NCBI RefSeq assembly: GCF_009769755.1
Contig: NZ_SDWJ01000001.1
Coordinates: 1-64,000, forward strand
Length of the DNA stretch: 64,000 nucleotides
Direction: 5' to 3'
Source of the DNA: Sphingorhabdus profundilacus
GTDB lineage: Bacteria > Pseudomonadota > Alphaproteobacteria > Sphingomonadales > Sphingomonadaceae
Shown: one piece after another, positions 1 to 64,000 of the stretch
How positions within the stretch are numbered: position 1 is the stretch's first letter
How the letters are laid out: each line of letters opens with the position of its first letter
Notes under the pieces: generated by a model
What the model was told of the DNA's origin: nothing
Database searches by the model: none
Seen by the model: only the letters and a program-made list of their open reading frames with translations
Translations under genes and position numbers: made by a program

Positions 1-1
1 A

Positions 2-250
2 AAGACCAGCGTTACCGTATCGCCGCTATGGCCAAAGGTCGGAAGACTTGAGTTAAGCCGACCAATCACGCTCGATGAAATTGGCGGCTCACGGATGATG
101 CATGATCCGACAAAGGTGAAGGACGGCATTGAGATTTCGCCGAACGACCAGATCATGGCCACACGGCGGGGCGCGTTTCTCGTTTCGGCGGCGAAGCGCA
201 GCGGTGGCTGGCAGTCATGCCCCCACGCAAAACCATATGATACCAAATGA
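2..250 (+). CDS. Catalase-family protein, C-terminal fragment (gene enters from the left edge)
   Basis: An open frame enters from the left edge and ends at the TGA at 248-250, giving about 82 residues. Near its start it reads WPKVGRLELSRPITLDEIGG and continues GGSRMMHDPTKVKDGIEI then MATRRGAFLVSAAKRSGG. This follows the C-terminal pattern of heme catalases and catalase-related peroxidases (a GxLxLxRP strand, a GG.R...DP..v.dGI segment and an ..aRr.ay.vS..rR. helix). The heme and active-site half lies outside the window, so activity cannot be judged. It sits 86 bases upstream of an oleate hydratase gene on the same strand and could be co-transcribed. The family call rests on pattern recognition only. 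Confidence 0.6.
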   Translation, partial: KTSVTVSPLWPKVGRLELSRPITLDEIGGSRMMHDPTKVKDGIEISPNDQIMATRRGAFLVSAAKRSGGWQSCPHAKPYDTK

Positions 251-336
251 GAAGCACATGGCTGCAAGTCGTGCGGTGCACGACCGCGAAGCCAGCAGCA
301 CACTTTCTCGGCACCTCTCGTTGAAAGGGAGAACCC

Positions 337-2106
337 ATGTACTATAGCAGTGGAAATTACGAAGCTTTCGCCCGCCCGCGCAAACCCAAAGGCGTAGAGA
401 CCAAAACTGCATGGTTTGTCGGCTCGGGAATTGCGGCGTTAGCGGGCGCTGCCTTCCTTATCCGCGATGGCCAAATGTCCGGCGATCACATTACTATCTT
501 GGAGCAGCAACAATTACCCGGCGGGGCACTGGACGGCATCCATGAACCCGGAGAAGGCTTCGTGATCCGCGGCGGACGCGAGATGGAAAGCAACTTCGAA
601 TGTCTGTGGGACCTGTACCGCTCGATACCGTCACTCGAAATAGACGGGGCGAGTGTGCTCGACGAGTTTTATTGGCTCAACAAGGATGATCCGAACTTTT
701 CATTACAGCGTGCAACTGTGAATTGCGGGGAGGACGCCCATACCGATGGTTTGTTCACTCTCAGTGAAGGAGCGCAAAAGGAAATCATCCAGCTCTTTCT
801 AGCCACCCGTGAGGAGATGGAGAACAAACGCATAAATGAGGTATTCGGGGAGGAGTTCCTGAACAGCAATTTTTGGCTGTACTGGCGCACAATGTTTGCC
901 TTCGAGGAGTGGCACTCTGCACTAGAGATGAAGCTCTACCTGCACCGCTTCATTCACCAGATCTCAGGTCTTCCGGACTTCTCAACACTCAAATTCACTA
1001 AGTACAACCAGTATGAATCGCTAGTACAGCCGCTCATTAATTGGCTACAAGACCATGGCGTGGTCTTCCAATATGGCACCGAGGTCACCGATGTCCGTTT
1101 CGATATCGCACCTGGACGCAAGCAAGCCACCCGGATCGACTGGCGTAAAAGCGATGTTCAAGGAGGTGTCAATCTCGGCCCCGATGACTTGGTGTTCGTG
1201 ACCATCGGCTCGCTGACCGAGAATTCCGACAATGGCGATCACCATATACCGGCGAAGCTGAATGAGGGCCCCGCGCCAGCATGGGATCTGTGGCGACGTA
1301 TCGCCGAAAAGGACCCTGCGTTCGGCCGTCCGGATGTTTTCGGCGCGCATATTCCCGAGACCAAATGGGAGTCGGCGACAATCACGACGCTCGATGAACG
1401 CATCCCGAAGTATATTCAAAAGATCGCCAAGCGCGATCCGTTCAGCGGCAATGTGGTGACAGGCGGTATTGTGACTGCGACGGACTCCCCCTGGTTGCTC
1501 AGCTGGACGGTCAATCGGCAACCGCACTTCAAACAGCAGCCAAAGAATCAGATCGTGGTTTGGTTCTATGGGCTGTTCGTCGAGAAACCTGGTGATTTCG
1601 TGAAGAAGGCCATGCAGGACTGCACTGGCGAGGAAATCACGCAGGAATGGCTTTATCACATGGGCGTACCGGCCACGGACATCCCAGAGCTTGCGGCAAC
1701 CGGCGCAAACACTGTGCCGGTAATGATGCCATATGTCACTGCGTTCTTCATGCCTCGCCAAGCCGGCGATCGCCCGGATGTGGTGCCAGAGGGCGCTGTC
1801 AACTTCGCCTTTATCGGCCAGTTCGCTGAATCCGGGGAGCGCGACTGCATCTTTACCACTGAATATTCAGTGCGAACATCCATGGAGGCCGTTTACACAT
1901 TGCTCTGCGTTGAGCGGGGCGTACCGGAAGTGTTCAATTCAACTTATGACATCCGAACGCTTCTGTCCGCCGTCGGCCGCCTGCGTGACGGTAAGGAGAT
2001 CGACATTCCAGGGCCAGCATTCTTACGCAACCTGCTGATAAAAAAGCTCGACAGAACCGAGATCGGCGCACTGCTGCACGAGTTCAAACTTGTCGGGGGT
2101 GACTGA
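337..2106 (+). CDS. ohyA: Oleate hydratase (MCRA family, FAD-dependent)
   Basis: Predicted 589-residue flavoprotein that hydrates cis-9 unsaturated fatty acids such as oleate to 10-hydroxy acids, a membrane-lipid detoxifying or modifying reaction. The N-terminus YYSSGNYEAFARPRKPKG is the family signature. It is followed by a dinucleotide-binding stretch, FVGSGIAALAGAAFLIRDG (about residues 28-46), and by the hallmark RGGREM motif (about residue 80), whose Glu is the acid proposed for water addition. Length fits the family (about 570-640). The ATG at 337 follows AAAGGGAGA at good spacing. A second, divergent copy starts 59 bases downstream, so the pair is probably one transcript. Function is known for the family; substrate here is inferred. 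Confidence 0.93.
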   Translation: MYYSSGNYEAFARPRKPKGVETKTAWFVGSGIAALAGAAFLIRDGQMSGDHITILEQQQLPGGALDGIHEPGEGFVIRGGREMESNFECLWDLYRSIPSLEIDGASVLDEFYWLNKDDPNFSLQRATVNCGEDAHTDGLFTLSEGAQKEIIQLFLATREEMENKRINEVFGEEFLNSNFWLYWRTMFAFEEWHSALEMKLYLHRFIHQISGLPDFSTLKFTKYNQYESLVQPLINWLQDHGVVFQYGTEVTDVRFDIAPGRKQATRIDWRKSDVQGGVNLGPDDLVFVTIGSLTENSDNGDHHIPAKLNEGPAPAWDLWRRIAEKDPAFGRPDVFGAHIPETKWESATITTLDERIPKYIQKIAKRDPFSGNVVTGGIVTATDSPWLLSWTVNRQPHFKQQPKNQIVVWFYGLFVEKPGDFVKKAMQDCTGEEITQEWLYHMGVPATDIPELAATGANTVPVMMPYVTAFFMPRQAGDRPDVVPEGAVNFAFIGQFAESGERDCIFTTEYSVRTSMEAVYTLLCVERGVPEVFNSTYDIRTLLSAVGRLRDGKEIDIPGPAFLRNLLIKKLDRTEIGALLHEFKLVGGD

Positions 2107-2165
2107 GCTAATTGCCACGATTGTGACGATTGCCGAGTTGAGCAAAATTGGAAAGGCAGGCCAAA

Positions 2166-3803
2166 ATGAACAACACAGAGGATTCTTCCGTCAACATATA
2201 TCTCAATGGGCTTGGTCTTGGCTCGATTGCTGCTGCAATGTATCTGATCCAGAAAGCAGATTTCAATCCATCCAATATCCACATCTTCGAGCAAATGGGC
2301 GACAATCACCTTTTGGGCGGGAGCTGTGATGCCTCAGAGGTCATGGTGAACGGCCAGCCGGCCTACTTCATGCAAGGCAGTCGTGAGTTCGAAGACAAGG
2401 CGTACCCGTGTACCAAAGAATTGTGGTCCATCATTCCGTACACCGATGATGCATCGTGCTTGCAAGACCATCAGAAGAATCGTGAAGAATGCAGGGTTCA
2501 CACAGTCGTTCGCCTGATGCACGAAAATGGCGAGAAGGACAGCGGATATCAGCTCGGTTTGGACACGGCGCAAAAGCTGAATATGGCCAAACTCATGGCC
2601 ACGCCTGAATCCCTGATCGCTGATGGCGCGAAGATCACCGACATCTTTGGCGAGACGTTTTTTACCAGCAACTTCTGGTACATGTGGCGCGCCATGTTTG
2701 CGTTCCAGCCGTGGCATTCAGCGGTGGAAATGAAGCGCTATATGCACCTTTTCTTTCACGAGATGCCGAACATGGACACGATGGTCGCCCTAGAGCGCAC
2801 CCGCTACACCAACTTTCACTCGTTCATCCTGCCCGCCTTACGCTTCATGAAGAAGAAGGGTGTGAATATCCACTATAACATAAGGATATCGGACGCCGAT
2901 TTCGGGACCGATTCTGGAACTGAAAAAAGGTGGATCAAGCGCCTCTACCTCGAAACGGCAAGTGGCGCGCCCAAGCCCTCGATCGCGGTGAGTGACACCG
3001 ACCTCGTCTTCCTGACCATCGGCTCCATCGTCAGCAACGCATCGTTCGGCACCCATGACCGCCCGGTTGACAGACCCGCGGTCGACGGCGACAAAGTGGG
3101 CGGCGCGTGGACGTTGTGGAAGAATATCGCTGCCAAGCAACATGGCTTCGGCCGCCCCGATCAGTTCCTGCGCGATGTCCCGAAGTCCACCATGATAACC
3201 TTTACCGTCACCTTTCGCGGCGGGTTGTTCCAGCGCAAGTTCGAATGGTTGGTGGAGCGCCAGATGGGTCGACAGAGCCCGCTACCTCTCACCGCCTCCC
3301 CGTGGATACTGCACCTCCACACCTACCGTCAGCCCTTGTTCCCGGAGCAACCGCGCGACACATGCGTTATCTGGGTGACGGCGCTGGGCAGCGATCAGAT
3401 CGGCACATTCGTGAAGAAGACCATGGCCGAATGCACGGGCCGCGAAATCCTGGAAGAACTGTTGGGTCATTTGCAATTCGACCATGACGAGGGGGAAAAG
3501 GCCGAACTGCTCGACACCTCGACCTGCATCCCCTGCTTGCTTCCCTACAGCACCAGCCAGTTTCTGGGCAGAGCCGAGGGCGACAGACCGGCGGTCGTAC
3601 CTGCGGGCTCACAGAACTTCGCGTTCCTCGGACAGTTCGTTGAAATTCCCGATGGCATTGTCTTCACCACCGAATACAGCGTGCTGGGCGCGATCCATGC
3701 GGTAAAGCAGTTTGTTAAACCAACTTTGGAGGTGCCGCCCATGTATTTCGGACAGCACCATCCGCTGATAGTCGTTGAGGTCGCGCGTGCTTTGGCCCGT
3801 TAG
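2166..3803 (+). CDS. Divergent oleate hydratase paralogue (MCRA family)
   Basis: 545-residue second member of the oleate hydratase family. It has an FAD-binding glycine-rich loop (NGLGLGSIAAAMYL) and shares the DIFGE.F..SNFW...R.MFAF..WHS.EMK block with its upstream neighbour. The family motif RGGREM is here QGSREF (about residue 78): Arg and the presumed catalytic Glu are kept, but the flexible Gly-Gly and the Met are replaced, suggesting altered substrate or reaction. I chose the ATG at 2166 rather than the in-frame TTG at 2148 because AAAGGCAGG lies just before it. The two paralogues are about as different as separate subfamilies, so this is not a recent duplication. Actual hydratase activity is uncertain. 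Confidence 0.85.
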   Translation: MNNTEDSSVNIYLNGLGLGSIAAAMYLIQKADFNPSNIHIFEQMGDNHLLGGSCDASEVMVNGQPAYFMQGSREFEDKAYPCTKELWSIIPYTDDASCLQDHQKNREECRVHTVVRLMHENGEKDSGYQLGLDTAQKLNMAKLMATPESLIADGAKITDIFGETFFTSNFWYMWRAMFAFQPWHSAVEMKRYMHLFFHEMPNMDTMVALERTRYTNFHSFILPALRFMKKKGVNIHYNIRISDADFGTDSGTEKRWIKRLYLETASGAPKPSIAVSDTDLVFLTIGSIVSNASFGTHDRPVDRPAVDGDKVGGAWTLWKNIAAKQHGFGRPDQFLRDVPKSTMITFTVTFRGGLFQRKFEWLVERQMGRQSPLPLTASPWILHLHTYRQPLFPEQPRDTCVIWVTALGSDQIGTFVKKTMAECTGREILEELLGHLQFDHDEGEKAELLDTSTCIPCLLPYSTSQFLGRAEGDRPAVVPAGSQNFAFLGQFVEIPDGIVFTTEYSVLGAIHAVKQFVKPTLEVPPMYFGQHHPLIVVEVARALAR

Positions 3804-4516
3804 GGGGTCCTTGTGTCGGGGTCCATGACGTGGCGCAACCTTCTCAATTGTTGCAGTTTGAATCGCGCGATAATTGCCTCGAGAACGGTGGCGATTTGAC
3901 CTCACTTACCGCACTAATGGTTCAGCCGAGGCATCAAGACGCAGCGCGACCGGGCGACAGGTGAGTTTAGGGTTGCCGCTGTTTGAAATCGCTTGTTATT
4001 CGCATGGGCTGTTTTTGCGGACCCACGACGGCTTTTGCGAATGGCGATCTGCAAAGGGCACCGCAGAATTGTCAGCGGATGCGCCTGCTTTCAGTGAGGC
4101 GGGACAATGGGACCTGAACCGCTGAAATATTAACAGTCAAACCGCCCTTAAGATCTCCCAAAAGCGGAGTTTCATGTTCAACTATTGTGATGGCACCGGA
4201 CGGACCATAGACCAATTTTTTGGTCCGTTCGGAATGCGCCAGTGGCGCGTGACGTCGAAACCAAGCGCATGATGATCGGGCGAACACCCAGCAATGCGAA
4301 GATACTAATGTAGTTCGGCGGGATGGTTGGCGTCGCTTGCCGCGCTAACGGTCAGATTTCAAATCACGCGAACTTTGGTCTGGGGCCAAATGGAATTTGG
4401 CAGATACTCTACGCGCCATCGTCGGACGGATTACGTCCATTGCTTCGGATTTTGAGATACACCGGATGCTGCACCGGACAGGGGGGTCATAAAAGTGCAG
4501 CATCCGATGGCCTGGT
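3804..4516. other. Non-coding stretch between oleate hydratase paralogue and repeat protein
   Basis: About 700 bases without a gene I can support. The longest open frames have no recognisable domain and no ribosome binding site. Two inverted repeats are visible: an 8-bp pair at 4200-4207/4221-4228 (ACGGACCA/TGGTCCGT) and the stronger 11-bp pair at 4464-4505 listed separately. The region may hold decayed mobile DNA, but no transposase fragment is recognisable. Confidence 0.5.
4464..4505. terminator. 11-bp stem-loop at the 3' end of the repeat-protein gene
   Basis: GGATGCTGCAC at 4464-4474 is the exact reverse complement of GTGCAGCATCC at 4495-4505, with a 20-base loop. It lies 12 bases past the stop codon of the minus-strand gene ending at 4517. 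There is no following T run, so it may be a weak terminator, an mRNA-stabilising hairpin or a small repeat. Confidence 0.4.
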
Positions 4517-6049
4517 TCAATAGCGCCGGTCATCTTCAAAGGTTGTGACACGCAGTTGGCCGCTTAATCGGTCAAGCCTGACATTTATCGCCGCTTCGTT
4601 ACGGATCGACAGCTGGCCGTCGCGGTCACGGCGCATCATGCGTTCGCTGCGCCGGATATTGTTCAGATCACGCAACGCCCGGTTGGTTTCCACACGGTTC
4701 AAGGTGCCTTCGCGATTAGAGGTACGGATGTAGTTTTCGATCCAGGCTTCACGCGCGCGGATTTCGTGCGGCATACCGGTGCCCGGTTCATTGCCCATTG
4801 AAGGTCTTGTGATCCAGCGTCCCTGGCCGTCATAATAACCCGAAACGGTGCCTGCCTGCCAATGGCCGCGGGAATCATAATAGCCGGGTTGGTCGCCGGA
4901 CATCCAAATGCCAGCGCTATTGCGATAACCGCCCGGATCACCGGCAATCCATTTGCCCCGGACATCGTAGTGCCCTGTCGTCAGCCCGGCAATCCAGCGA
5001 CCGCGGCTGTCATAATGACCACTTGTGGTGCCGGCGATCCACTGGCCATCACGGTTGTAATAGCCTTCGGCCGACGCCGGAATCCAATGTCCCTGCTGGT
5101 CATAATATCCCGCAGCGGCGGCCTCTCCCCTTGCTGCTATCCATCGGCCTTGATTGTCATAATATCCGTTGGGCGTACCTTCTACCCACTGGTCGTTGCG
5201 ATCATAATAACCTCTCGCCATGTTGCGGTCAGAGGTGCCGACATGCCAACGGCCCTGATTGTCATAATATCCGTAGGCATCGCTGCGTCGTCCTGACTGG
5301 GAAGGTGGGCCCTGGTTGGGTCCGGTCGAGACCCAGCGACCGCGCGTGTCATAATAGCCAGCCGCGCTGCCTGCATTCCAGCGCCCGTCGCTGCCATAAT
5401 GACCGCTTTTTTGGTCGCTGATCCAATTTCCATTTGCGTCTGTATGACCATTGGCCATGCCGGGCATCCAGCGCCCGTCGTCATTATAATGACCCGTCGT
5501 GTTGCCGATGTTCCAACGACCGCGATCGTCATAATAGCCAGCCGTCGACCCGGCTATCCAACGATCGTCGCGGTCATAATAGCCGTCGGCAGAAGCCGGA
5601 ACCCAATGACCATCGGTGCCGTAATACCCATTTTCATCCTGCGAACCGGGATTTTGAACCCAGCGGTTGCTGGAATTGTAATAGCCATTGGGTGCACCGC
5701 TCACCCAGTCGCCATCGCGGTCAAAATATCCGGTGGCTTGCGAACGATCTATACCGGTTGAATGCCAACGGTTATTCTGGTCATAATAGCCAAAAGCGCG
5801 CGAGCAGTCGGCGTCGGGCCTGGTGACCTGGTTGCCTACCACCGCGCCGACGACGGCACCGATCACAGTGCCAAGGGTTTTATCGCCGCGTCCGGCGATG
5901 ACATTACCTGCCACACCGCCGACGACGGCACCGCCAACGGTCGCGCCAACACGTGCAGAGCGCTGTCGCTCGCAGCTTTGCTGTGCAGACGCGATTGATG
6001 GTATCATCGTTACAACGGCGATACCGGCAAAGAGAAGATGTTTACGCAT
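4517..6049 (-). CDS. Secreted glycine-zipper protein with about 20 GYYDxxGRW repeats
   Basis: 510-residue exported protein. Residues 1-22 are a signal peptide ending ASAQQ. Residues 28-75 carry alternating GxxxG glycine-zipper segments (GATVGGAVVGGVAGNVIAG, GTVIGAVVGAVVGN), as in Rick_17kDa/2TM surface antigens. Residues 84-425 are about 20 tandem copies of a 15-residue unit with consensus GYYDxxGRWIxGxxx, some with 3-14 residue insertions. The last 85 residues are charged and helical (REAWIENYIRTSNREG). The repeats recur at DNA level with a 45-bp period (TCATAAT every unit on the plus strand), so the array probably grew by tandem duplication. An EcfG-type promoter lies 47 bases upstream and AGGAG sits 8 bases before the ATG. 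The function is unknown. The aromatic Tyr/Trp ladder suggests carbohydrate or peptidoglycan binding or self-assembly, which is inference. Confidence 0.85.
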   Translation of the reverse strand: MRKHLLFAGIAVVTMIPSIASAQQSCERQRSARVGATVGGAVVGGVAGNVIAGRGDKTLGTVIGAVVGAVVGNQVTRPDADCSRAFGYYDQNNRWHSTGIDRSQATGYFDRDGDWVSGAPNGYYNSSNRWVQNPGSQDENGYYGTDGHWVPASADGYYDRDDRWIAGSTAGYYDDRGRWNIGNTTGHYNDDGRWMPGMANGHTDANGNWISDQKSGHYGSDGRWNAGSAAGYYDTRGRWVSTGPNQGPPSQSGRRSDAYGYYDNQGRWHVGTSDRNMARGYYDRNDQWVEGTPNGYYDNQGRWIAARGEAAAAGYYDQQGHWIPASAEGYYNRDGQWIAGTTSGHYDSRGRWIAGLTTGHYDVRGKWIAGDPGGYRNSAGIWMSGDQPGYYDSRGHWQAGTVSGYYDGQGRWITRPSMGNEPGTGMPHEIRAREAWIENYIRTSNREGTLNRVETNRALRDLNNIRRSERMMRRDRDGQLSIRNEAAINVRLDRLSGQLRVTTFEDDRRY

Positions 6050-6095
6050 GATGTCATACTCCTGAAACTGGCTGATGCGAGCCTCTTTCCAACTA

Positions 6096-6120
6096 AACTG
6101 CGGGGAGTATGAATTGTTCC
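6096..6120 (-). promoter_or_regulatory. EcfG (general stress sigma) promoter of the repeat-protein gene
   Basis: On the minus strand GGAAC (6120-6116), 17 bases, then GTT (6098-6096). This matches the alphaproteobacterial EcfG consensus GGAAC-N17-GTT. The expected start of transcription leaves a leader of about 40 bases before the ATG at 6049. Confidence 0.8.
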
Positions 6121-6124
6121 TCGG

Positions 6125-8404
6125 TCACAGTTTGACGCGGTTGAGTCGCAAGGCGTTCAGCACCACGGTCAACGAGGACAGGGCCATCGCGGCGCCGGCA
6201 ATCATGGGTGACATCAATATGCCGGCGACCGGATAGAGCGCGCCTGCCGCGATCGGAATACCAATGCCGTTGAAAAGGAACGAGAAGAAGAGGTTTTGGC
6301 GAATGTTACGCATCGTGGCCGTTGATAGTCGACGCGCGCGGACGATGGCACCGAGATCGCCTTTGGTGAGCGTTATGCCGGCACTTTCGATGGCAACGTC
6401 AGTCCCGGTGCCCATTGCGACCCCGACATCAGCAACAGCAAGCGCCAGCGCGTCGTTGATGCCGTCACCTGCCATTGCAACCCTGGCACCATGAGCTTTC
6501 AGTTCACCGATAATCCGCGCCTTACCTTCCGGCAACAGGTTTGCACATATGTCGTCCAATCCACCAACCGCTGTTGCTACAGCGTTTGCCGTCAACTCAT
6601 TATCGCCGGTCAACATGACGACGCGCAGGCCTTGCGCCCGAAGTTCGGCAATAGCTTCGCTTGCGCCACTTCGAACCGGATCGGCAACCGCGATCAAACC
6701 GGCCAGCTTGCTTCCGATTGCGACGAACATGACGCCAGCGCCATTGCTGCGATACTTTTTTGCAGCGCTGGATAACGGTGTGGGATCAACTTGTATGCGG
6801 CGCAATTGCGCTTCATTGCCAATCACGACCATCTGTTTCCCAACCTTGGCGGAAACCCCCATACCGGTGTGTGACTTGAAATCCGTGACCGAGCCGAGCG
6901 AAAGGCCGCGCTCTGCGGCACCTGCGACAATAGTTTGCGCCAACGGATGTTCTGACTGCGCTTCAACTGCGGCAACACGGGAGAGCAGGTCATCGGCGGC
7001 GAAGGTTGCGTGTGGTTCAACCGCGATCAGCTTGGGCTTGCCCTCGGTCAGCGTTCCGGTCTTGTCGATAACGAGTGTGTCTACTGTCTCAAAGGCTTGC
7101 AGAGCCTCTGCATTCTTAATAAGCACACCCGCCTGTGCTCCACGTCCTGCCGCGACCATGATCGACATCGGCGTCGCAAGGCCAAGCGCGCAAGGGCAGG
7201 CGATGATCAGCACCGCGATTGCATTAAGCAAGGCGTGACTAAAGCGAGGCTCGGGGCCGAAGAGACTCCATGCGAGAAATGTCAAAACCGCAATGCCGAT
7301 AACTGCGGGTACAAACCAGCTCGAAATCCTGTCTGCAACCGCTTGGATCGGCGCTCGACTGCGTTGGGCATCGGCTACCATGCGGACAATATGCGCGAGC
7401 ATGGTGCTATCGCCCACGGCGCGCGCTTCGATAATCAGGCTGCCGGTTCCGTTGATCGTCGCGCCGGTCACAATGGCTCCTATGTCTTTGGCGACCGCGG
7501 CTGGTTCGCCGGTCAACATCGATTCATCAACGGTTGAGCGCCCTTCGATGACAACGCCGTCGACCGCAAAGGCCTCTCCGGGGCGGACGCGGAGCCGGTC
7601 TCCGGTCACAACCAGGTCAAGTGTGACCTCGCTTTCGGTGCCATCGGCTGCAATCCTATGCGCGGTCTTGGGAGCCAGATCCATCAATGCACGGATCGCA
7701 CGTCCCGTGGCAGCGCGGGCGCGCAGTTCCAGGACTTGACCAAGCAGCACCAGCGTCACAACAACGCCCGCCGCTTCATAATAGACGGGTATCATTCCGG
7801 CATGACCGCCAAAGGACGGAGGGAACAGTTGCGGAGCGACGGTCGCGACAATGCTGATGGTAAAGGCCGCGCCAACCCCGATGGAAATCAGCGTGAACAT
7901 GTTGAGGCGGCCCGTGACAAGCGATGTCCAACCCCGCACGAAAAAGGGCTGGCCCGCCCACAACACGATGGGCGCGGAAAGAACGAGCTGGATCCAGGGT
8001 GATGCGGTGGCGCTAACAATGTGCAACCCGAACATGTCGGCCCCCATTGAGAGCAGCAGTAACGGAATGCTCAGCACGGCTGCAACCCAAAGCCGCCGGG
8101 TAAAGTCGATCAGCTCTGGGTTAGGCGCATCGATGAGCGATGGTGCTTCAGGCTCCAGCGCCATTCCGCAAATTGGGCAAGATCCCGGACCGGCCTGCCG
8201 GATTTCGGGATGCATCGGACATGTCCACATTTCGGATGTCGTCGCAAGGAGCGGGCGAGTCATATCTTTCGGATAGCTCAACGGGTCGGCGATAAATTTT
8301 GCCTTGCAACCTGCACTGCAGAAATGGATCGTCCGGCCCGCATGATCTACGTTATAGGGTGACTTCACCGGATCGACCGTCATCCCGCAAACCGGGTCTT
8401 TCAT
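6125..8404 (-). CDS. copA: Copper-type P1B ATPase with N-terminal YHS domain
   Basis: 759-residue inner-membrane metal exporter. The N-terminus is a YHS/TRASH metal-binding domain ([22 protein letters not shown]; residues 1-45), followed by a second zinc-ribbon-like motif, WTCPMHPE...CPICGM (about 60-85). The usual HMA domain is absent. The core shows the transmembrane metal motif [12 protein letters not shown], the phosphorylation site [13 protein letters not shown]-type actuator motif (MLTGEPAAV) and hinge [10 protein letters not shown]. This architecture is common in Cu(I)/Ag(I) exporters of proteobacteria. The start overlaps the stop of the small upstream gene by ATGA, so translation is coupled. 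Metal specificity is inferred from the CPC motif. Confidence 0.93.
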
Positions 8405-8580
8405 TGCACCGCTAGGATGACCGTTATGGAAACGGGCGCATCTTCCTGTCGCTTAAGTGCCCCGAATTTACTGGCAACGTCCTGTGGCGCTTCGTTGACG
8501 GGACGTCCCGAAGACACAATTGCGCCGGGAAAGGCAGATCTCAACCGGTTGATTTCGGTGTTCGCGGATTTGATGTTCAT
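8401..8580 (-). CDS. 59-residue protein translationally coupled to copA
   Basis: Small cytoplasmic protein ([13 protein letters not shown]...) without cysteine, signal peptide or membrane segment, and no family I recognise. Support for a real gene: AAGGAGG at 8593-8587 sits six bases before the ATG at 8580, and its TGA overlaps the copA ATG (ATGA at 8404-8401). A longer start with 12 extra residues exists but lacks a ribosome site. The absence of Cys/His clusters argues against a classical metallochaperone. It may serve as a coupling leader or an accessory subunit; both ideas are inference. Confidence 0.65.
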
Positions 8581-8652
8581 CGATGTCCTCCTTATTCGGA
8601 CCTTGGATCGACGCATTTTAATACCGATATTGCAATCTGCCAGACTCGGAAT

Positions 8653-11600
8653 CTACTTAGCCTTGGCGGCAAGAGCTAAGCGGGCCAGCGCGGGTAGTGA
8701 CGTTGTGCCGGTTTTTGTCATGATCGCGGCACGATGATTTTCCACGGTGCGTTGACTAATGCCCAGGTCGGCGGCGATGATCTTGCTCGGCTGCCCGGCG
8801 AGCACCAGATCCATGACTTGATGTTGGCGTTTGGTAAGACCTGCAACCAGTTTCGCCGCAGCAATCTGCTGGTCAGAACGCTTGCTCACATTTTGTGCAA
8901 GCTCCAGCGCTCGGGTTATGCTTGCGAGCAGTTCTGCGGTGCCGATCGGCTTCTCGATGAAGTCCACGGCACCCGCCTTCATCGCCTCGACGGCAATTGG
9001 TACGTCGCTGTTTCCTGTGATCATGATGGCCGGAAGATGATCACCGCTTTCCTTCAGGCGCTGCAAAAGCTCTAGTCCGGTCATGCCGGGAAGATATGCG
9101 TCGATCAGCAAGCATCCCTCTTGCAATGGCTGGTAAGTCGAGAGAAACTCTTCGCAATTGGCGAAATCTTTCACTTCATGCCCTTCTGCTTCAAGCATTT
9201 CGCGCATGGAAGTGCGGATTAATGTATCATCGTCGACAATATAGACGACGGCATTTTCATTAAATTTGTTAGGCGTAGCGGCCAGCATCCGTCTAATCGC
9301 CTGGATCAGTATATTCGGTTTCACAGGTTTGTTGAGCTGTTCGCAATCATGGTCCGCTATATTACGTAGGGCCGCGGTTGATATATCGCCGGTCAAGATG
9401 ATTACTGGAACCATATGCCCGATCTTCTGCCGCAATCTGGCAGTAACCTCGACGCCGTTCATCCCGCCCGGCAGGTTATAGTCCGACAAGATGAGGCCAG
9501 GTTTAAACTGGGCGTCTGTCGCAAGTTTTAAAGCCGCCGCACCATCATAGGCCAAAACGACGTTATGACCTTCGTCGTCGAGCATTATTTTGAGCAATTC
9601 TCTTAACTCGGGATCATCCTCGATAATCAGGATTTGTCCACCACCCTGCGTCTTTAATGTGATGTCCTTGGGTACGGAATCCTGTTTACCGGATTGGCGC
9701 GGCAATGTCTTTACGTCTACCGCAAACACCGATCCTTTGGCTGGAATTGATCGGACATGAACCCTATACCCCAGCAGATTACCAAGACGCTTGACGATTG
9801 AAAGCCCCAGTCCCAGACCTTGGCTACGTTCGCGCGCGGCATTGTCGACCTGATGATATTCTTCAAAAATGGCGCCTAGATCAAACGCATCGATGCCAAC
9901 GCCGCTGTCCCAAATCTCGATGCGAAGATGATCGCTATGTCGGCGGCAGCCAATCAAAACCTTCCCCTTCGATGTGTATTTGATGGCATTGGCAATAAGA
10001 TTTCTCAAGATCTGTTCGAGCAGGCGTGGATCACTTGCTATCGATAGCCCGCAAGGTACAAGGCGCAGCGACAGTTGCTTGGCATCTGCATGATAAACAA
10101 ATTCGCTTCGGAGCCGTTCGAGCAGATCGCCGACTGGAAATGTCGAAATTTCTGCGCGTACAGTGCCGGCTTCGATCTGGTTGATATCGAGCAATGTGTT
10201 GAGCATACCAGACATGGCGCCCAATGTATCATCGACCCGTTTAACCAGTTGCTGCGCTTTAGGTCCCTCGACAATTTTGGCGAGTAGGCCCTGCAACAGC
10301 GCCAGCGTCTGAAGGGGTTGACGCAAATCGTGACTGGCAGCTGCAAGAAAACGTGATTTTGCCTCATTGGCCCGATCGGCCTGCTGCTTGGCATCTTCGA
10401 GTGCAAGTTTGATCTGTTTGCGCTCGCTCACGTCGGTAAATGTAATGACGACACCTTCGACCTTCCCGTCATCGGCAAGATAAGGCAAAATACGCCGAAC
10501 AAACCAAAGGCCAGGGGTAGTTTCGATTTCCCGGTCAATAGCATCCAGACTCGCAAGAACATGGTGGGCATCTTCTGAAAGAGCCTGATCCGCCGATAGT
10601 GACTTCAAATCTGTCAGCGGCCTGCCCACGTCACCTGGTATAAGATTGAAAAGCGCAGTTGTCGCAGGTGTAAAGAAACGAATGTTGAGATTGGTATCAA
10701 GAAATAGCGTGGCCACATCGGTACTATAAAGCACATTTTGCAAGTCATTTGACGTAATTCGCTGCCGATCAAGCGTTTCTTGAAGTTGACTGTTAAGGGC
10801 TGTCAATTCTTCATTCAATGACTGCAATTCCTCTTTCGACGTCAACAGTTCCTCATTGGTTGATTGAAACTCTTCATTAACCGACAGGGCTTCTTCATTA
10901 ACCGCGCGCTGCTCTTCACCTGATATTTCAAGATTATGGATCGCACCCTGCAATTCTGTCCGGGTGGTTTCCAATTCATGCTCCAGTTCGACGACACGGG
11001 CGGCATTGGTCGGCGACGCGGCGCGGCTTTTCCATGCTTTTGTGACCGGTACATCTACGAAGCACACAAGGAGCAACGGTTCGCCTTCGCTATTGACCGG
11101 TGTAACGTGGATGTCGAAATCGGCCAGCGGGCTGCCCTGTTCACTGCGTCGGCCGGTTACAATCACAAGCGCATTGGTCTGAATGGCCTGCTGAATTGCA
11201 GACCTTAGCTTTGTTCGGAGTGACTGGGGAGCCATGGAAAGGATGTCGTGGCTAGGATGCCCCGGCGCAACGCGGAGATAACGCTCCGTAGGACCAGAAG
11301 AAAAAAGTGCCTCATTTTTGCGATTTATCAGCACGGCAGCGGGGCAATGCGCTTCGGCGACCAGGCGTTGAACGAGATCGGCAAGCTTGTTTTGATGTGT
11401 GATTTGGCCTTGGCTATTTCGATTCGAACTGCGCGCCGCTTCGGCTTGACCAATCTGAAACCCGATTTCGCCGGGCTTACTGCGACCGACATGGCGATAA
11501 AGCCGCTCGACTTTTGAAATGACTTTGAAGCGACTTTCGTTGCTACCAATTGTTTCGGCATTGCCGAGCAACAAAATTCCTCCTTCACGTAATGCGAAGT

Positions 11601-12939
11601 GGAACAGCGCAATCACTTTGGCCTGTGCCTCTGGTCCGAGATAGATCAGCAGATTGCGGCATGAAACCATGTCAAGCCGAGAGAATGGTGGATCGGCAAG
11701 TACGTCCTGCACCGTGAACACGACTGCCGCGCGAAGCTCGGGAGACACGCGATAGCCTTGGTCTTCCTTGACAAAGAAACGCGCAAGCCGTTCGGCACTG
11801 ATCTGCGGCGCAATGGTTTCTGGATAAATACCAACCCGCGCAGCCGATATAGCGTCGCCGTCCACGTCCGAAGCAAATACCTGCAGCTTGATGTCGCGCT
11901 TGCTGGAAATGATCGCTTCGCGGAACAGCATCGCAAGCGAATAGGCCTCCTCTCCTGAACTGCACCCGGCTATCCAGATTCGTAGTGGACGGTCGGCCGG
12001 ATGATCGCGAACCATGTCAGGTACGATAGATTTTGCGAGCATATCAAATACCGCCATATCGCGAAAAAAGCTGGTAACATTGATGAGCAAATCCTTTGCG
12101 AGCAGATCGAGTTCCGTAGCATCGGTCTTCAATCTCTCGAGATATGTCGACAGATTGTCGATCAAGGCGAGGCCCATCCGCCGTTCAATTCGTCGCTGCA
12201 AGGTTCCCATTTTGTAGAGCGTGAAATCATGATTGGCCGAGGCACGCAGCAATTCAATAATCTCGGTGAAAAGGGTCGAATCTGTATTTGGCGCTAAATG
12301 GATGTTCAATGATCGCCGCGTTGAATCCATTAGAACGGCTGCAATTTCTGTAACCGGAAGGATAAGGTCAATAGCTCCCGCAGCGATCGCAGCCATTGGC
12401 ATACCCTGATATTCAGCTTCATCAGGGCTTTGCGCCATGGTGAAGCCGCCCGCGCTGTGAAGCAGAGTAAGCCCGATGGTTCCATCCGCACCGGTTCCCG
12501 ACAGGATCACCCCCGTTGTGCGGGAAGGACAATCCATCGCAAGTGATTGTAACAGAAAATCAAAGGGCAAGCGGGCACCATGAGGTGCGGTGGGTTTGGA
12601 AAGATGGAGACGTCCAGCGGTTACGGAGAGGTAATTACCTGGAGGAATGATATAAAGATGGCCGGGCTGAATGATCGAATCGTTTTGCGCCTGCGCCACT
12701 ACCATTGTCGTATGTCCGGCCAGCAAGTCGGCCATCATGCTTGCATGATTTGGATCAAGATGCTGAACAAGAATGAAAGCCATGCTACCGGCAGTGCGAT
12801 CCAGTCCTTTTGCTAAGGCATCTACCAGCTTTGTACAGGCGTCCAACCCGCCCGCAGACGCCCCTATCGCAACGATAGGAAAAAGTCTGGACGGCGACCG
12901 ATGCGTGGCCTTCAATGGTTTCGGCCGCTCGTCTGTCAT
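8653..12939 (-). CDS. CheB-CheR-PAS-histidine kinase-REC-REC-LuxR chimeric regulator
   Basis: 1428-residue cytoplasmic protein. Domains in order: CheB methylesterase (about 20-205; GASAGGLD, QHLDPNH, SGTGADGTIG), CheR methyltransferase (225-480; GCSSGEEAYSLAM), a Glu-rich coiled coil (640-725; SVNEEFQSTNEELLTSKEEL), PAS (735-845), HisKA (SHDLRQPLQTL), HATPase (NLIANAIKYTS, LGLGLSIVKRL), REC1 (IEDDPEL, DYNLPGG), REC2 (VDDDTLIRT, DAYLPGM) and a LuxR-type helix-turn-helix (GLTKRQHQVM...GISQRTVENHRA). The last 200 residues form a complete FixJ-like response regulator, so sensor and DNA-binding output are one chain. Start chosen at the ATG at 12939, with AAGGGA upstream; upstream in-frame starts reach 13077. 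The stop lies 72 bases before the small gene leading copA on the same strand. Input and targets are unknown. Confidence 0.9.
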   Translation of the reverse strand: MTDERPKPLKATHRSPSRLFPIVAIGASAGGLDACTKLVDALAKGLDRTAGSMAFILVQHLDPNHASMMADLLAGHTTMVVAQAQNDSIIQPGHLYIIPPGNYLSVTAGRLHLSKPTAPHGARLPFDFLLQSLAMDCPSRTTGVILSGTGADGTIGLTLLHSAGGFTMAQSPDEAEYQGMPMAAIAAGAIDLILPVTEIAAVLMDSTRRSLNIHLAPNTDSTLFTEIIELLRASANHDFTLYKMGTLQRRIERRMGLALIDNLSTYLERLKTDATELDLLAKDLLINVTSFFRDMAVFDMLAKSIVPDMVRDHPADRPLRIWIAGCSSGEEAYSLAMLFREAIISSKRDIKLQVFASDVDGDAISAARVGIYPETIAPQISAERLARFFVKEDQGYRVSPELRAAVVFTVQDVLADPPFSRLDMVSCRNLLIYLGPEAQAKVIALFHFALREGGILLLGNAETIGSNESRFKVISKVERLYRHVGRSKPGEIGFQIGQAEAARSSNRNSQGQITHQNKLADLVQRLVAEAHCPAAVLINRKNEALFSSGPTERYLRVAPGHPSHDILSMAPQSLRTKLRSAIQQAIQTNALVIVTGRRSEQGSPLADFDIHVTPVNSEGEPLLLVCFVDVPVTKAWKSRAASPTNAARVVELEHELETTRTELQGAIHNLEISGEEQRAVNEEALSVNEEFQSTNEELLTSKEELQSLNEELTALNSQLQETLDRQRITSNDLQNVLYSTDVATLFLDTNLNIRFFTPATTALFNLIPGDVGRPLTDLKSLSADQALSEDAHHVLASLDAIDREIETTPGLWFVRRILPYLADDGKVEGVVITFTDVSERKQIKLALEDAKQQADRANEAKSRFLAAASHDLRQPLQTLALLQGLLAKIVEGPKAQQLVKRVDDTLGAMSGMLNTLLDINQIEAGTVRAEISTFPVGDLLERLRSEFVYHADAKQLSLRLVPCGLSIASDPRLLEQILRNLIANAIKYTSKGKVLIGCRRHSDHLRIEIWDSGVGIDAFDLGAIFEEYHQVDNAARERSQGLGLGLSIVKRLGNLLGYRVHVRSIPAKGSVFAVDVKTLPRQSGKQDSVPKDITLKTQGGGQILIIEDDPELRELLKIMLDDEGHNVVLAYDGAAALKLATDAQFKPGLILSDYNLPGGMNGVEVTARLRQKIGHMVPVIILTGDISTAALRNIADHDCEQLNKPVKPNILIQAIRRMLAATPNKFNENAVVYIVDDDTLIRTSMREMLEAEGHEVKDFANCEEFLSTYQPLQEGCLLIDAYLPGMTGLELLQRLKESGDHLPAIMITGNSDVPIAVEAMKAGAVDFIEKPIGTAELLASITRALELAQNVSKRSDQQIAAAKLVAGLTKRQHQVMDLVLAGQPSKIIAADLGISQRTVENHRAAIMTKTGTTSLPALARLALAAKAK

Positions 12940-13069
12940 GATGACCCGTCCCTTAAATATAGGTTCCCGCTGAACCATAACAACACGGCTTCGCTTTTGT
13001 TCCACGCGGCGGTGTGCGGACAAACTGAGTAGGGGCGCTTCGGTTAGACAAGTCAACGAATAAGCGGGT

Positions 13070-13094
13070 GGAACCAAATACGAAATGAGTAGTT
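13070..13094 (+). promoter_or_regulatory. EcfG promoter of dps
   Basis: GGAAC (13070-13074), 17 bases, GTT (13092-13094), 64 bases before the dps ATG. This is a full match to the general stress sigma factor consensus. Confidence 0.85.
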
Positions 13095-13157
13095 TCCGAT
13101 TCTTAACGCACGAAGCGTTAGCCCTAATACTGGCGCAGTTCTAAATGGAGTTTCCCC

Positions 13158-13661
13158 ATGCAAAAGACCCACAATACCCTATCCGAAAAAATCCGGATTC
13201 AGTCGGTTGAGCTTCTAAACAAGCATCTGGCCGCCGCAATTGATCTCCATGCCCAAGTAAAACAGGCGCACTGGAATGTGCGTGGCCCCGGCTTTATCGC
13301 GATCCATGAGCTTTTTGACCGGGTTTCGGTGGAAGTAGAGAATTTCTCCGACATGCTCGCAGAACGTGCCGCCGGACTGGGAGGTAGCGCAAACGGAACT
13401 ATCCAGGTAGCAATCAAGGAATCATTTCTGATCCCATACCCGCTGGGCATCGCAGATGAATCAAAGCATCTGTTCGCAGTATCAGCCGCGCTGGCTGCAT
13501 TTGGCGGCTCGATTATCGAGGCGATCGGAAAGTCTGCGGAGATCGAAGATCCCACCACAGCCGATCTTTTTACCGAAATCTCGCGGGGTATCGATCAGCA
13601 ACTCTATTTCGTTGAATCCCATTTTGCCCCGTTGAAGGTCGATCCGTCTAAAGGAAACTGA
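13158..13661 (+). CDS. dps: Dps, DNA-binding ferritin-like protein
   Basis: 167-residue Dps: a dodecameric shell that binds the nucleoid and oxidises Fe(II) with peroxide, limiting hydroxyl radical damage. The ferroxidase ligands are visible in HAQVKQAHWNVRGPGF and HELFDRVSVEVENFSDMLAER (His, His, Asp and Glu in the family spacing). Length and the Lys/Arg-bearing N-terminus fit. The start is the ATG after GGAG at 13147-13150. It is preceded by an EcfG promoter and followed immediately (TGAATG) by a response regulator gene, which indicates a stress-induced bicistron. Confidence 0.95.
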   Translation: MQKTHNTLSEKIRIQSVELLNKHLAAAIDLHAQVKQAHWNVRGPGFIAIHELFDRVSVEVENFSDMLAERAAGLGGSANGTIQVAIKESFLIPYPLGIADESKHLFAVSAALAAFGGSIIEAIGKSAEIEDPTTADLFTEISRGIDQQLYFVESHFAPLKVDPSKGN

Positions 13662-14021
13662 ATGCGTAAGATATCGATCCTCATTGTCGAAGACGAACCC
13701 ATTATCGGCATGTTGCTGTCTGAAGTGCTGGCTGGAATGGGTCACAACGTGATAGCGGTCGTAGGAACCGAGGGAGCAGCGGTTGCAATAGCTGCGGAGT
13801 ATTTGCCCGACCTGCTGATTGTGGATGCAGGGCTGACGTCGGGCAATGGTATCTCTGCGGTTGATATGATCCTGACGACAGGGTTCGTACCGCACCTCTT
13901 CACAACCGGTGACGCGATGAAAGTCAGACAACTTAGACCCGATGCCATCATACTCGAAAAGCCGTTCAACGAATCCGACCTAGCCGATGCCATCGCCAGT
14001 GCGTTGACGCATCACAGTTGA
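13662..14021 (+). CDS. Single-domain response regulator
   Basis: 119 residues consisting of one receiver domain and no output domain. Acidic pocket EDEP near residue 10, phosphoacceptor Asp in LLIVDAGLTSGNG, conserved Thr in HLFTTGDA and Lys in ILEKPFNESD. The ATG directly follows the dps stop, so it shares the dps EcfG promoter. Stand-alone receivers of this kind in sphingomonads act as phosphate sinks or feed the general stress phosphorelay. Here the partner kinase is unknown; the HisKA_2 kinase at 25 kb is a candidate. Confidence 0.85.
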   Translation: MRKISILIVEDEPIIGMLLSEVLAGMGHNVIAVVGTEGAAVAIAAEYLPDLLIVDAGLTSGNGISAVDMILTTGFVPHLFTTGDAMKVRQLRPDAIILEKPFNESDLADAIASALTHHS

Positions 14022-14036
14022 CGGTGGATCGAAAGG

Positions 14037-15119
14037 GTGAAGATAAGCCGAACCCGCGCCATCCAGATCTTGATTGCGCTGCTTTTGGTGTTCGGCGCTG
14101 TTGCTATCGCAATTCGGGCAACGGCACCCAAGCCGGTTAATGTAATACGCCTGACCGTCGGGCCTGCTGAACAGATTTTGGCTGTTGTGGGACGTGTCCG
14201 CTCGGCCAATGTCGTCCGCATCCTGCCCGAAAATGCCGGGGCCATTATTGCACTGCTCCATGACGAGGGCGATGTGGTAGCAAAAGGAGAACTGCTGGCG
14301 CAGATACGATCGGACCAACAAGCCGCCGCCGTCGCAGTTTCCTCCGCGCAGATCAAAAATTTCGAAGCGCAGTTAAAGCTGGCAAGGGCCAAACAGCGCC
14401 GTGTCCAGGCCCTGGCGGCCAAGGGCTGGGTTACACGGGCAATGCTTGATGAAGCCAATGCTGCCGCTGATGTTGCCGTCGCCAGTCTCGATGCGGCAAG
14501 GGCAAATGCCGGTCAGGCGACCGCAAAGGCGCGAGAGTTTAACATTTATGCGCCGATGACAGGTACGATCCTGGTCCGGCCGGTTGACCCGGGGCAGGTG
14601 GTATCAGTCAGCAGCATCTTGTTCGAAATCGGCTCGGAAGGACCGGTGGAAATCGAAGCCGAGATTGACGAAGTCTATGCAGACCGGGTCCCGATCAACG
14701 CAACGATCATGCTTTCACCAACCGGTAGCGGGCGGCAATTTGCGGGCAGGATTAGCGAGATCGCACCACGCATTGATCCCGCGACCGGCGGCAGGTTAAT
14801 GCGGTTTATCGCCAATCAGGGGGATGACAGCCTGCGGTCCGGCCGGTCCGTTGATGTGAATATCATTGTCAAAAAACGGGACCGCGTCTTGTCGCTGCCG
14901 CGGTCGGCCATGATCAAGAAACTGGGCCAAAACAATGTTTTCGTCGTTGAGTCCGGTAAAGTTGTTTTACGCTCTTTGGATATCGTCGATTGGCCCGGCG
15001 CCTATGTCATCGTCACCAGCGGCGTTAAAGCGCGGTCTTTGATCGTGCTCGATCCGCTCAGCGTGAAGTCAGGCGACAAGGTGGAGGCTCGGATTGCCAA
15101 GAGCATGAGGGCCAACTGA
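14037..15119 (+). CDS. Periplasmic adaptor of an ABC exporter (HlyD/DevB-like)
   Basis: 360-residue membrane-fusion protein. It has one N-terminal transmembrane anchor (about 8-27), a biotinyl-lipoyl-like half (GDVVAKGELLAQI), a coiled coil (about 90-165, rich in Ala, Lys and Gln), a second lipoyl half (PMTGTILVRPVDPGQVV) and a beta-barrel domain. The start is a GTG after AAAGG. It overlaps the permease gene by one base and is followed by the ATPase, the devB-devC-devA order. This suggests an envelope exporter of a lipid, glycolipid or small molecule through an outer-membrane partner encoded elsewhere. The substrate is unknown. Confidence 0.88.
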   Translation: MKISRTRAIQILIALLLVFGAVAIAIRATAPKPVNVIRLTVGPAEQILAVVGRVRSANVVRILPENAGAIIALLHDEGDVVAKGELLAQIRSDQQAAAVAVSSAQIKNFEAQLKLARAKQRRVQALAAKGWVTRAMLDEANAAADVAVASLDAARANAGQATAKAREFNIYAPMTGTILVRPVDPGQVVSVSSILFEIGSEGPVEIEAEIDEVYADRVPINATIMLSPTGSGRQFAGRISEIAPRIDPATGGRLMRFIANQGDDSLRSGRSVDVNIIVKKRDRVLSLPRSAMIKKLGQNNVFVVESGKVVLRSLDIVDWPGAYVIVTSGVKARSLIVLDPLSVKSGDKVEARIAKSMRAN

Positions 15120-16324
15120 TGCTGTTCGCGCTGCGGGTCGCCTTTCGATATTTAACGGCAAACCGTGTGCAGAGCGGCTTGTTGATTGGCGGCGTTGCCT
15201 TGAGCGTCATTGTATTTGTGTTCATGACCGCGCTTATTCGTGGTCTTGCGCTTTTCCTGACCGTGCAAACCACCGGCCAGATCGCACATGTCGAGATGGA
15301 ACCACCACGCAGAATTGCAGAAGTGATGGGTCCCGATGCCCGGTTCGCGGCTCAACCGATTTCAACCTTTCAGCGGCAGCAGATCCGTAACTGGCAGCTG
15401 ATGGTCGATCAGGCGGAACAACTCGATCACGTCGTAGCTGTTGTCCCCGAAGTAAACGGAAACGGCTTTTTGGTGCGCGGCACGGCTGTGGCACCTATTG
15501 CTTTACAGGGGATTGATCCCAGCCAGATCGACGCCATCATCCCCTTAAGCAAGTCGATTATTGATGGCAGCGCCGACCTTTCAACCGGCGGTCTGTTGAT
15601 CGGCGCTGAACTTGCGGAGGATTTGGGGCTTCGTGCGGGTGTCCCAGTCATCCTCCGGTCGGACCGAGGCATCGAACGACTTATTCCTGTGACAGGTATA
15701 TTCCGCATCGGCCTTTCCAATGTCGATCGGCGGGTTGCGTATCTTTCGATAGCGGTTGCCCGGCCTCTGCTCGCGCTACCTAACGGCGTCACGTCGGTTT
15801 CGATCAAGCTGGATGATCCCGCACTGGCGCCCTTGATAGCCGAACAGTTAAAGCGCCAATTGCCCTTGAAGGTCACCGCATGGCAGGAGAAAAACCGCAA
15901 TCTGGAAACCGCGCTTGAATCGCAAGGCCGTACCGGCAATTTCATTCAGGCTTTTGCGCTTATTGCCATCATGATCTCGATAGCAAGCGCGCTGCTGCTG
16001 ACCAGCGTGCGGCGACGGGGTGAGATAGGAATTATGCGGAGTTTCGGGATTTCGCGGGGTTTTGTTGCAAGTGTATTTGTATTTCAGGGGGTCATCATCG
16101 GTTTGGCCGGCTCTCTCATTGGGTCCGCATTGGGCTATCGTTTATGCTTGTTCCTCAGTGAGGGCATAACGGGTCCAGATGGAGGGCCGCTATTGCCGAT
16201 TGCGCCTGCGGAAGGCGGATATGTGCTTGTCATCGTGTTGACAGTTGTCGGTTCGGCGATTTCGGCAATCCTGCCCGCGCAGGCCGCTGCGCGGCTCGAT
16301 CCTGTCGAAGCGATACAGCAATGA
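15119..16324 (+). CDS. ABC transporter permease (FtsX/DevC-like)
   Basis: 401-residue inner-membrane permease of the MacB/FtsX family. An N-terminal membrane segment (about 18-42) is followed by a periplasmic domain of about 220 residues and three C-terminal segments (about 275-300, 318-345, 368-392). The family sequence TSVRRRGEIGIMRSFGIS sits on the cytosolic side between the second and third segments, and the C-terminus reads AARLDPVEAIQ, typical of this family. The stop overlaps the ATPase start by four bases (ATGA). It works with the adaptor before it and the ATPase after it. Confidence 0.9.
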   Translation: MLFALRVAFRYLTANRVQSGLLIGGVALSVIVFVFMTALIRGLALFLTVQTTGQIAHVEMEPPRRIAEVMGPDARFAAQPISTFQRQQIRNWQLMVDQAEQLDHVVAVVPEVNGNGFLVRGTAVAPIALQGIDPSQIDAIIPLSKSIIDGSADLSTGGLLIGAELAEDLGLRAGVPVILRSDRGIERLIPVTGIFRIGLSNVDRRVAYLSIAVARPLLALPNGVTSVSIKLDDPALAPLIAEQLKRQLPLKVTAWQEKNRNLETALESQGRTGNFIQAFALIAIMISIASALLLTSVRRRGEIGIMRSFGISRGFVASVFVFQGVIIGLAGSLIGSALGYRLCLFLSEGITGPDGGPLLPIAPAEGGYVLVIVLTVVGSAISAILPAQAAARLDPVEAIQQ

Positions 16325-16992
16325 CGTTGCTGAAAGCCGAAGGCATAACCAAAAGTTTTCGCACCGGAGATATCGACACCCTCGTCCTCAAAGGAGTAAA
16401 TCTGGTTTTGGAACCTGGCGAAATGGTGGCATTGTCTGGACCATCAGGTTCCGGTAAATCGACCTTGCTCAACATTCTTGGTTTGCTGATGCAGCCAAGC
16501 GATGGCGCATTATCGTTTATGGACAAACCCATGTCCGGCCTGACCGACAAGCAATTGTCGGCAATCCGCAACACGCATTATGGGTTCGTATTTCAATTCC
16601 ACCATTTGCTACCCGATTTCACCGCCATGGAGAATGTCGCCTTTCCGGCCGCTGCACCCGCAGGTGGAATATCGGCAGAGATCAGGGACCGTGCAAAGAT
16701 GCTGCTTGGCCGGGTAGACCTTACGGACCGTATCGATTTTGCTGCAATGCGGCTTTCTGGCGGTCAGAAACAGCGCGTGGCAATCGCACGTGCGCTGATG
16801 AACAAGCCCGAGCTGGTGCTTGCCGATGAACCCACCGGAAGTCTTGACCGGGAAAACAGCGCTCGTGTTATGGCGCTGTTAAGAGAAATAAATCATGAGG
16901 ATAGAACAAGTTTTCTGATTTCAACACATGATCCGGAGATCGCAAAATGCTGCGACCGCCAGATCAATGTTGTCGATGGCCGGATCGCCTGA
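16321..16992 (+). CDS. ABC transporter ATPase (DevA/MacB/LolD-like)
   Basis: 223-residue nucleotide-binding subunit. Walker A GPSGSGKST, Q-loop FQFHHLL, signature LSGGQKQR, Walker B VLADEPTGSLD and switch His in STHDPE. Length and sequence fit the LolD/MacB/DevA class that powers FtsX-type permeases. It is the last gene of the adaptor-permease-ATPase operon. Its stop is four bases from the stop of the convergent CHRD gene, leaving no room for a separate terminator. Confidence 0.93.
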   Translation: MTLLKAEGITKSFRTGDIDTLVLKGVNLVLEPGEMVALSGPSGSGKSTLLNILGLLMQPSDGALSFMDKPMSGLTDKQLSAIRNTHYGFVFQFHHLLPDFTAMENVAFPAAAPAGGISAEIRDRAKMLLGRVDLTDRIDFAAMRLSGGQKQRVAIARALMNKPELVLADEPTGSLDRENSARVMALLREINHEDRTSFLISTHDPEIAKCCDRQINVVDGRIA

Positions 16993-16996
16993 CTAA

Positions 16997-17458
16997 TTAG
17001 CGTGTCAATTGACCCCGGATTGCGCCCTGTGGGAATTCTGTGGTTGAAATCTGGATATAATAATTGCCCGGTTTCCATTCCAGCGAGTCTTCGAGCCATT
17101 CGGACCGCTTGACACAATTCTTCCATCCGCCTTCATTTGCGCGGCTGAAGGTAAGGACGGCCGGTCCTGTTTGGCCCCTCAAACCGCGATTGATTGACAC
17201 AGAAGTAATGTCCGCAATGTTATTGATTTTGTTTATGTCGTAACAGATCTGGTCGAGCGTGTTGGCAATGCTGACCTCGGCTTGGGCGGACCCGTCCCGG
17301 TCACCGGTAGAGGTGACGACTTCGCGCCCGCTCAACGAGGCGCGATGGGTCTCGGCGACAGCCTCGACAACCCCCTCCTCTAAAGTGGCGCATCCCGCCA
17401 TGAGGGAAGGAAGCACGATTGCAAACGCGATAGCGACGTTTTTGGGACTCATATTCAT
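16997..17458 (-). CDS. CHRD-domain lipoprotein
   Basis: 153-residue exported protein. A hydrophobic N-terminus ends in LMAGC, a plausible lipobox with the lipidated Cys at 23. The rest is a CHRD-type beta-rich domain ending in GNYYIQISTTEFPQGAIRGQ, the family hallmark (Y..I.T...P.G.IRGQ). Two further Cys (ICYD, KNCVK) may pair. Start chosen at the ATG at 17458 with AAAGGA seven bases upstream. It has its own EcfG promoter and is divergent from a second EcfG-driven gene. CHRD proteins are extracytoplasmic with no established function. Confidence 0.85.
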   Translation of the reverse strand: MNMSPKNVAIAFAIVLPSLMAGCATLEEGVVEAVAETHRASLSGREVVTSTGDRDGSAQAEVSIANTLDQICYDINKINNIADITSVSINRGLRGQTGPAVLTFSRANEGGWKNCVKRSEWLEDSLEWKPGNYYIQISTTEFPQGAIRGQLTR

Positions 17459-17490
17459 AGGATCATCCTTTATCTGTTTTCCAATGCACA

Positions 17491-17515
17491 AACCCGTTGC
17501 GGGCTTTATTGTTCC
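17491..17515 (-). promoter_or_regulatory. EcfG promoter of the CHRD lipoprotein
   Basis: On the minus strand GGAAC (17515-17511), 17 bases, GTT (17493-17491), 33 bases before the ATG at 17458. It is back to back with the plus-strand EcfG promoter that begins 18 bases away. Confidence 0.82.
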
Positions 17516-17532
17516 GAATGATCCTGCGGTGT

Positions 17533-17557
17533 GGAACTTAATCAATCCAGTCGGGTT
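17533..17557 (+). promoter_or_regulatory. EcfG promoter of the autotransporter
   Basis: GGAAC (17533-17537), 17 bases, GTT (17555-17557), 63 bases before the ATG at 17621. Confidence 0.82.
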
Positions 17558-17620
17558 TTCTCCATTCTGCACGGTATGCGCCAATCGCATGGCCGTGTTT
17601 CGCCCCACTGGAGTAATTTC

Positions 17621-18814
17621 ATGTTCAACAAATCTTTCGTCGTCCTGCTTTTGGCAGGCACGTCCACCGTGGCGCACGCCCAAGCGATTCCGGGAGCCAC
17701 GCCAAATCAGAATGGCGTCGCTACCGTTCTTGCGGCGCCTATTGGTGCCCCTTCGATCACAGCCATAGAGCTGCAGAACAGCCTGACAATTACGGACCCT
17801 GTCATCCGGGCAGACGCCTTGGCGCAATTGACACCGCAAGCATATAGTCTGGTTCCAGAGGTATCGCTCAACGCAGTCGAAGCACAGGAAACCAACATAT
17901 TGCGCTATGTTCGTGACCAACGCGGTAACGCTGAACGCCCGGATGGGAGCGAAGTCACAATTGACGATGCTGGCCGCCTGAGTGCCTTCGTTATAGGCGG
18001 CGCACGTTTTGGCAAATATGATGCCGCAACAGATCGTCCGCGCGTAAAAAATGACAATCGCATGGTCATGGGCGGCCTGAACCTCCGGCTGACGCCTAAA
18101 ACGACGCTTGGTGCCTTTGGCGGCTGGATGCAAAGCGATGTCGATTTTGAACAGTCTGCGACATCGGCGCCATCAAAACTGAGCAACTGGTTTGCCGGCG
18201 GTTTTGGCACCATAGGCGTCGGGCCCGTGTATATCGATGCCTGGGGCAGCTATACCAATCTCGATTGGACCTTGCGTCGCGGCTATGCTTTCAACGGCTT
18301 ATCGGGTGTATCCAATGGCAGCACGTCAGGACATGTATGGGCGGCCGGTGCGGCAACTGGCTTCAGCTTTTCTGCGGGAAATTTCGAGATAGAACCGTTT
18401 GCCGCGCTCCGTTACGCCAAAGTCAAAGTTGACGGCTTTAGCGAGAGCGGGTCGCCTGCTGCCCTCGACATTGGCCGTAATGACGCAGAAAGCCTGCGAC
18501 TAAATCTTGGCGGCCGAATTGGTACGAAGTTTGATGCAGGCGGCGTTGTGGTTCGTCCCCAATTGCGCGGTGGGTGGAACAAAGAGTTCAAATTGGACGA
18601 CGCCCGCACGATTTCGGCGGCATTTACCGACGGCACCATCAATACGCCATTCAGTTTCACCACAACCCCATTGCGCGGAGAATATTTCAATGCCGGGGCT
18701 GCCATCAATATTGCAGGGAACGGGCCTGTTTCGATTGCTGTCGATTATGATGCACAATTTGCCAAGGACAGACAGTTCCATGCACTATCGTTGACCGGGC
18801 GTCTGAAATTCTAG
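17621..18814 (+). CDS. Autotransporter beta-barrel outer-membrane protein
   Basis: 397-residue protein with signal peptide (1-21, ending AHAQA), a short passenger of about 110 residues and a C-terminal autotransporter-type barrel of about 280 residues that ends SLTGRLKF, with the terminal aromatic residue needed for barrel assembly. Barrel strands alternate in the usual way (GGARFGKYDAA, GGLNLRLTPKTTLGAFGGW, VYIDAWGSYTNLDW). The passenger has no recognisable enzyme domain. Start chosen at the ATG at 17621 because the signal peptide begins there; upstream in-frame starts would precede the EcfG promoter's transcript. A terminator follows at 18838. Confidence 0.85.
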   Translation: MFNKSFVVLLLAGTSTVAHAQAIPGATPNQNGVATVLAAPIGAPSITAIELQNSLTITDPVIRADALAQLTPQAYSLVPEVSLNAVEAQETNILRYVRDQRGNAERPDGSEVTIDDAGRLSAFVIGGARFGKYDAATDRPRVKNDNRMVMGGLNLRLTPKTTLGAFGGWMQSDVDFEQSATSAPSKLSNWFAGGFGTIGVGPVYIDAWGSYTNLDWTLRRGYAFNGLSGVSNGSTSGHVWAAGAATGFSFSAGNFEIEPFAALRYAKVKVDGFSESGSPAALDIGRNDAESLRLNLGGRIGTKFDAGGVVVRPQLRGGWNKEFKLDDARTISAAFTDGTINTPFSFTTTPLRGEYFNAGAAINIAGNGPVSIAVDYDAQFAKDRQFHALSLTGRLKF

Positions 18815-18837
18815 GCCAGACCGTACCTATTAGAAGG

Positions 18838-18864
18838 GGGGTGGCGTCATGCCGCCCCTTTTTT
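18838..18864 (+). terminator. Rho-independent terminator after the autotransporter
   Basis: Stem GGGGTGGC (18838-18845) with GCCGCCCC (18851-18858), one U-G wobble, five-base loop, followed by six T. It lies between the autotransporter stop and the convergent GH130 stop. Confidence 0.8.
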
Positions 18865-18865
18865 A

Positions 18866-20137
18866 TTACGCCATTCGCGATAGAATGTCCGGTATCGCAA
18901 AAAAGGCGAAACAGACCGAGCTGTCCGCTACTCCATAAGGCACGAACAGATCATCTCCGGTGCGGATCGCGCCGCAGGTGTAAACGACATTGGGAACATA
19001 GCCTTCGCGGTCTTCATCCGCCGCCGACAATATGGGGCTCGTGGTTCGGCCGAGGACCTTTGCTGGATCATTCTTGTCAAGCAACACCGCGCCGACCGCA
19101 TATTTTCGCATCGCACCGACGCCGTGGGTTAGGACCAGCCAGCCTTCATCCAGTTCAATCGGTGCACCGCAGTTACCGATCTGAATCAATTCCCAGGGGA
19201 ATTTGGGTTGGAGCAGCAATTCGCCCCCTTCCCATTCATCGAGGCTGTCCGAACGCAGCAGATAGAGATTCATGCCATCCTGCCGGCCGATCATCATATA
19301 TTGCCCGCCAATCTTACGCGGGAACAGCGCCATGCCCTTATTGCGGCCGGCTCCTCCCTTAATCGGGGTTAAAGTGAAATCATGGAAATCGCTGGTGCGT
19401 AGAAGTTCCGAACGAATGTCGCGCCCGCTATAGGCGGTATAGGTGCCGATCCATTCGCGGTTGCCATTGTCGCACGCGAACTCGACCAGACGCAGATCCT
19501 CAAGACCGTTGCGTTGCGCTTCGGTCACCGGAAAGATCACGGTGCCGGACAGGCTGCTTTCCGGGTGACGGTAAACGGCAACGCTGTCGGCGGTGGTTTC
19601 GCCCAGCATGGCAGCGGTTGCAAATGCAGGCTGATGCAACAGGCTGAGTTGGCGTCCTGCCGAAATAATCCCTTCGCGGAACGCTATGGTTGAAATATGA
19701 CCTTCGCCCACCGCGCGCAGCGAAAGCAATATGCGTGTGCTGCCGGGTTGCAACCCGGATTGGTCGGGATGGCGAACAACGCTTGGATTCATCAACGCGG
19801 CGGCAGCATAGCTGTATTCATGGCAAAAATAGGCACCGATCAACCGTTTGGTAGGTCGTCGCAGCTTGCTTCCATCAAGTTTCAGTGCAGTCTCAATCTG
19901 CTTGTAACGGTCGTCAAAGACGCGTTCGATCTGCCAATGCCGATCGGCAAAATCGTGCAGGACAATGCTCATTTCGCTCCGCACGGTGCGAAGATCGAGG
20001 CGAATGATGTGGTTGACCAGATTGCGAACACGCTCAATGTCCGGACCCGACGCCTGCCAGGCAAGGTGAAATGGGCGCACGACAACGCGGCTGGGGTCTG
20101 CGTGCAGCCGCAATTCATGGTGGACGAGGTCAACTAT
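18866..20137 (-). CDS. GH130-type glycosidase/phosphorylase, possible AUA start
   Basis: About 423 residues of the GH130 family (beta-mannoside phosphorylases and beta-1,2-mannosidases, five-bladed propeller). Typical blocks: DPSRVVVRPFHLAW near the N-terminus, NKGMALFPRKIGGQYMM, IGNCGAPIELDEGWLVLTHG and YVPNVVYTCGAI. The conserved region begins before the first TTG (20113). The next upstream codon at a usual distance is ATA (20137-20135), seven bases after AAAGGTG (20151-20145), which itself overlaps the stop of the glycosyltransferase gene; an in-frame TGA stands three codons further up. So either translation starts at AUA, or the TTG gives a shorter protein, or this strain has lost an ATG. 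It is last in the PRC-GT4-GH130 operon and probably trims or recycles a mannose-containing glycan. Confidence 0.85.
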   Translation of the reverse strand: MVDLVHHELRLHADPSRVVVRPFHLAWQASGPDIERVRNLVNHIIRLDLRTVRSEMSIVLHDFADRHWQIERVFDDRYKQIETALKLDGSKLRRPTKRLIGAYFCHEYSYAAAALMNPSVVRHPDQSGLQPGSTRILLSLRAVGEGHISTIAFREGIISAGRQLSLLHQPAFATAAMLGETTADSVAVYRHPESSLSGTVIFPVTEAQRNGLEDLRLVEFACDNGNREWIGTYTAYSGRDIRSELLRTSDFHDFTLTPIKGGAGRNKGMALFPRKIGGQYMMIGRQDGMNLYLLRSDSLDEWEGGELLLQPKFPWELIQIGNCGAPIELDEGWLVLTHGVGAMRKYAVGAVLLDKNDPAKVLGRTTSPILSAADEDREGYVPNVVYTCGAIRTGDDLFVPYGVADSSVCFAFFAIPDILSRMA

Positions 20138-20149
20138 GGTGTTTCACCT

Positions 20150-22540
20150 TTAATGTGTGGCGACCTTGGCCATTAAACCGGAGAGCGCGCAGTGCGCCAA
20201 TTGGAACGAGAGCACGGATTCTGCGCCTTCGTTCAGATTTACGCCGCGCGGATTGATTCCATCGCGGCAAGAACCGGTCAACATTTCGCCGATAGCGACG
20301 CTGCGATCATTTGCTCCGGTAAACCAGTCAAAGGCGCGGCTCGCATGGCCCAGCCAGTGCCCGTCGCGGGTCGCGTCATAGGCAGCGCTGGCACCATCAA
20401 TCGCGGCCCATGCTTCGACAGGTTGCTGGTCAAAGGGGAGGGGTGGCGCATATTCATGACCAAAACTATCCGACCCGACCGGCCTGAAATGACCAGACGG
20501 ACTGATCTGTAATTCCAAAATCCACTGAAGTGTTTCAAGACCGTGCTGCGTGACATCAGGGCGTTCAAGCCGAAGTCCGGCGCGGATCATGGCTTCTGAC
20601 ATCCGGCAATTGTCATAGGCCAGCACACTTTCAAACCATGGCCAATCAGAACGACGTGTCAAGGCGAGACGCGCGAGAAGGAAGTCGGCACCGTCCGATA
20701 AAATGGCGCGTGCCCTATCGTGATCGGGGTGCGATGCCAGCACATAATCGGCGCCAAGCATGGCAAATGCTGTGGCACGTGGAGATCCAAAATGGCGCGC
20801 ACTATCGATTGTCCCGTCGAACAGCTTTTGCGCCCAGTGGCGCAGTGAGGGGGTCAATCCTTCATGTGCGGTTGCACCCAACGCCCAAATTGCCCGGCCA
20901 CAACTGTCTTCAGATCCTGCGGCTTCGAGCCAATTGCGGGCAAAGCCCATAAAATTGCGAAATTCGCCGCTTTCATAATTCCAGGAACTCTGCACAAAAC
21001 TGGCAAAAATAACCGCCAACCGGGATCGTTCCGGCTCTGCCTGAGCGCCGAGCCGGTTCGTCAGCATCAAGGCCCGGGCATTGTCATCGACGCAATAGCC
21101 ATGCGCCCTGTCCGGCACGCACAAGATGGAATGCTGGATGATACCTGTGCCATCACACAAACGCGTCAAGCCTTCGATAGCGGTGCGCGCAGTTAATTGA
21201 AAAGCTGGCGCAGCGACAGGATGGAGGCTATTCAAAATCACGTCTTGGCAGCGCATGGCAAATGCCGGCCAAATCATGGAACGGCTGCGTTCATACCCTC
21301 GGCGCTGCAAGGTAAGCAAGCGTTCGGGGTTTTCGAGAAGTGCTTCAATTTCACCCGCCAGGGCCGCACTGTCATTAAATGGAACCAATATGCCATGGTC
21401 GTCAGCCAACAGCTCGAGAGCATGGGCGTAAGGCGTCGAAATCACTGCTTTGCCAAGCGCGAGCGCGTAAGAGAGCGTGCCCGATGTCGCCTGATTGGCC
21501 CCCTGATAGGGCGTTATGTAAATGTCAGCCGCTTCGATAAGGTCGAGAAGTTGTTCGGTTTCCAAAAACGCATCAATCCAATGGATATGTGCCTCAACCC
21601 CCAGAGATCGGGCCAAGCCTTGAAGTCGTTCCCGATAAGCCTCGCCTTCGCGCGCCAATAAATTGGGATGCGTTGCGCCGACGATGCAATATAGCAGGTC
21701 AGGATACGCGGCGAGGATATCGGGTAATGCAGAGATAACCGTTTCAATACCTTTGCCCGGCGAAAGCAGGCCAAATGTCATCAGCAGTTGCCGACCCTCG
21801 AACCCGAATTTCGCTTTGAAGTGGTTGGTCCGACCAAAGGGCCGGTCGGGAACGCCATGAGGAATTACTTCGATCTGATCGGCATTTGCGCCAAAGATGT
21901 CACGCAGCAAAAGGGCTGCGCGATCCGTCATCACGATCAGTTTTGTCGCCCGCGCGACCAGTTTTTGCATGACACGCATTTGATCGGGATCGGGATCTGG
22001 CATGACTGTGTGCAATGTCACGATCAAAGGTGCGGCAATCCGGTCGGTCAGTTCGAAAATTTTGTTGCCGGCAGGGCCACCGAATAGGCCGAATTCATGC
22101 TGAAGCCAGACAATGTCGGCACAGCTTGTTTCTATTGCTAGTGCTGCCGCGATGAAGCTTGCGCTGTCATCTTCGATGATGACTTTGTGAACAGGGGCAT
22201 CAAACACAAGGTCGTTAGCAGGGGGTGCCATGGCGTAAATGTCTATGACAGCTTCGGGAAAGGCAGCGGTGATCGAGGTGCGGATATCCGCTGTAAAGGT
22301 CGCGATGCCGCACCGTCGGGGTGTAAAGCCGCCAACAAGCGCAATATGCGGCATGTTGGGCATCAGCCCTGACTGCGATTGCACCAAGGGTTTTGGGATC
22401 AAATTCTCGGACGGATAGGTTTCAAGCACGGGCTGTTCGACCACAATGCCGAAGGCGGCATAGGGGGCCGAAAAAATGCGTCCCGGCCGGGGGGATGGCC
22501 GGGACGCGCTGGCAGGAGGGGTGGTCGCCAGCATGCTCAA
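20150..22540 (-). CDS. GT4 glycosyltransferase fused to an alpha/alpha-barrel domain
   Basis: 796-residue protein. Residues about 65-440 are a GT-B fold glycosyltransferase of family 4 (GGFTPRRCGIATFTADI for the acceptor loop, FGLLSPGKGIETVI, the donor-site block TPYQGANQATSGTLSYALALGKAVIST). Residues about 455-795 are an all-helical domain with repeated aromatic motifs (DRAHGYCVDDNARAL, WFESVLAYDNCRMSEAMI) resembling glycan-processing six-hairpin barrels. Nucleotide sugar and product are unknown. It lies four bases after the PRC-barrel gene and directly before GH130, in an operon with an EcfG promoter, which points to a stress-induced glycan. The first 60 residues are Pro/Ser-rich and low complexity. 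Confidence 0.85.
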   Translation of the reverse strand: MSMLATTPPASASRPSPRPGRIFSAPYAAFGIVVEQPVLETYPSENLIPKPLVQSQSGLMPNMPHIALVGGFTPRRCGIATFTADIRTSITAAFPEAVIDIYAMAPPANDLVFDAPVHKVIIEDDSASFIAAALAIETSCADIVWLQHEFGLFGGPAGNKIFELTDRIAAPLIVTLHTVMPDPDPDQMRVMQKLVARATKLIVMTDRAALLLRDIFGANADQIEVIPHGVPDRPFGRTNHFKAKFGFEGRQLLMTFGLLSPGKGIETVISALPDILAAYPDLLYCIVGATHPNLLAREGEAYRERLQGLARSLGVEAHIHWIDAFLETEQLLDLIEAADIYITPYQGANQATSGTLSYALALGKAVISTPYAHALELLADDHGILVPFNDSAALAGEIEALLENPERLLTLQRRGYERSRSMIWPAFAMRCQDVILNSLHPVAAPAFQLTARTAIEGLTRLCDGTGIIQHSILCVPDRAHGYCVDDNARALMLTNRLGAQAEPERSRLAVIFASFVQSSWNYESGEFRNFMGFARNWLEAAGSEDSCGRAIWALGATAHEGLTPSLRHWAQKLFDGTIDSARHFGSPRATAFAMLGADYVLASHPDHDRARAILSDGADFLLARLALTRRSDWPWFESVLAYDNCRMSEAMIRAGLRLERPDVTQHGLETLQWILELQISPSGHFRPVGSDSFGHEYAPPLPFDQQPVEAWAAIDGASAAYDATRDGHWLGHASRAFDWFTGANDRSVAIGEMLTGSCRDGINPRGVNLNEGAESVLSFQLAHCALSGLMAKVATH

Positions 22541-22544
22541 AATC

Positions 22545-22910
22545 CTACCAGGTAACGCCGTAATAGCTGTTGATCATCGTGCCATATGAGTCATCAAAGA
22601 CAGGGGCGTTGCCGCTTGAATGCTTGGGCGCTTTGTCAAGGGTCGGTTGGTCGATATCGACCACAAAGCCATTTTGCGTATCATCATATTTAAGCTTCTT
22701 CCAAGGCAGCGGATAATGATCTTCGCCCATGCCCAGAAATCCGCCGAACGACATCACGGCATATTCGACTTGGCCGGTTCGTTTGTTGACCATGAAATTC
22801 TGGACTTTGCCCATTTTTTCACCGTCCTTGTTAAATATGGTGGTTCCCTCGACCATATCTGATGCAATCAGCGACATTGTTTCTTTGTGCTCGGTTTCGT
22901 GGTCTGCCAT
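22545..22910 (-). CDS. PRC-barrel domain protein
   Basis: 121 residues with a PRC-barrel: TTIFNKDGEKMGKVQNFMVN followed by VEYAVMSFGGFLGMGEDHYPLPWKKL. Such stand-alone proteins are frequent in alphaproteobacterial stress regulons, and their ligand is unknown. The ATG follows AGGA by eight bases. It is the first gene of the operon continuing into GT4 and GH130. No signal peptide, so it is probably cytoplasmic. Confidence 0.88.
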   Translation of the reverse strand: MADHETEHKETMSLIASDMVEGTTIFNKDGEKMGKVQNFMVNKRTGQVEYAVMSFGGFLGMGEDHYPLPWKKLKYDDTQNGFVVDIDQPTLDKAPKHSSGNAPVFDDSYGTMINSYYGVTW

Positions 22911-22943
22911 GATTTTTTATCCTCTGGTGTGTCTGATAAAAAC

Positions 22944-22968
22944 AACTGGCAGAGGTCGGATATGTTCC
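22944..22968 (-). promoter_or_regulatory. EcfG promoter of the PRC-GT4-GH130 operon
   Basis: On the minus strand GGAAC (22968-22964), 17 bases, GTT (22946-22944), 34 bases before the ATG at 22910. Confidence 0.85.
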
Positions 22969-23024
22969 CGGAGAAATTCAGAAATTAGGCCATAGGACAG
23001 TAAATTGTCGACCGGTCGTGCGCG

Positions 23025-24062
23025 TTAGTCGGGCTGACCGGATATCCGGGTGAGAGCATTTTTAACCTTGCGCGCTTCGTCTGCCAATTGGGCTTCGCGC
23101 TTCGCACTTATTGGATCGGATGCGCTCATGCCTTCTGACTCTGCGTTGAGCCGATTGTCCATTTCCGAATCCCACTCCGTCAGAAGTGCCTGTTTGTCGC
23201 CGTCAGCAAGCTGTGGATCGGCAAGCAAAGCCTCTGGAGTGTCAAAATGTTTGCGCGGATTGGGTGTCATATCATCCATCGCCAAAATTGCGGGGGCCGC
23301 CGCCGCCAATCGTTCACGATGGACCAGAAGAGCCTGGCCGATGGTAGCGATTACAGTTTCAGGTTCGAACGGCTTGGTAATAAGGTAAGTGGGTTCGGGC
23401 CGTTCACCCGTCAGCAGACGTTCCGGGAATGCAGTGATGAAAATCACCGGCACATTCATCGCGCCCAATATGTCTTTCACCGCATCGATCCCGCTGGATC
23501 CATCGGCCAGGCTGATATCGGCGAGTACGAGCTCGGGTTGGGTTCTTGCTGCTAGCGCAACGGCTTCCGAACGGGTGCGTGCGACGCCGGTGACACTGTG
23601 GCCAAGCGCTTCGACAATCGAACGGATGTGCAATGCAATGATAGCTTCATCTTCAATGATCATGACCGAGGATTGCAGGCTATCGGTGATGGACTGCCGG
23701 GCGATTGCGGAATTGGCGGAAACCGACTCAACATCACTTCCGAGAATTTCGGCCGCCTCCTGCATACTGAACCCTTCTACAGCGGTTAAAAGCAATGCTT
23801 GCCGACCCTGGACCGGCAAACGCGCAACAAGTCCGTCGCCACCGCTTGGTTCGACCAACGCATCGTGTCGCCACAGTTGGTGAAATATGCGGTATAGTTC
23901 GACCCGTGCCGGTTTTTGGGCATCCAATTCTTCGGGCGCGAGCAAAAGCCCTTCCAGCACCTGACGCACAGCTGCGTCGCCCATTTTTTGCGATCCTGTC
24001 AGCGCACGCGCATAGCGGCGCAAGAAAGGGAGTTCAGGCGCAACCGCTGCTTTAAGTGACAT
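23025..24062 (-). CDS. phyR: PhyR anti-anti-sigma response regulator with extra C-terminal domain
   Basis: 345 residues. An N-terminal sigma-factor mimic (about 1-125, LPFLRRYARALTGSQ...EGFSMQEAAEILG) is followed by a receiver domain (about 133-250; IIEDEAIIALH, phospho-Asp in LADISLADG, Lys in LITKPFEPE). When phosphorylated, PhyR binds NepR and frees EcfG. Canonical PhyR ends near 265 residues. This one carries about 80 more: PNPRKHFDTPEALLADPQLA...LLTEWDSEMDNRL...AQLADEARKVKNAL, resembling a small protein usually encoded separately in alphaproteobacteria. Start at 24062 (MSLKAAVAPELP) rather than 24068, because GAGGA is then at proper spacing. Divergent from nepR-ecfG, with its own EcfG promoter. 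Confidence 0.93.
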   Translation of the reverse strand: MSLKAAVAPELPFLRRYARALTGSQKMGDAAVRQVLEGLLLAPEELDAQKPARVELYRIFHQLWRHDALVEPSGGDGLVARLPVQGRQALLLTAVEGFSMQEAAEILGSDVESVSANSAIARQSITDSLQSSVMIIEDEAIIALHIRSIVEALGHSVTGVARTRSEAVALAARTQPELVLADISLADGSSGIDAVKDILGAMNVPVIFITAFPERLLTGERPEPTYLITKPFEPETVIATIGQALLVHRERLAAAAPAILAMDDMTPNPRKHFDTPEALLADPQLADGDKQALLTEWDSEMDNRLNAESEGMSASDPISAKREAQLADEARKVKNALTRISGQPD

Positions 24063-24088
24063 ATGCATTCCTCATTCGAAACAGCCAA

Positions 24089-24113
24089 AACTGCCCGGAG
24101 CGGTTTTTGTTCC
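24089..24113 (-). promoter_or_regulatory. EcfG promoter of phyR
   Basis: On the minus strand GGAAC (24113-24109), 17 bases, GTT (24091-24089), 27 bases before the phyR ATG. It implies positive autoregulation of the general stress response. Confidence 0.85.
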
Positions 24114-24120
24114 GCGGGAC

Positions 24121-24146
24121 GGAACTTTTTCCCCGAGTATCGAGTT
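24121..24146 (+). promoter_or_regulatory. EcfG promoter of nepR-ecfG
   Basis: GGAAC (24121-24125), 18 bases, GTT (24144-24146). The spacer is one base longer than in the other eight sites. It starts eight bases from the divergent phyR promoter. Confidence 0.72.
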
Positions 24147-24212
24147 TACGCTAGCATGGATGGCAAGTCGCCACCCGTTTTTTCCATGACGGCAAGGAAT
24201 TCGGTGACAAAC

Positions 24213-24449
24213 ATGCAAATATCGCCGACACCCACCGGCCTACAATCGAAACCCATGCTGGCGGAGCAACAAGCAATGGTGAAAGCGAACAAGCCCGGCA
24301 ATCATGATTCGGATAGCGGAGCCGATCCAATCGCGGCCGCGCTGAAACAAATGCATGATGCGGTGGCAAATGAAGAGCTGCCTGCCGACTTTCTGAAGTT
24401 GCTCGATGAAATTGATATGAAGATAGCCGATAAAAAGGCATCGCATTGA
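24213..24449 (+). CDS. nepR: NepR anti-sigma factor
   Basis: 78-residue (from this start) anti-sigma factor that sequesters EcfG until phosphorylated PhyR competes for it. The two-helix NepR core is visible: DPIAAALKQMHDAVANEELPADFLKLLDEID (motif about residues 38-67; key hydrophobics IAAAL and FLKLLDEI). The start is uncertain. ATGs at 24186 and 24213 are in frame; neither has a strong ribosome site, and 24213 has AAGGA 15 bases up. Its stop overlaps the TTG start of ecfG (TTGA), which couples sigma and anti-sigma translation. Confidence 0.87.
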   Translation: MQISPTPTGLQSKPMLAEQQAMVKANKPGNHDSDSGADPIAAALKQMHDAVANEELPADFLKLLDEIDMKIADKKASH

Positions 24450-25081
24450 CGCGCGCGGGGGAGGCCATTGATCCTGACAAGGTGTTTCGCGACCAGCTGG
24501 TGGCGCTGCTGCCGTCTCTTCGCGCCTTTTCGCGGGGGCTATGCGGGCACAGGGAAATGGCCGACGATCTGGCGCAAGACACGATGATGCGCGCCTGGGC
24601 CGCACGCGCAAGCTATACCCAAGGTACAAATTTCCGCGCGTGGATGTTTATGATCATGCGTAACCAGTTTTATTCAACAATCCGGAAAAATTCGCGGACG
24701 ACTTCGCTTGATCCAGAGGTTGCTGAACGCATACTCGTGGTCGCGCCCGCGCAGCAAAATGGCATCAATGTCGACGATGTCGCCAAGGCTTTGCAAAAAT
24801 TGCCAGCGGAGCAAAGGGAGACATTGTTGCTCATCGGTGCAAATGGCCTATCTTATGACGAGGCTGCTGAAGTGATGGGATGTGCCATGGGTACCGTCAA
24901 AAGCCGCCTCGCACGCGGGCGCAGCGCGCTGGCCGCCATGATTGATGGTCCTGCCGACAACGCATTATTTGATTCCCCGCCGCAAAAGGCTAAGCTTGGC
25001 GAAGGTCATGAGGTCGCACATATATTTAGTGACATCCTGCGGGAACCACCCACGGCGAAGAGCGCGATAATCGCCAGCTGA
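24446..25081 (+). CDS. ecfG: EcfG general stress ECF sigma factor
   Basis: 211-residue ECF15-type sigma factor. Region 2: LRAFSRGLCGHREMADDLAQDTMMRAW and FRAWMFMIMRNQFYS (about residues 24-73). Region 4: LPAEQRETLLLIGANGLSYDEAAEVMGCAMGTVKSRLARGRS (about 112-155, helix-turn-helix). It recruits RNA polymerase to GGAAC...GTT promoters. The TTG start at 24446 overlaps the nepR stop and has AAAAAGG eight bases upstream; an in-frame GTG at residue 13 is the alternative. The unusual start codon and overlap should keep sigma output below NepR. Confidence 0.92.
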   Translation: MTRAGEAIDPDKVFRDQLVALLPSLRAFSRGLCGHREMADDLAQDTMMRAWAARASYTQGTNFRAWMFMIMRNQFYSTIRKNSRTTSLDPEVAERILVVAPAQQNGINVDDVAKALQKLPAEQRETLLLIGANGLSYDEAAEVMGCAMGTVKSRLARGRSALAAMIDGPADNALFDSPPQKAKLGEGHEVAHIFSDILREPPTAKSAIIAS

Positions 25082-25114
25082 ACCAAGTCAGGGTTGAGAA
25101 AAGGAATGCATTCG

Positions 25115-26806
25115 ATGCGACCGGTCACCTTGCGTAATGGTCTGGTTCTGATCGTTATCGCGGCACTATTGCCGATCGGTACGTTAAGCATCGTACAAGC
25201 GCTATCGACCTTGAACTATTCGCGCACCCTCATTGGCAATAGACTGGTGACCAGCGCATTGGCAACGGCCGCCCGCGAGCGCGATCCTCTGGTTATCAGT
25301 AAACAGGTGCTGCTGACATTGAGCAAGGATCCGCAGGTGGTGTCCGGAAAAGCGGGATGCAGCGCCGCGCTGAAGGCGGCACTTGGGAACCTTGCTGCAT
25401 TCCCCAATTTAGCGCGCTCTGACGCAATGGGTCGCGTTCAATGTTCGATTCTGCCGTTTGATCCAACAATATCTTTTGCCAAAGAAGCGTGGTGGCAGCG
25501 CGGTATCAAGGCACAAGGCTTCACAGTCAGCGCGCCAGTATATGGACAAATTTCAAAGCGGCGTATCCTTGTGGGCATGCAGCCCATCCGGGCTGAAGAT
25601 GGCACCAATGATGGCGCTGTGACCGTCGCGATCGACGCATCATGGCTGGAGCGATCAATGAATGCTTCGGAACTGGGTGCTGATGCCGCAGTTGCCATCG
25701 TCGACAAACAGGGAATTGTTGTCCTTACAAGCGAGAACAGACATCTACCCCAATTTAACGTCACTTACGGAGACGCCAAAGTGGCCGATGCAACTGCGCT
25801 GGACGGTGTTGCGTGGATGTACGCGGTTGCCCCGCTTTATGATCACGAGCTTTTCGTTGTCTATGCCGAGCCCACCGAGCATTTGATGGCGACTGCGGTT
25901 AAACAAGTTCGCATCAGCCTGCTTTTGCCGATTGCGGCCCTTCTGATCGCGTGCCTGGCGATCTGGCTTGGCACCACGCGGCTTGTCCTTCGATGGCTAG
26001 AGTCGCTCCGCACGCTTGCCTCGCAATTTGCAAAAGGCGATTTTGCCGGAAATGCCGAGAAATATGAGCGCGCGCCGCGCGAGCTTGGGTTGCTGAGCGC
26101 CGATCTGCATAGCATGGCGCGCGCAATCGAGACCCGCGACCTTGAGCTGCAGGCGGCCCTTAATGCCAAGACCGCGTTGACGCATGACATACATCACCGG
26201 GTGAAGAATAATCTGCAAATCGTCAGCAGCCTGCTCAATCTTCAGGCAGGAAAGATCAGCGACCCTGCCGCGCGAGAAGCGCTAAACCAGACTCGCGCCC
26301 GTATAGGAGGGCTCGCGCAGATCCACCGGTTGCTCTATGAAGAAAGCCACGACAGCGATCATGGCAATGTCAACATCGCCAGTCTGCTAAATGCCCTGTG
26401 CGTTCAGTTGCGCGCACTGCATCGGGGGCAGGGCAATGTGCATTTAATATGCGAAGCGGCATCACAAACCGTCCCCATCAACAATGCAGTTCCCCTCACT
26501 TTACTTGCTGTCGAAGCGGTAACCAATGCCTATCGGCACGGCTATCCTTCCGGCCAGACCGGCAAGATAGTCGTCCAGTTCGATGTGGTCGATGAACAGG
26601 CAACATTATCGGTATCCGATGATGGCAGCGGATTTGATGCCACGCAAAAGACTGCGTCGATGGGGGGGCAGTTAATGGAGGCATTTGCCCAGCAGCTGGG
26701 CGGCGTACTCAGCGTCATTTCGGCACCGGGAAACGGGACAGTCATCAAGCTCGCATATCCGCTTTTGCACGAACAGGTAGACACTGAATTCACCTCCGGC
26801 GCTTAG
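25115..26806 (+). CDS. HisKA_2 sensor histidine kinase of the general stress response
   Basis: 563-residue membrane kinase. Transmembrane segments near residues 8-28 and 266-290 flank a periplasmic Cache-like domain of about 235 residues. A HAMP-like stretch (WLESLRTLASQFAKGDF) leads to the HisKA_2 phosphoacceptor box DIHHRVKNNLQIVSSLLNLQ (His about residue 364) and an HATPase domain (EAVTNAYRHGYP, VSDDGSGFDA). Position directly after ecfG and the HRVKNNLQ box match PhyP/PhyK-type partners of PhyR in sphingomonads. Whether it acts as kinase or phosphatase cannot be read from sequence. Start at 25115, nine bases after AAGGA; ATG 25106 and TTG 25094 have poorer spacing. Confidence 0.9.
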   Translation: MRPVTLRNGLVLIVIAALLPIGTLSIVQALSTLNYSRTLIGNRLVTSALATAARERDPLVISKQVLLTLSKDPQVVSGKAGCSAALKAALGNLAAFPNLARSDAMGRVQCSILPFDPTISFAKEAWWQRGIKAQGFTVSAPVYGQISKRRILVGMQPIRAEDGTNDGAVTVAIDASWLERSMNASELGADAAVAIVDKQGIVVLTSENRHLPQFNVTYGDAKVADATALDGVAWMYAVAPLYDHELFVVYAEPTEHLMATAVKQVRISLLLPIAALLIACLAIWLGTTRLVLRWLESLRTLASQFAKGDFAGNAEKYERAPRELGLLSADLHSMARAIETRDLELQAALNAKTALTHDIHHRVKNNLQIVSSLLNLQAGKISDPAAREALNQTRARIGGLAQIHRLLYEESHDSDHGNVNIASLLNALCVQLRALHRGQGNVHLICEAASQTVPINNAVPLTLLAVEAVTNAYRHGYPSGQTGKIVVQFDVVDEQATLSVSDDGSGFDATQKTASMGGQLMEAFAQQLGGVLSVISAPGNGTVIKLAYPLLHEQVDTEFTSGA

Positions 26807-27067
26807 CTATTTTTTAAGCTCTGCGTCCGCCGCTTCAACGGCATTATCGACCTTTTTCAGGTCCGATTTCACTTCGCGTTGCACGCCCTGCGCCTTGTGT
26901 TCGACAATCCGTGCCTTGGCTTCGATCTTGTCCTGTTGGGCATTCGCGTCTGAACGGGCCTTCGCAATCGCGGAATCCGCCTGACGCCCTTTGTCTTCCA
27001 GATTTTCTTTGTCAGAACAGCCGGAAACCAATGCGATCAGTGGCAATAGGGTTAGAAAATTACGCAT
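26807..27067 (-). CDS. Small coiled-coil lipoprotein, stress-induced
   Basis: 86 residues. Signal peptide with lipobox LVSGC (Cys 17), then an uninterrupted charged helix rich in Ala, Lys, Glu and Asp with heptad character (DSAIAKARSDANAQQDKIEA...). It resembles small periplasmic Lpp/YtxH-like helical lipoproteins. The family is not certain. An EcfG promoter lies 34 bases upstream, inside the 3' end of the next gene on the same strand. Likely an envelope stabiliser under stress (inference). Confidence 0.8.
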   Translation of the reverse strand: MRNFLTLLPLIALVSGCSDKENLEDKGRQADSAIAKARSDANAQQDKIEAKARIVEHKAQGVQREVKSDLKKVDNAVEAADAELKK

Positions 27068-27097
27068 TGATTTGGTCCTTTTGGTGGATGTTGACCA

Positions 27098-27547
27098 CTA
27101 AACATCCGGCTGATGCATATGTTCCTTATGCAGCCGCCGCCCACCAATGGCGATCTGGATTTCGGTGAGAAATTCGATCAGCCCGCCGGCGAGGAGCAAC
27201 ATCGCAAGCACAAAAATTAGCGCAATGGTGTTTCCAAGATTAAGGCCGATCATCTGGCTGACAAACAGAAATACGACTACAAGACATACGGCAAGCGCGC
27301 TTGCAACACAGAGGGTGGTGGCGTGATTGCTGTGCTTTATGCGGCGTTCAAGCAGCAAGAGTTCAGTGGCGTATCTGTGATGCTCGACTCCAGCAGATTT
27401 CGAATGCAAGTCTTCGATCGCCCGCACCCTGTCTACGGATCTGCTGAGCCGCATTCCCACGACATTCAATATGCCGCCAATACCGGCAAACAGAAATACC
27501 GGTGCCACTGCTGACTGGATGGTCGACGCGATCGCGTTAAACGGCAT
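27098..27547 (-). CDS. DUF2721 membrane protein
   Basis: 149-residue protein with three predicted membrane segments (about 14-34, 77-99, 106-128). The first segment leads into NVVGMRLSRSVDRVRAIED, the DUF2721 signature, and the cytosolic loop is charged (LLLLERRIKHSNHATT). Function of the family is unknown. The last bases of the gene overlap the EcfG promoter of the following lipoprotein. No EcfG motif precedes this gene itself. Confidence 0.82.
   Translation of the reverse strand: MPFNAIASTIQSAVAPVFLFAGIGGILNVVGMRLSRSVDRVRAIEDLHSKSAGVEHHRYATELLLLERRIKHSNHATTLCVASALAVCLVVVFLFVSQMIGLNLGNTIALIFVLAMLLLAGGLIEFLTEIQIAIGGRRLHKEHMHQPDV
27101..27125 (-). promoter_or_regulatory. EcfG promoter of the small coiled-coil lipoprotein
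   Basis: On the minus strand GGAAC (27125-27121), 17 bases, GTT (27103-27101), 33 bases before the ATG at 27067 and within the 3' end of the DUF2721 gene. Confidence 0.8.
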
Positions 27548-27593
27548 GGATTCCGCAATCTGGCTTTACATTTGACATGACCCGCACACCAAC

Positions 27594-27627
27594 TGACGGC
27601 GCAGTTTGCAAGCAAACTGCGCCGTCA
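27594..27627. repeat. 34-bp intergenic palindrome (REP-like)
   Basis: TGACGGCGCAGTTTGC (27594-27609) and its exact complement (27612-27627) are separated only by AA. It lies between the 3' end of the 76-residue gene and the 5' end of DUF2721. No T run follows, so it is an atypical terminator. The outer TGACGGCGCA also occurs in the palindrome at 31466-31479. Confidence 0.75.
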
Positions 27628-27670
27628 TTGAAATCCGGATATGCGCTCGAATGTTTCACCTATCCGTTCT

Positions 27671-27901
27671 TCAATCCTTAGCAGGCGCCGCATTGGCCCG
27701 GGTTTTGCCGACTTTCGTGGCTTGATCGGGACTGTTGCGATGCAGGAGCGTGGAACCGATGGCTGTGGCGGCGGCGCCCACTGCCACACCAATCACCGCA
27801 GCGCTCGCAATTTTCTCTTTAGTGGAAATGTGGCTAATCTGCTCGACAGCAGCAGTTTTGATTGCCGTCATCTTATCCTTGGCTGTTTTCGCTGTTAACA
27901 T
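27671..27901 (-). CDS. Small membrane-anchored protein of unknown function
   Basis: 76 residues with one hydrophobic, Ala/Gly-rich segment (about 31-54, KIASAAVIGVAVGAAATAIG) between a Lys/Thr-rich N-terminus and a basic tail. No family recognised. AAAAGGAG precedes the ATG at the right distance, which supports translation. It lies in the cluster of small stress proteins but I see no EcfG motif before it. Confidence 0.65.
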   Translation of the reverse strand: MLTAKTAKDKMTAIKTAAVEQISHISTKEKIASAAVIGVAVGAAATAIGSTLLHRNSPDQATKVGKTRANAAPAKD

Positions 27902-28006
27902 GTCAGCTCCTTTTAGGGTTCAATTTGGTTGTACGGCGCGTCCGGGTTTATTGATTGAACGCTCGATCACTAAGATTGCGGTTTGACCGGGAATTGTGCC
28001 CGATTT

Positions 28007-28276
28007 TCAGCGAACCGAACCACGCCGGACCAGATTCACGATTCCCAGCAGCACAACCGCACCAAGTAGCGAGACGGCGAGTGACTTTATATCAAATGCA
28101 CCCGATGTGATCGGCGCGCCTCCAAGCAAAGGTGTCAACAGATAGCCGGCCAGAATGGCACCGACCACGCCGACCACTACATTCAACAAAATTCCTTGTT
28201 GGCCGTCTGTCCGCATAATCATGGACGCCAGCCATCCGAGGATACCGCCGACGATGAGCATGATGATCAAATTCAT
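28007..28276 (-). CDS. GlsB/YeaQ/YmgE family stress membrane protein
   Basis: 89 residues, three transmembrane segments with the family pattern GGILGWLASMI...QGILLNVVVGVVGAILAGYLL and a C-terminal ...GAVVLLGIVNLVRRG. These transglycosylase-associated small membrane proteins are widely induced by stress. AGGAG lies seven bases before the ATG. An EcfG promoter overlaps the end of the superoxide dismutase gene upstream, so it can be induced separately from sod. Confidence 0.92.
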   Translation of the reverse strand: MNLIIMLIVGGILGWLASMIMRTDGQQGILLNVVVGVVGAILAGYLLTPLLGGAPITSGAFDIKSLAVSLLGAVVLLGIVNLVRRGSVR

Positions 28277-28291
28277 TTTACTTCTCCTGAT

Positions 28292-28960
28292 TCATGAAAC
28301 CGTAATAACGAACGGAGCCGCATTTGGTTCCACCCGCGTCGGCGTTTCTTCGTTCATTGCCGATGCCGCGGCGGCAAGATTGGCATTGGCAAAGTCCCAA
28401 TTGAGCAGATGGTCGAGAAACACCGTGACAAAATCGGCACGCCGGTTTTGATAGTCGAGATAATAGGCATGCTCCCAAAGGTCGCAGCATAACAACGGCG
28501 TCCGCACGTTCCGCGGAGGGAGTTCTGCATCATGGGTTGTAACTATTCCAACCGCGCCGTCCGTTACGACCAGCCAAACCCACCCGGAACCGAAATGCTT
28601 GGCTGCCGCCGCGCTGAACGCCGCCCGAAACGCCGCGTCGTCACCGATTTCACGTTCAATCAGCATCTTGATATCGCCGGTCGGCGGTCCGCCGCCATCC
28701 GGTTTCATCGATTTCCAGAAGAAATCATGATTCCAGCTTTGAGCGGCGTTGTTGAAAATGGTTTGGCGCGCAGCAAGTCCCTGGGACTGTTGAATAACCT
28801 CTTCAAGAGGCAAATCCGATAACGCATCGCCGTCAAGCAATTTGTTGAGCGTATCGACATAACCCTTGTGATGCTTGCCATGATGTAACGCCAGTGTTTC
28901 TGCCGAAATATGCGGTTCCAGCGCATCCTCTGCATAAGGAAGTTTGGGGAGGGTAAACAT
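28292..28960 (-). CDS. sodB: Superoxide dismutase (Fe/Mn)
   Basis: 222-residue Fe/Mn SOD that converts superoxide to oxygen and peroxide. Metal ligands appear in order: His in TLALHHGKHHKGYVD, His in AAQSWNHDFFW, Asp and His in DLWEHAYYLDYQNRR. FGSGWVWLVV is the core strand. Cytoplasmic, with no signal peptide. Start chosen at the ATG at 28960 with AGGAG upstream, nine residues shorter than the longest frame. The C-terminus is about 20 residues longer than usual (AMNEETPTRVEPNAAPFVIT). Fe versus Mn use is not settled by inspection. Confidence 0.93.
   Translation of the reverse strand: MFTLPKLPYAEDALEPHISAETLALHHGKHHKGYVDTLNKLLDGDALSDLPLEEVIQQSQGLAARQTIFNNAAQSWNHDFFWKSMKPDGGGPPTGDIKMLIEREIGDDAAFRAAFSAAAAKHFGSGWVWLVVTDGAVGIVTTHDAELPPRNVRTPLLCCDLWEHAYYLDYQNRRADFVTVFLDHLLNWDFANANLAAAASAMNEETPTRVEPNAAPFVITVS
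28307..28331 (-). promoter_or_regulatory. EcfG promoter of the GlsB-type gene
   Basis: On the minus strand GGAAC (28331-28327), 17 bases, GTT (28309-28307), 31 bases before the ATG at 28276. It is embedded in the last codons of sod. Confidence 0.78.
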
Positions 28961-28996
28961 AGGGTAGCTCCTGTGCAAAGGATGCAATGGCTGGAA

Positions 28997-29179
28997 TTAA
29001 AGCCGGTCGCCAAGCTTGCCTTTGATCGTTCCGATCTTGCTTTGTGCCTTGCCCTTGGCTTCTTGTGCGAGGCCCTTGGCAACCATTTCAGGATGTTCGG
29101 TGTTCTTGCCTACGGCAACTTTGGCCTTGCCTATCGCCTCGTTGGTGGCACCCTTCACCTTGTCAACAAATTCACCCAT
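28997..29179 (-). CDS. CsbD-family stress protein
   Basis: 60 residues with the CsbD pattern: GEFVDKVKGATNEAIGKAKVAVG...GLAQEAKGKAQSKIGTIKGKL. Small, highly charged, probably cytosolic and intrinsically flexible. Start at 29179 with AAAGGAG seven bases upstream. A 9-bp inverted repeat, ATATCGTCG/CGACGATAT (29196-29204/29213-29221), lies directly upstream and could be an operator. Induced by general stress in other bacteria; a clean EcfG motif is not seen here. Confidence 0.85.
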   Translation of the reverse strand: MGEFVDKVKGATNEAIGKAKVAVGKNTEHPEMVAKGLAQEAKGKAQSKIGTIKGKLGDRL

Positions 29180-29195
29180 CGAAAATCTCCTTTTC

Positions 29196-29221
29196 ATATC
29201 GTCGAACTGTTCCGACGATAT
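29196..29221. promoter_or_regulatory. Inverted repeat upstream of the csbD-like gene
   Basis: ATATCGTCG (29196-29204) and CGACGATAT (29213-29221), a perfect 9-bp inverted repeat with eight bases between. It is a possible operator or 5' UTR hairpin; the binding protein is unknown. Confidence 0.4.
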
Positions 29222-29281
29222 GCCAAACCTGTGAAATTTGGTTTTGATCCCTTAAAGGCTTTTTTGTCGGCTATCGCTTGG

Positions 29282-29800
29282 TCAGGCGGGCGCCAATTGT
29301 CTTTGCAACAGCATGAGCGATGCATCGCCCGGATAGCTGGTTGCGGTGAACCCCATCTCGCGCTCCATATCAATGGCGGAATAATGATCGCGGCTTTCAA
29401 TCGATTCAATTGTCTTGACGCCCTTGGCTTCGGCAAAGCGCACGATGTGCGCCAAAAGCTCCCACGCCAGACCCATATTTTTATATTCAGGCAGCATGAC
29501 CATGGCGACCTCGCCTTTTGCCATATCGTCCGAGCAGGCAAGCATTGCGGTTGCAATGATCTCCGGTCGGTTCGGAACAAATGCGAGGAAATTCTCGGTC
29601 TGGCGATGGTCGACGCTGGTCATCGACACGAGGCGTTCGTGGCTGACCGTTTTAAGCGCGGAAAGAAAGCGAAAGCGCATGTCGACAGGTGTAACATTTT
29701 CGAAAAAGGCACTCAAAGCAGCTTCATCTTCGGCCCGGGCGGGCCGGATATGCACAGCAAGCCCTCCGCTCGTCGTCAAATCCCGTATCCAGTTTTCCAT
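29282..29800 (-). CDS. GNAT-family acetyltransferase
   Basis: 172 residues of the GNAT fold. The N-terminal VHIRPARAEDEAALSAFFENVTP and the acetyl-CoA region AMVMLPEYKNMGLAWELLAHIVRFAEAKGVK resemble the C-terminal acetyltransferase domain of Pat-like protein acetylases. The pyrophosphate loop reads YKNMGLAWELL rather than the canonical R/QxxGxG/A, so the fit is loose. Substrate unknown. AAGGCAG precedes the ATG. It ends the stress gene cluster on this side. Confidence 0.82.
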   Translation of the reverse strand: MENWIRDLTTSGGLAVHIRPARAEDEAALSAFFENVTPVDMRFRFLSALKTVSHERLVSMTSVDHRQTENFLAFVPNRPEIIATAMLACSDDMAKGEVAMVMLPEYKNMGLAWELLAHIVRFAEAKGVKTIESIESRDHYSAIDMEREMGFTATSYPGDASLMLLQRQLAPA

Positions 29801-30270
29801 GAAATTTACTGCCTTTTTTGCTCACCGGAATAGGCGATCATACGGGCATTATGTGAGCAGCGGGACGCCCGTAATACCGTCGGAATCTACCTACATTTTG
29901 TCAGCTTCTATTTCAGGTCCGACGCCATCTGTGCATGCTGCGTCCGCAAGTTCGCGATGGGAAGCAAGAAACCGGATTTCAATTGTAAGATTACAGGGTG
30001 GGGTCGAACATTGGATATCGGCGGATTTGCGGGAAAAGGCCAATGGAGCCATTGATCACTTTTCTATCCCCCTTGCGCTGACCGCAAGAACTGAGAAAAG
30101 GGAGATTGCGGTCATGGGCGATTGCGCGTGCAAGTCGAAAAATTCGGATTTTGTTCGATTTTGATGGAATCAAATGGAGCGCATAGGTACATTTCTTGCT
30201 CTTGTTGGCCGATCGGTGGAATGTTTCATTCTGTCAGAGGCCACCTCATTCAAAGTGGGATAGGAATATT
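29801..30270. other. Intergenic region without supported features
   Basis: About 470 bases between the divergent GNAT and cytochrome c genes. Open frames across it lack domains and ribosome sites. I see no EcfG motif, clear terminator or strong palindrome; it presumably holds both promoters. Confidence 0.4.
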
Positions 30271-30792
30271 ATGGCCCGGATACGGATGTTTACAGCGGCT
30301 GTCATTGCACCGGCATTTCTTTTCGGCTGTTCGGGGGGTGGTTCGGAATCCGCTGGTCCGCAACAGACATCCGATAGCGCAACCGGTCCGGTTTCTTCTG
30401 ATCAAAGCAAATCCGTTGCCACGGCGTCAGAACTGCCTGCGGCAGAAGATGTGTCCACGCTGGACGGCGCGAAACTGTCAGACTTCAAAGGCGACGCGGC
30501 GGCTGGCAAGCTTGTATTTGCCCAATGCAAGGCATGTCATGTGACCGATGCAGGCGTCAACAAAATCGGGCCATCGCTTGCCGGGGTAATTGGTCGCAAG
30601 GCGGGCAGCGTTGACGGATTTAACTATTCATCGGCAAATGCGGCGAGTGGCTTTGTCTGGACAAAAGAGAAAATGTTCCAGTTTCTGGAAAAGCCGCAAC
30701 GGGTTATTCCAAAAACAAAGATGATGTATGCGGGAATGAGCGACCCGCAAAAGCGCGCGGACATTATCGCCTATCTTGAACAGCCTGGCTGA
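30271..30792 (+). CDS. Lipoprotein c-type cytochrome (class I)
   Basis: 173 residues. Lipobox FLFGC (Cys 17), a Ser/Thr/Gln-rich linker (about 20-65), then a class I cytochrome c domain with one heme site CKACH (about residue 88-92) and axial Met in PKTKMMYAGM (about 150). The sequence GKLVFAQCKACH...KIGPSLAGVIGRKAGS matches mitochondrial-type cytochrome c2. Tethered to a membrane on the periplasmic side, it would carry electrons to an oxidase. Start chosen at the ATG at 30271 with AGGA upstream, since the lipoprotein signal begins there. Terminator follows at 30868. Confidence 0.9.
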   Translation: MARIRMFTAAVIAPAFLFGCSGGGSESAGPQQTSDSATGPVSSDQSKSVATASELPAAEDVSTLDGAKLSDFKGDAAAGKLVFAQCKACHVTDAGVNKIGPSLAGVIGRKAGSVDGFNYSSANAASGFVWTKEKMFQFLEKPQRVIPKTKMMYAGMSDPQKRADIIAYLEQPG

Positions 30793-30867
30793 CACAAGGT
30801 CGGTAGGCGGGTTCTTTCCCGTCATGCCCCAGAAGTCAGAATAAGTACAAATCAGCATCTCATCGAA

Positions 30868-30891
30868 GCCGGGGTAACGCCCGGCTTTTTT
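30868..30891 (+). terminator. Rho-independent terminator after the cytochrome c gene
   Basis: Stem GCCGGG (30868-30873) with CCCGGC (30880-30885), six-base loop, then six T. Confidence 0.85.
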
Positions 30892-30986
30892 GCGTAAAAA
30901 AGGCAGGTGGATGAGCGGACAGGCCAATTTATGACACTGGCATATCATTTAAGTTACATATTTATGACTATAATATTGCATTATAT

Positions 30987-31002
30987 GTCATCAAAGTGTA
31001 AT
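30987..31002 (+). promoter_or_regulatory. Possible Pho-box before the TPR-like gene
   Basis: GTCAT (30987-30991) and GTAAT (30998-31002) are spaced 11 bases apart, the direct-repeat geometry of a PhoB site. It is 29 bases before the ATG at 31031. Single and AT-rich, so weak evidence. Confidence 0.3.
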
Positions 31003-31030
31003 AAAAACCTTCAGAGCAAGGAGAGTTGCC

Positions 31031-31411
31031 ATGAAATCATTATTTGTCGGCATGTTACTGACAGTTGGTCTGTGCGGAGTCGCACAGGCGGCGCCCAGTT
31101 CTCAAGGCGAGATTGGCTATCCAAAGGGGTCCATTGGATATGATGCCCTGGTGGAAGGTGATAATCAGCGCGCAATTTCGCAAATTTTGAGCAGCGACCG
31201 GGTCAGTCTGCGCGATCCTGCAAAGCTTATCAACCTTGGCCAGGCCTATGCACGGACTGGAAGAACCGCCGAAGCGGCCGAACTTTTTATGATGGCCATG
31301 CAAAGCCGGGAAAACGTTGAACTGGTTTTGGCCGATGGCCGGATCATGAATTCCAGGGAAGCCGCCAGACAGGCATTTTCCGGACTTCAGACAAAAGTGG
31401 CGACACGCTGA
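31031..31411 (+). CDS. Secreted TPR-like protein
   Basis: 126 residues. Signal peptide 1-20 (GVAQAA cleavage site), then a short helical-repeat region: YDALVEGDNQRAISQIL and KLINLGQAYARTGRTAEAAELFMMAMQS, which reads as one and a half tetratricopeptide repeats. Probably periplasmic and protein-binding. AAGGAGAG precedes the ATG by five bases. Close relatives in sphingomonads are usually annotated as hypothetical or TPR proteins. Partner unknown. Confidence 0.8.
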   Translation: MKSLFVGMLLTVGLCGVAQAAPSSQGEIGYPKGSIGYDALVEGDNQRAISQILSSDRVSLRDPAKLINLGQAYARTGRTAEAAELFMMAMQSRENVELVLADGRIMNSREAARQAFSGLQTKVATR

Positions 31412-31446
31412 CGACGGTCGTCGTTTAGGGTAAGGGCCACTGAAAT

Positions 31447-31516
31447 GCGCCGTCAGGCAGAATGGCTGCCTGACGGCGCGCATTTTGGTCCGACATCTTT
31501 GCCATTTTGACGCCTC
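31447..31516. repeat. Palindromic repeat, second copy related to the 53-kb element interior
   Basis: A perfect 14-bp hairpin, GCGCCGTCAGGCAG (31447-31460) with its complement (31466-31479), continues into about 35 further bases. The whole stretch to about 31516, read on the minus strand, is nearly identical to 53078-53140 inside the insertion element that breaks the YciI gene. It lies in the 3' intergenic region of the TPR-like gene. Confidence 0.75.
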
Positions 31517-31566
31517 GCAAGTGCTTTTGACGGGTCCTGACCCTAGCACAGCCACTGTCGATATTT

Positions 31567-31598
31567 GGGCGGGTATTATTACCCGCCCTCTTTATTTT
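31567..31598 (+). terminator. Terminator downstream of the TPR-like gene
   Basis: Stem GGGCGGGT (31567-31574) with ACCCGCCC (31581-31588), six-base loop, followed by a T-rich tail (TCTTTATTTT). Confidence 0.8.
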
Positions 31599-31615
31599 AC
31601 AGATAATTAGGTCGT

Positions 31616-31653
31616 GTCAGCCAGCGATTCCGCTGATGTCACATATATGCCAT
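31616..31653 (+). promoter_or_regulatory. Phased GTCA half-sites (possible Pho box) before the lipoprotein gene
   Basis: GTCAG (31616), GTCAC (31638) and GCCAT (31649) lie on an 11-base grid (offsets 0, 22, 33), the same layout as at 36267-36304 before gspC. The ATG is 155 bases downstream. Degenerate, therefore tentative. Confidence 0.3.
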
Positions 31654-31807
31654 AAAAATGACTCCGCATTGAAATCTAATAAGCGCTGCTTTGTCACATG
31701 CCGCTTCTATGGGCGGTTTGGACAACGGGTGGGGCCTTCGTTGATTCGTCGCTGGTCCGTTGCTTGTGCCTGAAATTAGGCGATTATATTTGTTGCGGAG
31801 AATCAGA

Positions 31808-33379
31808 ATGTTAGATCCAAAATTGCGTGGCATCATATATGCGACTGCTGCTGCTGCCCTCGTTGCCGGTTGCGGCGCGGATGACATCGCATCGCCGGGT
31901 ACGGGCGGAAACGTCACTATCAATAATCCGGCTCCTCCCCCGCCACCTCCACCTCCACCTCCGCCGCCAGCAACGGTTCAGCCTGCAGGTGGCTGCCCAA
32001 CTATTTCCGATCCGCAAGGATTGACGGACTCGGGCACGATTACTGGTCCAACGGGAACTTATCGCGTTTGCACATTGCCTGCGCGGTTGAATACAACCAG
32101 CACGTTGCCCAAGATCACTGGTGTTCTGTATAGCCTGGGTGGACGCGTAGATGTAGGGACCGACCAAGGCCCATCGTCGACGAATAATGTCGTTACGCTA
32201 AATATTGAACCAGGCGTCATTATTTTTGCAAATGTGGGTCAGGCATGGTTGAATGTGAACCGTGGAAACCGGATCAATGCTGTAGGAACTGCGGCTCTGC
32301 CGATCATTTTTACAAGCCGTGATAACGTTCTAGGCCTGAACAGCGACAATTCGATTGGCCAGTGGGGCGGCGTTGTTCTCAGCGGTCGTGCGCCGATAAC
32401 CGATTGTGCTGCACCGGGTGCGACGCCAGGCACCGTTGCATGCGAACGACAGGTTGAAGGCGCAGTTGACCCAGCGTTGTTCGGTGGTGCCAACAGCGCG
32501 GATAATAGCGGTCGCATGAGCTTTGTGCAGATCCGGTTTTCAGGCTTCGTTCTGTCCGGAAATTCGGAACTTCAGTCGCTTACTACAGGCGGTACTGGTT
32601 CAGGAACAGTTCTTGACCATATTCAGTCGTTCAACAGCTCTGATGATGGCGCTGAATTCTTCGGCGGATCAGTGAACATGAAGTTCTTTGTTTCAGTCGG
32701 GGCTGATGACGACAATCTTGATACCGACACCGGCGTAAAGGCGAACTTCCAATATGTATTGGCAGTTCAACGGCAGGGTGCTGGCGACTCGATGATTGAA
32801 GCAGATTCCGACAATGCGCTTGACGGCAATCTTCCCCGTCAAAACACCCGCCTGTCGAACTTCACCTTTATCCAGCGGAGTAATCTGGGTAACCTTTCAG
32901 CGATATTGCTGCGCGGTGGTACCGACTATAGCTTGGTGAATGGCGTAATTGTCAGCCCTAACACGTCGTGCTTGCGGATAAGCCGTCCCCAGACAATTTC
33001 AGCAACTGTTGATGCTGCGATTGACGAAGCTGGCGCGCCCTTCATCCGTTCTGTTGTCGCCCAGTGCGGTAACCCTGCATTTGTCGGATCAAATGGCGTC
33101 ACCGAAGCTCAGGTTGCTGCGGTATTTGGTTCGGGCAGCAATAATAACAACAGTGCGTTTACCCCGACATTGTCTTCATTGTTCATCAATGGTGCCAATG
33201 AAACTGCGGTGACTGCATTCAATGCCAACACATTGAACGCATTCTTTGATGCCACAACTTATGTGGGCGCTGTACGCGATGCCAATGATACATGGTTTGC
33301 CGGTTGGACTTGCAATAGCGCGACCGCAAATCTGGGAACAAGCACGTCAGGTCTCTGCACCTCCCTGCCGACCTTTTGA
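31808..33379 (+). CDS. Surface lipoprotein paired with TonB receptor and type II secretion
   Basis: 523-residue predicted lipoprotein. Signal with lipobox LVAGC (Cys 22), an unusual run of 14 prolines (about residues 43-56), then a beta-rich domain of about 450 residues with repeated short strands (NNVVTLNIEPGVIIFANVG, GQWGGVVLSGRAPI, GSGTVLDHIQSFNSSDDGAE, DSMIEADSDNA). This resembles a family of parallel beta-helix-like exported proteins commonly encoded next to a TonB-dependent receptor. It contains Cys pairs (GGCPTI...YRVCTL). Position before the receptor and the gsp operon suggests a surface-exposed or secreted client of the type II system (inference). Start at 31808 with GGAG upstream. 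A strong hairpin follows. Confidence 0.8.
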   Translation: MLDPKLRGIIYATAAAALVAGCGADDIASPGTGGNVTINNPAPPPPPPPPPPPPATVQPAGGCPTISDPQGLTDSGTITGPTGTYRVCTLPARLNTTSTLPKITGVLYSLGGRVDVGTDQGPSSTNNVVTLNIEPGVIIFANVGQAWLNVNRGNRINAVGTAALPIIFTSRDNVLGLNSDNSIGQWGGVVLSGRAPITDCAAPGATPGTVACERQVEGAVDPALFGGANSADNSGRMSFVQIRFSGFVLSGNSELQSLTTGGTGSGTVLDHIQSFNSSDDGAEFFGGSVNMKFFVSVGADDDNLDTDTGVKANFQYVLAVQRQGAGDSMIEADSDNALDGNLPRQNTRLSNFTFIQRSNLGNLSAILLRGGTDYSLVNGVIVSPNTSCLRISRPQTISATVDAAIDEAGAPFIRSVVAQCGNPAFVGSNGVTEAQVAAVFGSGSNNNNSAFTPTLSSLFINGANETAVTAFNANTLNAFFDATTYVGAVRDANDTWFAGWTCNSATANLGTSTSGLCTSLPTF

Positions 33380-33396
33380 TAGGCCGTAATTGATTT

Positions 33397-33436
33397 GGGT
33401 GGGGTGCAGGCGTAGCCGCGCACCCCACCCTTTTTT
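33397..33436 (+). terminator. 11-bp perfect terminator hairpin between lipoprotein and TonB receptor
   Basis: GGGTGGGGTGC (33397-33407) pairs exactly with GCACCCCACCC (33420-33430), 12-base loop, then six T. It lies 22 bases before the receptor ATG, so it may terminate most transcripts and leave the lipoprotein in excess over the receptor. Confidence 0.85.
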
Positions 33437-33458
33437 GACCAAGAGTAAGGGAAAGAAT

Positions 33459-36176
33459 ATGTTGAAGCCATTGGGGGCAATCAGCCTGTTGCTTTTGTCA
33501 TCTGCGCTTGTCACGCCTTCAATGGCGTTGGCTCAAGATGCCGAAACTGCACAAGCCGAACCAACCGAAATGACGGAAGAGGCGGCTGAACCAGCTGTTG
33601 ACGCCGCCGCTGATCCGGCAACCGATGCCGCCGCCGAAGAAGAGCAGGTGGATGTTTCCATCCCAGGTGGTGAAGAGATAGTTGTACGTGGGTATCTCGA
33701 TCGCAATATTTCCAAAAACGCGCAGCAGGTTGTTTCGGTACTTTCCAGTGCAGATATCGAACGTACCGGCGAAGGTGATATCGCGGGCGCTTTGGCCCGG
33801 GTTACTGGTCTGAGTGTGGTTGGCAATGGCTTTGTCTACGTGCGCGGTCTTGGCGACCGTTACTCATTGGCGCTTCTTAACGGTTCGCCTTTACCGAGCC
33901 CTGAGCCGCTAAAGCGCGTTGTCCCGCTCGATCTATTTCCGACCAGCGTGATTGCTTCCTCGCTGGTGCAAAAGACCTATTCGGCGAATTTTCCCGGCGA
34001 ATTTGGTGGAGGTGTTATCAACCTCACTACAAAAGCCATTCCGCGCGAGACATTCCTGACCATTGGCGGTGACATTAGTGTCAATGGCGAAACCACAAAT
34101 CAGCTCGGCTATACCTATTTCGGCAGTTCGCAGGATTGGAGCGGGTTTGACAACGGTAATCGCAATCTGAAGCCGGCGCTTGCTGCCTATTTGGCGAGTG
34201 GCGAACGGATCAGTGCGGGTAATGTTGATACGCAAGCAATTGCTGGTCAGTTGGTTACGGGACGCAATGCGGTGATACAGCGCAATCGTAATCTTCCCGC
34301 CAACGGTTCCGCAAATATTACCGGTGGTACCAATTTCGACATTGGTGATGATGCGACAATGGGTATTATTTTTAATGCCGGATACAGTAATAAATGGCGG
34401 ACCCGCGATACGTTGCAGCAAACTGCTGCGACCCTCGATTTGAGTCAGAAAGAGCTCGATTTTCAGCGCGTCATTACCGATAACCGGATTGTCGTAAACG
34501 GCTTGCTGGGCTTTGGTATCGAAGCCGGTGATCAAAAGATCCGTTGGACCAATTTGTTCATTCGCGACACGTTGAAGCAAGCGCGTCTGGGCGTGGGAAC
34601 ACGGCAAACGACGTCGCCCACCGCAACTTTGATGCAACAGGATACGGCTTGGTTTGAACGCCAGCTTATAGATTCGCAATTGGTCGGTGAATTCAAGCTT
34701 TCACCGGATGTGAATTTGAGCGTCCGTGTTGCCTATGCAAATTCGCAGCGTGAAGCACCCGATGAATTTAGTTTCGAATATATTCGCAGCAATCAGGCAT
34801 CTGACCCATTTGGGCAGTTTTTCATCAATCGTCTGAACAATGGTCAACAAGGCAGTGCTGAAGTCAGCTATTCTTTCCTGAACGAAGATCTATGGGCAGG
34901 CGGCCTTGATCTGTCAGTCAAAGTTACGCCAGACATTACGGCAACCATTGGCTACGCCTATTCTGATACGACCCGACGGACAGAACGCCGCGATTTCCAG
35001 TTTACGGCCCCGTCAGATTTTCCCAATGCAGTTGCCCTGTTCCGACCGGATTTTCTGCTGCAACCCGACGTCATAGATTTTTTCAACATCGCACTGATTG
35101 ATACCAATGAAGCGAATCCTGTATTTGATGCTCGGTTGCTGAACAATGCGGGCTATGGACAGATACAGGCGTTTATTACCCCGGAAATCAGCTTAAATCT
35201 CGGCGTGCGTTATGAAACTGCGAAGCAAACCGTTTTACCGGTGCAGGTGTTTAACACGCCATCAGCATCTTTGGCCGCGACCAGCTTGAATGAGAGCTAT
35301 TGGTTGCCTGCCGTGACATTGACCTGGGATATTACGGATCAAATGAAGTTCCGGTTGAGCGGTTCGAAAACCATCGCGCGTCCGCAGTTTCGTGAACTAA
35401 TTTTCCAGAATTATTTCGACACTGATTCAAACCGACTCTTCCGGGGCAATCCATTTCTGACAGACAGTCAGCTTTATAACGCCGAAGCCCGTTATGAATG
35501 GTATTTTGATCGGGATCAGCGATTCACGGTTGCTGGATTTTTTAAACGGATCGACAAACCGATTGAATCCTTCTCCAGTTTTGACGACAATTCGGTCATT
35601 ACCAGTTTCGCCAATGCGCCCAAGGCCGATTTGTACGGTGCAGAAATCGAAACGCAGAAATATTTTGATTTATCCGGGCTTGGAGAAAAAGGCTTTTTTG
35701 CGACACGACGTGCCGTTGTTATCGCCAACTACACCTATACCCAGTCAAAAATCAGCGTTAAGGCGGGTGATGCTGTTGCGGTATTCAACTCGTCTTCAAC
35801 GAGCGCCCTCGACTTCTTCACAAATGGCTCTCCGTTGACGGGGCAATCTGACCATTTGGTGAACTTGCAATTCGGCCTGGAAGATACCGAGCGTTTGTCC
35901 CAACAAACAATCCTGCTGACTTACGCCAGTGAACGAGTCACAAGTCGCGGTGCTTCACTGCAACCGGATATCAAGGAAAAACCGGGGTTTCAGCTCGACT
36001 TTGTTGCGCGTGAAGGCTTCACTATCGGTGGCAAAGAAGCCGAACTGAAATTCGAAGCGCGTAATCTGACCAACACCAAATATCAGGAATTTCAGGAAAG
36101 CGGAGAAAACCGGATATTTTACAACCGCTATCGTCAAGGAATTAGTGCGTCGATTGGCGTAGAAATCAATTTCTAA
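33459..36176 (+). CDS. TonB-dependent outer-membrane receptor
   Basis: 905 residues. Signal peptide ends ALAQD (about 26), an acidic Ala/Glu/Pro-rich spacer (28-70), a TonB-box-like EEIVVRGY (about 75), a plug domain (85-215; ALARVTGLSVVGNGFVYVRG, GDRYSLALLNGSPLPSPEPLKR, EFGGGVINLTTK) and a barrel ending RQGISASIGVEINF with the terminal Phe. It would import a large or scarce nutrient using TonB energy; ligand unknown. It directly follows the surface lipoprotein and precedes the gsp operon by 180 bases. AAGGGA lies before the ATG at 33459; frames upstream of that overlap the hairpin and are rejected. Confidence 0.93.
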   Translation: MLKPLGAISLLLLSSALVTPSMALAQDAETAQAEPTEMTEEAAEPAVDAAADPATDAAAEEEQVDVSIPGGEEIVVRGYLDRNISKNAQQVVSVLSSADIERTGEGDIAGALARVTGLSVVGNGFVYVRGLGDRYSLALLNGSPLPSPEPLKRVVPLDLFPTSVIASSLVQKTYSANFPGEFGGGVINLTTKAIPRETFLTIGGDISVNGETTNQLGYTYFGSSQDWSGFDNGNRNLKPALAAYLASGERISAGNVDTQAIAGQLVTGRNAVIQRNRNLPANGSANITGGTNFDIGDDATMGIIFNAGYSNKWRTRDTLQQTAATLDLSQKELDFQRVITDNRIVVNGLLGFGIEAGDQKIRWTNLFIRDTLKQARLGVGTRQTTSPTATLMQQDTAWFERQLIDSQLVGEFKLSPDVNLSVRVAYANSQREAPDEFSFEYIRSNQASDPFGQFFINRLNNGQQGSAEVSYSFLNEDLWAGGLDLSVKVTPDITATIGYAYSDTTRRTERRDFQFTAPSDFPNAVALFRPDFLLQPDVIDFFNIALIDTNEANPVFDARLLNNAGYGQIQAFITPEISLNLGVRYETAKQTVLPVQVFNTPSASLAATSLNESYWLPAVTLTWDITDQMKFRLSGSKTIARPQFRELIFQNYFDTDSNRLFRGNPFLTDSQLYNAEARYEWYFDRDQRFTVAGFFKRIDKPIESFSSFDDNSVITSFANAPKADLYGAEIETQKYFDLSGLGEKGFFATRRAVVIANYTYTQSKISVKAGDAVAVFNSSSTSALDFFTNGSPLTGQSDHLVNLQFGLEDTERLSQQTILLTYASERVTSRGASLQPDIKEKPGFQLDFVAREGFTIGGKEAELKFEARNLTNTKYQEFQESGENRIFYNRYRQGISASIGVEINF

Positions 36177-36266
36177 CCCACAGCAAACCCCCACTTACGG
36201 CAGTGAATCTTGACCGATTTGCTGCCGTAATTTTGTGACCGCCCCAATTCTGGCCCGACACAAAGC

Positions 36267-36304
36267 GTCATGAAAATGTAATTTTAATGTCACGCATAAG
36301 TCAC
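36267..36304 (+). promoter_or_regulatory. Four 11-bp phased half-sites (possible tandem Pho box) before gspC
   Basis: GTCAT (36267), GTAAT (36278), GTCAC (36289) and GTCAC (36300) stand exactly 11 bases apart, as in tandem PhoB boxes. The cluster ends 53 bases before the gspC start. It suggests induction of the secretion operon by phosphate starvation, by analogy with phosphate-controlled type II systems. Confidence 0.5.
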
Positions 36305-36356
36305 GGGATCGCCTTACGCCCGCAGTGTCGGATCAAGAATCACGCAAAGAAAAAGG

Positions 36357-37187
36357 GTGGCAATTTTGCTAGCGGACAAGTTTAGACTGCAATCATTCCG
36401 GCTCGCACCAATTCCGTTTGCAAAACTGGTTTTGGCGATACTGTCGATTTTGGTCGCTTTGCAAATTGTACGCTTGGTCTTTTTGTTCGTCGCCGATGTG
36501 GGGCCCTTGGGCAATTGGCGTGCGGTGCCGGTTAACATAGTATCGTCGTCGGCGCGCGGTGCCCTGTTTACCGGCTTTGATCCTTTCTTCCGTAGCGAGG
36601 CTGTGGCGGGCGGCACCCAAAATGTGACTTCGCTCAACCTCACCCTGTACGGCATCAGGTCCAATGAAAACTCGGGCGGCGGCTCTGCCATTATCGCGGG
36701 GGAGGACGGTGTCCAAAACAGCTTTGCGGTAGGTGAAGAAGTGACGGCTGGGGTCGTTCTGGATGCGGTCGCGTTCGATCATGTTATTTTGTCGCGTGGC
36801 GGGGTGAAAGAATCCCTGTATCTAGATCAATCAGTGCCTGCTGAAACCGTGGGAACCGGCACGGCCGCCGCTACTGGCGTAATGCCACCGCTTCCTGCGT
36901 CAACCGGCGCGCAGTTAAATGCGGAAAGCTTGCAAAAATCAATTGGCCTTGCCCCGCGAAATGAAGGCGGGCGCGTTACTGGTCTGGTATTGCAGCCGCG
37001 CGATGATGGCACAATGATGCGGCTGGCCGGCTTTCAAGACGGGGATGTTGTTGTTGCCGTCAACGGTCGCCCCGTTTCTTCCGCCGCCGACGTTGCTTCG
37101 CAATTCCGACCCGGCACCCGACTGAGCATTGAAGTCGAGCGGGCAGGGTCAAAAATACCTATCGCATTAAATCTGGAAAAACCGTGA
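36357..37187 (+). CDS. gspC: Type II secretion protein C
   Basis: 276-residue inner-membrane clamp protein linking the GspD secretin with the cytoplasmic platform. One N-terminal transmembrane segment (about 23-46), a periplasmic homology region with beta strands (LNLTLYGIRSNE...SAIIAGEDGVQNSFAVGEEV) and a C-terminal PDZ domain (about 185-275; GLVLQPRDDGTMMRLAGFQDGDVVVAVNGRPV). Start is the GTG at 36357 (a TTG three codons later is possible). Its TGA overlaps the GTG of gspD. First gene of a gspC-to-gspO operon. Confidence 0.92.
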   Translation: MAILLADKFRLQSFRLAPIPFAKLVLAILSILVALQIVRLVFLFVADVGPLGNWRAVPVNIVSSSARGALFTGFDPFFRSEAVAGGTQNVTSLNLTLYGIRSNENSGGGSAIIAGEDGVQNSFAVGEEVTAGVVLDAVAFDHVILSRGGVKESLYLDQSVPAETVGTGTAAATGVMPPLPASTGAQLNAESLQKSIGLAPRNEGGRVTGLVLQPRDDGTMMRLAGFQDGDVVVAVNGRPVSSAADVASQFRPGTRLSIEVERAGSKIPIALNLEKP

Positions 37188-39376
37188 TCTATAAATTTCC
37201 GCACTGGCTTGCTTGCGCCGCGCTTCTTATTGCGACGCCACTATTTGCCCAGCATTCACTTAATGTACGTGACGCCGATATCAGGGCATTTGTTCAGGAT
37301 GCTGCGCGCGTTACCGGGCAAACATTTATTGTCGATGGCCGTGTTACCGGTAAAGTCTCTGTGGTTACAGACAGACCCTTGTCACGGTCCGAATATTTCG
37401 AGGTATTTTTGTCGACATTGAGGGCCAATGGTCTGGTCGCAATACCCATGCGCGGTGGCGGTTATCGGGTGCAACCTTCGGAAGGCGCAGCAACCCAGCC
37501 GAGCCGCGTCGGTAGCAAATCTGCCGCCCCCAGCCAGTTTGTAACGGAAGTATTCCGCTTGCGTTCGATAGATGCGACCACCGCTGTGGAAACATTGCGT
37601 CCTTTGGTCAGCCGCGAAGGTTCGATCACCGCTAATCGCAATGCGAACAGTCTGGTGGTTGCCGACTATGCCGACAATCTGCGCCGGATCCGCGAATTGG
37701 TGCGACAGATAGACAGGGATTCTGCAGCAACCCAAATCGTGACGCTCGAAAATGCAGGAGCACGCGAAATCGCGACTGCTTTACAAGCGCTGGCCGGGCA
37801 GGGCGGCGGCGAAGGTAGCCGATCACCCGTATCCGTTGCCGCCATTGACAGTGCCAACGCCATCGCCTTGCGCGGCGACCCTACGTCGGTTGCGCGTTTT
37901 GCCGCCATGGCAAAACAATTGGATGCGCGCGCGCAATCGGGCTCTGAAATCCGCGTATATCGGCTGGAACACGCCAATGCCGAAACGCTTCTGGAAACCG
38001 TTCAATCGTTAATCGGTGGCCAGAATAAAGTGGCATCAAATGGGGATTTACCGCCCATTGCCAACGCATCATCAAATGGGAATGCGCCGTCGGCACCGGC
38101 ATCGTCGCCCGTGGCGGCCATTTCCGATGGCGCAGGGGGGAATGGCATAGGCGGACGTGGGCCGATTGTAGTGACGCGTTACGAAGGCACAAATGCCCTG
38201 ATAATTGCGGCCAACCCTGAAATGCAGCGCACGCTGGGTGAACTGATCCGCCAATTGGACAGTCGGCCCGAACAGGTGCTTGTCGAAGCGATTGTGGTTG
38301 AAATAGGTAATGAAGCTGCAAAAAATCTGGGTGTGCAGTTTCTGCTGGGTGGGAAGAACCTGCCCTTTGCGGCGACCAGCTATTCCAATGCAACGCCCAA
38401 TATCCTGACGATAGCCGGAGCCATAGGTGCGGAAGAATTGACGCGCACGACAACTACCGTCAACGGCAATACCACGACAACATCGACCAACAGTGCGCTG
38501 GGCGACAGTTTGCAGGAGGCTGCGGCAGCTTCTATATTGAATGCCACAGGCGGCTTTGGGGGCTTTGCGCTCGACATCGGCAAAGATGCAATTTTTGGCA
38601 CGATTATCAATGCGATTGCCGCTGACACAGAATCCAACCTGCTGGCGACGCCACATATCGTTACCCTCAACAACCAGAAGGCGAAATTTCTGGTCGGTCA
38701 GGAAGTTCCTGTCAGCACCGGTGAACAGCTCTCGGCCAATTTTGAAAATGCGTTCCGGACGGTCCAACGTCAGGAAGTAGGTATCAAATTGGAAGTGACG
38801 CCTCAGGTCAACGCCCAAGGAGACGTCAAACTCTTCCTCAAACAGGAGGTATCGAGCGTTGCGGGACCTGTGTCGTCGCGCTCGAGCGACCTGATCTTGA
38901 ACAAGCGCGAATTTGAAACGACCTTGACTGTAGGCGATGGGCAGTTGCTCGCAATTGGGGGGCTTTTGAACGATGATGAACGGCGAACGATTGAACGCAT
39001 CCCCTTGCTGAGCGACATTCCGCTGATCGGTGAATTGTTCAAATCGCGCAGCCGAAGCCGAAGCAAAACGAACCTGATGGTTTTCATTCGCCCGACAATT
39101 TTGCGAAACCGGGCCGACGGCGACACTCTGACGGCACGCCGATATGAATATGTGCGCGGAATGCAAAAGGCCCGCGATCCGGATTCGGAACCCAGTATCG
39201 ACGAATTGTTGCGGGATTATATGGGGGCGATGTTGCCGGTGTCGCCTGCGGTCGGGCCGAACGATCTGCTTGTCGGTGCAACCGACAATTTGCAGCGTCC
39301 CGAAACCGGTGGACCGCTGCAACCTGCTGAAATTCCGCAGAGTAACATCTCACCCACCACAGGGGGCGGAATATGA
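37184..39376 (+). CDS. gspD: Type II secretion secretin
   Basis: 730-residue outer-membrane secretin. Signal peptide (1-22, LFAQHS), N0 domain (DIRAFVQDAARVTGQTFIVDG), N1-N3 domains with a Ser/Asn/Pro/Gly-rich insertion in N3 (about 285-325), then the secretin core (VEAIVVEIGNEAAKNLGVQF, LLATPHIVTLNNQKAKFLVGQEVPV, VGIKLEVTPQVN, IPLLSDIPLIGELFKS). Multimerises into the gated channel for folded proteins. No pilotin gene is adjacent. Start GTG 37184 overlaps gspC; end overlaps gspE (ATGA). Confidence 0.96.
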   Translation: MIYKFPHWLACAALLIATPLFAQHSLNVRDADIRAFVQDAARVTGQTFIVDGRVTGKVSVVTDRPLSRSEYFEVFLSTLRANGLVAIPMRGGGYRVQPSEGAATQPSRVGSKSAAPSQFVTEVFRLRSIDATTAVETLRPLVSREGSITANRNANSLVVADYADNLRRIRELVRQIDRDSAATQIVTLENAGAREIATALQALAGQGGGEGSRSPVSVAAIDSANAIALRGDPTSVARFAAMAKQLDARAQSGSEIRVYRLEHANAETLLETVQSLIGGQNKVASNGDLPPIANASSNGNAPSAPASSPVAAISDGAGGNGIGGRGPIVVTRYEGTNALIIAANPEMQRTLGELIRQLDSRPEQVLVEAIVVEIGNEAAKNLGVQFLLGGKNLPFAATSYSNATPNILTIAGAIGAEELTRTTTTVNGNTTTTSTNSALGDSLQEAAAASILNATGGFGGFALDIGKDAIFGTIINAIAADTESNLLATPHIVTLNNQKAKFLVGQEVPVSTGEQLSANFENAFRTVQRQEVGIKLEVTPQVNAQGDVKLFLKQEVSSVAGPVSSRSSDLILNKREFETTLTVGDGQLLAIGGLLNDDERRTIERIPLLSDIPLIGELFKSRSRSRSKTNLMVFIRPTILRNRADGDTLTARRYEYVRGMQKARDPDSEPSIDELLRDYMGAMLPVSPAVGPNDLLVGATDNLQRPETGGPLQPAEIPQSNISPTTGGGI

Positions 39377-40929
39377 CAATAAGGCGCGGCGAAGTCGACA
39401 TATCCGATGCAACGCCGTCCGGGATGGCGCAAACCATGGGGTTGACGCCGCCAGCTCCCTTGCTTGACCTGCCTTATGCCTTTGCCAAAGCGCATGGCGT
39501 TGTGTTGCGCCATGAACATGAAAACCGCATGATTGTAGCTTTTCGTCAGGGTGCAGATCCGTTGATGTTGTTAGAGGTGCGGCGGTATCTCGCCATGCCG
39601 TTCGATGTTGAAATCGTCGATAATGCGACTTTTGATCGCTATCTTTCCGACCATTATGCAATGGATGGGTCGGCCGCTGCGATGGCCGGATCAATCGGGG
39701 CTGGCGATAGTGACTTGCTGTCTGACATGTTGCCAAGCGCTGATGACCTGCTCGACAGTGCAGATGACGCACCGGTAATCCGTCTGATAAATGGGATCAT
39801 TGCCGAAGCCGTGCGTCAGGGCGTTTCCGATATCCATATCGAACCATATGAAACCGGCCTTGTTGTGCGAATGCGGACTGACGGCGTGTTGCAGGAACGC
39901 CTCCGATTGCCAGCCAATGTCGCGCCAATTGTAGTAAGCCGCATAAAAGTCATGGCACGCCTTGATATTGCCGAGCGCCGCATTCCGCAGGACGGCCGCA
40001 TTGGCCTTACATTGGGCGGCAGATTGGTTGATGTGCGCGTTTCGACATTGCCTAGCCGTGCCGGCGAACGTGTCGTGATGCGTATTCTCGATAAGGAAAA
40101 TGCAGGCATCTCCCTCGATCTGCTTGGCATGTCGGATGAAACGCTTAAGATATTGAGCGAAGCCTTGGCCGAACCCAATGGTATCATCCTTGTGACCGGG
40201 CCCACTGGCTCGGGCAAGACGACTACGCTTTATGCCGGACTGAAAAGCCTGAATGATGGCACCCGCAATATTCTGACCGTCGAAGATCCGGTCGAATATG
40301 CGGTCGACGGTATTGGCCAGACGCAAGTCAATGCCAAGGTCGGCATGACATTTGCCGCCGGTCTGCGCGCCATTTTGCGGCAAGACCCCGATGTTGTGAT
40401 GGTCGGCGAAATCCGTGACCGTGAAACAGCCGATATTGCGGTGCAAGCCGCGCTTACCGGGCATTTGGTGCTGACCACGGTGCATACAAATGATGCCCTT
40501 GGTGCCATCACCCGAATGCGCGACATGAAAGTCGAACCATTTTTGCTGGCGTCCACTTTGCGCGCCGTCATCGCGCAAAGGCTGGTTCGGCGCTTGTGCC
40601 CGCATTGCCGCGAAACCGAGCAGGCCGATGGTAACGCTGCATCCTTGCTGGGCTTTGATAAAGGCACCGCCGTCTATAAAGCCGTCGGTTGTCCTGAATG
40701 TGGAAACACCGGTTTCCAAGGACGTATCGGCGTGTTCGAAGCGGTCAGGGTCGATGAAACAATCCGCCGCCTGATCAATGATGGCGGCGATGAGGCGATT
40801 CTGGCGCGGCACGCGTTCGTCAACCAACCCAATTTAAGCGCCGCCGCCCGCAAACTTGTGCGTGCGGGCCATACCACGCCGGAAGAGGCCATCCGCATTT
40901 CGCGGCGCGAAGATGTTCAGGATGCCTGA
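39373..40929 (+). CDS. gspE: Type II secretion ATPase
   Basis: 518-residue hexameric cytoplasmic ATPase that drives pseudopilus assembly. Walker A GPTGSGKTTTLYAG, Asp box (ILTVEDPVEY), Walker B (DPDVVMVGEIRDRETADIA), His box (LTGHLVLTTVHTNDA) and the GspE zinc tetracysteine (CPHC...CPEC, about residues 415-450). The N-terminal part that binds GspL is present. Start overlaps the gspD stop; the stop overlaps the gspF start. Confidence 0.97.
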   Translation: MTIRRGEVDISDATPSGMAQTMGLTPPAPLLDLPYAFAKAHGVVLRHEHENRMIVAFRQGADPLMLLEVRRYLAMPFDVEIVDNATFDRYLSDHYAMDGSAAAMAGSIGAGDSDLLSDMLPSADDLLDSADDAPVIRLINGIIAEAVRQGVSDIHIEPYETGLVVRMRTDGVLQERLRLPANVAPIVVSRIKVMARLDIAERRIPQDGRIGLTLGGRLVDVRVSTLPSRAGERVVMRILDKENAGISLDLLGMSDETLKILSEALAEPNGIILVTGPTGSGKTTTLYAGLKSLNDGTRNILTVEDPVEYAVDGIGQTQVNAKVGMTFAAGLRAILRQDPDVVMVGEIRDRETADIAVQAALTGHLVLTTVHTNDALGAITRMRDMKVEPFLLASTLRAVIAQRLVRRLCPHCRETEQADGNAASLLGFDKGTAVYKAVGCPECGNTGFQGRIGVFEAVRVDETIRRLINDGGDEAILARHAFVNQPNLSAAARKLVRAGHTTPEEAIRISRREDVQDA

Positions 40930-42139
40930 ATTTGCCTATCTTGCCATTGACCCCGAAGGCCGTGAAAAACGCGGGCGGATTGCGGCGGTCAATGACGATA
41001 TGGCGCGTGAACGGCTGACTCTGAAAAAACTGTATATCGTGACCGTAGAGCCCGCTGCTGCCAACCCGTCTAGATGGGCCAATATGCCATTTCGCCGCAG
41101 AGCCCGTTTGAATTCCAAACAATTGACTTTGTTTACCCGGCAATTGTCATCGCTGGTACAGGTCAGTCCGTTGGAAGAGGCGCTGCGGACGATCAGCCGT
41201 CAAAGTGAGCAGCCCCATGTCAGGACAATCCTGACCGAAGTTCATGCCGGCGTGGTTGAAGGGCAGCGGCTTTCGGATGCGATGCGCCGTGAGGACAGTA
41301 GCTTTCCCGCTCTCTATCGCGCGATGATTGCGGCCGGTGAAGGCGCAGGTACTTTGCCGTTGATTACAGAACGGCTCGCCAATTTGCTTGAACGTCAGGC
41401 GGAAATGCGCGGCAAGCTGATTGGTGCGCTGGCCTATCCGGCGGTACTTTCGCTGGTTGCCATCCTTGTCGTCATGGGGCTTATGGTTTCGGTGGTTCCA
41501 CGGGTTGTTGAACAATTTGACAATGTCGACCAGCAATTGCCATTGATTACCCGAATTGTGATCGGTGTTTCTGCGTTTCTTGCAAGTTATTGGTGGGCGA
41601 TTGCGCTTGTCCTGATGATCGGCGCATTTCTGTTTTGGCAAGCGTTGAAGAGGCCTGCATTTCGGCTGTCGGTTGACCGGACGATGCTGCGGGTTCCGCT
41701 ATTGGGAAAATTGCTTCGCAATCTTCACGCGGCGCGTATGGCGCGAACTCTCGCAACGATGGTCGCCAGTCGCCTGCCCCTGTTGGAAGGCCTGCGCCTT
41801 ACAGGCGGCACGATCCGCAATCGGCTCTTGTCCGGTGCCAATGATGACATCGTAGAGGCCGTTCGCAGCGGCGGCAGTCTTTCAGGGGCGATGCGCGCAA
41901 CAGGTGTTTTCCCGCCGCTACTTGTTTATCTTGCGGCAAGCGGGGAAAGTGCGGGTCAATTGGATGTAATGCTTGAACGTGCGGCGGAATATCTGGAACG
42001 TGAATTTGACAATTTTACCAGCACCGCCCTATCCTTGCTGGAACCATTGATTATCGTCGCGATGGGCGGCGTTGTTGCTATAATCATATTGGCTATTTTA
42101 TTGCCCATCCTCCAACTGCAGAATCTTACGGGACTTTAG
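40922..42139 (+). CDS. gspF: Type II secretion platform protein F
   Basis: 405-residue polytopic inner-membrane protein with three membrane segments (about 170-195, 220-243, 375-399) and two homologous cytosolic halves (LFTRQLSSLVQVSPLEEALRT and ARTLATMVASRLPLLEGLRL). Organises the assembly platform beneath the pseudopilus. The ATG at 40922 gives the expected 405 residues and overlaps the gspE stop by eight bases. Upstream in-frame starts would overlap gspE heavily and are rejected. Confidence 0.95.
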   Translation: MPEFAYLAIDPEGREKRGRIAAVNDDMARERLTLKKLYIVTVEPAAANPSRWANMPFRRRARLNSKQLTLFTRQLSSLVQVSPLEEALRTISRQSEQPHVRTILTEVHAGVVEGQRLSDAMRREDSSFPALYRAMIAAGEGAGTLPLITERLANLLERQAEMRGKLIGALAYPAVLSLVAILVVMGLMVSVVPRVVEQFDNVDQQLPLITRIVIGVSAFLASYWWAIALVLMIGAFLFWQALKRPAFRLSVDRTMLRVPLLGKLLRNLHAARMARTLATMVASRLPLLEGLRLTGGTIRNRLLSGANDDIVEAVRSGGSLSGAMRATGVFPPLLVYLAASGESAGQLDVMLERAAEYLEREFDNFTSTALSLLEPLIIVAMGGVVAIIILAILLPILQLQNLTGL

Positions 42140-42141
42140 CA

Positions 42142-42618
42142 ATGCCTAGTTTTTTCAATCACCGATCCATCGCACTACCGATGGCATCAACCGTCGCGCC
42201 AAAACCCTCTGATGTGGAAAACCGCAACGGTTTCACCCTCGTCGAAATGATGGTCACGCTTTTCATTCTCGCGCTATTGACCACGATTGTGGCAATCAAT
42301 GTCCTTCCCAACCAGGATAAGGCGATGGTGCAAAAGGCAAAGGCGGACATTGCCGTACTGGGCCAGGCGCTGGAAACTTACCGGCTGGATAATCTGCGCT
42401 ATCCTGATGCGGGCATTGGTTTGCAAGCGCTGGTTTCTCCGCCATCAGCAGGCAGTGTCCGCACGCAAGGCTATATCAAAAAGCTGCCCAACGACCCGTG
42501 GAACCGACCCTATCAATATAGTAATCCCGGCCGGAACGGCGCGTTTGATATATATTCGCTTGGGGCCGACGGCGCACCGGGCGGCGAGAATGAAAATGCG
42601 GATATTTACGGCGAATAA
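42142..42618 (+). CDS. gspG: Type II secretion major pseudopilin
   Basis: 158 residues. Prepilin cleavage site NRNG/FTLVEMMVTLFILALLTTIV with Glu at +5, then the pseudopilin fold with the Ca-binding, C-terminal ...DPWNRPYQYSNPGRNGAFDIYSLGADGAPGGENENADIYGE block typical of GspG. The leader before the cleavage Gly is long (about 30 residues). Cleaved by GspO, encoded at the operon's end. Confidence 0.95.
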   Translation: MPSFFNHRSIALPMASTVAPKPSDVENRNGFTLVEMMVTLFILALLTTIVAINVLPNQDKAMVQKAKADIAVLGQALETYRLDNLRYPDAGIGLQALVSPPSAGSVRTQGYIKKLPNDPWNRPYQYSNPGRNGAFDIYSLGADGAPGGENENADIYGE

Positions 42619-43084
42619 GCTGCCTCATTTCCAAATCATTCGGGAAACAGAGCGCGGTTTCACTTTGGTGGAATTGATGGTGGTTATCTTCATCATCGGC
42701 CTTGCCAGTGCCGCTGTCGTAATGACATCGCGCGCGTCCGGTGGCGGTGCGCGGGATGAAGCGGAGCAACTTGCCGCCCGGATCGCCGCGTTGCGTGACA
42801 ATGCGATTCTGCAATCACGCACCATGGCTGTCTGGGTCCGGCCTTCCGGTTATGGTTTTGAAACCCGTTCAGCCGGTGTGTGGGCACCAATTGCGACGGC
42901 ACCGTTCACCATGGTTGATTGGCAACGCGGCACAACGGTGCGGCTCCACGGCGATCGGCAACTTAGGGTGGCATTTGATAGCACCGGCTTGCCCTCTAGC
43001 GCCGTCGGCATTGATGTTGTGCGGGGCGACGCAGTTGTGACAGTCAATCTCGCTGCGACAGGAGATGTACGTGTCGCCCGTTAA
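42596..43084 (+). CDS. gspH: Type II secretion minor pseudopilin H
   Basis: 162 residues. Cleavage motif ERG/FTLVELMVVIFIIGLASAAVV with Glu at +5, then a GspH fold (AEQLAARIAALRDNAILQSRTMAVWV). The ATG at 42596 gives a leader of about 19 residues and overlaps gspG by 23 bases; ATG 42590 is two codons further up. Much longer in-frame starts inside gspG are shadows. Confidence 0.92.
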   Translation: MRIFTANKLPHFQIIRETERGFTLVELMVVIFIIGLASAAVVMTSRASGGGARDEAEQLAARIAALRDNAILQSRTMAVWVRPSGYGFETRSAGVWAPIATAPFTMVDWQRGTTVRLHGDRQLRVAFDSTGLPSSAVGIDVVRGDAVVTVNLAATGDVRVAR

Positions 43085-43457
43085 AAGCACTTTGTCCCGC
43101 AATGGCTTTACCTTGCTCGAAATCATGGTCGCACTGGCCATTTTTAGCCTGGCGGCGCTGGCGATGGTGCGGTTGCAGGGATATTCCGTCCGCTCCACCG
43201 CCAATCTGGGCGACAGCAGCATGGCGTGGCAAGTCGCGCGGAATGTTGCTGTGGAAATATTGTCCAATCCGGTATCCCCGACCTTGGGCGAAACAGGCGG
43301 GGAGGAATTGAACGGCGGTCAAAATTGGCGCTGGACCGCAACCGCAAGCAAAACCGACGATGCCCGCCTTGTACGTATAGAAATCAACGTCGTTGGCACC
43401 GGACTTGCCGCGTCGCGCAAGGCGCGACTGTCCATTGCCCGGCCCGTAGCGCAATGA
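43065..43457 (+). CDS. gspI: Type II secretion minor pseudopilin I
   Basis: 130 residues. Prepilin motif RNG/FTLLEIMVALAIFSLAALAMV with Glu at +5, then a small GspI domain (SMAWQVARNVAVEILSNP). Together with GspH, J and K it caps the pseudopilus. Overlaps gspH by 20 bases and gspJ by four. Confidence 0.92.
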   Translation: MYVSPVKSTLSRNGFTLLEIMVALAIFSLAALAMVRLQGYSVRSTANLGDSSMAWQVARNVAVEILSNPVSPTLGETGGEELNGGQNWRWTATASKTDDARLVRIEINVVGTGLAASRKARLSIARPVAQ

Positions 43458-44098
43458 ATTCGGCGCGCCATCCGGAGGCGGGCTTTACCCTTGTCGAGCT
43501 CCTTGTAGCGCTGGCCATTTTTGCGTTAATCTCGGTCGCCGGGGTCATATTACTCCGTTCGGGCAGTGATACGCAAATTGCGGTCAAGGGTAGACTGGAA
43601 GAATTGTCGCGTAGCAACAGACTGTACAACAGCATCGAAGCCGACCTAGCCCAAGCCATTGCGCGGCCGGTGCGCGACACGTCCGGTTTGCCCGTCCCTG
43701 CTTTCACGCAAACAGCGGCGTCAACGCCCGAAGCCTTGTTCGGATTTGTCCGCGCAGGCTGGTCCAATTTCGATGAATCGCCGCGCGCCGGATTGCAGCG
43801 CGTTACCTATGTCTTGCAAAATGGCATGTTGAAACGGGTAAGCTGGCCGATGCTCGATGGGGCAGCACCGATGGACGCGGCGACGTTGGTTGAGAATGTC
43901 AAATCGGCTGAAATCCGTTTCCGCGACGATCGGGGCGAATGGCGCAGTGACTGGTCAGCAAATGACCCGGACGCACTGCCCCGCGCCGTCGAATTACGGC
44001 TGACTCTGGTGGCAAAACCGGAACAGCGGATGCTATTCCTGGTTGGATCGCAGACGCGGCCCATACCGAAATCTGTGGATGAAGAGGCTGCCGGTTGA
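43454..44098 (+). CDS. gspJ: Type II secretion minor pseudopilin J
   Basis: 214 residues. Prepilin motif EAG/FTLVELLVALAIFALISVAGV with Glu at +5, followed by a GspJ domain (RLEELSRSNRLYNSIEADLAQAIARPVRD). Start is the ATG at 43454 overlapping the gspI stop (ATGA), preferred over upstream starts that lie inside gspI. End overlaps gspK by one base. Confidence 0.92.
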   Translation: MNSARHPEAGFTLVELLVALAIFALISVAGVILLRSGSDTQIAVKGRLEELSRSNRLYNSIEADLAQAIARPVRDTSGLPVPAFTQTAASTPEALFGFVRAGWSNFDESPRAGLQRVTYVLQNGMLKRVSWPMLDGAAPMDAATLVENVKSAEIRFRDDRGEWRSDWSANDPDALPRAVELRLTLVAKPEQRMLFLVGSQTRPIPKSVDEEAAG

Positions 44099-45081
44099 TG
44101 TGTCACCGATCATCTGAACGCGGGGCGGCGCTGTTGTCGGTTTTGCTGATGGTGGCGGTGCTTGCGGTGATCGCGGCAACGACACTTGACCGGTTGGCGC
44201 TTTCGACCAAATTGTCGGGCAATGGCAATGCGCTCTCTCAGGCTCGGATGTTCAGTTACGCCGCCGAAAGCATAGCCAGTGCGCGCATTGAGGATCTGAT
44301 TGCACGTGACGCGGCGCAAACGACATTGGCGGGTAACTGGATGGGTCGGCAACAGGCCTTGCCCATACCCGTCGGCACCGCCATGGCGCGGGTGAAAGAT
44401 GGTGGTAATTGTTTCAATCTGAACAGCCTGGTGACCGACAGCCAAGGCAGATATCTCGCGAGTGCAACGGGTCAGGAGCAATTTGTTTCGTTGATGGTCG
44501 TATTGGGCATCAACGAAAATGTAGCGCGCCCCATTGCCGCAGCGTCCGCAGACTGGGCCGACAGTGACACGACAATTTTGGCAAATGGGGCGGAAGATGA
44601 TTCCTATCAGACAACCGCTACGCCCTATCTGGCCGCCAATCGGCTTTTCGCCCATCCCAGCGAATTGCGCGCGGTCAAGGGTGTTACTCCGGCCATTTAT
44701 GCAAAGCTGCGCGGATGGATTTGCGCGCTGCCAGAAGCGACGCTATCGCCCTTGAATGTCAATACGTTGCTTCCCGAACAGGCACCATTGCTGGTCATGC
44801 TATTCCCCGTGGGCAGGCTCAGTCCCGTGACCGCGCGGAGCTATCTCGCCAAGCGGCCATCGAATGGCTATGGCAGCCTCATTCGATTCTGGGAGGCACC
44901 CGAATTGGCGGCGTTGGAGCCGACACTTCCGGTGCGGGGGCAGGTAAAACTGACGAGCAAATATTTCCTTTTGGACACTCAAGTGTCGTTGGACGAACTG
45001 GTACTCGAAGGCGAATCAATGATCGTTGGCAGCCCGGCGCCAGCGCATGTCATCTGGCGCAGTTGGGGGGAACAGGAATGA
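44098..45081 (+). CDS. gspK: Type II secretion minor pseudopilin K
   Basis: 327 residues. Short basic leader (MCHRSSERG), then ALLSVLLMVAVLAVIAATTLDRL. As usual for GspK, the canonical Glu at +5 is absent. The large alpha domain (about 100-215) and the helix-hairpin-helix-like YLAKRPSNGYGSLIRFWEAP segment are present. It forms the tip of the pseudopilus. Start ATG 44098 overlaps the gspJ stop. Confidence 0.92.
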   Translation: MCHRSSERGAALLSVLLMVAVLAVIAATTLDRLALSTKLSGNGNALSQARMFSYAAESIASARIEDLIARDAAQTTLAGNWMGRQQALPIPVGTAMARVKDGGNCFNLNSLVTDSQGRYLASATGQEQFVSLMVVLGINENVARPIAAASADWADSDTTILANGAEDDSYQTTATPYLAANRLFAHPSELRAVKGVTPAIYAKLRGWICALPEATLSPLNVNTLLPEQAPLLVMLFPVGRLSPVTARSYLAKRPSNGYGSLIRFWEAPELAALEPTLPVRGQVKLTSKYFLLDTQVSLDELVLEGESMIVGSPAPAHVIWRSWGEQE

Positions 45082-46160
45082 ACCTCCTCATCACTCGCTT
45101 CCCCATGTCCGAATCGGATTTCCCGAAAATCTGGCGTGTTGCGGATGGCAAATGGATTGATTGCGGACCGCTCGACCAATTTCGACCGGAAGTTGAAGAC
45201 GATAGGGTGATGGCAATTGTCGCACCCGCTCCGGCTTTTTGTTCATGGCTTTCCCTGCCCGACCTCGAACCGCGTCAAGCGGAAGGGGTGGCAAAATTGC
45301 GGGTTACCAATCAGGCCCTTGGGCCAGTGCATGTGGTAGCCAAACATTATGAAACCGACATATTGTGCGCCGCAATCTCGCCAGATGCGATGAATTGCGG
45401 GATCGATCATCTCACAAAATACGGACTTGATCCTGATATCATCATCCCTTTTGGATTAGCGATTGAAGATACTGCCAAACATGTGGTGCGGGCCGAATTT
45501 GATGGCATGACGGTGTTGCGCGGAACAGGCTTTGCGACCCCTGACGAGCCGATATTTCGCGCCTTGATTGCTGGTGATAATCCGGTTGTTGATATCGATG
45601 CGGATCTGCTGCGCGGGATGCTGCTGGACATGGGCCAAGCGCCACTGCTCAATCTGCGGGCAGGAACCTTCGCCAAAAAGGCGCGGACGATATGGGTAAC
45701 AGACCGGCAACGCGCATGGATTGCCCGCCTGACAGGTGCATTGCTGGCGGCCACGATCCTGCTGTCGCTTGTGACTTTGGCCAAATATTGGACAGCAACC
45801 TCGGCGGAAAATGACCGGGCATTAGCTGCGGCGCGTAAAATTGATCCGTCGATCCAGGATATCGCGCAGGCCGAAATGCAATTGGATCGTAAATTGCAGC
45901 AAAAGGGGTATTCCAAGGGCCGGTTTGGCGCATTGTCTGCAGGGTTGTGGCGTGCTGTGCAGTCAACGCCCAATGTAACGGCTCGGGAAATGCGTTATGG
46001 CAATGACGGTATTTTGATAGCCGTACTCGCAGCGCCCGATGCAAACAGCCTGAACAAGGCGTTGGTTGCAATTCAACAGGACGGATTTCGTGTCACTGCA
46101 ACACCGCGACAGGATAACAGCGGTGCAACGCTTGTCGATCTGACCGTGAGGATGCCATGA
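45078..46160 (+). CDS. gspL: Type II secretion protein L
   Basis: 360 residues. Actin-like cytoplasmic domain (about 1-215), one transmembrane segment (about 222-243, LTGALLAATILLSLVTL), and a periplasmic ferredoxin-like domain. It couples GspE to the inner-membrane platform through GspM. The start ATG at 45078 lies behind ACAGGA and overlaps gspK by four bases. Sequence conservation is low, as expected for GspL; the call depends on position and architecture. Confidence 0.9.
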   Translation: MNLLITRFPMSESDFPKIWRVADGKWIDCGPLDQFRPEVEDDRVMAIVAPAPAFCSWLSLPDLEPRQAEGVAKLRVTNQALGPVHVVAKHYETDILCAAISPDAMNCGIDHLTKYGLDPDIIIPFGLAIEDTAKHVVRAEFDGMTVLRGTGFATPDEPIFRALIAGDNPVVDIDADLLRGMLLDMGQAPLLNLRAGTFAKKARTIWVTDRQRAWIARLTGALLAATILLSLVTLAKYWTATSAENDRALAAARKIDPSIQDIAQAEMQLDRKLQQKGYSKGRFGALSAGLWRAVQSTPNVTAREMRYGNDGILIAVLAAPDANSLNKALVAIQQDGFRVTATPRQDNSGATLVDLTVRMP

Positions 46161-46636
46161 TGTCCGCCTTGCAAAACTGGTTCGAAGAATTGAGCGTTCG
46201 TGAACGGTGGATGGTGGGTGTCGCGGCCCTATTAGCCATATTGGCGGTGCTGATATTTGCAATCATCCTGCCAGGCATGGCGGCGATTGATCGCGCGCAA
46301 TCGGCACTTGACGAGGCAGTTCAGCGTCGTGGCCGGATTGAAGCCACAGTTGCATCCGCGCTAGCGCAACGGCCGTCCGGTGCACCGTCCAATGCTGCCA
46401 ATATTGATATGATTGTCACCCAGGGCGCGGCCGAAAAAGGGTTTGATCTGATCCAGTCAACCAATGCTGCGCCGGGCCAAATGGCGTTTCGAATGGATCA
46501 AGCGCGTGCTCCGGCGTTGTTGGCATGGTTTAACGATTTGGAAATGCAGGGTATCCTTGTCAACAAGCTGACATTACGCGGTAACGCCAACGGCGGGGTC
46601 ACTGTCGAGGCGGAATTGCAACAGGTGGCGCGGTGA
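46157..46636 (+). CDS. gspM: Type II secretion protein M
   Basis: 159-residue bitopic protein. Short cytosolic N-terminus, a transmembrane segment (about 15-38, WMVGVAALLAILAVLIFAII) and a periplasmic ferredoxin-like domain ending KLTLRGNANGGVTVEAELQQ, the GspM pattern. Partners GspL. ATGA overlaps at both ends. Confidence 0.9.
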   Translation: MMSALQNWFEELSVRERWMVGVAALLAILAVLIFAIILPGMAAIDRAQSALDEAVQRRGRIEATVASALAQRPSGAPSNAANIDMIVTQGAAEKGFDLIQSTNAAPGQMAFRMDQARAPALLAWFNDLEMQGILVNKLTLRGNANGGVTVEAELQQVAR

Positions 46637-47331
46637 CCCGCCGCCGGATCATAATCGTCTGGGTCATGCTGTTCCTTGTAGCGGCGCTGATTTTCATGCC
46701 CTTGCGTCTGATTATCGGTGGCCAAGGCGTCTCTGCCCGAAAAGTAGAGGGCATTATATGGGACGGATCAATTCGCGATTTACGTGTCGGGCAATTGCGC
46801 GTCGGTGACGTGAATGCGCGTTTGCACGCCCTGCCGCTTTTGCTCGGTCGCGCCAAAGTGTCGCTGTCGCGCGGCGATGCCCCTTTCGCACCCGGCATAT
46901 ATGGTTCATTTACCCGGGGCTTTGGCGGATTATCGGTCGATGTCCTTAAAGCGAGCCTGCCGGTCAACGCGATTTTTGCACCTTTGCCTGCCGAGACTTT
47001 GGAGGTGCAGGATTTTTCAGTTCGCTTTGCAGGGGATCGCTGTGTCGAGGCGAGTGGAACGGTAAGGCTTTCATTGGGCAATATGATTCCCGGTCTGGAC
47101 CTGTCAAATGGGTTGCTGGGCAAGCCGCGCTGTGACCGGGGGCAGTTGCTGCTTGTGTTGACCAGCCAGTCTGCGATGGAACATTTTAACATCAGACTGT
47201 CCGCAGATGGCGACTATACAGCCACAGTCTTTCTTGAAGGAGAGCGGGAAGATCAAAAGGCTGTGCTGTATATGGCTGGATTTCGCACCGTTGCGAATGG
47301 GTATCAGATGGTCAGGAAAGGCCGGTTCTGA
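46633..47331 (+). CDS. gspN: Type II secretion protein N
   Basis: 232 residues with an N-terminal membrane anchor (about 8-25), the family hallmark GIIWDGSIRDLRVGQLRVG (about 40-58), then alternating beta strands. GspN is an accessory subunit present in many but not all type II systems; its precise role is unsettled. Starts with GTG overlapping gspM. Confidence 0.88.
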   Translation: MTRRRIIIVWVMLFLVAALIFMPLRLIIGGQGVSARKVEGIIWDGSIRDLRVGQLRVGDVNARLHALPLLLGRAKVSLSRGDAPFAPGIYGSFTRGFGGLSVDVLKASLPVNAIFAPLPAETLEVQDFSVRFAGDRCVEASGTVRLSLGNMIPGLDLSNGLLGKPRCDRGQLLLVLTSQSAMEHFNIRLSADGDYTATVFLEGEREDQKAVLYMAGFRTVANGYQMVRKGRF

Positions 47332-47363
47332 GCGTCTTTTTTGAAAGCATAAGCGGTGCGTTA

Positions 47364-48113
47364 ATGGCGTTGCCGCTCTGGATGCTCACCATTTGGCTTG
47401 CGCTACTGGGGGCGGTTTGGGGCAGTTTTACATCTGCACTGTGCAGTCGATGGCCAAGGGGCGAAAGCATCATAACCGGCCGTTCGCATTGTGACCGCTG
47501 CGGAACGCAAATCGCGGCTTATGATCTGATTCCGGTTATTTCTTTTCTTGTGCTGAGAGGTAAGTGCCGGACATGTCGTCAAAAAATCGGACTTTCGCCA
47601 ATTGCGACCGAATTGCTTGCGATTGTAATCGCAATTCTGCCTTTGGCGATGTTGCCGCAGGACGAAGCGGTCGGGTTGGCAATTTTTGCCTGGATTTTGT
47701 TGCCGCTGATTTTGCTGGATCACCGCCATTTGTGGTTGCCGGACCGGCTGATAATGGTGCTCGCTGTGGTAGGCTTTCTGCTGGGTCCGTTGCTCAATCC
47801 CGACGTGACTCTGATAGATCGCGCTATCGGTCTATTAGCTGGCTTTTTAAGCCTTGAGGCGATCCGCCATTTTTACAAAAGATTTCGAAACATAGATGGA
47901 ATGGGGGCAGGCGATCCCAAATTATTCGGTGCATTGGGAATGTGGCTCGGCTGGCAAGCGCTGCCGATTACCCTTTTCACCGCGAGCGCCGTGGGCCTGT
48001 TGCTTATCTTGTTCAGCCATAGATCAAAAAATCTGGAGCAGGCCGCTTTCCCATTGGGCAGCTATCTGGGCATTGGCGCCTATATCACCGCACTCGCCCC
48101 CTACCAATTTTGA
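47364..48113 (+). CDS. gspO: Prepilin peptidase
   Basis: 249-residue polytopic aspartyl protease that cleaves and N-methylates GspG-K. A cytosolic tetracysteine loop (CDRCGTQ...CRTCRQK) and the two catalytic aspartates in LLDHRHLWLPDRL and GMGAGDPKLFGALG are visible. Eight predicted membrane segments. It ends the secretion operon and is the only prepilin peptidase in the window. The ATG at 47364 is preceded by GCGGTGCGTTA without a strong ribosome site, so an upstream start near 47340 cannot be excluded. Confidence 0.94.
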   Translation: MALPLWMLTIWLALLGAVWGSFTSALCSRWPRGESIITGRSHCDRCGTQIAAYDLIPVISFLVLRGKCRTCRQKIGLSPIATELLAIVIAILPLAMLPQDEAVGLAIFAWILLPLILLDHRHLWLPDRLIMVLAVVGFLLGPLLNPDVTLIDRAIGLLAGFLSLEAIRHFYKRFRNIDGMGAGDPKLFGALGMWLGWQALPITLFTASAVGLLLILFSHRSKNLEQAAFPLGSYLGIGAYITALAPYQF

Positions 48114-48350
48114 TCGATTCAAATCCGCGCCCTTTTGTCCTTCATGTGCGGGTTAGGGTCACTTAGCGCCGAAAAAATTTTGGCCCGTCCGTCAAAAAAC
48201 AACTGGGGAGCTGCGACGAACGGGCCTTGGGACCGTCTTGGGCAGAAACCAAATGGGAAGTTTCGCTTCGACGGTACCAATTCGGAAATATGATGTTCAA
48301 TAGCGGCGCTGAAACATTTGTTTTTGCACGCAGCGTTCAATTGATGATTC

Positions 48351-49901
48351 TTACGCTCCTTTTGCGATGAATTCGGCGGCCCGTGAGGCGATCATAGCGA
48401 CCGCGGCATTGGGGTGTCCGCGAACAAGCTGCGGCATCACAGACGCATCGGCAATCCAGAGCCGATCCAGTCCGTGCACTTTCAGCCTGGGTGAAACAAC
48501 CCCGTCCCCTGAGCTGCCGATCCGACATGTTCCCGCAGGGTGATAGACTGTCTGCAAATTTCGGCAGATTTCAGTAAACAGAGCATCATAGTCTTTGACG
48601 TCGGTGCCCGGCAGATGTTCCCGCGAAATATGCGGACTTAGAGAAGGTTGTTGAGCAATCTTCCGGGCGAGAAGGACCGCAGCCAGCATCGCTTTGCGAT
48701 CCTGGCCATCTTTATCGGTAAAGAATCCGAAATCGATCTTCGGAGGAACCTGACCGTGACGTGTCGTCAGTGAAACCGAACCGCGCGAATGTGGTGCGAC
48801 GATTGCGGCGCCAATGGAAAAGCCGTGAATTGCGGGTGGCTGCAATGCCTGTTCGCGCCATTCAAAGGGTGCAAATATCAATTCGATGTCTGGTGCTGTC
48901 AATTTGGGAGATGACCGCGCAAAGGCAATCGCCTCTGCCGCATTAGACGCAAGCGGCCCAGATTTTTTTAAAATATAGCGTAACAGATTGGTCAGCGACT
49001 CGGCCGATTTATAGGTATCGGAATGCGTGGTCTGGAAAACCATGGGCATCATTGGATGGTCTTGCAAATGCTGCCCTACATGCGGCGAGTCGCGATAGGT
49101 TTCGATACCCAGCGCCTGGAGACTTGCCCCGCTGCCAATACCTGACCGCATCAGCAAAGTCGGCGTTTCAATAGCCCCCGCTGTCAGAACAACGCCCGCC
49201 TTGGCCCGCGCAGCGGTTCTTCCCTGTGGGCCATCCATCATCACGCCGACGGCGGACCCGTTTTCGGTGATCAGGTTGCTGACGGTCATGCCGGTCAAGG
49301 TCACCAGATTGCGCCGTTTCATGGCCGGCTTCAAATGGCTGTCATAAACGCTGTATCGTTTGCCATTTCGTATGTTGGTATGCGCGATCCACGCACCTTC
49401 ATAAGCGCCGCCATTATAGGAATCGCCGGAATGGCCGATCACCGACCGTGCGGCATCGACAAAGTCCGATGATGCGGGATGGGCATGGCTATTCGGCGCG
49501 CATTCCAGCTTTTCTTCCATCTTTGCAAAAATGGAGGATACACTGTCCCATCCCCATCCAGTTGCGCCGGATTCAGTCCACGCTGCAAAATCATCGGGAT
49601 GACCCCATTGATGGATCATCGCATTGATATTTGCACTTCCGCCCAGCATTTTTCCGCGCGGCACGTAAATTTGCCGCTTCAGAGCGCCACATTGAGGCGC
49701 GCTTTCATAATTCCAAGCGTTACCGCCCTTGAACAGTTTCGCAAAGCCTGCGGGTATCTTTATGAATGGATTTCGCGGTTTTCTACCGGCCTCAACCAAC
49801 AGAACCTGATTCCTGCCATTGGCAGACAGCCGGTCCGCCAGCACGCAGCCAGCCGTTCCCGCCCCGACAATGATGTAATCAACAACCACAAAATGCTCCA
49901 T
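48351..49901 (-). CDS. GMC-family FAD oxidoreductase (choline/alcohol dehydrogenase-like)
   Basis: 516 residues. FAD fold YIIVGAGTAGCVLADRLS near the N-terminus, GMC signature PRGKMLGGSANINAMIH, second signature GAIETPTLLMRSGIG, and the C-terminal catalytic region TVYHPAGTCRIG...NAAVAMIASRAAE with the active-site His and Asn. Oxidises an alcohol to an aldehyde; substrate not deducible (choline, long-chain or polyethylene-glycol alcohols are typical). Start at ATG 49901 (GTG at 49919 is an alternative). It lies 110 bases downstream of a TetR gene on the same strand, which probably controls it. Confidence 0.9.
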   Translation of the reverse strand: MEHFVVVDYIIVGAGTAGCVLADRLSANGRNQVLLVEAGRKPRNPFIKIPAGFAKLFKGGNAWNYESAPQCGALKRQIYVPRGKMLGGSANINAMIHQWGHPDDFAAWTESGATGWGWDSVSSIFAKMEEKLECAPNSHAHPASSDFVDAARSVIGHSGDSYNGGAYEGAWIAHTNIRNGKRYSVYDSHLKPAMKRRNLVTLTGMTVSNLITENGSAVGVMMDGPQGRTAARAKAGVVLTAGAIETPTLLMRSGIGSGASLQALGIETYRDSPHVGQHLQDHPMMPMVFQTTHSDTYKSAESLTNLLRYILKKSGPLASNAAEAIAFARSSPKLTAPDIELIFAPFEWREQALQPPAIHGFSIGAAIVAPHSRGSVSLTTRHGQVPPKIDFGFFTDKDGQDRKAMLAAVLLARKIAQQPSLSPHISREHLPGTDVKDYDALFTEICRNLQTVYHPAGTCRIGSSGDGVVSPRLKVHGLDRLWIADASVMPQLVRGHPNAAVAMIASRAAEFIAKGA

Positions 49902-49968
49902 CAAACCGATGGTCAGCACATCACGATCTGCAAATTACCAAAAGCCGATTCGGTGCTCACCCAGATTG

Positions 49969-49987
49969 GTATTATACATAGTGATAC
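49969..49987. promoter_or_regulatory. Possible TetR operator before the GMC oxidoreductase
   Basis: GTAT...ATAC inverted ends around ATACATAGTGAT. It shares the core CATAGTRAT with the palindrome at 50635-50649 before the adjacent TetR gene. The match is short, so this is tentative. Confidence 0.3.
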
Positions 49988-50011
49988 TTTTTTTGTAAAT
50001 ATCCTTTCACC

Positions 50012-50599
50012 CTAATGCGACGCGATCCATTGATCCAATATGGATCTGATTGCGTCGATAATGTCGTCTTCTGCGACAAAGGGGTCCTTTCGCGCCAGGG
50101 CAAAGCAGGCTTCATTCAACAAACCCAGCAAGGTGAGCGCCGTTGCCCGCAATCGGGATTGCGAAACCGGTAAATTGCCCAGCAGGAGTTGTAGTGCAGG
50201 TTCAATAGATTGCAGCGCGATCCCGGTATCGATTTCCTTCCACTGTAAATGCCCCAAAATACCGGGTGCATCGATGAGAACGATCCGTAGATATTCCGGT
50301 TCCTGCGACAGACGCAAGGACGCCCTTGCACCGGCCAGAACGCGCAACATACCGTCGGTTTCGACGATCGCTGTTTTAAAAACCGCATTGTCGAACTCGA
50401 TCTGAATTTGCTGCACTACTTCGGCAAACAGTTCCTGTTTGCCTTTGAAATGATGAAAAAATGCCCCCTCGGTAACACCCGCACAGCGCGCTATTTCCTG
50501 CGTTGGAGAATGCGTATAGCCCTTCTCCGAAAAAAGCATCCGTGCCGCCCTGACAATGTTTCCCCGAGTAATGGCTGCATCAGCGGCACTCCGCTTCAT
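50012..50599 (-). CDS. TetR-family regulator (copy 1 of a divergent pair)
   Basis: 195 residues. N-terminal TetR helix-turn-helix (ITRGNIVRAARMLFSEKGYTHSPTQEIARCAGVTEGAFFHHFKGKQELF) and an all-helical ligand domain with GARASLRLSQEPEYLRIVLIDAP. It is clearly homologous to the TetR at 50856 (shared GVTEGAFFHHFK, R(I/L)VLI(D/E)AP, LTLGLLNE-type block). ATG at 50599, six bases after AAGGAGG. Upstream of the GMC oxidoreductase on the same strand and probably its regulator. Ligand unknown. Confidence 0.9.
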   Translation of the reverse strand: MKRSAADAAITRGNIVRAARMLFSEKGYTHSPTQEIARCAGVTEGAFFHHFKGKQELFAEVVQQIQIEFDNAVFKTAIVETDGMLRVLAGARASLRLSQEPEYLRIVLIDAPGILGHLQWKEIDTGIALQSIEPALQLLLGNLPVSQSRLRATALTLLGLLNEACFALARKDPFVAEDDIIDAIRSILDQWIASH

Positions 50600-50634
50600 A
50601 GCCAACCTCCTTCTCTCTCCAAAGAGAGCATATT

Positions 50635-50649
50635 CATAGTAATGCTATG
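50635..50649. promoter_or_regulatory. Palindrome upstream of TetR copy 1
   Basis: CATAG-TAATG-CTATG, a perfect 5-bp inverted repeat with a five-base centre, 36 bases before the TetR ATG. A plausible autoregulatory operator. Confidence 0.4.
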
Positions 50650-50855
50650 TAGTCAATCGAAGTTTTTCCCAAAATGGAGTGATCTCTTAAAGTATAAGAA
50701 TAATGAATTTTACCATACGCCACGAGCTGCCATCGCAAAAAACCCTGCATTTGCTTCTTTTTTGGCAGTTTTCCGCGGATCAATGCCGTTTCCTATAGAT
50801 TGAAGTGGTTCAAGTTGAGCTTGACCGCAATGCAACACTATTATTAAGAGCAGCT

Positions 50856-51458
50856 ATGGGGAAAAAAAGTGCTGCGGAGGCAGAAAAAACTCGAAAACTT
50901 ATAGTGTCGACTGCCAGGTCCTTGTTCGCTGAACATGGGTTTGCAGGCGCTACGACCAGTCGTATTGCGAAAACGGCCGGATTGACCGAGGGAGCTTTTT
51001 TCCATCACTTCAAAGATAAAAAGGCATTATTTGCCGAAGTGGTGAAAATCTTGCAGCGCGAATTCGCCTATGAAGTTGTGATTCGGGGCAGCGCCGGTAA
51101 AAATGCCCTGGAACGCTTTATCCTGGGGGCCCGCGCCTCCATTGAACTTTCCCAAAAGCATGAATATCTGCGGCTGGTTCTGATCGAAGCGCCAACGATT
51201 TTAGGCGGCAGCAACTGGCGCGAAATCGATGCGATTACGTCGCTATCCGTGATCGAGCCTGCTCTTGCAGCAATTGCAAAGCGCGAAGACATTGAAATCC
51301 GCCAAATTAGGCCGATGGCGCTGTTGACATTGGGGTTACTCAACGAAACGGCATTCGCACTTGTTCGCAGTGACGGCACCATCACTGTTGATGATGTGAT
51401 CGACGTCCTTGAAATGTCCATTAACGACTGGCTGAAACGAATACAGAAGTCAAAATAG
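50856..51458 (+). CDS. TetR-family regulator (copy 2 of a divergent pair)
   Basis: 200 residues. TetR DNA-binding domain (RKLIVSTARSLFAEHGFAGATTSRIAKTAGLTEGAFFHHFKDKKALF) followed by a ligand domain (LERFILGARASIELSQKHEYLRLVLIEAPTILGG). Paralogous to the regulator 250 bases away on the opposite strand. Start at the ATG at 50856; TTG codons upstream add 17 residues without a ribosome site. No obvious target gene besides its neighbours. Confidence 0.88.
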   Translation: MGKKSAAEAEKTRKLIVSTARSLFAEHGFAGATTSRIAKTAGLTEGAFFHHFKDKKALFAEVVKILQREFAYEVVIRGSAGKNALERFILGARASIELSQKHEYLRLVLIEAPTILGGSNWREIDAITSLSVIEPALAAIAKREDIEIRQIRPMALLTLGLLNETAFALVRSDGTITVDDVIDVLEMSINDWLKRIQKSK

Positions 51459-51669
51459 CTTCTGGTTTTTTCGCTGCCGGCCAGTTTCATTCTATCGCAC
51501 ATAGTCCTGCGCGATCACCTTTTCTGCAAGACCATCTGACCGCCGCAACATCGAAAGCTGTTATATGTTCATCGGCGCTCTTGATTTTCATCGCGTCTTT
51601 GCATTCCATCTCCCAGATCCCAGATTGCAGACTGAATTTTCGGCCCCATAAAAGGCGCCAGACCAATCC

Positions 51670-51683
51670 ATACACATGTGTAT
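51670..51683. promoter_or_regulatory. TetR operator 1A (ATACACATGTGTAT)
   Basis: Perfect 14-bp palindrome ATACACATGTGTAT, directly followed by TTGACA (possible -35 box), 60 bases before the ATG of the 116-residue membrane protein. Same half-sites ATACA/TGTAT as at 51718, 54168 and 54217. Confidence 0.75.
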
Positions 51684-51717
51684 TGACAAGTCTCCCGCAT
51701 TTCTACATCACATGACA

Positions 51718-51731
51718 ATACACATGTGTAT
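51718..51731. promoter_or_regulatory. TetR operator 1B (ATACACATGTGTAT)
   Basis: Identical to operator 1A, 48 bases downstream of it and 11 bases before the ATG at 51743, where binding would block initiation. Confidence 0.75.
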
Positions 51732-51742
51732 GGAGTGCTGAT

Positions 51743-52093
51743 ATGGATCATTTTCTAATGCAAGCGGGCGGCGCGGTCGGCGCGGCTACTGGTGTTATTC
51801 ACGGCTATCTGGGTGAAAAAAAGCTCTTCGCTCTTGCGAAAATTGAGCCACCTTATGCCAGACAGATGGCCAGACTAGGCTGGCAGTGCGGTGCCGTCGC
51901 TTGGGTCGCAATGGGTGTTTTGCTTGTTTTTGCCGCTGGTTTTCAATCCCCTGACGCCCGACGGGCCGTCATTGCGGCGTCTGTTATTGTGTATCTGACC
52001 GGGGCTGTCGGCAACGCGATGGCAACGAAAGGCAGGCATTTCGGTTGGGCCATTCTGGCGCTCACAATTGGGTTGGTACAGACAGGCTGGTGA
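51743..52093 (+). CDS. Small membrane protein with H-x3-GE motif (paralogue A)
   Basis: 116 residues, four hydrophobic segments (about 8-24, 46-66, 72-92, 98-115). Conserved-looking motifs: VIHGYLGEKKLF near the N-terminus and TKGRHFGWAILA near the C-terminus. Both recur in the protein at 52349 (LAHSIIGELLIF, TRGRHPAWIVLS), so the two are distant paralogues. No named family recognised. It is preceded by two identical TetR-type palindromes. The frame stays open past its TGA into the next small gene. Confidence 0.75.
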   Translation: MDHFLMQAGGAVGAATGVIHGYLGEKKLFALAKIEPPYARQMARLGWQCGAVAWVAMGVLLVFAAGFQSPDARRAVIAASVIVYLTGAVGNAMATKGRHFGWAILALTIGLVQTGW

Positions 52094-52132
52094 CACAAAT
52101 GCGGGAACAGCGCAGTTCCGGCACCCGGTTGT

Positions 52133-52345
52133 ATGACGTTCCCCGGGCGGTCGACCAGACAGATTCTGGCTCCATTTTCGAAAAGCGATTGGATCGAAAT
52201 TGGTCATTCCCGCTATTCCAAATTGGATTTTCAGCCGGAGTTTGTTCAGATCAACCGTGGTGTTGGTTTCGTCTATCTAAGACCCGAGCCGCTCGATTCC
52301 CGTGAAGTGATCGGGAAAGCCGATGAAAATTTTATAAGGGTATAG
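52133..52345 (+). CDS. Small soluble protein of unknown function between two membrane paralogues
   Basis: 70 residues from the ATG at 52133 (WIEIGHSRYSKLDFQPEFVQ...GFVYLRPEPLDSREVIGKAD). The composition looks protein-like rather than random, and the stop is three bases before the ATG of the next gene. It has no good ribosome site. It is in the same frame as the upstream membrane protein, separated only by that gene's TGA and 13 sense codons, so it could also be the soluble tail of a broken or readthrough fusion. No family recognised. Confidence 0.45.
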   Translation: MTFPGRSTRQILAPFSKSDWIEIGHSRYSKLDFQPEFVQINRGVGFVYLRPEPLDSREVIGKADENFIRV

Positions 52346-52348
52346 TCC

Positions 52349-52702
52349 ATGAGCGCTTACTATTTTTACGCGGGCATTTTGCTGATGGCTCTCGCGCTGG
52401 CCCACAGCATCATTGGTGAACTTCTGATATTTCGTCACTTGGCCAAAGGCACACAAAAGCACGAAGCGTCGCTTTCGCTCTTCGAACAGCGGCGTTGGTA
52501 CGCAATTCGGAGCAGTTGGCATGTAGTCACATTGCTGGCATGCGGGATCGGGTTTGTTTTGATAGATATCACGCGGCCTGTCGCGGTCATCACCTGGACT
52601 ATCGGCATCACGACAATCTTCTGGTTCATGGGAACACGTGGTCGGCACCCTGCATGGATTGTCTTGTCGCTCGTTCTTGGGCTATTGGTTGTCGGCGGCT
52701 AA
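52349..52702 (+). CDS. Small membrane protein with H-x3-GE motif (paralogue B)
   Basis: 117 residues, four hydrophobic segments (about 5-24, 54-72, 76-93, 99-116). It shares the pattern AHSIIGELLIF and GTRGRHPAWIVLSLVLG with the protein at 51743. The charged cytosolic stretch (RHLAKGTQKHEASLSLFEQRRW) follows the first segment. Likely in the same TetR-controlled transcript as paralogue A. Function unknown. Confidence 0.75.
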   Translation: MSAYYFYAGILLMALALAHSIIGELLIFRHLAKGTQKHEASLSLFEQRRWYAIRSSWHVVTLLACGIGFVLIDITRPVAVITWTIGITTIFWFMGTRGRHPAWIVLSLVLGLLVVGG

Positions 52703-52838
52703 ACGGCGCCCCCAAAGTGAAGGGAAATCGGCCATCTGTCGTGCCGTAACATTTGGGTAATTCCCTTATGTGCGATGGAATGTTTTGGGCATTTCCTTTT
52801 GATGGATCGATGCGGGATCCCATATTCAGGTCTCGACC

Positions 52839-53397
52839 CTAGTCCTCAATTATCTCTCGAATTTCTACGGTGCCGCCTGCATCAAATGTGGGGTTTCCTT
52901 CCAAAAGGTTTCGGGCTTCTGCCAAATTCTCTGCAACAATGCGAATGAACCCGTTAATGTGTTCGTCAGCCGGTGCTGCGATATGTCCATTGCGATATGC
53001 CTGCCCGCATCCAATCGAACTGCCCCCGCGAAACTGCCCTGTGCCATTTAGGCCGTGAACTCATAAATATCGTCGTCGAGGCGTCAAAATGGCGAAGATA
53101 TCGGGCCAAAATGCGCGCCGTCAGGCAGTTATTCTGCCTGCAAGCGTATTTTGGTTCGAGATCAAAGCCATTTTGACGTCCGAAGGATTTGACCCATTTT
53201 GCCCATCGCTGCGTCAGAAAGCCTTGAGATATATCTATATCCCTGCGGCTTCCTTCCTTGCCCTGTGCAAAATGGCCTCAAACCTCGACGACGATATTTA
53301 TGAGTTCACGGCCTAATCTTTCGATGTAGATTTCCCAATCAGCATAATTTTCGTCCGTGACCGTGTCTGAATGCATCAAAAACATGTACTCTGGCAT
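52839..53397 (-). pseudogene. YciI-family gene interrupted by a 263-bp inverted-repeat element
   Basis: N-terminal half (53397 to 53316, MPEYMFLMHSDTVTDENY...) has GGAGG nine bases before its ATG. C-terminal half (53050 to 52839) ends GNPTFDAGGTVEIREIIED, a clear YCII-domain terminus. Removing the element 53051-53313 and one copy of the flanking TA joins them in frame as ...DWEIYIERL-NGTGQFRGGSSIGCG..., a complete 97-residue YciI/DGPF-type protein. As it stands, translation stops after about 39 residues within the element (VVEV-stop). The otherwise perfect frame indicates a recent insertion. Confidence 0.85.
53051..53313. mobile_element. 263-bp non-coding inverted-repeat element (MITE-like), TA target duplication
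   Basis: Perfect 31-bp terminal inverted repeats at 53051-53081 and 53283-53313 (beginning GGCCGTGAACTCATAA), flanked by TA at 53049-53050 and 53314-53315. TA duplication is typical of IS630/Tc1-mariner transposition. There is no transposase frame. The interior holds nested hairpins: CGTCAAAATGGC (53082-53093)/GCCATTTTGACG (53167-53178) and CAGGCAG/CTGCCTG. Its left interior is nearly identical to the intergenic repeat at 31447-31516. Confidence 0.85.
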
Positions 53398-53530
53398 ATT
53401 CTATGTCCTCCAAATTGTAACTCGAACCGAAGGTGTTCGATGCGTTCACGGCCCGACAATTCATATGCTTTCAATTGGATCAACGCGAATTTCCGTTTGT
53501 ATCGACCAAAGTGCCGAGTTTCAGAGTTTT

Positions 53531-54118
53531 TCACGAGGGCAGCTTTACGTCATAAAGCACACCGCTCAAACCCATGACGACGAGAATTCCGATGATCAGC
53601 CCGGTTCCCGAGCATAACATGATCCAGCGCAATTGTGCTGTGTGATTGTCAGAATAGAAACGCCAGCTGATGGCACAGCCAATATGGGTAAATAACGCCA
53701 GAAATGAACCGGTGTAATAGGGTATGAAGAACAACGCTCCATTGGGTGTGTGTAGGCCCGCTGCCGCAAAATTGAAGTTGGTGTCGATACCGAGATAAGT
53801 CCTGGCAAAAAGAACAGAACACACATGGATTATCAAAAACAGCGCAAGATAAGCGCCAGAAATAATCTGTAACCAGGCAATGATACCGTCATTGTTGCGC
53901 CAGCGGTGCACCAACAGGCGAAACCCTGACAGCATTTGCCAGACCAGCAAAGATAGCAGGCCCGCTTCGATCACGATTGCCCGATATACAGGCCTGATAA
54001 TTTTCATGAATTGAATGTGATTTTGCTGCCCGGTTAACCCCACTAAATGGTTCGCGACATGCAAGATAAGGAAGATGCCGACAATTAAAGCTGAAACGCG
54101 GTGTGCAGTTTTTAACAT
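53531..54118 (-). CDS. Cytochrome b-like membrane protein
   Basis: 195 residues with five hydrophobic segments (about 10-30, 52-72, 83-105, 130-148, 165-187). Several membrane histidines (AHRVSALIVGIFLILHVANH, FLIIHVCS, LFTHIGC) resemble the heme-binding pattern of succinate dehydrogenase/fumarate reductase cytochrome b. No dehydrogenase subunits are adjacent, so a redox role is inferred only. Divergent from the TetR gene at 54229, with both ATACA...TGTAT operators between them, so it is a probable target of that repressor. Confidence 0.75.
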   Translation of the reverse strand: MLKTAHRVSALIVGIFLILHVANHLVGLTGQQNHIQFMKIIRPVYRAIVIEAGLLSLLVWQMLSGFRLLVHRWRNNDGIIAWLQIISGAYLALFLIIHVCSVLFARTYLGIDTNFNFAAAGLHTPNGALFFIPYYTGSFLALFTHIGCAISWRFYSDNHTAQLRWIMLCSGTGLIIGILVVMGLSGVLYDVKLPS

Positions 54119-54167
54119 CAGTTTAACTACCTCAGGGTCGCAGGGATTTCAGCATGGGTGCAATTAC

Positions 54168-54181
54168 ATACACATATGTAT
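54168..54181. promoter_or_regulatory. TetR operator 2A (ATACACATATGTAT)
   Basis: Palindromic ATACA-N4-TGTAT between the divergent membrane gene and the TetR gene; 49 bases from operator 2B. Confidence 0.72.
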
Positions 54182-54216
54182 GGTTGGGCTATTGCCAAAG
54201 ATTCAAAGTTCAGTCA

Positions 54217-54230
54217 ATACACTTCTGTAT
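54217..54230. promoter_or_regulatory. TetR operator 2B (ATACACTTCTGTAT), overlapping the TetR start codon
   Basis: ATACA-N4-TGTAT whose last two bases are the first two of the ATG at 54229. Binding there would block the regulator's own initiation region, implying tight autorepression. Confidence 0.72.
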
Positions 54231-54765
54231 GGAAACTGACCGCAAAAATAGAACCGTCTGGACAGACCAGGGACTTCGAGCGTTGGAAGCTCTTGGGCAT
54301 AATGCTCTTAAGGCGCAGCCTTTGGCGCACGCTCTTGGCGTAAGCCGCGGCAGTTTTTACTGGCATTTTGAAGACCTCAGCGATTTTCATTCCGCGCTTT
54401 TGGTGCGTTGGCGTGAACGCATGTTTGACCAGATAGTCCAAGACGTCACCCGACCAGGACACAATCCTATACGCCGGCTATTAGAGCGCGTGCTGTCGGA
54501 GCCTTCACGACTTGAAATTGCCGTAAGATCATGGGCACTTGTAAATTCGCAAGCCGCGCAAATGGTCGAAGACGTTGATAAGCGGCGCGTGGATTTCATC
54601 AAGGACCTGCTTTGCAAGGCTGGCTGCCCGCCGGAACTGGCAGTTACGCGCGCTCAATTGTTCAATTGGGCGTATCTAGGGTTCGCCTTGAGCAATCGCC
54701 GTCTCGACCCCGAGACACGGAACAATATTGTCGAGGATTTAATGAGGTTTGGAAACAAGAAATGA
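54229..54765 (+). CDS. TetR-family regulator of the ATACA-N4-TGTAT operators
   Basis: 178 residues. TetR N-terminus (WTDQGLRALEALGHNALKAQPLAHALGVSRGSFYWHFEDLSDF) and a helical C-terminal domain (RLEIAVRSWALVNSQAAQMVEDVDKRR, FNWAYLGFALS). Start chosen at ATG 54229, where the family homology begins; it would leave a nearly leaderless mRNA. An in-frame ATG at 54154 would add 25 residues spanning both operators. The stop overlaps the DUF2867 start (ATGA). Binding of the nearby palindromes is inferred from their position. Confidence 0.88.
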   Translation: METDRKNRTVWTDQGLRALEALGHNALKAQPLAHALGVSRGSFYWHFEDLSDFHSALLVRWRERMFDQIVQDVTRPGHNPIRRLLERVLSEPSRLEIAVRSWALVNSQAAQMVEDVDKRRVDFIKDLLCKAGCPPELAVTRAQLFNWAYLGFALSNRRLDPETRNNIVEDLMRFGNKK

Positions 54766-55286
54766 CTTTGGTAAGTTCGACCGTCATACCTTCGCAAAGC
54801 TTGCTTGACGCAAAGTTGGTTGATTCCGCATATTTTTCGGATTCATACAAAATCCCACTTAACGATAAGTCGATGTCCATGCCGAATATCTTCTTTGGGA
54901 TATTTGGTCATTCCCCGCTATGGTTGAAGGCCATGTTACTGCTTAGAAATCGTACCGCAGCCCGTTTCGGACTGGACGTACCGGATGCGTCGCTCATTTT
55001 ACGGCCGGAGCAGAAAACCCATTATGTTGTCGGCGACACCATTGGGCCATGGCCGATATTTGAATTGCAGGAAAATGAGTTGATCGTCGGGCGCAACAAT
55101 TCCCACCTTGATTTTCGACTATCGATACTCAAGGCACCGTCCGGACATGGTCATCATGTTACCGTGTCGACGATATGCAATGTTCACAATATTTATGGGA
55201 AACTATATTTGGGCGTTATCGCGCCGATTCATAAAAGTGGCGTAAAGCGATTGCTGGCCAATGCCGTTCTATCCCGACGTATTTAG
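54762..55286 (+). CDS. DUF2867 protein coupled to the TetR gene
   Basis: 174 residues of the DUF2867 type: GPWPIFELQENELIVGRNNSHLDFRLSILK and a C-terminal NIYGKLYLGVIAPIHKSGVKRLLANAVL. Family function is unknown; relatives are often fused to or near SDR-like NAD-binding proteins. No signal peptide. Translationally coupled to the TetR regulator and probably autorepressed with it. Confidence 0.82.
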   Translation: MTLVSSTVIPSQSLLDAKLVDSAYFSDSYKIPLNDKSMSMPNIFFGIFGHSPLWLKAMLLLRNRTAARFGLDVPDASLILRPEQKTHYVVGDTIGPWPIFELQENELIVGRNNSHLDFRLSILKAPSGHGHHVTVSTICNVHNIYGKLYLGVIAPIHKSGVKRLLANAVLSRRI

Positions 55287-55542
55287 CGATCATTGCATTG
55301 CAGCGCCGGAAGAAAGTGACCAGCAAAAATTATGCTTTGGAGGGCAACAAAGGACGCATCTAACAAGCGTGCCCGGCAATTTCATATATTAACGTGCAAC
55401 AAGGAATGGCCGCCGCGCACCATAATCCAAGCCTCCTCTGCCTCGAAATCTTCTATATGTTTTTCAGATCTTTGGTTACTCTGTTTGCGTGTTTTATTCC
55501 CATATGGCCGGCGCAAAACCGGGACAAGTCCCATTCACGTCT

Positions 55543-56334
55543 CTAAAATTTGAAACGCAGCGTTCCGCCGACATTCACATCGTTGCCCCAAGGGCCCTTA
55601 TACCGACCCGCATATACTGCTATGCGTTTTTTGTGGCTGATATCCTTGTTAAACTCAAATGAAAGAGATTGCTCTTTTGGAAGATAATATTCGCGCTTTC
55701 CGGTTTTAACAAAATCCATTCTCAGGTTTTGTGATTTTCCAATAGGCAAGTTCCAACCGCCATATACTTCATTGACATCCCGACCAGTTGACCATTGTGT
55801 TTTGAGATTGAACTTACGAGCGGCACCTGCCCAGATACTCCCATGCTTCGTTTCGGCGCGCACTCCTAAATCTGCCATAAATTCGGTTCGACCCCTGCCA
55901 AGCCTTGCATATATGTTTCCTGTCGGAAGCTCGGCTCGCGCCAACGTATCGATAAAAAAGCTTTTTGTGACAGTGAAGCTCCTTCGCACCGACACACGAA
56001 CGTCCGTCACACGTGACGGACGGGATGTTGCAACGGATTTCATCGAACCGGGTATCGCTTCAACATTCGAAGACTGAACAATGGGCGGCCGCGCTTCTCG
56101 AACAATCGAAGTATCAAGTTCCAGTTCAAATCCTGCGAGTTCGGCGTTCAAAAAAACAGGCGAAAATGACAGGCCATCTATAATTCTTTCGTCGTCCTCG
56201 ATTGGAGGAATGTATTTGAGGTTTTCTGAATTTTCCGCATGTGCAATTGCGCTATGCGATGCTGCAATGGTCGCGCACATCGCAAAGAGCGACTTGAAAG
56301 GGAGTTTCCCCTTGGGAGTTTCAGCAGTAAGCAT
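55543..56334 (-). CDS. Exported beta-barrel-like protein of unknown function
   Basis: 263 residues. Signal peptide (about 1-33, SAIAHAEN), a linker, then about 160 residues of alternating strands (VRVSVRRSFTVTKSFFIDTLARAELPTGNIYARLGRGRTEFMADLG..., KRIAVYAGRYKGPWGNDVNVGGTLRFKF) ending with Phe. This fits an outer-membrane barrel of about eight strands. No family recognised. A hairpin at 56361 separates it from the upstream gene on the same strand. Confidence 0.75.
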   Translation of the reverse strand: MLTAETPKGKLPFKSLFAMCATIAASHSAIAHAENSENLKYIPPIEDDERIIDGLSFSPVFLNAELAGFELELDTSIVREARPPIVQSSNVEAIPGSMKSVATSRPSRVTDVRVSVRRSFTVTKSFFIDTLARAELPTGNIYARLGRGRTEFMADLGVRAETKHGSIWAGAARKFNLKTQWSTGRDVNEVYGGWNLPIGKSQNLRMDFVKTGKREYYLPKEQSLSFEFNKDISHKKRIAVYAGRYKGPWGNDVNVGGTLRFKF

Positions 56335-56360
56335 ATCAGCCCCGGTCAGCCAGAGGTCGA

Positions 56361-56389
56361 TAGCGCCGACCTTTTTTTGATCGGCGCTA
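56361..56389. terminator. Hairpin between two minus-strand genes
   Basis: TAGCGCCGA (56361-56369) and TCGGCGCTA (56381-56389), a perfect 9-bp stem. The 11-base loop holds seven T (A on the transcribed minus strand). It is just past the stop at 56397; termination efficiency is uncertain because the T run is in the loop. Confidence 0.5.
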
Positions 56390-56396
56390 AGCTGAA

Positions 56397-56651
56397 TTAT
56401 CTGCGACGGACTGTATCTTTGGACTTGTCTGGCACGATTATGTGACCAGGATCCCGTACATCTTCCTTTTGAGCTGTTACCGGTATCGCATTCGTTGCCG
56501 TTCCAACAGCCACTACCGGTGCAGGCTGATCGCGGTCACGGTCAGGACGCGGAAGACGACCGGGATCGCGCACATCCTTGGCGATCAATATTGTAGGTAC
56601 AGTAATTAATGCTGCGGCTATTCCAGCCACTAATATTTTCTTTATTTTCAT
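56397..56651 (-). CDS. Small exported DPG-motif protein
   Basis: 84 residues. Hydrophobic signal (KIKKILVAGIAAALITVPTILIA), then a short polar tail with a duplicated KDVRDPG motif (AKDVRDPGRLPRPDRDRDQP and EDVRDPGHIIVPDKSKD). No family recognised. Start at 56651 behind GGGGAAG; an in-frame start ten codons upstream is unlikely. The repeated DVRDPG suggests a binding or structural motif. Confidence 0.65.
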   Translation of the reverse strand: MKIKKILVAGIAAALITVPTILIAKDVRDPGRLPRPDRDRDQPAPVVAVGTATNAIPVTAQKEDVRDPGHIIVPDKSKDTVRRR

Positions 56652-56947
56652 GACATCTTCCCCTGCAAGAACGTGGAACATCCACAGTCGTTTGCGCCCA
56701 CAATTTAAAGACTACGAAATTATCAGGGGGTCAATATAGTAATATTTACTGATGGTTAACGATGTTTGACGGGTTTAATTGCAAATATTTGTTTGCAAAC
56801 AAAAATTACCAATATTTTGGCATATTGCCGCTTTGTGTAGTGATGGCTTGAGATTAACTGTCCCAAAATTGAACAATTATTTCAACGCTGATTCCAATGG
56901 AAGTTTTCGATTTGAATATGTCTGAACGACATGATGTGAAGTGCTCG

Positions 56948-57901
56948 TTATTTCGAAAACACACCATGGCCGATATGGGCAGAAATCTTTCCCAATTCTG
57001 CCAGCACAGCTTGATCTTCGTCTCTCATGGTTTCCGATTTAACCGGGGATTCATAATATCCCGTGATTATGATCGGCGCGCCCTTATTCACGCCACCATT
57101 TGGCCATGCGATCGCAATGTCATTATAACGGTCAGGTCCATGCTTTGGGGCCATTCCTGTCCCGGTTTTGTCACCCGAACGCCAATCCGCAGGAAGGCCG
57201 GCACGAATGCGCTTGCTGCCTGTTTTTGTGGCCTCCATCCAACCCAAAAGCTTTGTGCGGGCGCCAACTGACAGCCAATTCGTCGTTGTCATCTTGGCCA
57301 CGGTGTGCGCCATGGCAAAGGGCGTCGTTGTATCACGAGGGTCGCCGACATCTACAAGCATCATCTCTGGTTCCAAACGGTCCAATCGCGTCTGAACATC
57401 GCCGATTGCACGCATCGCTGCCGTGAAGCCGGCTGGGCCACCCAATATCGCCAACAGCTTGTTCGTTGCTACATTGTCGCTAAAAACCTGAGCCGCTTCG
57501 GCCATTGCACCGATGGTCATCCCGCCCTTGGCGAGATTCTCGGTCACCACGGGCGCAAAATAGACCATGTCCGAAGACGTAATCGGGACAAAGCTGTCCA
57601 GATCCAGCTCGCCACCGTCAGCTTTTCGTAAAATCAGCGCAGCAAGTGCAAGCTTGAAGCTTGAGCACATACCAAATCGTTCGCCGCCGCGATGGCTGAT
57701 CGATTGTCCAGTTCGGGTATTGAGAATTGTTGCACCCAGTTTCCCGCCCGCGCTGCGCTCGAGTTCTGCCAGCGCAGTTTCAGCGCCTCCAGCTGTACCA
57801 AGTGTCGAGCATCCTGAAGCAAGTGCGAATCCAATCGTCGTCAGGCCTAGGTTAATTTGTCTTCGCGACAGCGAGAGTTCGAGCATGTTGGTCCGATCCA
57901 T
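56948..57901 (-). CDS. bla: Class A beta-lactamase, probable Tat lipoprotein, N170 replaced
   Basis: 317 residues. Active-site motifs: S70-xx-K (MCSSFKLAL), SDN loop (VFSDNVATN), Glu166 (RLEPEMM) and KTG (SGDKTGTG). In class A enzymes the residue four after Glu166 is almost always Asn170; here it reads Met (E-P-E-M-M), a substitution next to the deacylating water. The N-terminus SRRQINLGLTTIGFALASGC combines a twin-arginine motif and a lipobox, so export is probably Tat-dependent with lipid anchoring. It follows a MarR gene by three bases. Hydrolytic spectrum cannot be read from sequence. Confidence 0.93.
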   Translation of the reverse strand: MDRTNMLELSLSRRQINLGLTTIGFALASGCSTLGTAGGAETALAELERSAGGKLGATILNTRTGQSISHRGGERFGMCSSFKLALAALILRKADGGELDLDSFVPITSSDMVYFAPVVTENLAKGGMTIGAMAEAAQVFSDNVATNKLLAILGGPAGFTAAMRAIGDVQTRLDRLEPEMMLVDVGDPRDTTTPFAMAHTVAKMTTTNWLSVGARTKLLGWMEATKTGSKRIRAGLPADWRSGDKTGTGMAPKHGPDRYNDIAIAWPNGGVNKGAPIIITGYYESPVKSETMRDEDQAVLAELGKISAHIGHGVFSK

Positions 57902-57904
57902 GGG

Positions 57905-58399
57905 TCATTTATAGGCGTTCGCAGCAGATGTCGGAACATATATTTCTGTAGCGATACGTTCAGCAAATGGCTGGTGCTCCAACGCCGCGATGGCTTCACC
58001 GACGATTTGCAGCAGCGATGCCGATAATTCAGTGTCAAGCTTCGCTGCGGCGCGGTATGTTGCGGCCCATTGGATGTGAAGCAGCGGTAGCATTTCCATG
58101 AGCTTCTCGGTCGGCTGTGCAATCCGTTCCCTGCTATCACTGCCCGGCTTCAACATTAGCAACCCATATTTTTCCATCTGCGCCACGGTCTGGCTGACGG
58201 CGGAGTGGGAAAGGCCACTATGGTGTGCAATTGACTTGATCGAAGCCGGTCCGACTATTTCCAAAGACCTCACTATCGGAGTGAACCGAGCACGGTAATC
58301 GAGACCTAGCGACGCATAGCGACGTTCCACATCGCCATCGAGAAGTTCGAGCAGACGGCGAAGTTCGGTACCAAGAGAAGATGGTATTTTCAAGCCCAT
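57905..58399 (-). CDS. MarR-family regulator of the beta-lactamase/S41 cluster
   Basis: 164 residues. Winged helix: IVGPASIKSIAHHSGLSHSAVSQTVAQMEKYGLLML, preceded by dimerisation helices. Start at ATG 58399, which lies inside a 44-bp palindrome; the alternative TTG at 58405 is also inside it. The mRNA is therefore probably nearly leaderless and autorepressed. It is transcribed with the beta-lactamase and is divergent from an S41 peptidase. Ligand unknown. Confidence 0.88.
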   Translation of the reverse strand: MGLKIPSSLGTELRRLLELLDGDVERRYASLGLDYRARFTPIVRSLEIVGPASIKSIAHHSGLSHSAVSQTVAQMEKYGLLMLKPGSDSRERIAQPTEKLMEMLPLLHIQWAATYRAAAKLDTELSASLLQIVGEAIAALEHQPFAERIATEIYVPTSAANAYK

Positions 58400-58438
58400 T
58401 GCCAATATATAACAGCGCTATTATATATTGGCAATGGG
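58395..58438. promoter_or_regulatory. 44-bp palindrome covering the MarR start codon
   Basis: CCCATTGCCAATATATAA (58395-58412) and its exact complement (58421-58438) flank CAGCGCTA, itself palindromic except for one pair. It spans the MarR ATG and sits 63 bases before the S41 peptidase ATG, so a dimer bound here could control both directions. Confidence 0.8.
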
Positions 58439-58501
58439 TTTCGTTTGTATCATGAAGCATGCAGCTTGACTCTCGTGTCGATCTTTTCACCCGGAGAATT
58501 T

Positions 58502-59458
58502 ATGAAATATGTCGCAATCGTCTTTGCCCTGTTGATTACTCCGGTCAGCGCGTTCGCTACGCCGTTAACCGCGGAGGATCGCGACGCGGTCCTTCGGGAG
58601 ACAGCGACCCTGATCGAGGCCCGCTACGTCGATCCTGCCAAGGCCAGGTTGATCGCGCGCGAGATGCGAAAGGCTGCGCCGAACTGGCGGACCATTTTCG
58701 ATGCGGAAGAATTTGCGCGAACGATTTCGCAATGGCTGCGAAAGACCGCAAGTGATGGTCATTTTGCGCTGGATTATTCTCCAGCCGAAATAATTGAAAA
58801 TGAACCTTCGTCCTTTGGTGAGGCGGAAATGATCAAATATTATGGTCCACAGGTTAATCATGGCATCGAAAAGATTGAGCGATTACCAGGCAATATCATC
58901 CTGTTAGACGTTCGGGTGTTTCCGCCACTGCCCATGGCCGCCGATATGTTTACAGCGATGATGACAATTGCCGCACAAGGTGATGCCCTGATTATCGACC
59001 TTCGCCGAAATGGAGGAGGAGCGGACACCGCGAATCTCATGAGCGGCTATTTGCTACCGCCGGGCTCCAAAATGAGCGGCGGATATGATCGGCCAAGCAA
59101 TAGCTATTCGACGCAAATTTCGCCCTATTGGGTGCCGGGCCGAGTTTTCGGCAGCGAAAAACCGATCTACATTCTCACCAGCAAAAAGACATTTTCTGCT
59201 GCAGAAGCTTTCGCCTATGATTTTCAGGCGTTGAAGCGGGCAACCATTGTTGGAGAAGTCACTGGCGGTGGTGCCAACCCGTTCGAGTATCGTCGTGTCC
59301 ACCCGCATTTTGCTTTAAGCTTGCCTGAAGCACGCTCGATCAATCCGATTACCGGTACAAACTGGCAAGACGTCGGCGTGCAGCCAGATGTTTTGGTAGC
59401 CGCAGACCAAGCGCTGGAGACCGCGCTCCAACTCGCCCAAGAAAAATTGAAAAAGTAG
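58502..59458 (+). CDS. Exported S41-family peptidase (tail-specific protease type), no PDZ
   Basis: 318 residues. Signal peptide (1-19, VSAFAT), N-terminal helical domain (AEDRDAVLRETATLIEARYVD), then the S41 core with DALIIDLRRNGGG and the nucleophile region TSKKTFSAAEAFAYD, ending VGVQPDVLV. No PDZ domain, as in the tricorn/retinoid-binding-like subgroup. Start at 58502 behind CGGAG. Shares its upstream palindrome with the MarR-beta-lactamase genes and may be co-regulated. Confidence 0.9.
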   Translation: MKYVAIVFALLITPVSAFATPLTAEDRDAVLRETATLIEARYVDPAKARLIAREMRKAAPNWRTIFDAEEFARTISQWLRKTASDGHFALDYSPAEIIENEPSSFGEAEMIKYYGPQVNHGIEKIERLPGNIILLDVRVFPPLPMAADMFTAMMTIAAQGDALIIDLRRNGGGADTANLMSGYLLPPGSKMSGGYDRPSNSYSTQISPYWVPGRVFGSEKPIYILTSKKTFSAAEAFAYDFQALKRATIVGEVTGGGANPFEYRRVHPHFALSLPEARSINPITGTNWQDVGVQPDVLVAADQALETALQLAQEKLKK

Positions 59459-59496
59459 CGCAAGCCAATCTTATTGCTTGGGATGTGATGGACGTT

Positions 59497-59576
59497 GGGG
59501 ACAGTCCCCAAGGGGACAGTAGCCAGATAACACAAGGCCGGGGACTGTCCCTTTAGGGACTGCCCCCTTTTTTTAA
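59497..59576. repeat. Cluster of GGGGACAGTCCCC-type palindromes between convergent genes
   Basis: GGGGACAGTCCCC (59497-59509), GGGGACAGT (59512-59520), GGGGACTGTCCC (around 59540-59551) and GGGACTGCCCCC ending in a T run (59570-59576). Such repeats are scattered in many proteobacterial genomes and often flank REP-type mobile units. Here they also supply a terminator between the two S41 genes. Confidence 0.65.
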
Positions 59577-61549
59577 CCCCTGGGCCCAAGTTCATAGCTG
59601 TGTCGCATAATGAAGGGTTCCCCGGCCTGCTTGGTCATTTTGGTTAACCTCAGCTGCGTTGCGCTCTTGGTCAGGATAAGGCGAGCGGTCACTTTCTTGC
59701 CGTTCTCGATAGTGTGTCCGTCGAGAACCATGGTGAGGGCATTACCGTCCTGCGCTGTCCTCAGCTCGGCTACCCGATAGGATTCGGCATTCCCGTCCTG
59801 TGTGATGGTGAGCGATTGCCCCGACTGGTCGAATGTCCAAACTTCTGCAGAACGGACAATCTTGTCGGGGCCATCGTCGTACGTCCAGTTCAAGGTAAGG
59901 CCATTGATTTCCAATATCGTTTGCAGCGTCGTTCGTTGGTCATTGCCATAATCACGGTAATCCAGCGTACCGGTCCAGCGCCCGGCGAGCGTTTGCGTAA
60001 TAAGCGCAGCAGGGTCGGCAACAAGGGTCGGCCCGGTTCGCGCAACGTCGACGGCACGATCACGTCCGGCCTGAAAGTCGGCCAGTGTTGGAACGACGAG
60101 ATGATCGGCTGGCACACCCATTCTGGGCACCCAGCTTTTTATGTTCGTCCGGTTCCATGCCTCGGGTATCCGCACTTTCAATCCGCTTTTTGGCAAAGTC
60201 ATCAGAAAGATACTGCCCGATGTTGGACCCTCGGCGCTCCCGGAACTATCTTCCCCAATGATGGTTGCATCTGCTTTTTCTTTCAGCTGGGCGATGGTCC
60301 GGGTTCCGCCTGATCCATTTTGCGGCCCGCTAAGAACGGTCAGCCGGCCGATGAAGCGATCCGCACCGGCGATTTGATGTTGGACGGTGCTTTCATCGTC
60401 ACTGTCCTCGGGCGCATTGGATACAGGGATACGGTCATACCATCCATCGGCCGTCTCTTTGAAAAGCGATAGCGGCGGATTGAAGCGCGCTTCCGAGTCT
60501 CCCCATGTCTCGATGTGCTGTGCAAGATCGCCAAAACGGACAGCCTTGTAGCGCACCGGCTTCGACCAGATAAATGGCCTGTCGAATAGATAACGGCCAA
60601 GCGCGATCGACACATCTTCAGAACCGCCACCATTGTTGCGTAGATCAAGGATGAGATGTTCGATGCCCTCAGACTTCATCGTTTTGAAAAAGCCGCGGAG
60701 GAAGGCGGTCGGTTGGACAGGGTTGCGGTAATTGACAAAGGTATCGATTTTCAAACGCGCGACTTTCCCGGCCATCCGCCATGTGACCGAGTTATAAAAT
60801 TCATTCCGGTATTTGCCACCCGGCGCATCCAATTTGACCCATTTTTCAAAAGTGATGGGCTTTAAGGTCGACAGCGAAACTGATGCGCTGCCCACAATCT
60901 TCCAGCCAATTTTCCATTCGGTCGGAAAGCCGAAGAAGGAGGGATAATATTCGTTGAAATCATCCCCCATCAGATCGCTGTCGTCGCCCAGTTTGACCGC
61001 AATGGCCTGATCGGTATCGCCGTCATAGGCTATGGTCTTGCCAAGTTTGATAAGCAGATTTGGAACAGTCATGCCATTTACGGTCAGAATCTCTGAACCA
61101 AGCGGCGGAGATGATGGCTGGCCGTCACTGGAAATGACGATCATCCGGCCTTCGATCAGGCGGAAGCGGAAGGGTAAATGGGTGGGGTTGGCCTTGCGAT
61201 ATCTCGTCAGCGCATCCGACATTTCGGCTTTGGTATGATCGCAATGGATCTTTGCAAGCATGAGCGCAATTTCACCGTGTAGCGCCAGCTCGGATATGGG
61301 ACGCGAGGCCGCTTCCTCCAACCTGGCAAATGCTGCGTCGATTTCTTTTTTGGCGGCATATCGGTAAAGGCCTGGATGGATTGTTTCAAATCCGCGCCGA
61401 AGCAATGCAACGTCGGCGCGCGCATCTTCGGCAGAGATAGTGCGCGGCTGGTACGCTGCTATTTCCATAGGCTGCTCAGCTAATGCGGACAATGGCGAGA
61501 GCATGGTTAGCGCGACTGCGGTGGCAGAGGTGAGGAACAATATACGCAT
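59573..61549 (-). CDS. Large exported S41-family peptidase
   Basis: 658 residues. Signal peptide (about 1-24, LSALAEQ), an N-terminal helical domain (ISAEDARADVALLRRGFETIHPGLYRY), an S41 core (HLILDLRNNGGGSEDVSIALGRYL; nucleophile region VLSGPQNGSGGTRTIAQLK; GEDSSGSAEGP) and a lipocalin-like C-terminal beta domain of about 130 residues (LAGRWTGTLDYRDYG...). Convergent with the smaller S41 gene. AraC gene 70 bases upstream on the same strand. Substrate unknown. Confidence 0.9.
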   Translation of the reverse strand: MRILFLTSATAVALTMLSPLSALAEQPMEIAAYQPRTISAEDARADVALLRRGFETIHPGLYRYAAKKEIDAAFARLEEAASRPISELALHGEIALMLAKIHCDHTKAEMSDALTRYRKANPTHLPFRFRLIEGRMIVISSDGQPSSPPLGSEILTVNGMTVPNLLIKLGKTIAYDGDTDQAIAVKLGDDSDLMGDDFNEYYPSFFGFPTEWKIGWKIVGSASVSLSTLKPITFEKWVKLDAPGGKYRNEFYNSVTWRMAGKVARLKIDTFVNYRNPVQPTAFLRGFFKTMKSEGIEHLILDLRNNGGGSEDVSIALGRYLFDRPFIWSKPVRYKAVRFGDLAQHIETWGDSEARFNPPLSLFKETADGWYDRIPVSNAPEDSDDESTVQHQIAGADRFIGRLTVLSGPQNGSGGTRTIAQLKEKADATIIGEDSSGSAEGPTSGSIFLMTLPKSGLKVRIPEAWNRTNIKSWVPRMGVPADHLVVPTLADFQAGRDRAVDVARTGPTLVADPAALITQTLAGRWTGTLDYRDYGNDQRTTLQTILEINGLTLNWTYDDGPDKIVRSAEVWTFDQSGQSLTITQDGNAESYRVAELRTAQDGNALTMVLDGHTIENGKKVTARLILTKSATQLRLTKMTKQAGEPFIMRHSYELGPRG

Positions 61550-61619
61550 CGGGATAACTCCATTTTGGTGATGACCAAAACGGACTGTTCAAACAGCGAA
61601 CAAATGTCGCCTCACATCA

Positions 61620-62756
61620 TCAAACGCTTTCCAGCGCCCTTTGTTTTTGTGATTTGAGACGCCACGCACTCGGGCTCATGCCTGCAAAATCGGCGAAAGC
61701 GCGGTTGAAACTGGCCTTTGAACTGAACCCGGCTTCGAAAGCCAATGTCATAAGGTCGCGGGCTTCGTCCGGCGAGGATAGCCATTGCTGGATCGCAGCC
61801 ACTCTGCGCCGATTGATGATTGCGTTGAAATTCTCGCGCGCGCTCTCGTTTAACGCACGGGACAGATAGGCGGTGTTGGTCCCAAGTCGACGGGCAAGTG
61901 AGGTCAGTGTCAGTTCCGGGTCCCGCCAATATTCTGCTTCGTCAATTTCGCGGAGCCAATTTTTCCCCCGGCCGGTCCAGTCCCGTTCCATCACTGGCTT
62001 TTCTACATCGGACCTGCCGGGCTTTTCCGGTTCCATCCGAAAGGCAGGAAAGGGTGTCTCGCCATGGCGCCATCCCGCAATGCCAAGATAGATGACAAGC
62101 AGCGAGAAGACCACATAGAGCAGGAACTGGTCGAAATAATTGCGCGCAGGGTTAATCAAATTGGCAGCCATAAAACCCAGCCAGATTAAGGCGACAAGGG
62201 CCAGGGCGATCAGAAAATTGCGTATCCAGCTTGGATCAAAGTCCACGCCGTCAGTCCTGTTGTCGGCGAGCCATTGGCGGTACAGTCGATATCGACGAAG
62301 GGCGGCAATGCCGTAAGCGGCCATAGAGATAAGGGTGGCAAACTCCAACATCGGCGAAATGACCGGGGCGTGAGCAAAACCGTCCCACCAGTTTTTGGTT
62401 GCAAGAGGAAGTGGGAAGACAATCGCATCTGCCAGAAACTGGAACAGGACAGGAAGGAAATGCGGCCACCGGCGTGTCGGTAACCTGTCCATCAGGCTTA
62501 GGGCGTAGAAATAAATGAGCGGACCGAACGCTAATGTGTAAGAAAAAGGCGCAAAGCTGAGCCATGGCCATTTATCATAAAATCCCGCATAACCTATGAT
62601 GTAAGGTGTGATTAGGGCCGCAACAGCCGTAATGAGAAGTGCAAGAAACCGGTTTGCTGTCTTGTTACGGCGGGCACAGAGTAACAAAAACGCGAGGACC
62701 AAACCTTGGCCGGCGCAGAGCAGCAATGTGATACTCATAGGGCCAAAGCTGATCAT
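61620..62756 (-). CDS. Membrane-anchored AraC-family regulator
   Basis: 378 residues. The first 230 residues hold seven hydrophobic segments (ITLLLCAGQGLVLAFLLLC, FLALLITAVAALITPYIIG, and so on). The C-terminal 100 are an AraC helix-turn-helix pair (LTLTSLARRLGTNTAYLSRALNE and MTLAFEAGFSSKASFNRAFADFAGMSPSAWR). This 7TM-AraC architecture is common in Bacteroidetes and sphingomonads and probably senses a membrane or periplasmic signal. Probably controls the S41 peptidase directly downstream. Confidence 0.9.
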   Translation of the reverse strand: MISFGPMSITLLLCAGQGLVLAFLLLCARRNKTANRFLALLITAVAALITPYIIGYAGFYDKWPWLSFAPFSYTLAFGPLIYFYALSLMDRLPTRRWPHFLPVLFQFLADAIVFPLPLATKNWWDGFAHAPVISPMLEFATLISMAAYGIAALRRYRLYRQWLADNRTDGVDFDPSWIRNFLIALALVALIWLGFMAANLINPARNYFDQFLLYVVFSLLVIYLGIAGWRHGETPFPAFRMEPEKPGRSDVEKPVMERDWTGRGKNWLREIDEAEYWRDPELTLTSLARRLGTNTAYLSRALNESARENFNAIINRRRVAAIQQWLSSPDEARDLMTLAFEAGFSSKASFNRAFADFAGMSPSAWRLKSQKQRALESV

Positions 62757-62969
62757 GCAGCGATATTTGCATCAGACTGTGTCAAATTGAAATCGCAAAT
62801 TTGGGCGTCCGCGCAACTACAAACCTCGACACCGAAATGCAGGAATAAGCGGTCTGGTCTGACAGCGCCGGTTGCGCGGATAATCCGCTGGATTGGCAGC
62901 CGCAGCGTCACATTGTGGGGTTCAGTCGGCGGCAGTTATCTGGGGACGCCCAGCATCGGTAATGCCGAC

Positions 62970-63434
62970 CTATTTGGCAAGAAGCTTTGGCCAATTGGTG
63001 TTGGCAGAGCGAATGTGGCCCGGAATGTTCTTTTCCCACCTGCTGCCGACTTCGCGATTGTAGTTGAGGTATAGCTTGCCGTTCACAATTTTCCAGACAG
63101 TCGGATCGCCTGACGCGGTGTATCCTTGGCTGACTGCCCAAGCGCAGTAGCCGCCAAATTGAGGGGCGTAGGCTGTTGGATTGGCCTTGAACTTTGCAAG
63201 ATTAGCTGCATTGGCGAAACGATATTCGGCACCCTTGTGGCTAAACTTATAGGCTGCGTTGCCTTTGACCGGCTTTCCATTGGTGAAATAGGCGACGGGG
63301 TCGTAACCTGATACCGCGACATTGCTGAATGTTCCGGTGTAAACCGGCTCGGTTTTGGCAAAGCCTTGAGTAGGATGGAATGCGACTGCACATCCAAGTG
63401 CAGCAGCGGCAATGATAGCAATATATTTGGCCAT
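62970..63434 (-). CDS. Exported YHS-domain protein
   Basis: 154 residues. Signal peptide (about 1-26, GFAKT), then NVAVSGYDPVAYFTNGKPVKG and FSHKGAEYRFANAANLAKFKANPTAYAPQFGGYCAWAVSQG, the pattern of periplasmic YHS proteins. Only one Cys (GGYCAW) is present, so this is not a two-Cys metal site. Function unknown; often found near redox or metal genes. Divergent from the membrane protein at the right edge. Confidence 0.9.
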   Translation of the reverse strand: MAKYIAIIAAAALGCAVAFHPTQGFAKTEPVYTGTFSNVAVSGYDPVAYFTNGKPVKGNAAYKFSHKGAEYRFANAANLAKFKANPTAYAPQFGGYCAWAVSQGYTASGDPTVWKIVNGKLYLNYNREVGSRWEKNIPGHIRSANTNWPKLLAK

Positions 63435-63621
63435 GAATCATCCTTCGCAAAACGTGCAATCGTTTCATGTTCATTCGTGACCTTGGACCCCCCGGTTACA
63501 ATTTTTTGGCGAAGACGGGCCCAACCCCGTTCGTGCATTGAAACGATAACCAAAGGTGATTTTATCCTCGGGCTAGTATTTGGCATTTGTTCCTCATCGG
63601 AACCACCGAGGAGGAAATGCC

Positions 63622-64000
63622 ATGTTACGCAAATATCTGCCGATTGTACTAACGCTCTACATAGCGTTCGTGTTCATCCAGTCGTTGTTTTTCAAGTTCA
63701 CCAATTCGCCGGAGACGCAGTATATCTTCGGCACCCTGGATGCATGGAGTGGCTCGTTCGGCTGGCCAGGGCTGTTTGCGCCTACCGGTATTTTCTCCCA
63801 ATATGTCGTCGGAACCGGCGAGCTGATCGCTTCGGCCATCTTGTTAGCAGCACTGTCCAATGGCTTTCGCATTCTTCGTCCGCTCGGCGCGTTGATGGCG
63901 ATTGGCGTTATTTCCGGTGCGATCTTTTTTCATTTGTTCACGCCACTGGGCGTATCCGTGCTCAACACCGACGGAACGCACGACGGCGGCGAGCTTTTTG
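63622..64000 (+). CDS. DoxX-like membrane protein (truncated by the window edge)
   Basis: 126 residues visible, frame open to the right edge. Four hydrophobic segments (LPIVLTLYIAFVFIQSLFF, VGTGELIASAILLAAL, PLGALMAIGVISGAIFFHLF). The tract FIQSLFFKFTN...GELIASAILL resembles small DoxX/DUF417-like proteins. GAGGAGG lies before the ATG at 63622. Function unassigned. Confidence 0.75.
   Translation, partial: MLRKYLPIVLTLYIAFVFIQSLFFKFTNSPETQYIFGTLDAWSGSFGWPGLFAPTGIFSQYVVGTGELIASAILLAALSNGFRILRPLGALMAIGVISGAIFFHLFTPLGVSVLNTDGTHDGGELF

Follow-up and report, generated by a model that had tools for sequence, protein, structure and literature searches.

Why does the 5′ part of a contig of Sphingorhabdus profundilacus carry so many GGAAC-N17-GTT motifs around its phyR, nepR, and ecfG genes, and do they mark a local stress regulon? 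We examined a window of 64,000 nucleotides (positions 1 to 64,000 of NZ_SDWJ01000001.1) for genes, domains, and motif positions and compared it with related genomes. Judged from its sequence, the segment very probably holds the core genes of the alphaproteobacterial general stress response and, beside them, a local regulon whose transcripts would depend on EcfG. About half of the recognizable stress-response promoters predicted in this genome appear to be packed around the switch genes.

Core locus and proposed switch

The gene for PhyR (23025–24062, minus strand; PF22029, PF22233, and PF00072, i.e., PhyR_sigma2, PhyR_sigma-like, and Response_reg) encodes a protein with a C-terminal tail of ~90 residues, and its receiver residues D182 and K230 are invariant across 16 aligned PhyR proteins. 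A predicted EcfG-type promoter (24089–24113, minus strand) ends 26 bp before its start. Back to back with this site, with 7 bp separating the −35 boxes, the motif search found an N18 site (24121–24146, plus strand), the predicted promoter of nepR-ecfG. The NepR anti-sigma factor (24156–24449, plus strand) was recognized by PF18557 with 27.8 bits (cut-off, 25.7) and may start at the in-frame ATG 24186; the distance from the promoter depends on this choice, being 9 bp to ATG 24156 and 39 bp to ATG 24186. The EcfG sigma factor (24446–25081, plus strand; Sigma70_r2/r4) was listed mechanically with a putative TTG start, and its orthologues in 13 other genomes of the genus are 59–71% identical. The overlap of the two genes suggests a nepR-ecfG operon divergent from phyR. 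A Cache-HisKA_2/HWE sensor kinase (25094–26806, plus strand; Pfam) follows in place of PhyK/PhyT. One full PhyR/NepR/EcfG set was found in the genome, as was a second, distant ECF factor (C2:492989–493369; E 2e-11).

In the proposed mechanism, a stress-sensing HWE/HisKA_2 kinase would phosphorylate PhyR, directly or via other regulators, and phosphorylated PhyR would bind NepR and thereby free EcfG. RNA polymerase with EcfG would then transcribe phyR, nepR-ecfG, and about eight neighboring units from GGAAC-N17/18-GTT promoters. These units would encode Dps together with a single-domain response regulator; the CheB-CheR hybrid kinase; PRC, glycosyltransferase, and GH130 proteins as one operon; a CHRD, an autotransporter-type, and an aromatic-repeat protein; and two small proteins. 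Of this scheme, the proteins and the promoter positions are read from the DNA itself, as is, for some targets, the conservation, while the phosphorelay and the partner switch are expected from what is established for PhyR-NepR-EcfG.

Distribution of the EcfG-type motif

Nine EcfG-type promoters, eight N17 and one N18, had been proposed for this segment in the original prediction, and our motif search of the window re-found all nine at the same coordinates and strands. The number proved too low, as a tenth promoter-like site (12979–13003) had been overlooked and a one-base variant (29226–29250) is likely an eleventh. In total, the window contains 13 exact GGAAC-N17-GTT matches, one N16 match, and one N18 match. 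Ten N17 matches lie within 6000–28400, and spacings 10–16 and 18–25 gave at most three matches each in the same interval. When the core pairs were permuted at N17, GGAAC/GTT ranked first of 90 (10 matches versus 4 for the runner-up). Nine promoter-like sites have an N17 spacer and one has N18, in agreement with the published spacing (N16 before CGTT or N17–20 before GTT).

Across the whole genome of 2,907,197 bases, 82 N17 matches were counted, so that 0.63 would be expected in 22.4 kb, where 10 were observed; the equal density elsewhere that would have spoken against the original prediction was thus not found. Because the 22.4-kb span was drawn around the hits themselves, a fixed interval of 40 kb around phyR gives the fairer comparison, with 10 N17 matches observed versus 1.13 expected (Poisson p 3e-7). 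This count bears on whether a motif common in the genome simply piled up here by chance. Genome-wide, N17 shows no excess over other spacings (82 versus a mean of 78 for N12–N22), and 50 of the 69 matches outside the window fall inside genes, as such a reading would have it. However, the excess in the fixed interval, the promoter-like placement, and the conservation before orthologues described below run against chance, which these footprints already contradict and which we regard as having a negligible probability.

The position relative to start codons was then compared. With hand-chosen starts at 12939 (hybrid kinase) and 24186 (nepR), the start follows the end of GTT after 26–63 bp in the promoter-like sites. 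Placement 15–80 bp before a script-called start was observed for 8 of the 10 N17 sites of the island versus 7 of the 69 outside the window (Fisher p 9e-6), and for 9 of 10 when the hand-chosen ATG at 12939 was used (Fisher p 5e-7). Random positions in the window had this placement in 3.0% of cases (549/18,280). Elsewhere in the genome, 11 to 14 exact sites are placed like promoters, a number to which chance should contribute 4 to 7. The tenth N17 match of the island (25669–25693) lies inside the kinase gene and is probably a chance match. The other three matches of the window (44020, 50279, and 60242) lie outside the segment and inside genes, although the one at 44020 is followed after 53 bp by the next start in a type II secretion operon.

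The C of a CGTT −10 box is present in only 1 of the 10 promoter-like sites and absent from the other 9, and most of these promoters may therefore be weak. In the available text on Sphingopyxis granuli TFA, a CGTT −10 box gave the most transcript among the promoters tested, and published promoters favor the C without strictly requiring it (PMC7083833).

Candidate targets and conservation of their promoters

Products of the candidate targets were assigned by domain scan. The site at 6096–6120 (minus strand) lies 46 bp before a gene (4517–6049, minus strand) for an aromatic-glycine repeat protein (GYYDxxGRW) with a glycine-zipper segment (EAGR_box and Rick_17kDa_Anti), whose N-terminus suggests that it is probably exported. 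In locus L023, the first residue of the homologue is preceded by an N17 site at 43 bp; L022 and L025 have such a site 325–355 bp before the first aligned residue (153/154). The overlooked site at 12979–13003 (minus strand) precedes by 39 bp the hand-chosen ATG 12939 (script-called start, 12978) of a CheB-CheR-PAS-HisKA-HATPase-receiver-LuxR hybrid kinase (8653–12939, minus strand). The predicted promoter at 13070–13094 (plus strand) lies 63 bp before dps (13158–13661, plus strand; Pfam Ferritin), immediately followed by the gene for a single-domain response regulator (13662–14021, plus strand). In L021, the dps promoter is conserved and a site matching that of the hybrid kinase lies divergently beside dps (9523–9547), where the contig ends before the gene.

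Two further predicted promoters diverge with 17 bp separating their −35 boxes. One (17491–17515, minus strand) lies 32 bp before the gene for a probably exported CHRD-domain protein (16997–17458, minus strand), and the other (17533–17557, plus strand) lies 63 bp before a gene whose product has an autotransporter beta-domain (17621–18814, plus strand). A CHRD homologue (57%) near phyR in genome G001 is likewise preceded by an N17 site. The site at 22944–22968 (minus strand) heads the genes for a PRC-barrel protein (22545–22910, 33 bp downstream), a group 1 glycosyltransferase (20150–22534, scanned as 20150–22540), and a protein of the GH130 glycoside phosphorylase family (18866–20113), all on the minus strand, and is conserved before the PRC gene in L021. 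An N17 site precedes the glycosyltransferase operon in 8 of the 9 EcfG-bearing genomes of the genus that have the operon, this one included; G018 keeps it even though its operon is about 860 kb from phyR. The ninth, G043, lacks the site and has an in-frame stop in phyR, an explanation made after the fact. No N17 site was found before the operon in the EcfG-less G013 (0/1) or before the second copy in G016 (0/1).

The remaining sites precede genes for small proteins. That at 27101–27125 (minus strand), which overlaps the 3′ end of a preceding DUF2721 gene, lies 33 bp before the gene for an 86-residue protein without a Pfam match (26807–27067, minus strand), which is probably exported or a lipoprotein. 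That at 28307–28331 (minus strand), which overlaps the 3′ end of a preceding superoxide dismutase gene, lies 30 bp before the gene for a transglycosylase-associated protein (28007–28276, minus strand; PF04226). The variant GGATC-N17-GTT (29226–29250, minus strand) lies 46 bp before a CsbD-like gene (28997–29179, minus strand; PF05532), and the exact motif is found 47–49 bp upstream of its orthologue in L022, L023, and L025. Some orthologues with a conserved upstream motif have moved in the genome. The relatives' loci searched contain no homologue of the autotransporter-type gene, the 86-residue protein, or the hybrid kinase.

The PF04226 gene could be followed through the genus. A close orthologue is present in exactly the 14 of 36 genomes that have EcfG, and all 14, including this one, have the N17 motif 27–30 bp upstream. 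The motif was absent before all nine distant homologues in genomes that lack an EcfG orthologue. This contrast supports the predicted EcfG dependence indirectly, although the nine are only about 40–54% identical and may thus form a separate subfamily instead of being orthologues in decay. In genomes with EcfG, six of seven second copies also lacked the site.

These distributions also address whether the sites serve a different ECF factor that recognizes a GGAAC-type −35 box, such as the distant second factor of this genome. Several ECF groups share −35 boxes resembling GGAAC, and the existence of that factor makes such an assignment conceivable. By contrast, EcfG and the close PF04226 orthologue with its site share the same 14 genomes; in G021, G011, and G048, whose ECF factors are all distant ones, the close orthologue is missing; and in most of 20 other alphaproteobacteria, the sites gather at phyR. 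We consider recognition by another ECF factor improbable. The local enrichment, the strict spacing, the placement ahead of starts, and the conservation before orthologues are all as expected of the EcfG-type promoters originally proposed.

Presence of the system within the genus

The genus sample comprised 36 genomes with a completeness of at least 90%. PhyR was found over its whole length in the same 14 genomes as EcfG. Remnants were observed in G002, which has PhyR but lacks NepR and EcfG, and in G015, which has only the receiver part of PhyR. On a MurA tree of 35 genomes, this pattern requires nine changes, eight of them forced by well supported branches. However, 66 of 500 label shuffles came out as low, presence being hardly more clustered on this tree than in shuffled data, so that the count of changes could be inflated by assembly gaps.

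The history of the locus in this genome also differed between markers. MurA rejects a clade of this genome and G042 (dlnL 180, p-AU 2e-8), whereas the PhyR+EcfG tree of 14 genomes joins the two (100/99) and rejects this genome with G016/G018/G041 (dlnL 56, p-AU 4e-6). The C-terminal tail of PhyR occurs only in these two genomes among the genus proteins compared. The conflict suggests an exchanged cassette or sorted paralogues; ancient duplication with sorting would give the same conflict, and the available text on S. granuli TFA describes paralogous PhyR, NepR, and EcfG (PMC7083833).

We give an even chance to the further reading, added to that of a local regulon, that PhyR-NepR-EcfG and nearby targets form a dispensable, exchangeable stress cassette, in which a sigma factor keeps a large part of its recognizable promoters beside itself and switch and targets can be swapped between lineages or dropped together. 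At least eight losses or gains of the cassette would have taken place among 35 genomes, with three further genomes in decay (the two remnants and the phyR with an internal stop), and its history in this genome would differ from that of the chromosome. Besides paralogue sorting, several observations count against this reading. In the PhyR-EcfG tree, G042 and G001 sit on long branches, with a placement flagged as unsure by the program, and when nine named loci were added, this genome paired with L021, and G042 fell into the same nine-row group but not as its sister (97/97). A single marker gene (MurA) stands for the species tree, and the clades tested were named after the trees had been seen. 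No integrase, transposase, or tRNA border was found among the 50 window proteins scanned, a subset of the ORFs, or by ARAGORN, whose single tRNA call (39201–39294) falls inside gspD. The GC content of the segment (54.6%) is close to the mean (54.9%) of 115 stretches of the same genome chosen around motif hits. Within the genus, the glycosyltransferase and GH130 genes are closest to those of G016/G018/G041, making the surroundings a mosaic.

The cassette reading, if true, stands against the view that essentially all free-living alphaproteobacteria have the system. Near sisters in this genus differ in possessing the system at all and can serve as natural knockouts; such EcfG-positive and EcfG-negative pairs make it directly testable which genes need EcfG, what is lost without it, and how a regulon dissolves after loss of its sigma factor.

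Comparison with known systems

The locus itself is a textbook system; what this case adds is its compactness, its tracing in relatives, with part of the promoters of a compact regulon followed gene by gene, and its patchiness within the genus. The concentration around phyR-nepR-ecfG held up but is not special to this genome. In 20 other alphaproteobacteria, 87 EcfG-type sites were found near phyR versus 9.9 expected, a concentration now measured at about ninefold, and this generality makes the present locus one of a known kind. Sites are likewise concentrated around phyR in loci L032–L100, mostly Rhodobacterales by title. By a strict rule, 14 of these 69 loci have the two divergent promoters in front of phyR facing and overlapping each other to form a palindrome, whereas here they stand back to back with their −35 boxes 7 bp apart.

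In the available text on S. granuli TFA, an EcfG-type promoter likewise precedes nepR2, and nepR2 and ecfG1 overlap by 4 bp, as nepR and ecfG do here if ecfG starts at TTG 24446 (PMC7083833). That strain differs in having two EcfG factors, paralogues of both NepR and PhyR, and 79 directly controlled units, against the one full set found here, and in its CGTT consensus (PMC7083833), seen here at 1 of 10 sites. Sphingomonas melonis Fr1 resembles the present genome in its core proteins, in a sensor kinase-like protein at the phyR locus, in the motif GGAAC-N17–20-GTT, and, at the level of classes, in its targets (PRC-barrel, glycosyltransferase, DNA-binding ferritins, and hybrid kinase) (PMC6599016, PMC5898713). 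In Fr1, EcfG directly or indirectly controls about 200 genes, and the named targets are scattered by locus number (PMC6599016, PMC5898713), whereas here ten exact-motif promoters are predicted within 22 kb.

Local enrichment of EcfG-type promoters around phyR-nepR-ecfG

The original prediction proposed that nine EcfG-type promoters around phyR-nepR-ecfG form a local stress regulon in Sphingorhabdus profundilacus. All nine sites were reproduced in the window with their coordinates and strands, and a tenth that had been missed was found at 12979-13003 on the minus strand; taken as a whole, the finding was real and had been correctly read. The motif GGAAC-N17-GTT occurred 13 times in the 64-kb window, and 10 of these matches fell in the segment 6000-28400, referred to here as the island. 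When spacings of 10 to 25 were scanned in the island, every spacing other than N17 gave at most three matches. Among core pairs permuted at N17 (n = 90), the true pair ranked first with 10 matches and the runner-up had 4. The genome (2,907,197 bases in three contigs) contains 82 N17 matches, from which 0.63 would be expected in the island compared with the 10 observed; in a fixed 40 kb around phyR, the corresponding figures were 1.13 and 10. Spacing, permuted cores, and genome density speak against a chance origin of the cluster. A genome-wide excess at N17 was absent (82 matches; the other spacings from 12 to 22 averaged 78), so the N17 signal is local. Comparison of the N17 excess across 41 relatives gave no clear split by PhyR presence.

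We then related the sites to gene starts, using genes called with a simple codon-usage script trained on the window rather than a published tool. Two script starts were replaced by hand: that of the hybrid kinase (12978) by 12939, which has a ribosome-binding site and places the beginning of the CheB domain at residue 23, and that of nepR (24276) by 24186, since similarity to L021, the nearest named locus, begins at residue 13. The sites had been described as correctly oriented and 27 to 67 bases before start codons. Of the 10 N17 matches in the island, 8 were correctly oriented and lay 26-63 bp before a called start, whereas 3.0% of random window positions (549/18,280) lay 15-80 bp before a start. 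The site at 12979-13003 is 39 bp upstream of the ATG at 12939, which opens a 1428-residue CheB-CheR-PAS-HisKA-receiver-LuxR protein, and the match at 25669 is inside the Cache-HisKA_2/HWE kinase gene.

The contexts of all exact matches outside the window were also inspected. Among the 69 N17 matches, 50 were intragenic, 7 were clearly upstream of a gene (within 300 bp), 8 overlapped a gene with a start further on, and 4 were neither; 7 of the 59 N18 matches were clearly upstream. The 15-80 bp rule selected 7/69 N17 and 4/59 N18 matches (3.8 expected altogether), and a second rule (a start no more than 300 bp away and no called gene covering the whole site) selected 7 and 7 (7.4 expected altogether), with expectations based on rates taken from the window. 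Either mechanical rule gave 8 sites in the island, and the hand-chosen starts brought these to ten. The cluster, with ten promoter-like exact sites in 0.8% of the genome, therefore holds about half of all such sites, as 11-14 were found elsewhere. Since 4-7 of the latter would be expected by chance, these counts do not reveal a larger dispersed regulon using the exact motif. A weaker dispersed regulon with degenerate sites (GCAAC, varied -10), which would lie outside exact-motif counts, may exist, because Sphingopyxis granuli TFA has GCAAC as a further -35 sequence and a variable -10 (PMC7083833).

Putative targets and other genes of the window

By Pfam, the core of the island consists of PhyR, NepR, EcfG, and a Cache-HisKA_2/HWE kinase. 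Among the putative targets, Pfam identifies the CheB-CheR-type hybrid kinase, a CHRD protein, a transglycosylase-associated small protein (28007-28276), and a protein carrying an autotransporter beta-domain. Two further units assigned by Pfam are a Dps-like ferritin paired with a single-domain response regulator and an operon of PRC-barrel, glycosyltransferase, and GH130 genes. A protein of aromatic-glycine repeats (4517-6049) and an 86-residue small protein complete the set. Annotation agreed with the predicted glycan operon and small membrane proteins, and the two predicted surface proteins were equated with the autotransporter-type protein and the repeat protein, whose surface location is presumed. 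A CsbD-like gene (28997-29179) has the one-base variant GGATC-N17-GTT 46 bp upstream, and in the relatives' loci L022, L023, and L025 the exact motif precedes its orthologue by 47-49 bp.

In the protein encoded at 4517-6049, aromatic-glycine repeats of the GYYDxxGRW type recur many times and match Pfam EAGR_box, which is known from Mycoplasma terminal-organelle proteins; this likeness is probably convergent. Homologues of the protein were found near phyR in L022, L023, and L025. Elsewhere in the window, a type II secretion operon was identified at 36357-46636 (GspC, D, E, F, K, L, and M by Pfam, in a scan excluding the genes between F and K), and a tRNA-Gly called by ARAGORN inside gspD (39201-39294) is probably spurious. 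A tandem pair of adjacent genes of the MCRA family, a family of oleate hydratases, is located at 337-3803, and a beta-lactamase-family protein (PF13354) is encoded next to two S41-peptidase-family proteins at 56948-61549.

Conservation of sites in relatives

The nearest named PhyR loci came from metagenome-assembled genomes filed as Novosphingobium sp. and Sphingomonadaceae/Sphingomonadales. In L021, PhyR is 75% identical, and the phyR-PRC-glycosyltransferase-GH130 and dps-receiver orders are repeated. Sites were detected there before phyR, PRC, and dps, along with the divergent counterpart of the dps site, and nepR is preceded by an N16 site. Within the genus, G001 has a CHRD homologue close to phyR with a site upstream. 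Of 36 genus genomes, 14 contain a close orthologue of the 28007-28276 gene, counting S. profundilacus itself; identity in the 13 others is 69-84%. Each of the 14 genes is preceded, at 27-30 bp, by an exact N17 site. By contrast, nine homologues (about 40-54% identical) from EcfG-less genomes had no N17 or N18 site in 3.26 kb, and second copies in EcfG-bearing genomes had an upstream site in 1 of 7 cases. In G016, G018, and G041 (L011 15813-15839, L013 15873-15899, and L172 1793-1819), the 28007-type gene is preceded by divergent EcfG-type sites that overlap completely; since the reversed -35 box itself includes GTT, GGAACC...GGTTCC can be read as a promoter on either strand.

The glycosyltransferase is present in 9 of the 14 EcfG genomes and has an upstream N17 site in 8 of these 9, S. 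profundilacus included. In the seven others, the distance from the site to the first aligned base is 130-314 bp, as the N-terminus is not conserved, and G018 retains the site although the gene is ~860 kb away from phyR. The exception is G043, whose missing site fits with an in-frame stop in its phyR that was noticed afterwards. No site was found for the homologue in G013 (42%), the single EcfG-less genome that has one, or for the second copy in G016. Homologues of the autotransporter-type gene, the 86-residue protein, and the hybrid kinase were not found in the loci searched.

Clustering around phyR is not special to S. profundilacus. In 20 loci taken from 80 named phyR-relative loci, largely for long contigs, 87 N17 sites were found within ~10 kb of phyR, compared with 9.9 expected from their own genomes (sizes rounded to 0.1 Mb). 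Individual loci ranged from 0 (two Rubellimicrobium) to 10 sites, and 7/20 had two or fewer. Ten other genus members (nine EcfG genomes and G002, with a remnant of the system, without G041-G044) gave 38 sites against 8.0 expected. On the same 20-kb footing, S. profundilacus had 7 against 0.56, about 12-fold, which was exceeded by 4 of the 20 loci; among the genus genomes with 40 kb of sequence available, it was the highest, just above G001.

Patchy presence and history of the cassette

EcfG orthologues (E at most 5e-64) were detected in 14 of 36 genus genomes with completeness of at least 90%, and these are also the 14 that carry full-length PhyR and a close orthologue of the 28007-28276 gene. 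Thirteen have an open PhyR frame, and that of G043 contains one stop. In this phyR (L294 10112-10867), the in-frame stop is near the beginning, and G043 still has ecfG and the 28007-type gene together with its promoter site; this looks like loss that has just begun, or else an error in the assembly. G002 has kept PhyR, with NepR and EcfG absent within 20 kb on either side, and G015 has the receiver part of PhyR alone on a 5-kb contig. In both remnant loci (G002, L003-L004; G015, L020), an exact N17 site directly follows what is left of phyR.

On a MurA DNA tree of 35 of the 36 genomes (G009 had no match), presence takes nine changes, eight of them forced by well supported branches, and near sisters differ in presence (G007/G019, G022/G050, and G042/G048). 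The presence label was barely more clustered than when shuffled (66/500 shuffles scored as low), and assembly gaps may therefore account for some absences; as a counterpoint, G004 is one contig with 100% completeness.

The MurA tree joins S. profundilacus with G016, G018, and G041 and rejects a clade with G042 (log-likelihood 180 lower, p-AU 2e-8). Conversely, PhyR and EcfG of the 14 genomes place it with G042 (100/99) and reject G016, G018, and G041 as its partners (56 lower, p-AU 4e-6), G042 and G001 being long branches of unsure placement. When nine named loci are added, L021 becomes the partner of S. profundilacus; G042 is placed in the same nine-row group but is not sister to S. profundilacus. 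A PhyR C-terminal tail of ~90 residues (23025-23306) occurs in S. profundilacus, G042, L021, and L022, about 65-75% identical, and in no other locus compared. The neighborhood is a mosaic, judging from sequence similarity, because the 28007-28276 protein is closest to that of G042 (84%), yet the glycosyltransferase and GH130 have their closest counterparts within the genus in G016/G018/G041 (about 70% and 83%). The simplest reading is that the core cassette was exchanged between lineages; the main alternative is that an ancient duplication was followed by sorting of paralogues. The test for exchange uses one marker gene, a thin basis, and clades named after the trees were seen. Neither mobile-element genes nor a tRNA border was found among 50 window proteins scanned. 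Recent acquisition is unsupported by base composition, which in the island is that of the genome.

Promoter geometry and comparison with known systems

The promoters of phyR and nepR stand back to back, their -35 boxes separated by 7 bp. This gap is 7 bp in L021 and 8 bp in L027 and L028, and the sites at 5041-5065 and 5073-5097 of L196 (G042) are also 7 bp apart; in the other genus members examined, an exact back-to-back pair of this kind was absent. Two polymerases could hardly occupy the adjoining promoters simultaneously, so transcription may alternate between phyR and nepR-ecfG. Such alternation would couple the amount of the switch to that of the inhibitor and sigma factor.

In contrast to this arrangement, 14 of the 69 loci L032-L100, mostly Rhodobacterales by title, have face-to-face overlapping palindromic promoters under a strict rule. 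These divergent promoters, e.g., GGAACCAAACG-N-CGTTTGGTTCC, lie 70-115 bp before the first matched phyR base. About half of the N22/N23 matches in excess in these loci arise where another GTT lies five bases further on, in part within palindromic promoters: 92/189 also carry GTT at N17 or N18. The other 97/189 cannot be explained in this way.

Among the entries listed by searches of titles and abstract beginnings in the open-access literature, none gave a cross-species measurement of phyR-centered clustering or described repeated loss inside one genus. A Rhizobium etli paper places the system in essentially all free-living alphaproteobacteria (PMC3892343), and EcfG-type promoters before phyR and nepR-ecfG are well known (PMC4814048). 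The system belongs to a well-known kind, to which this locus adds a compact, partly traceable regulon and a genus-wide presence/absence pattern that makes target assignment testable by sister-species comparison.
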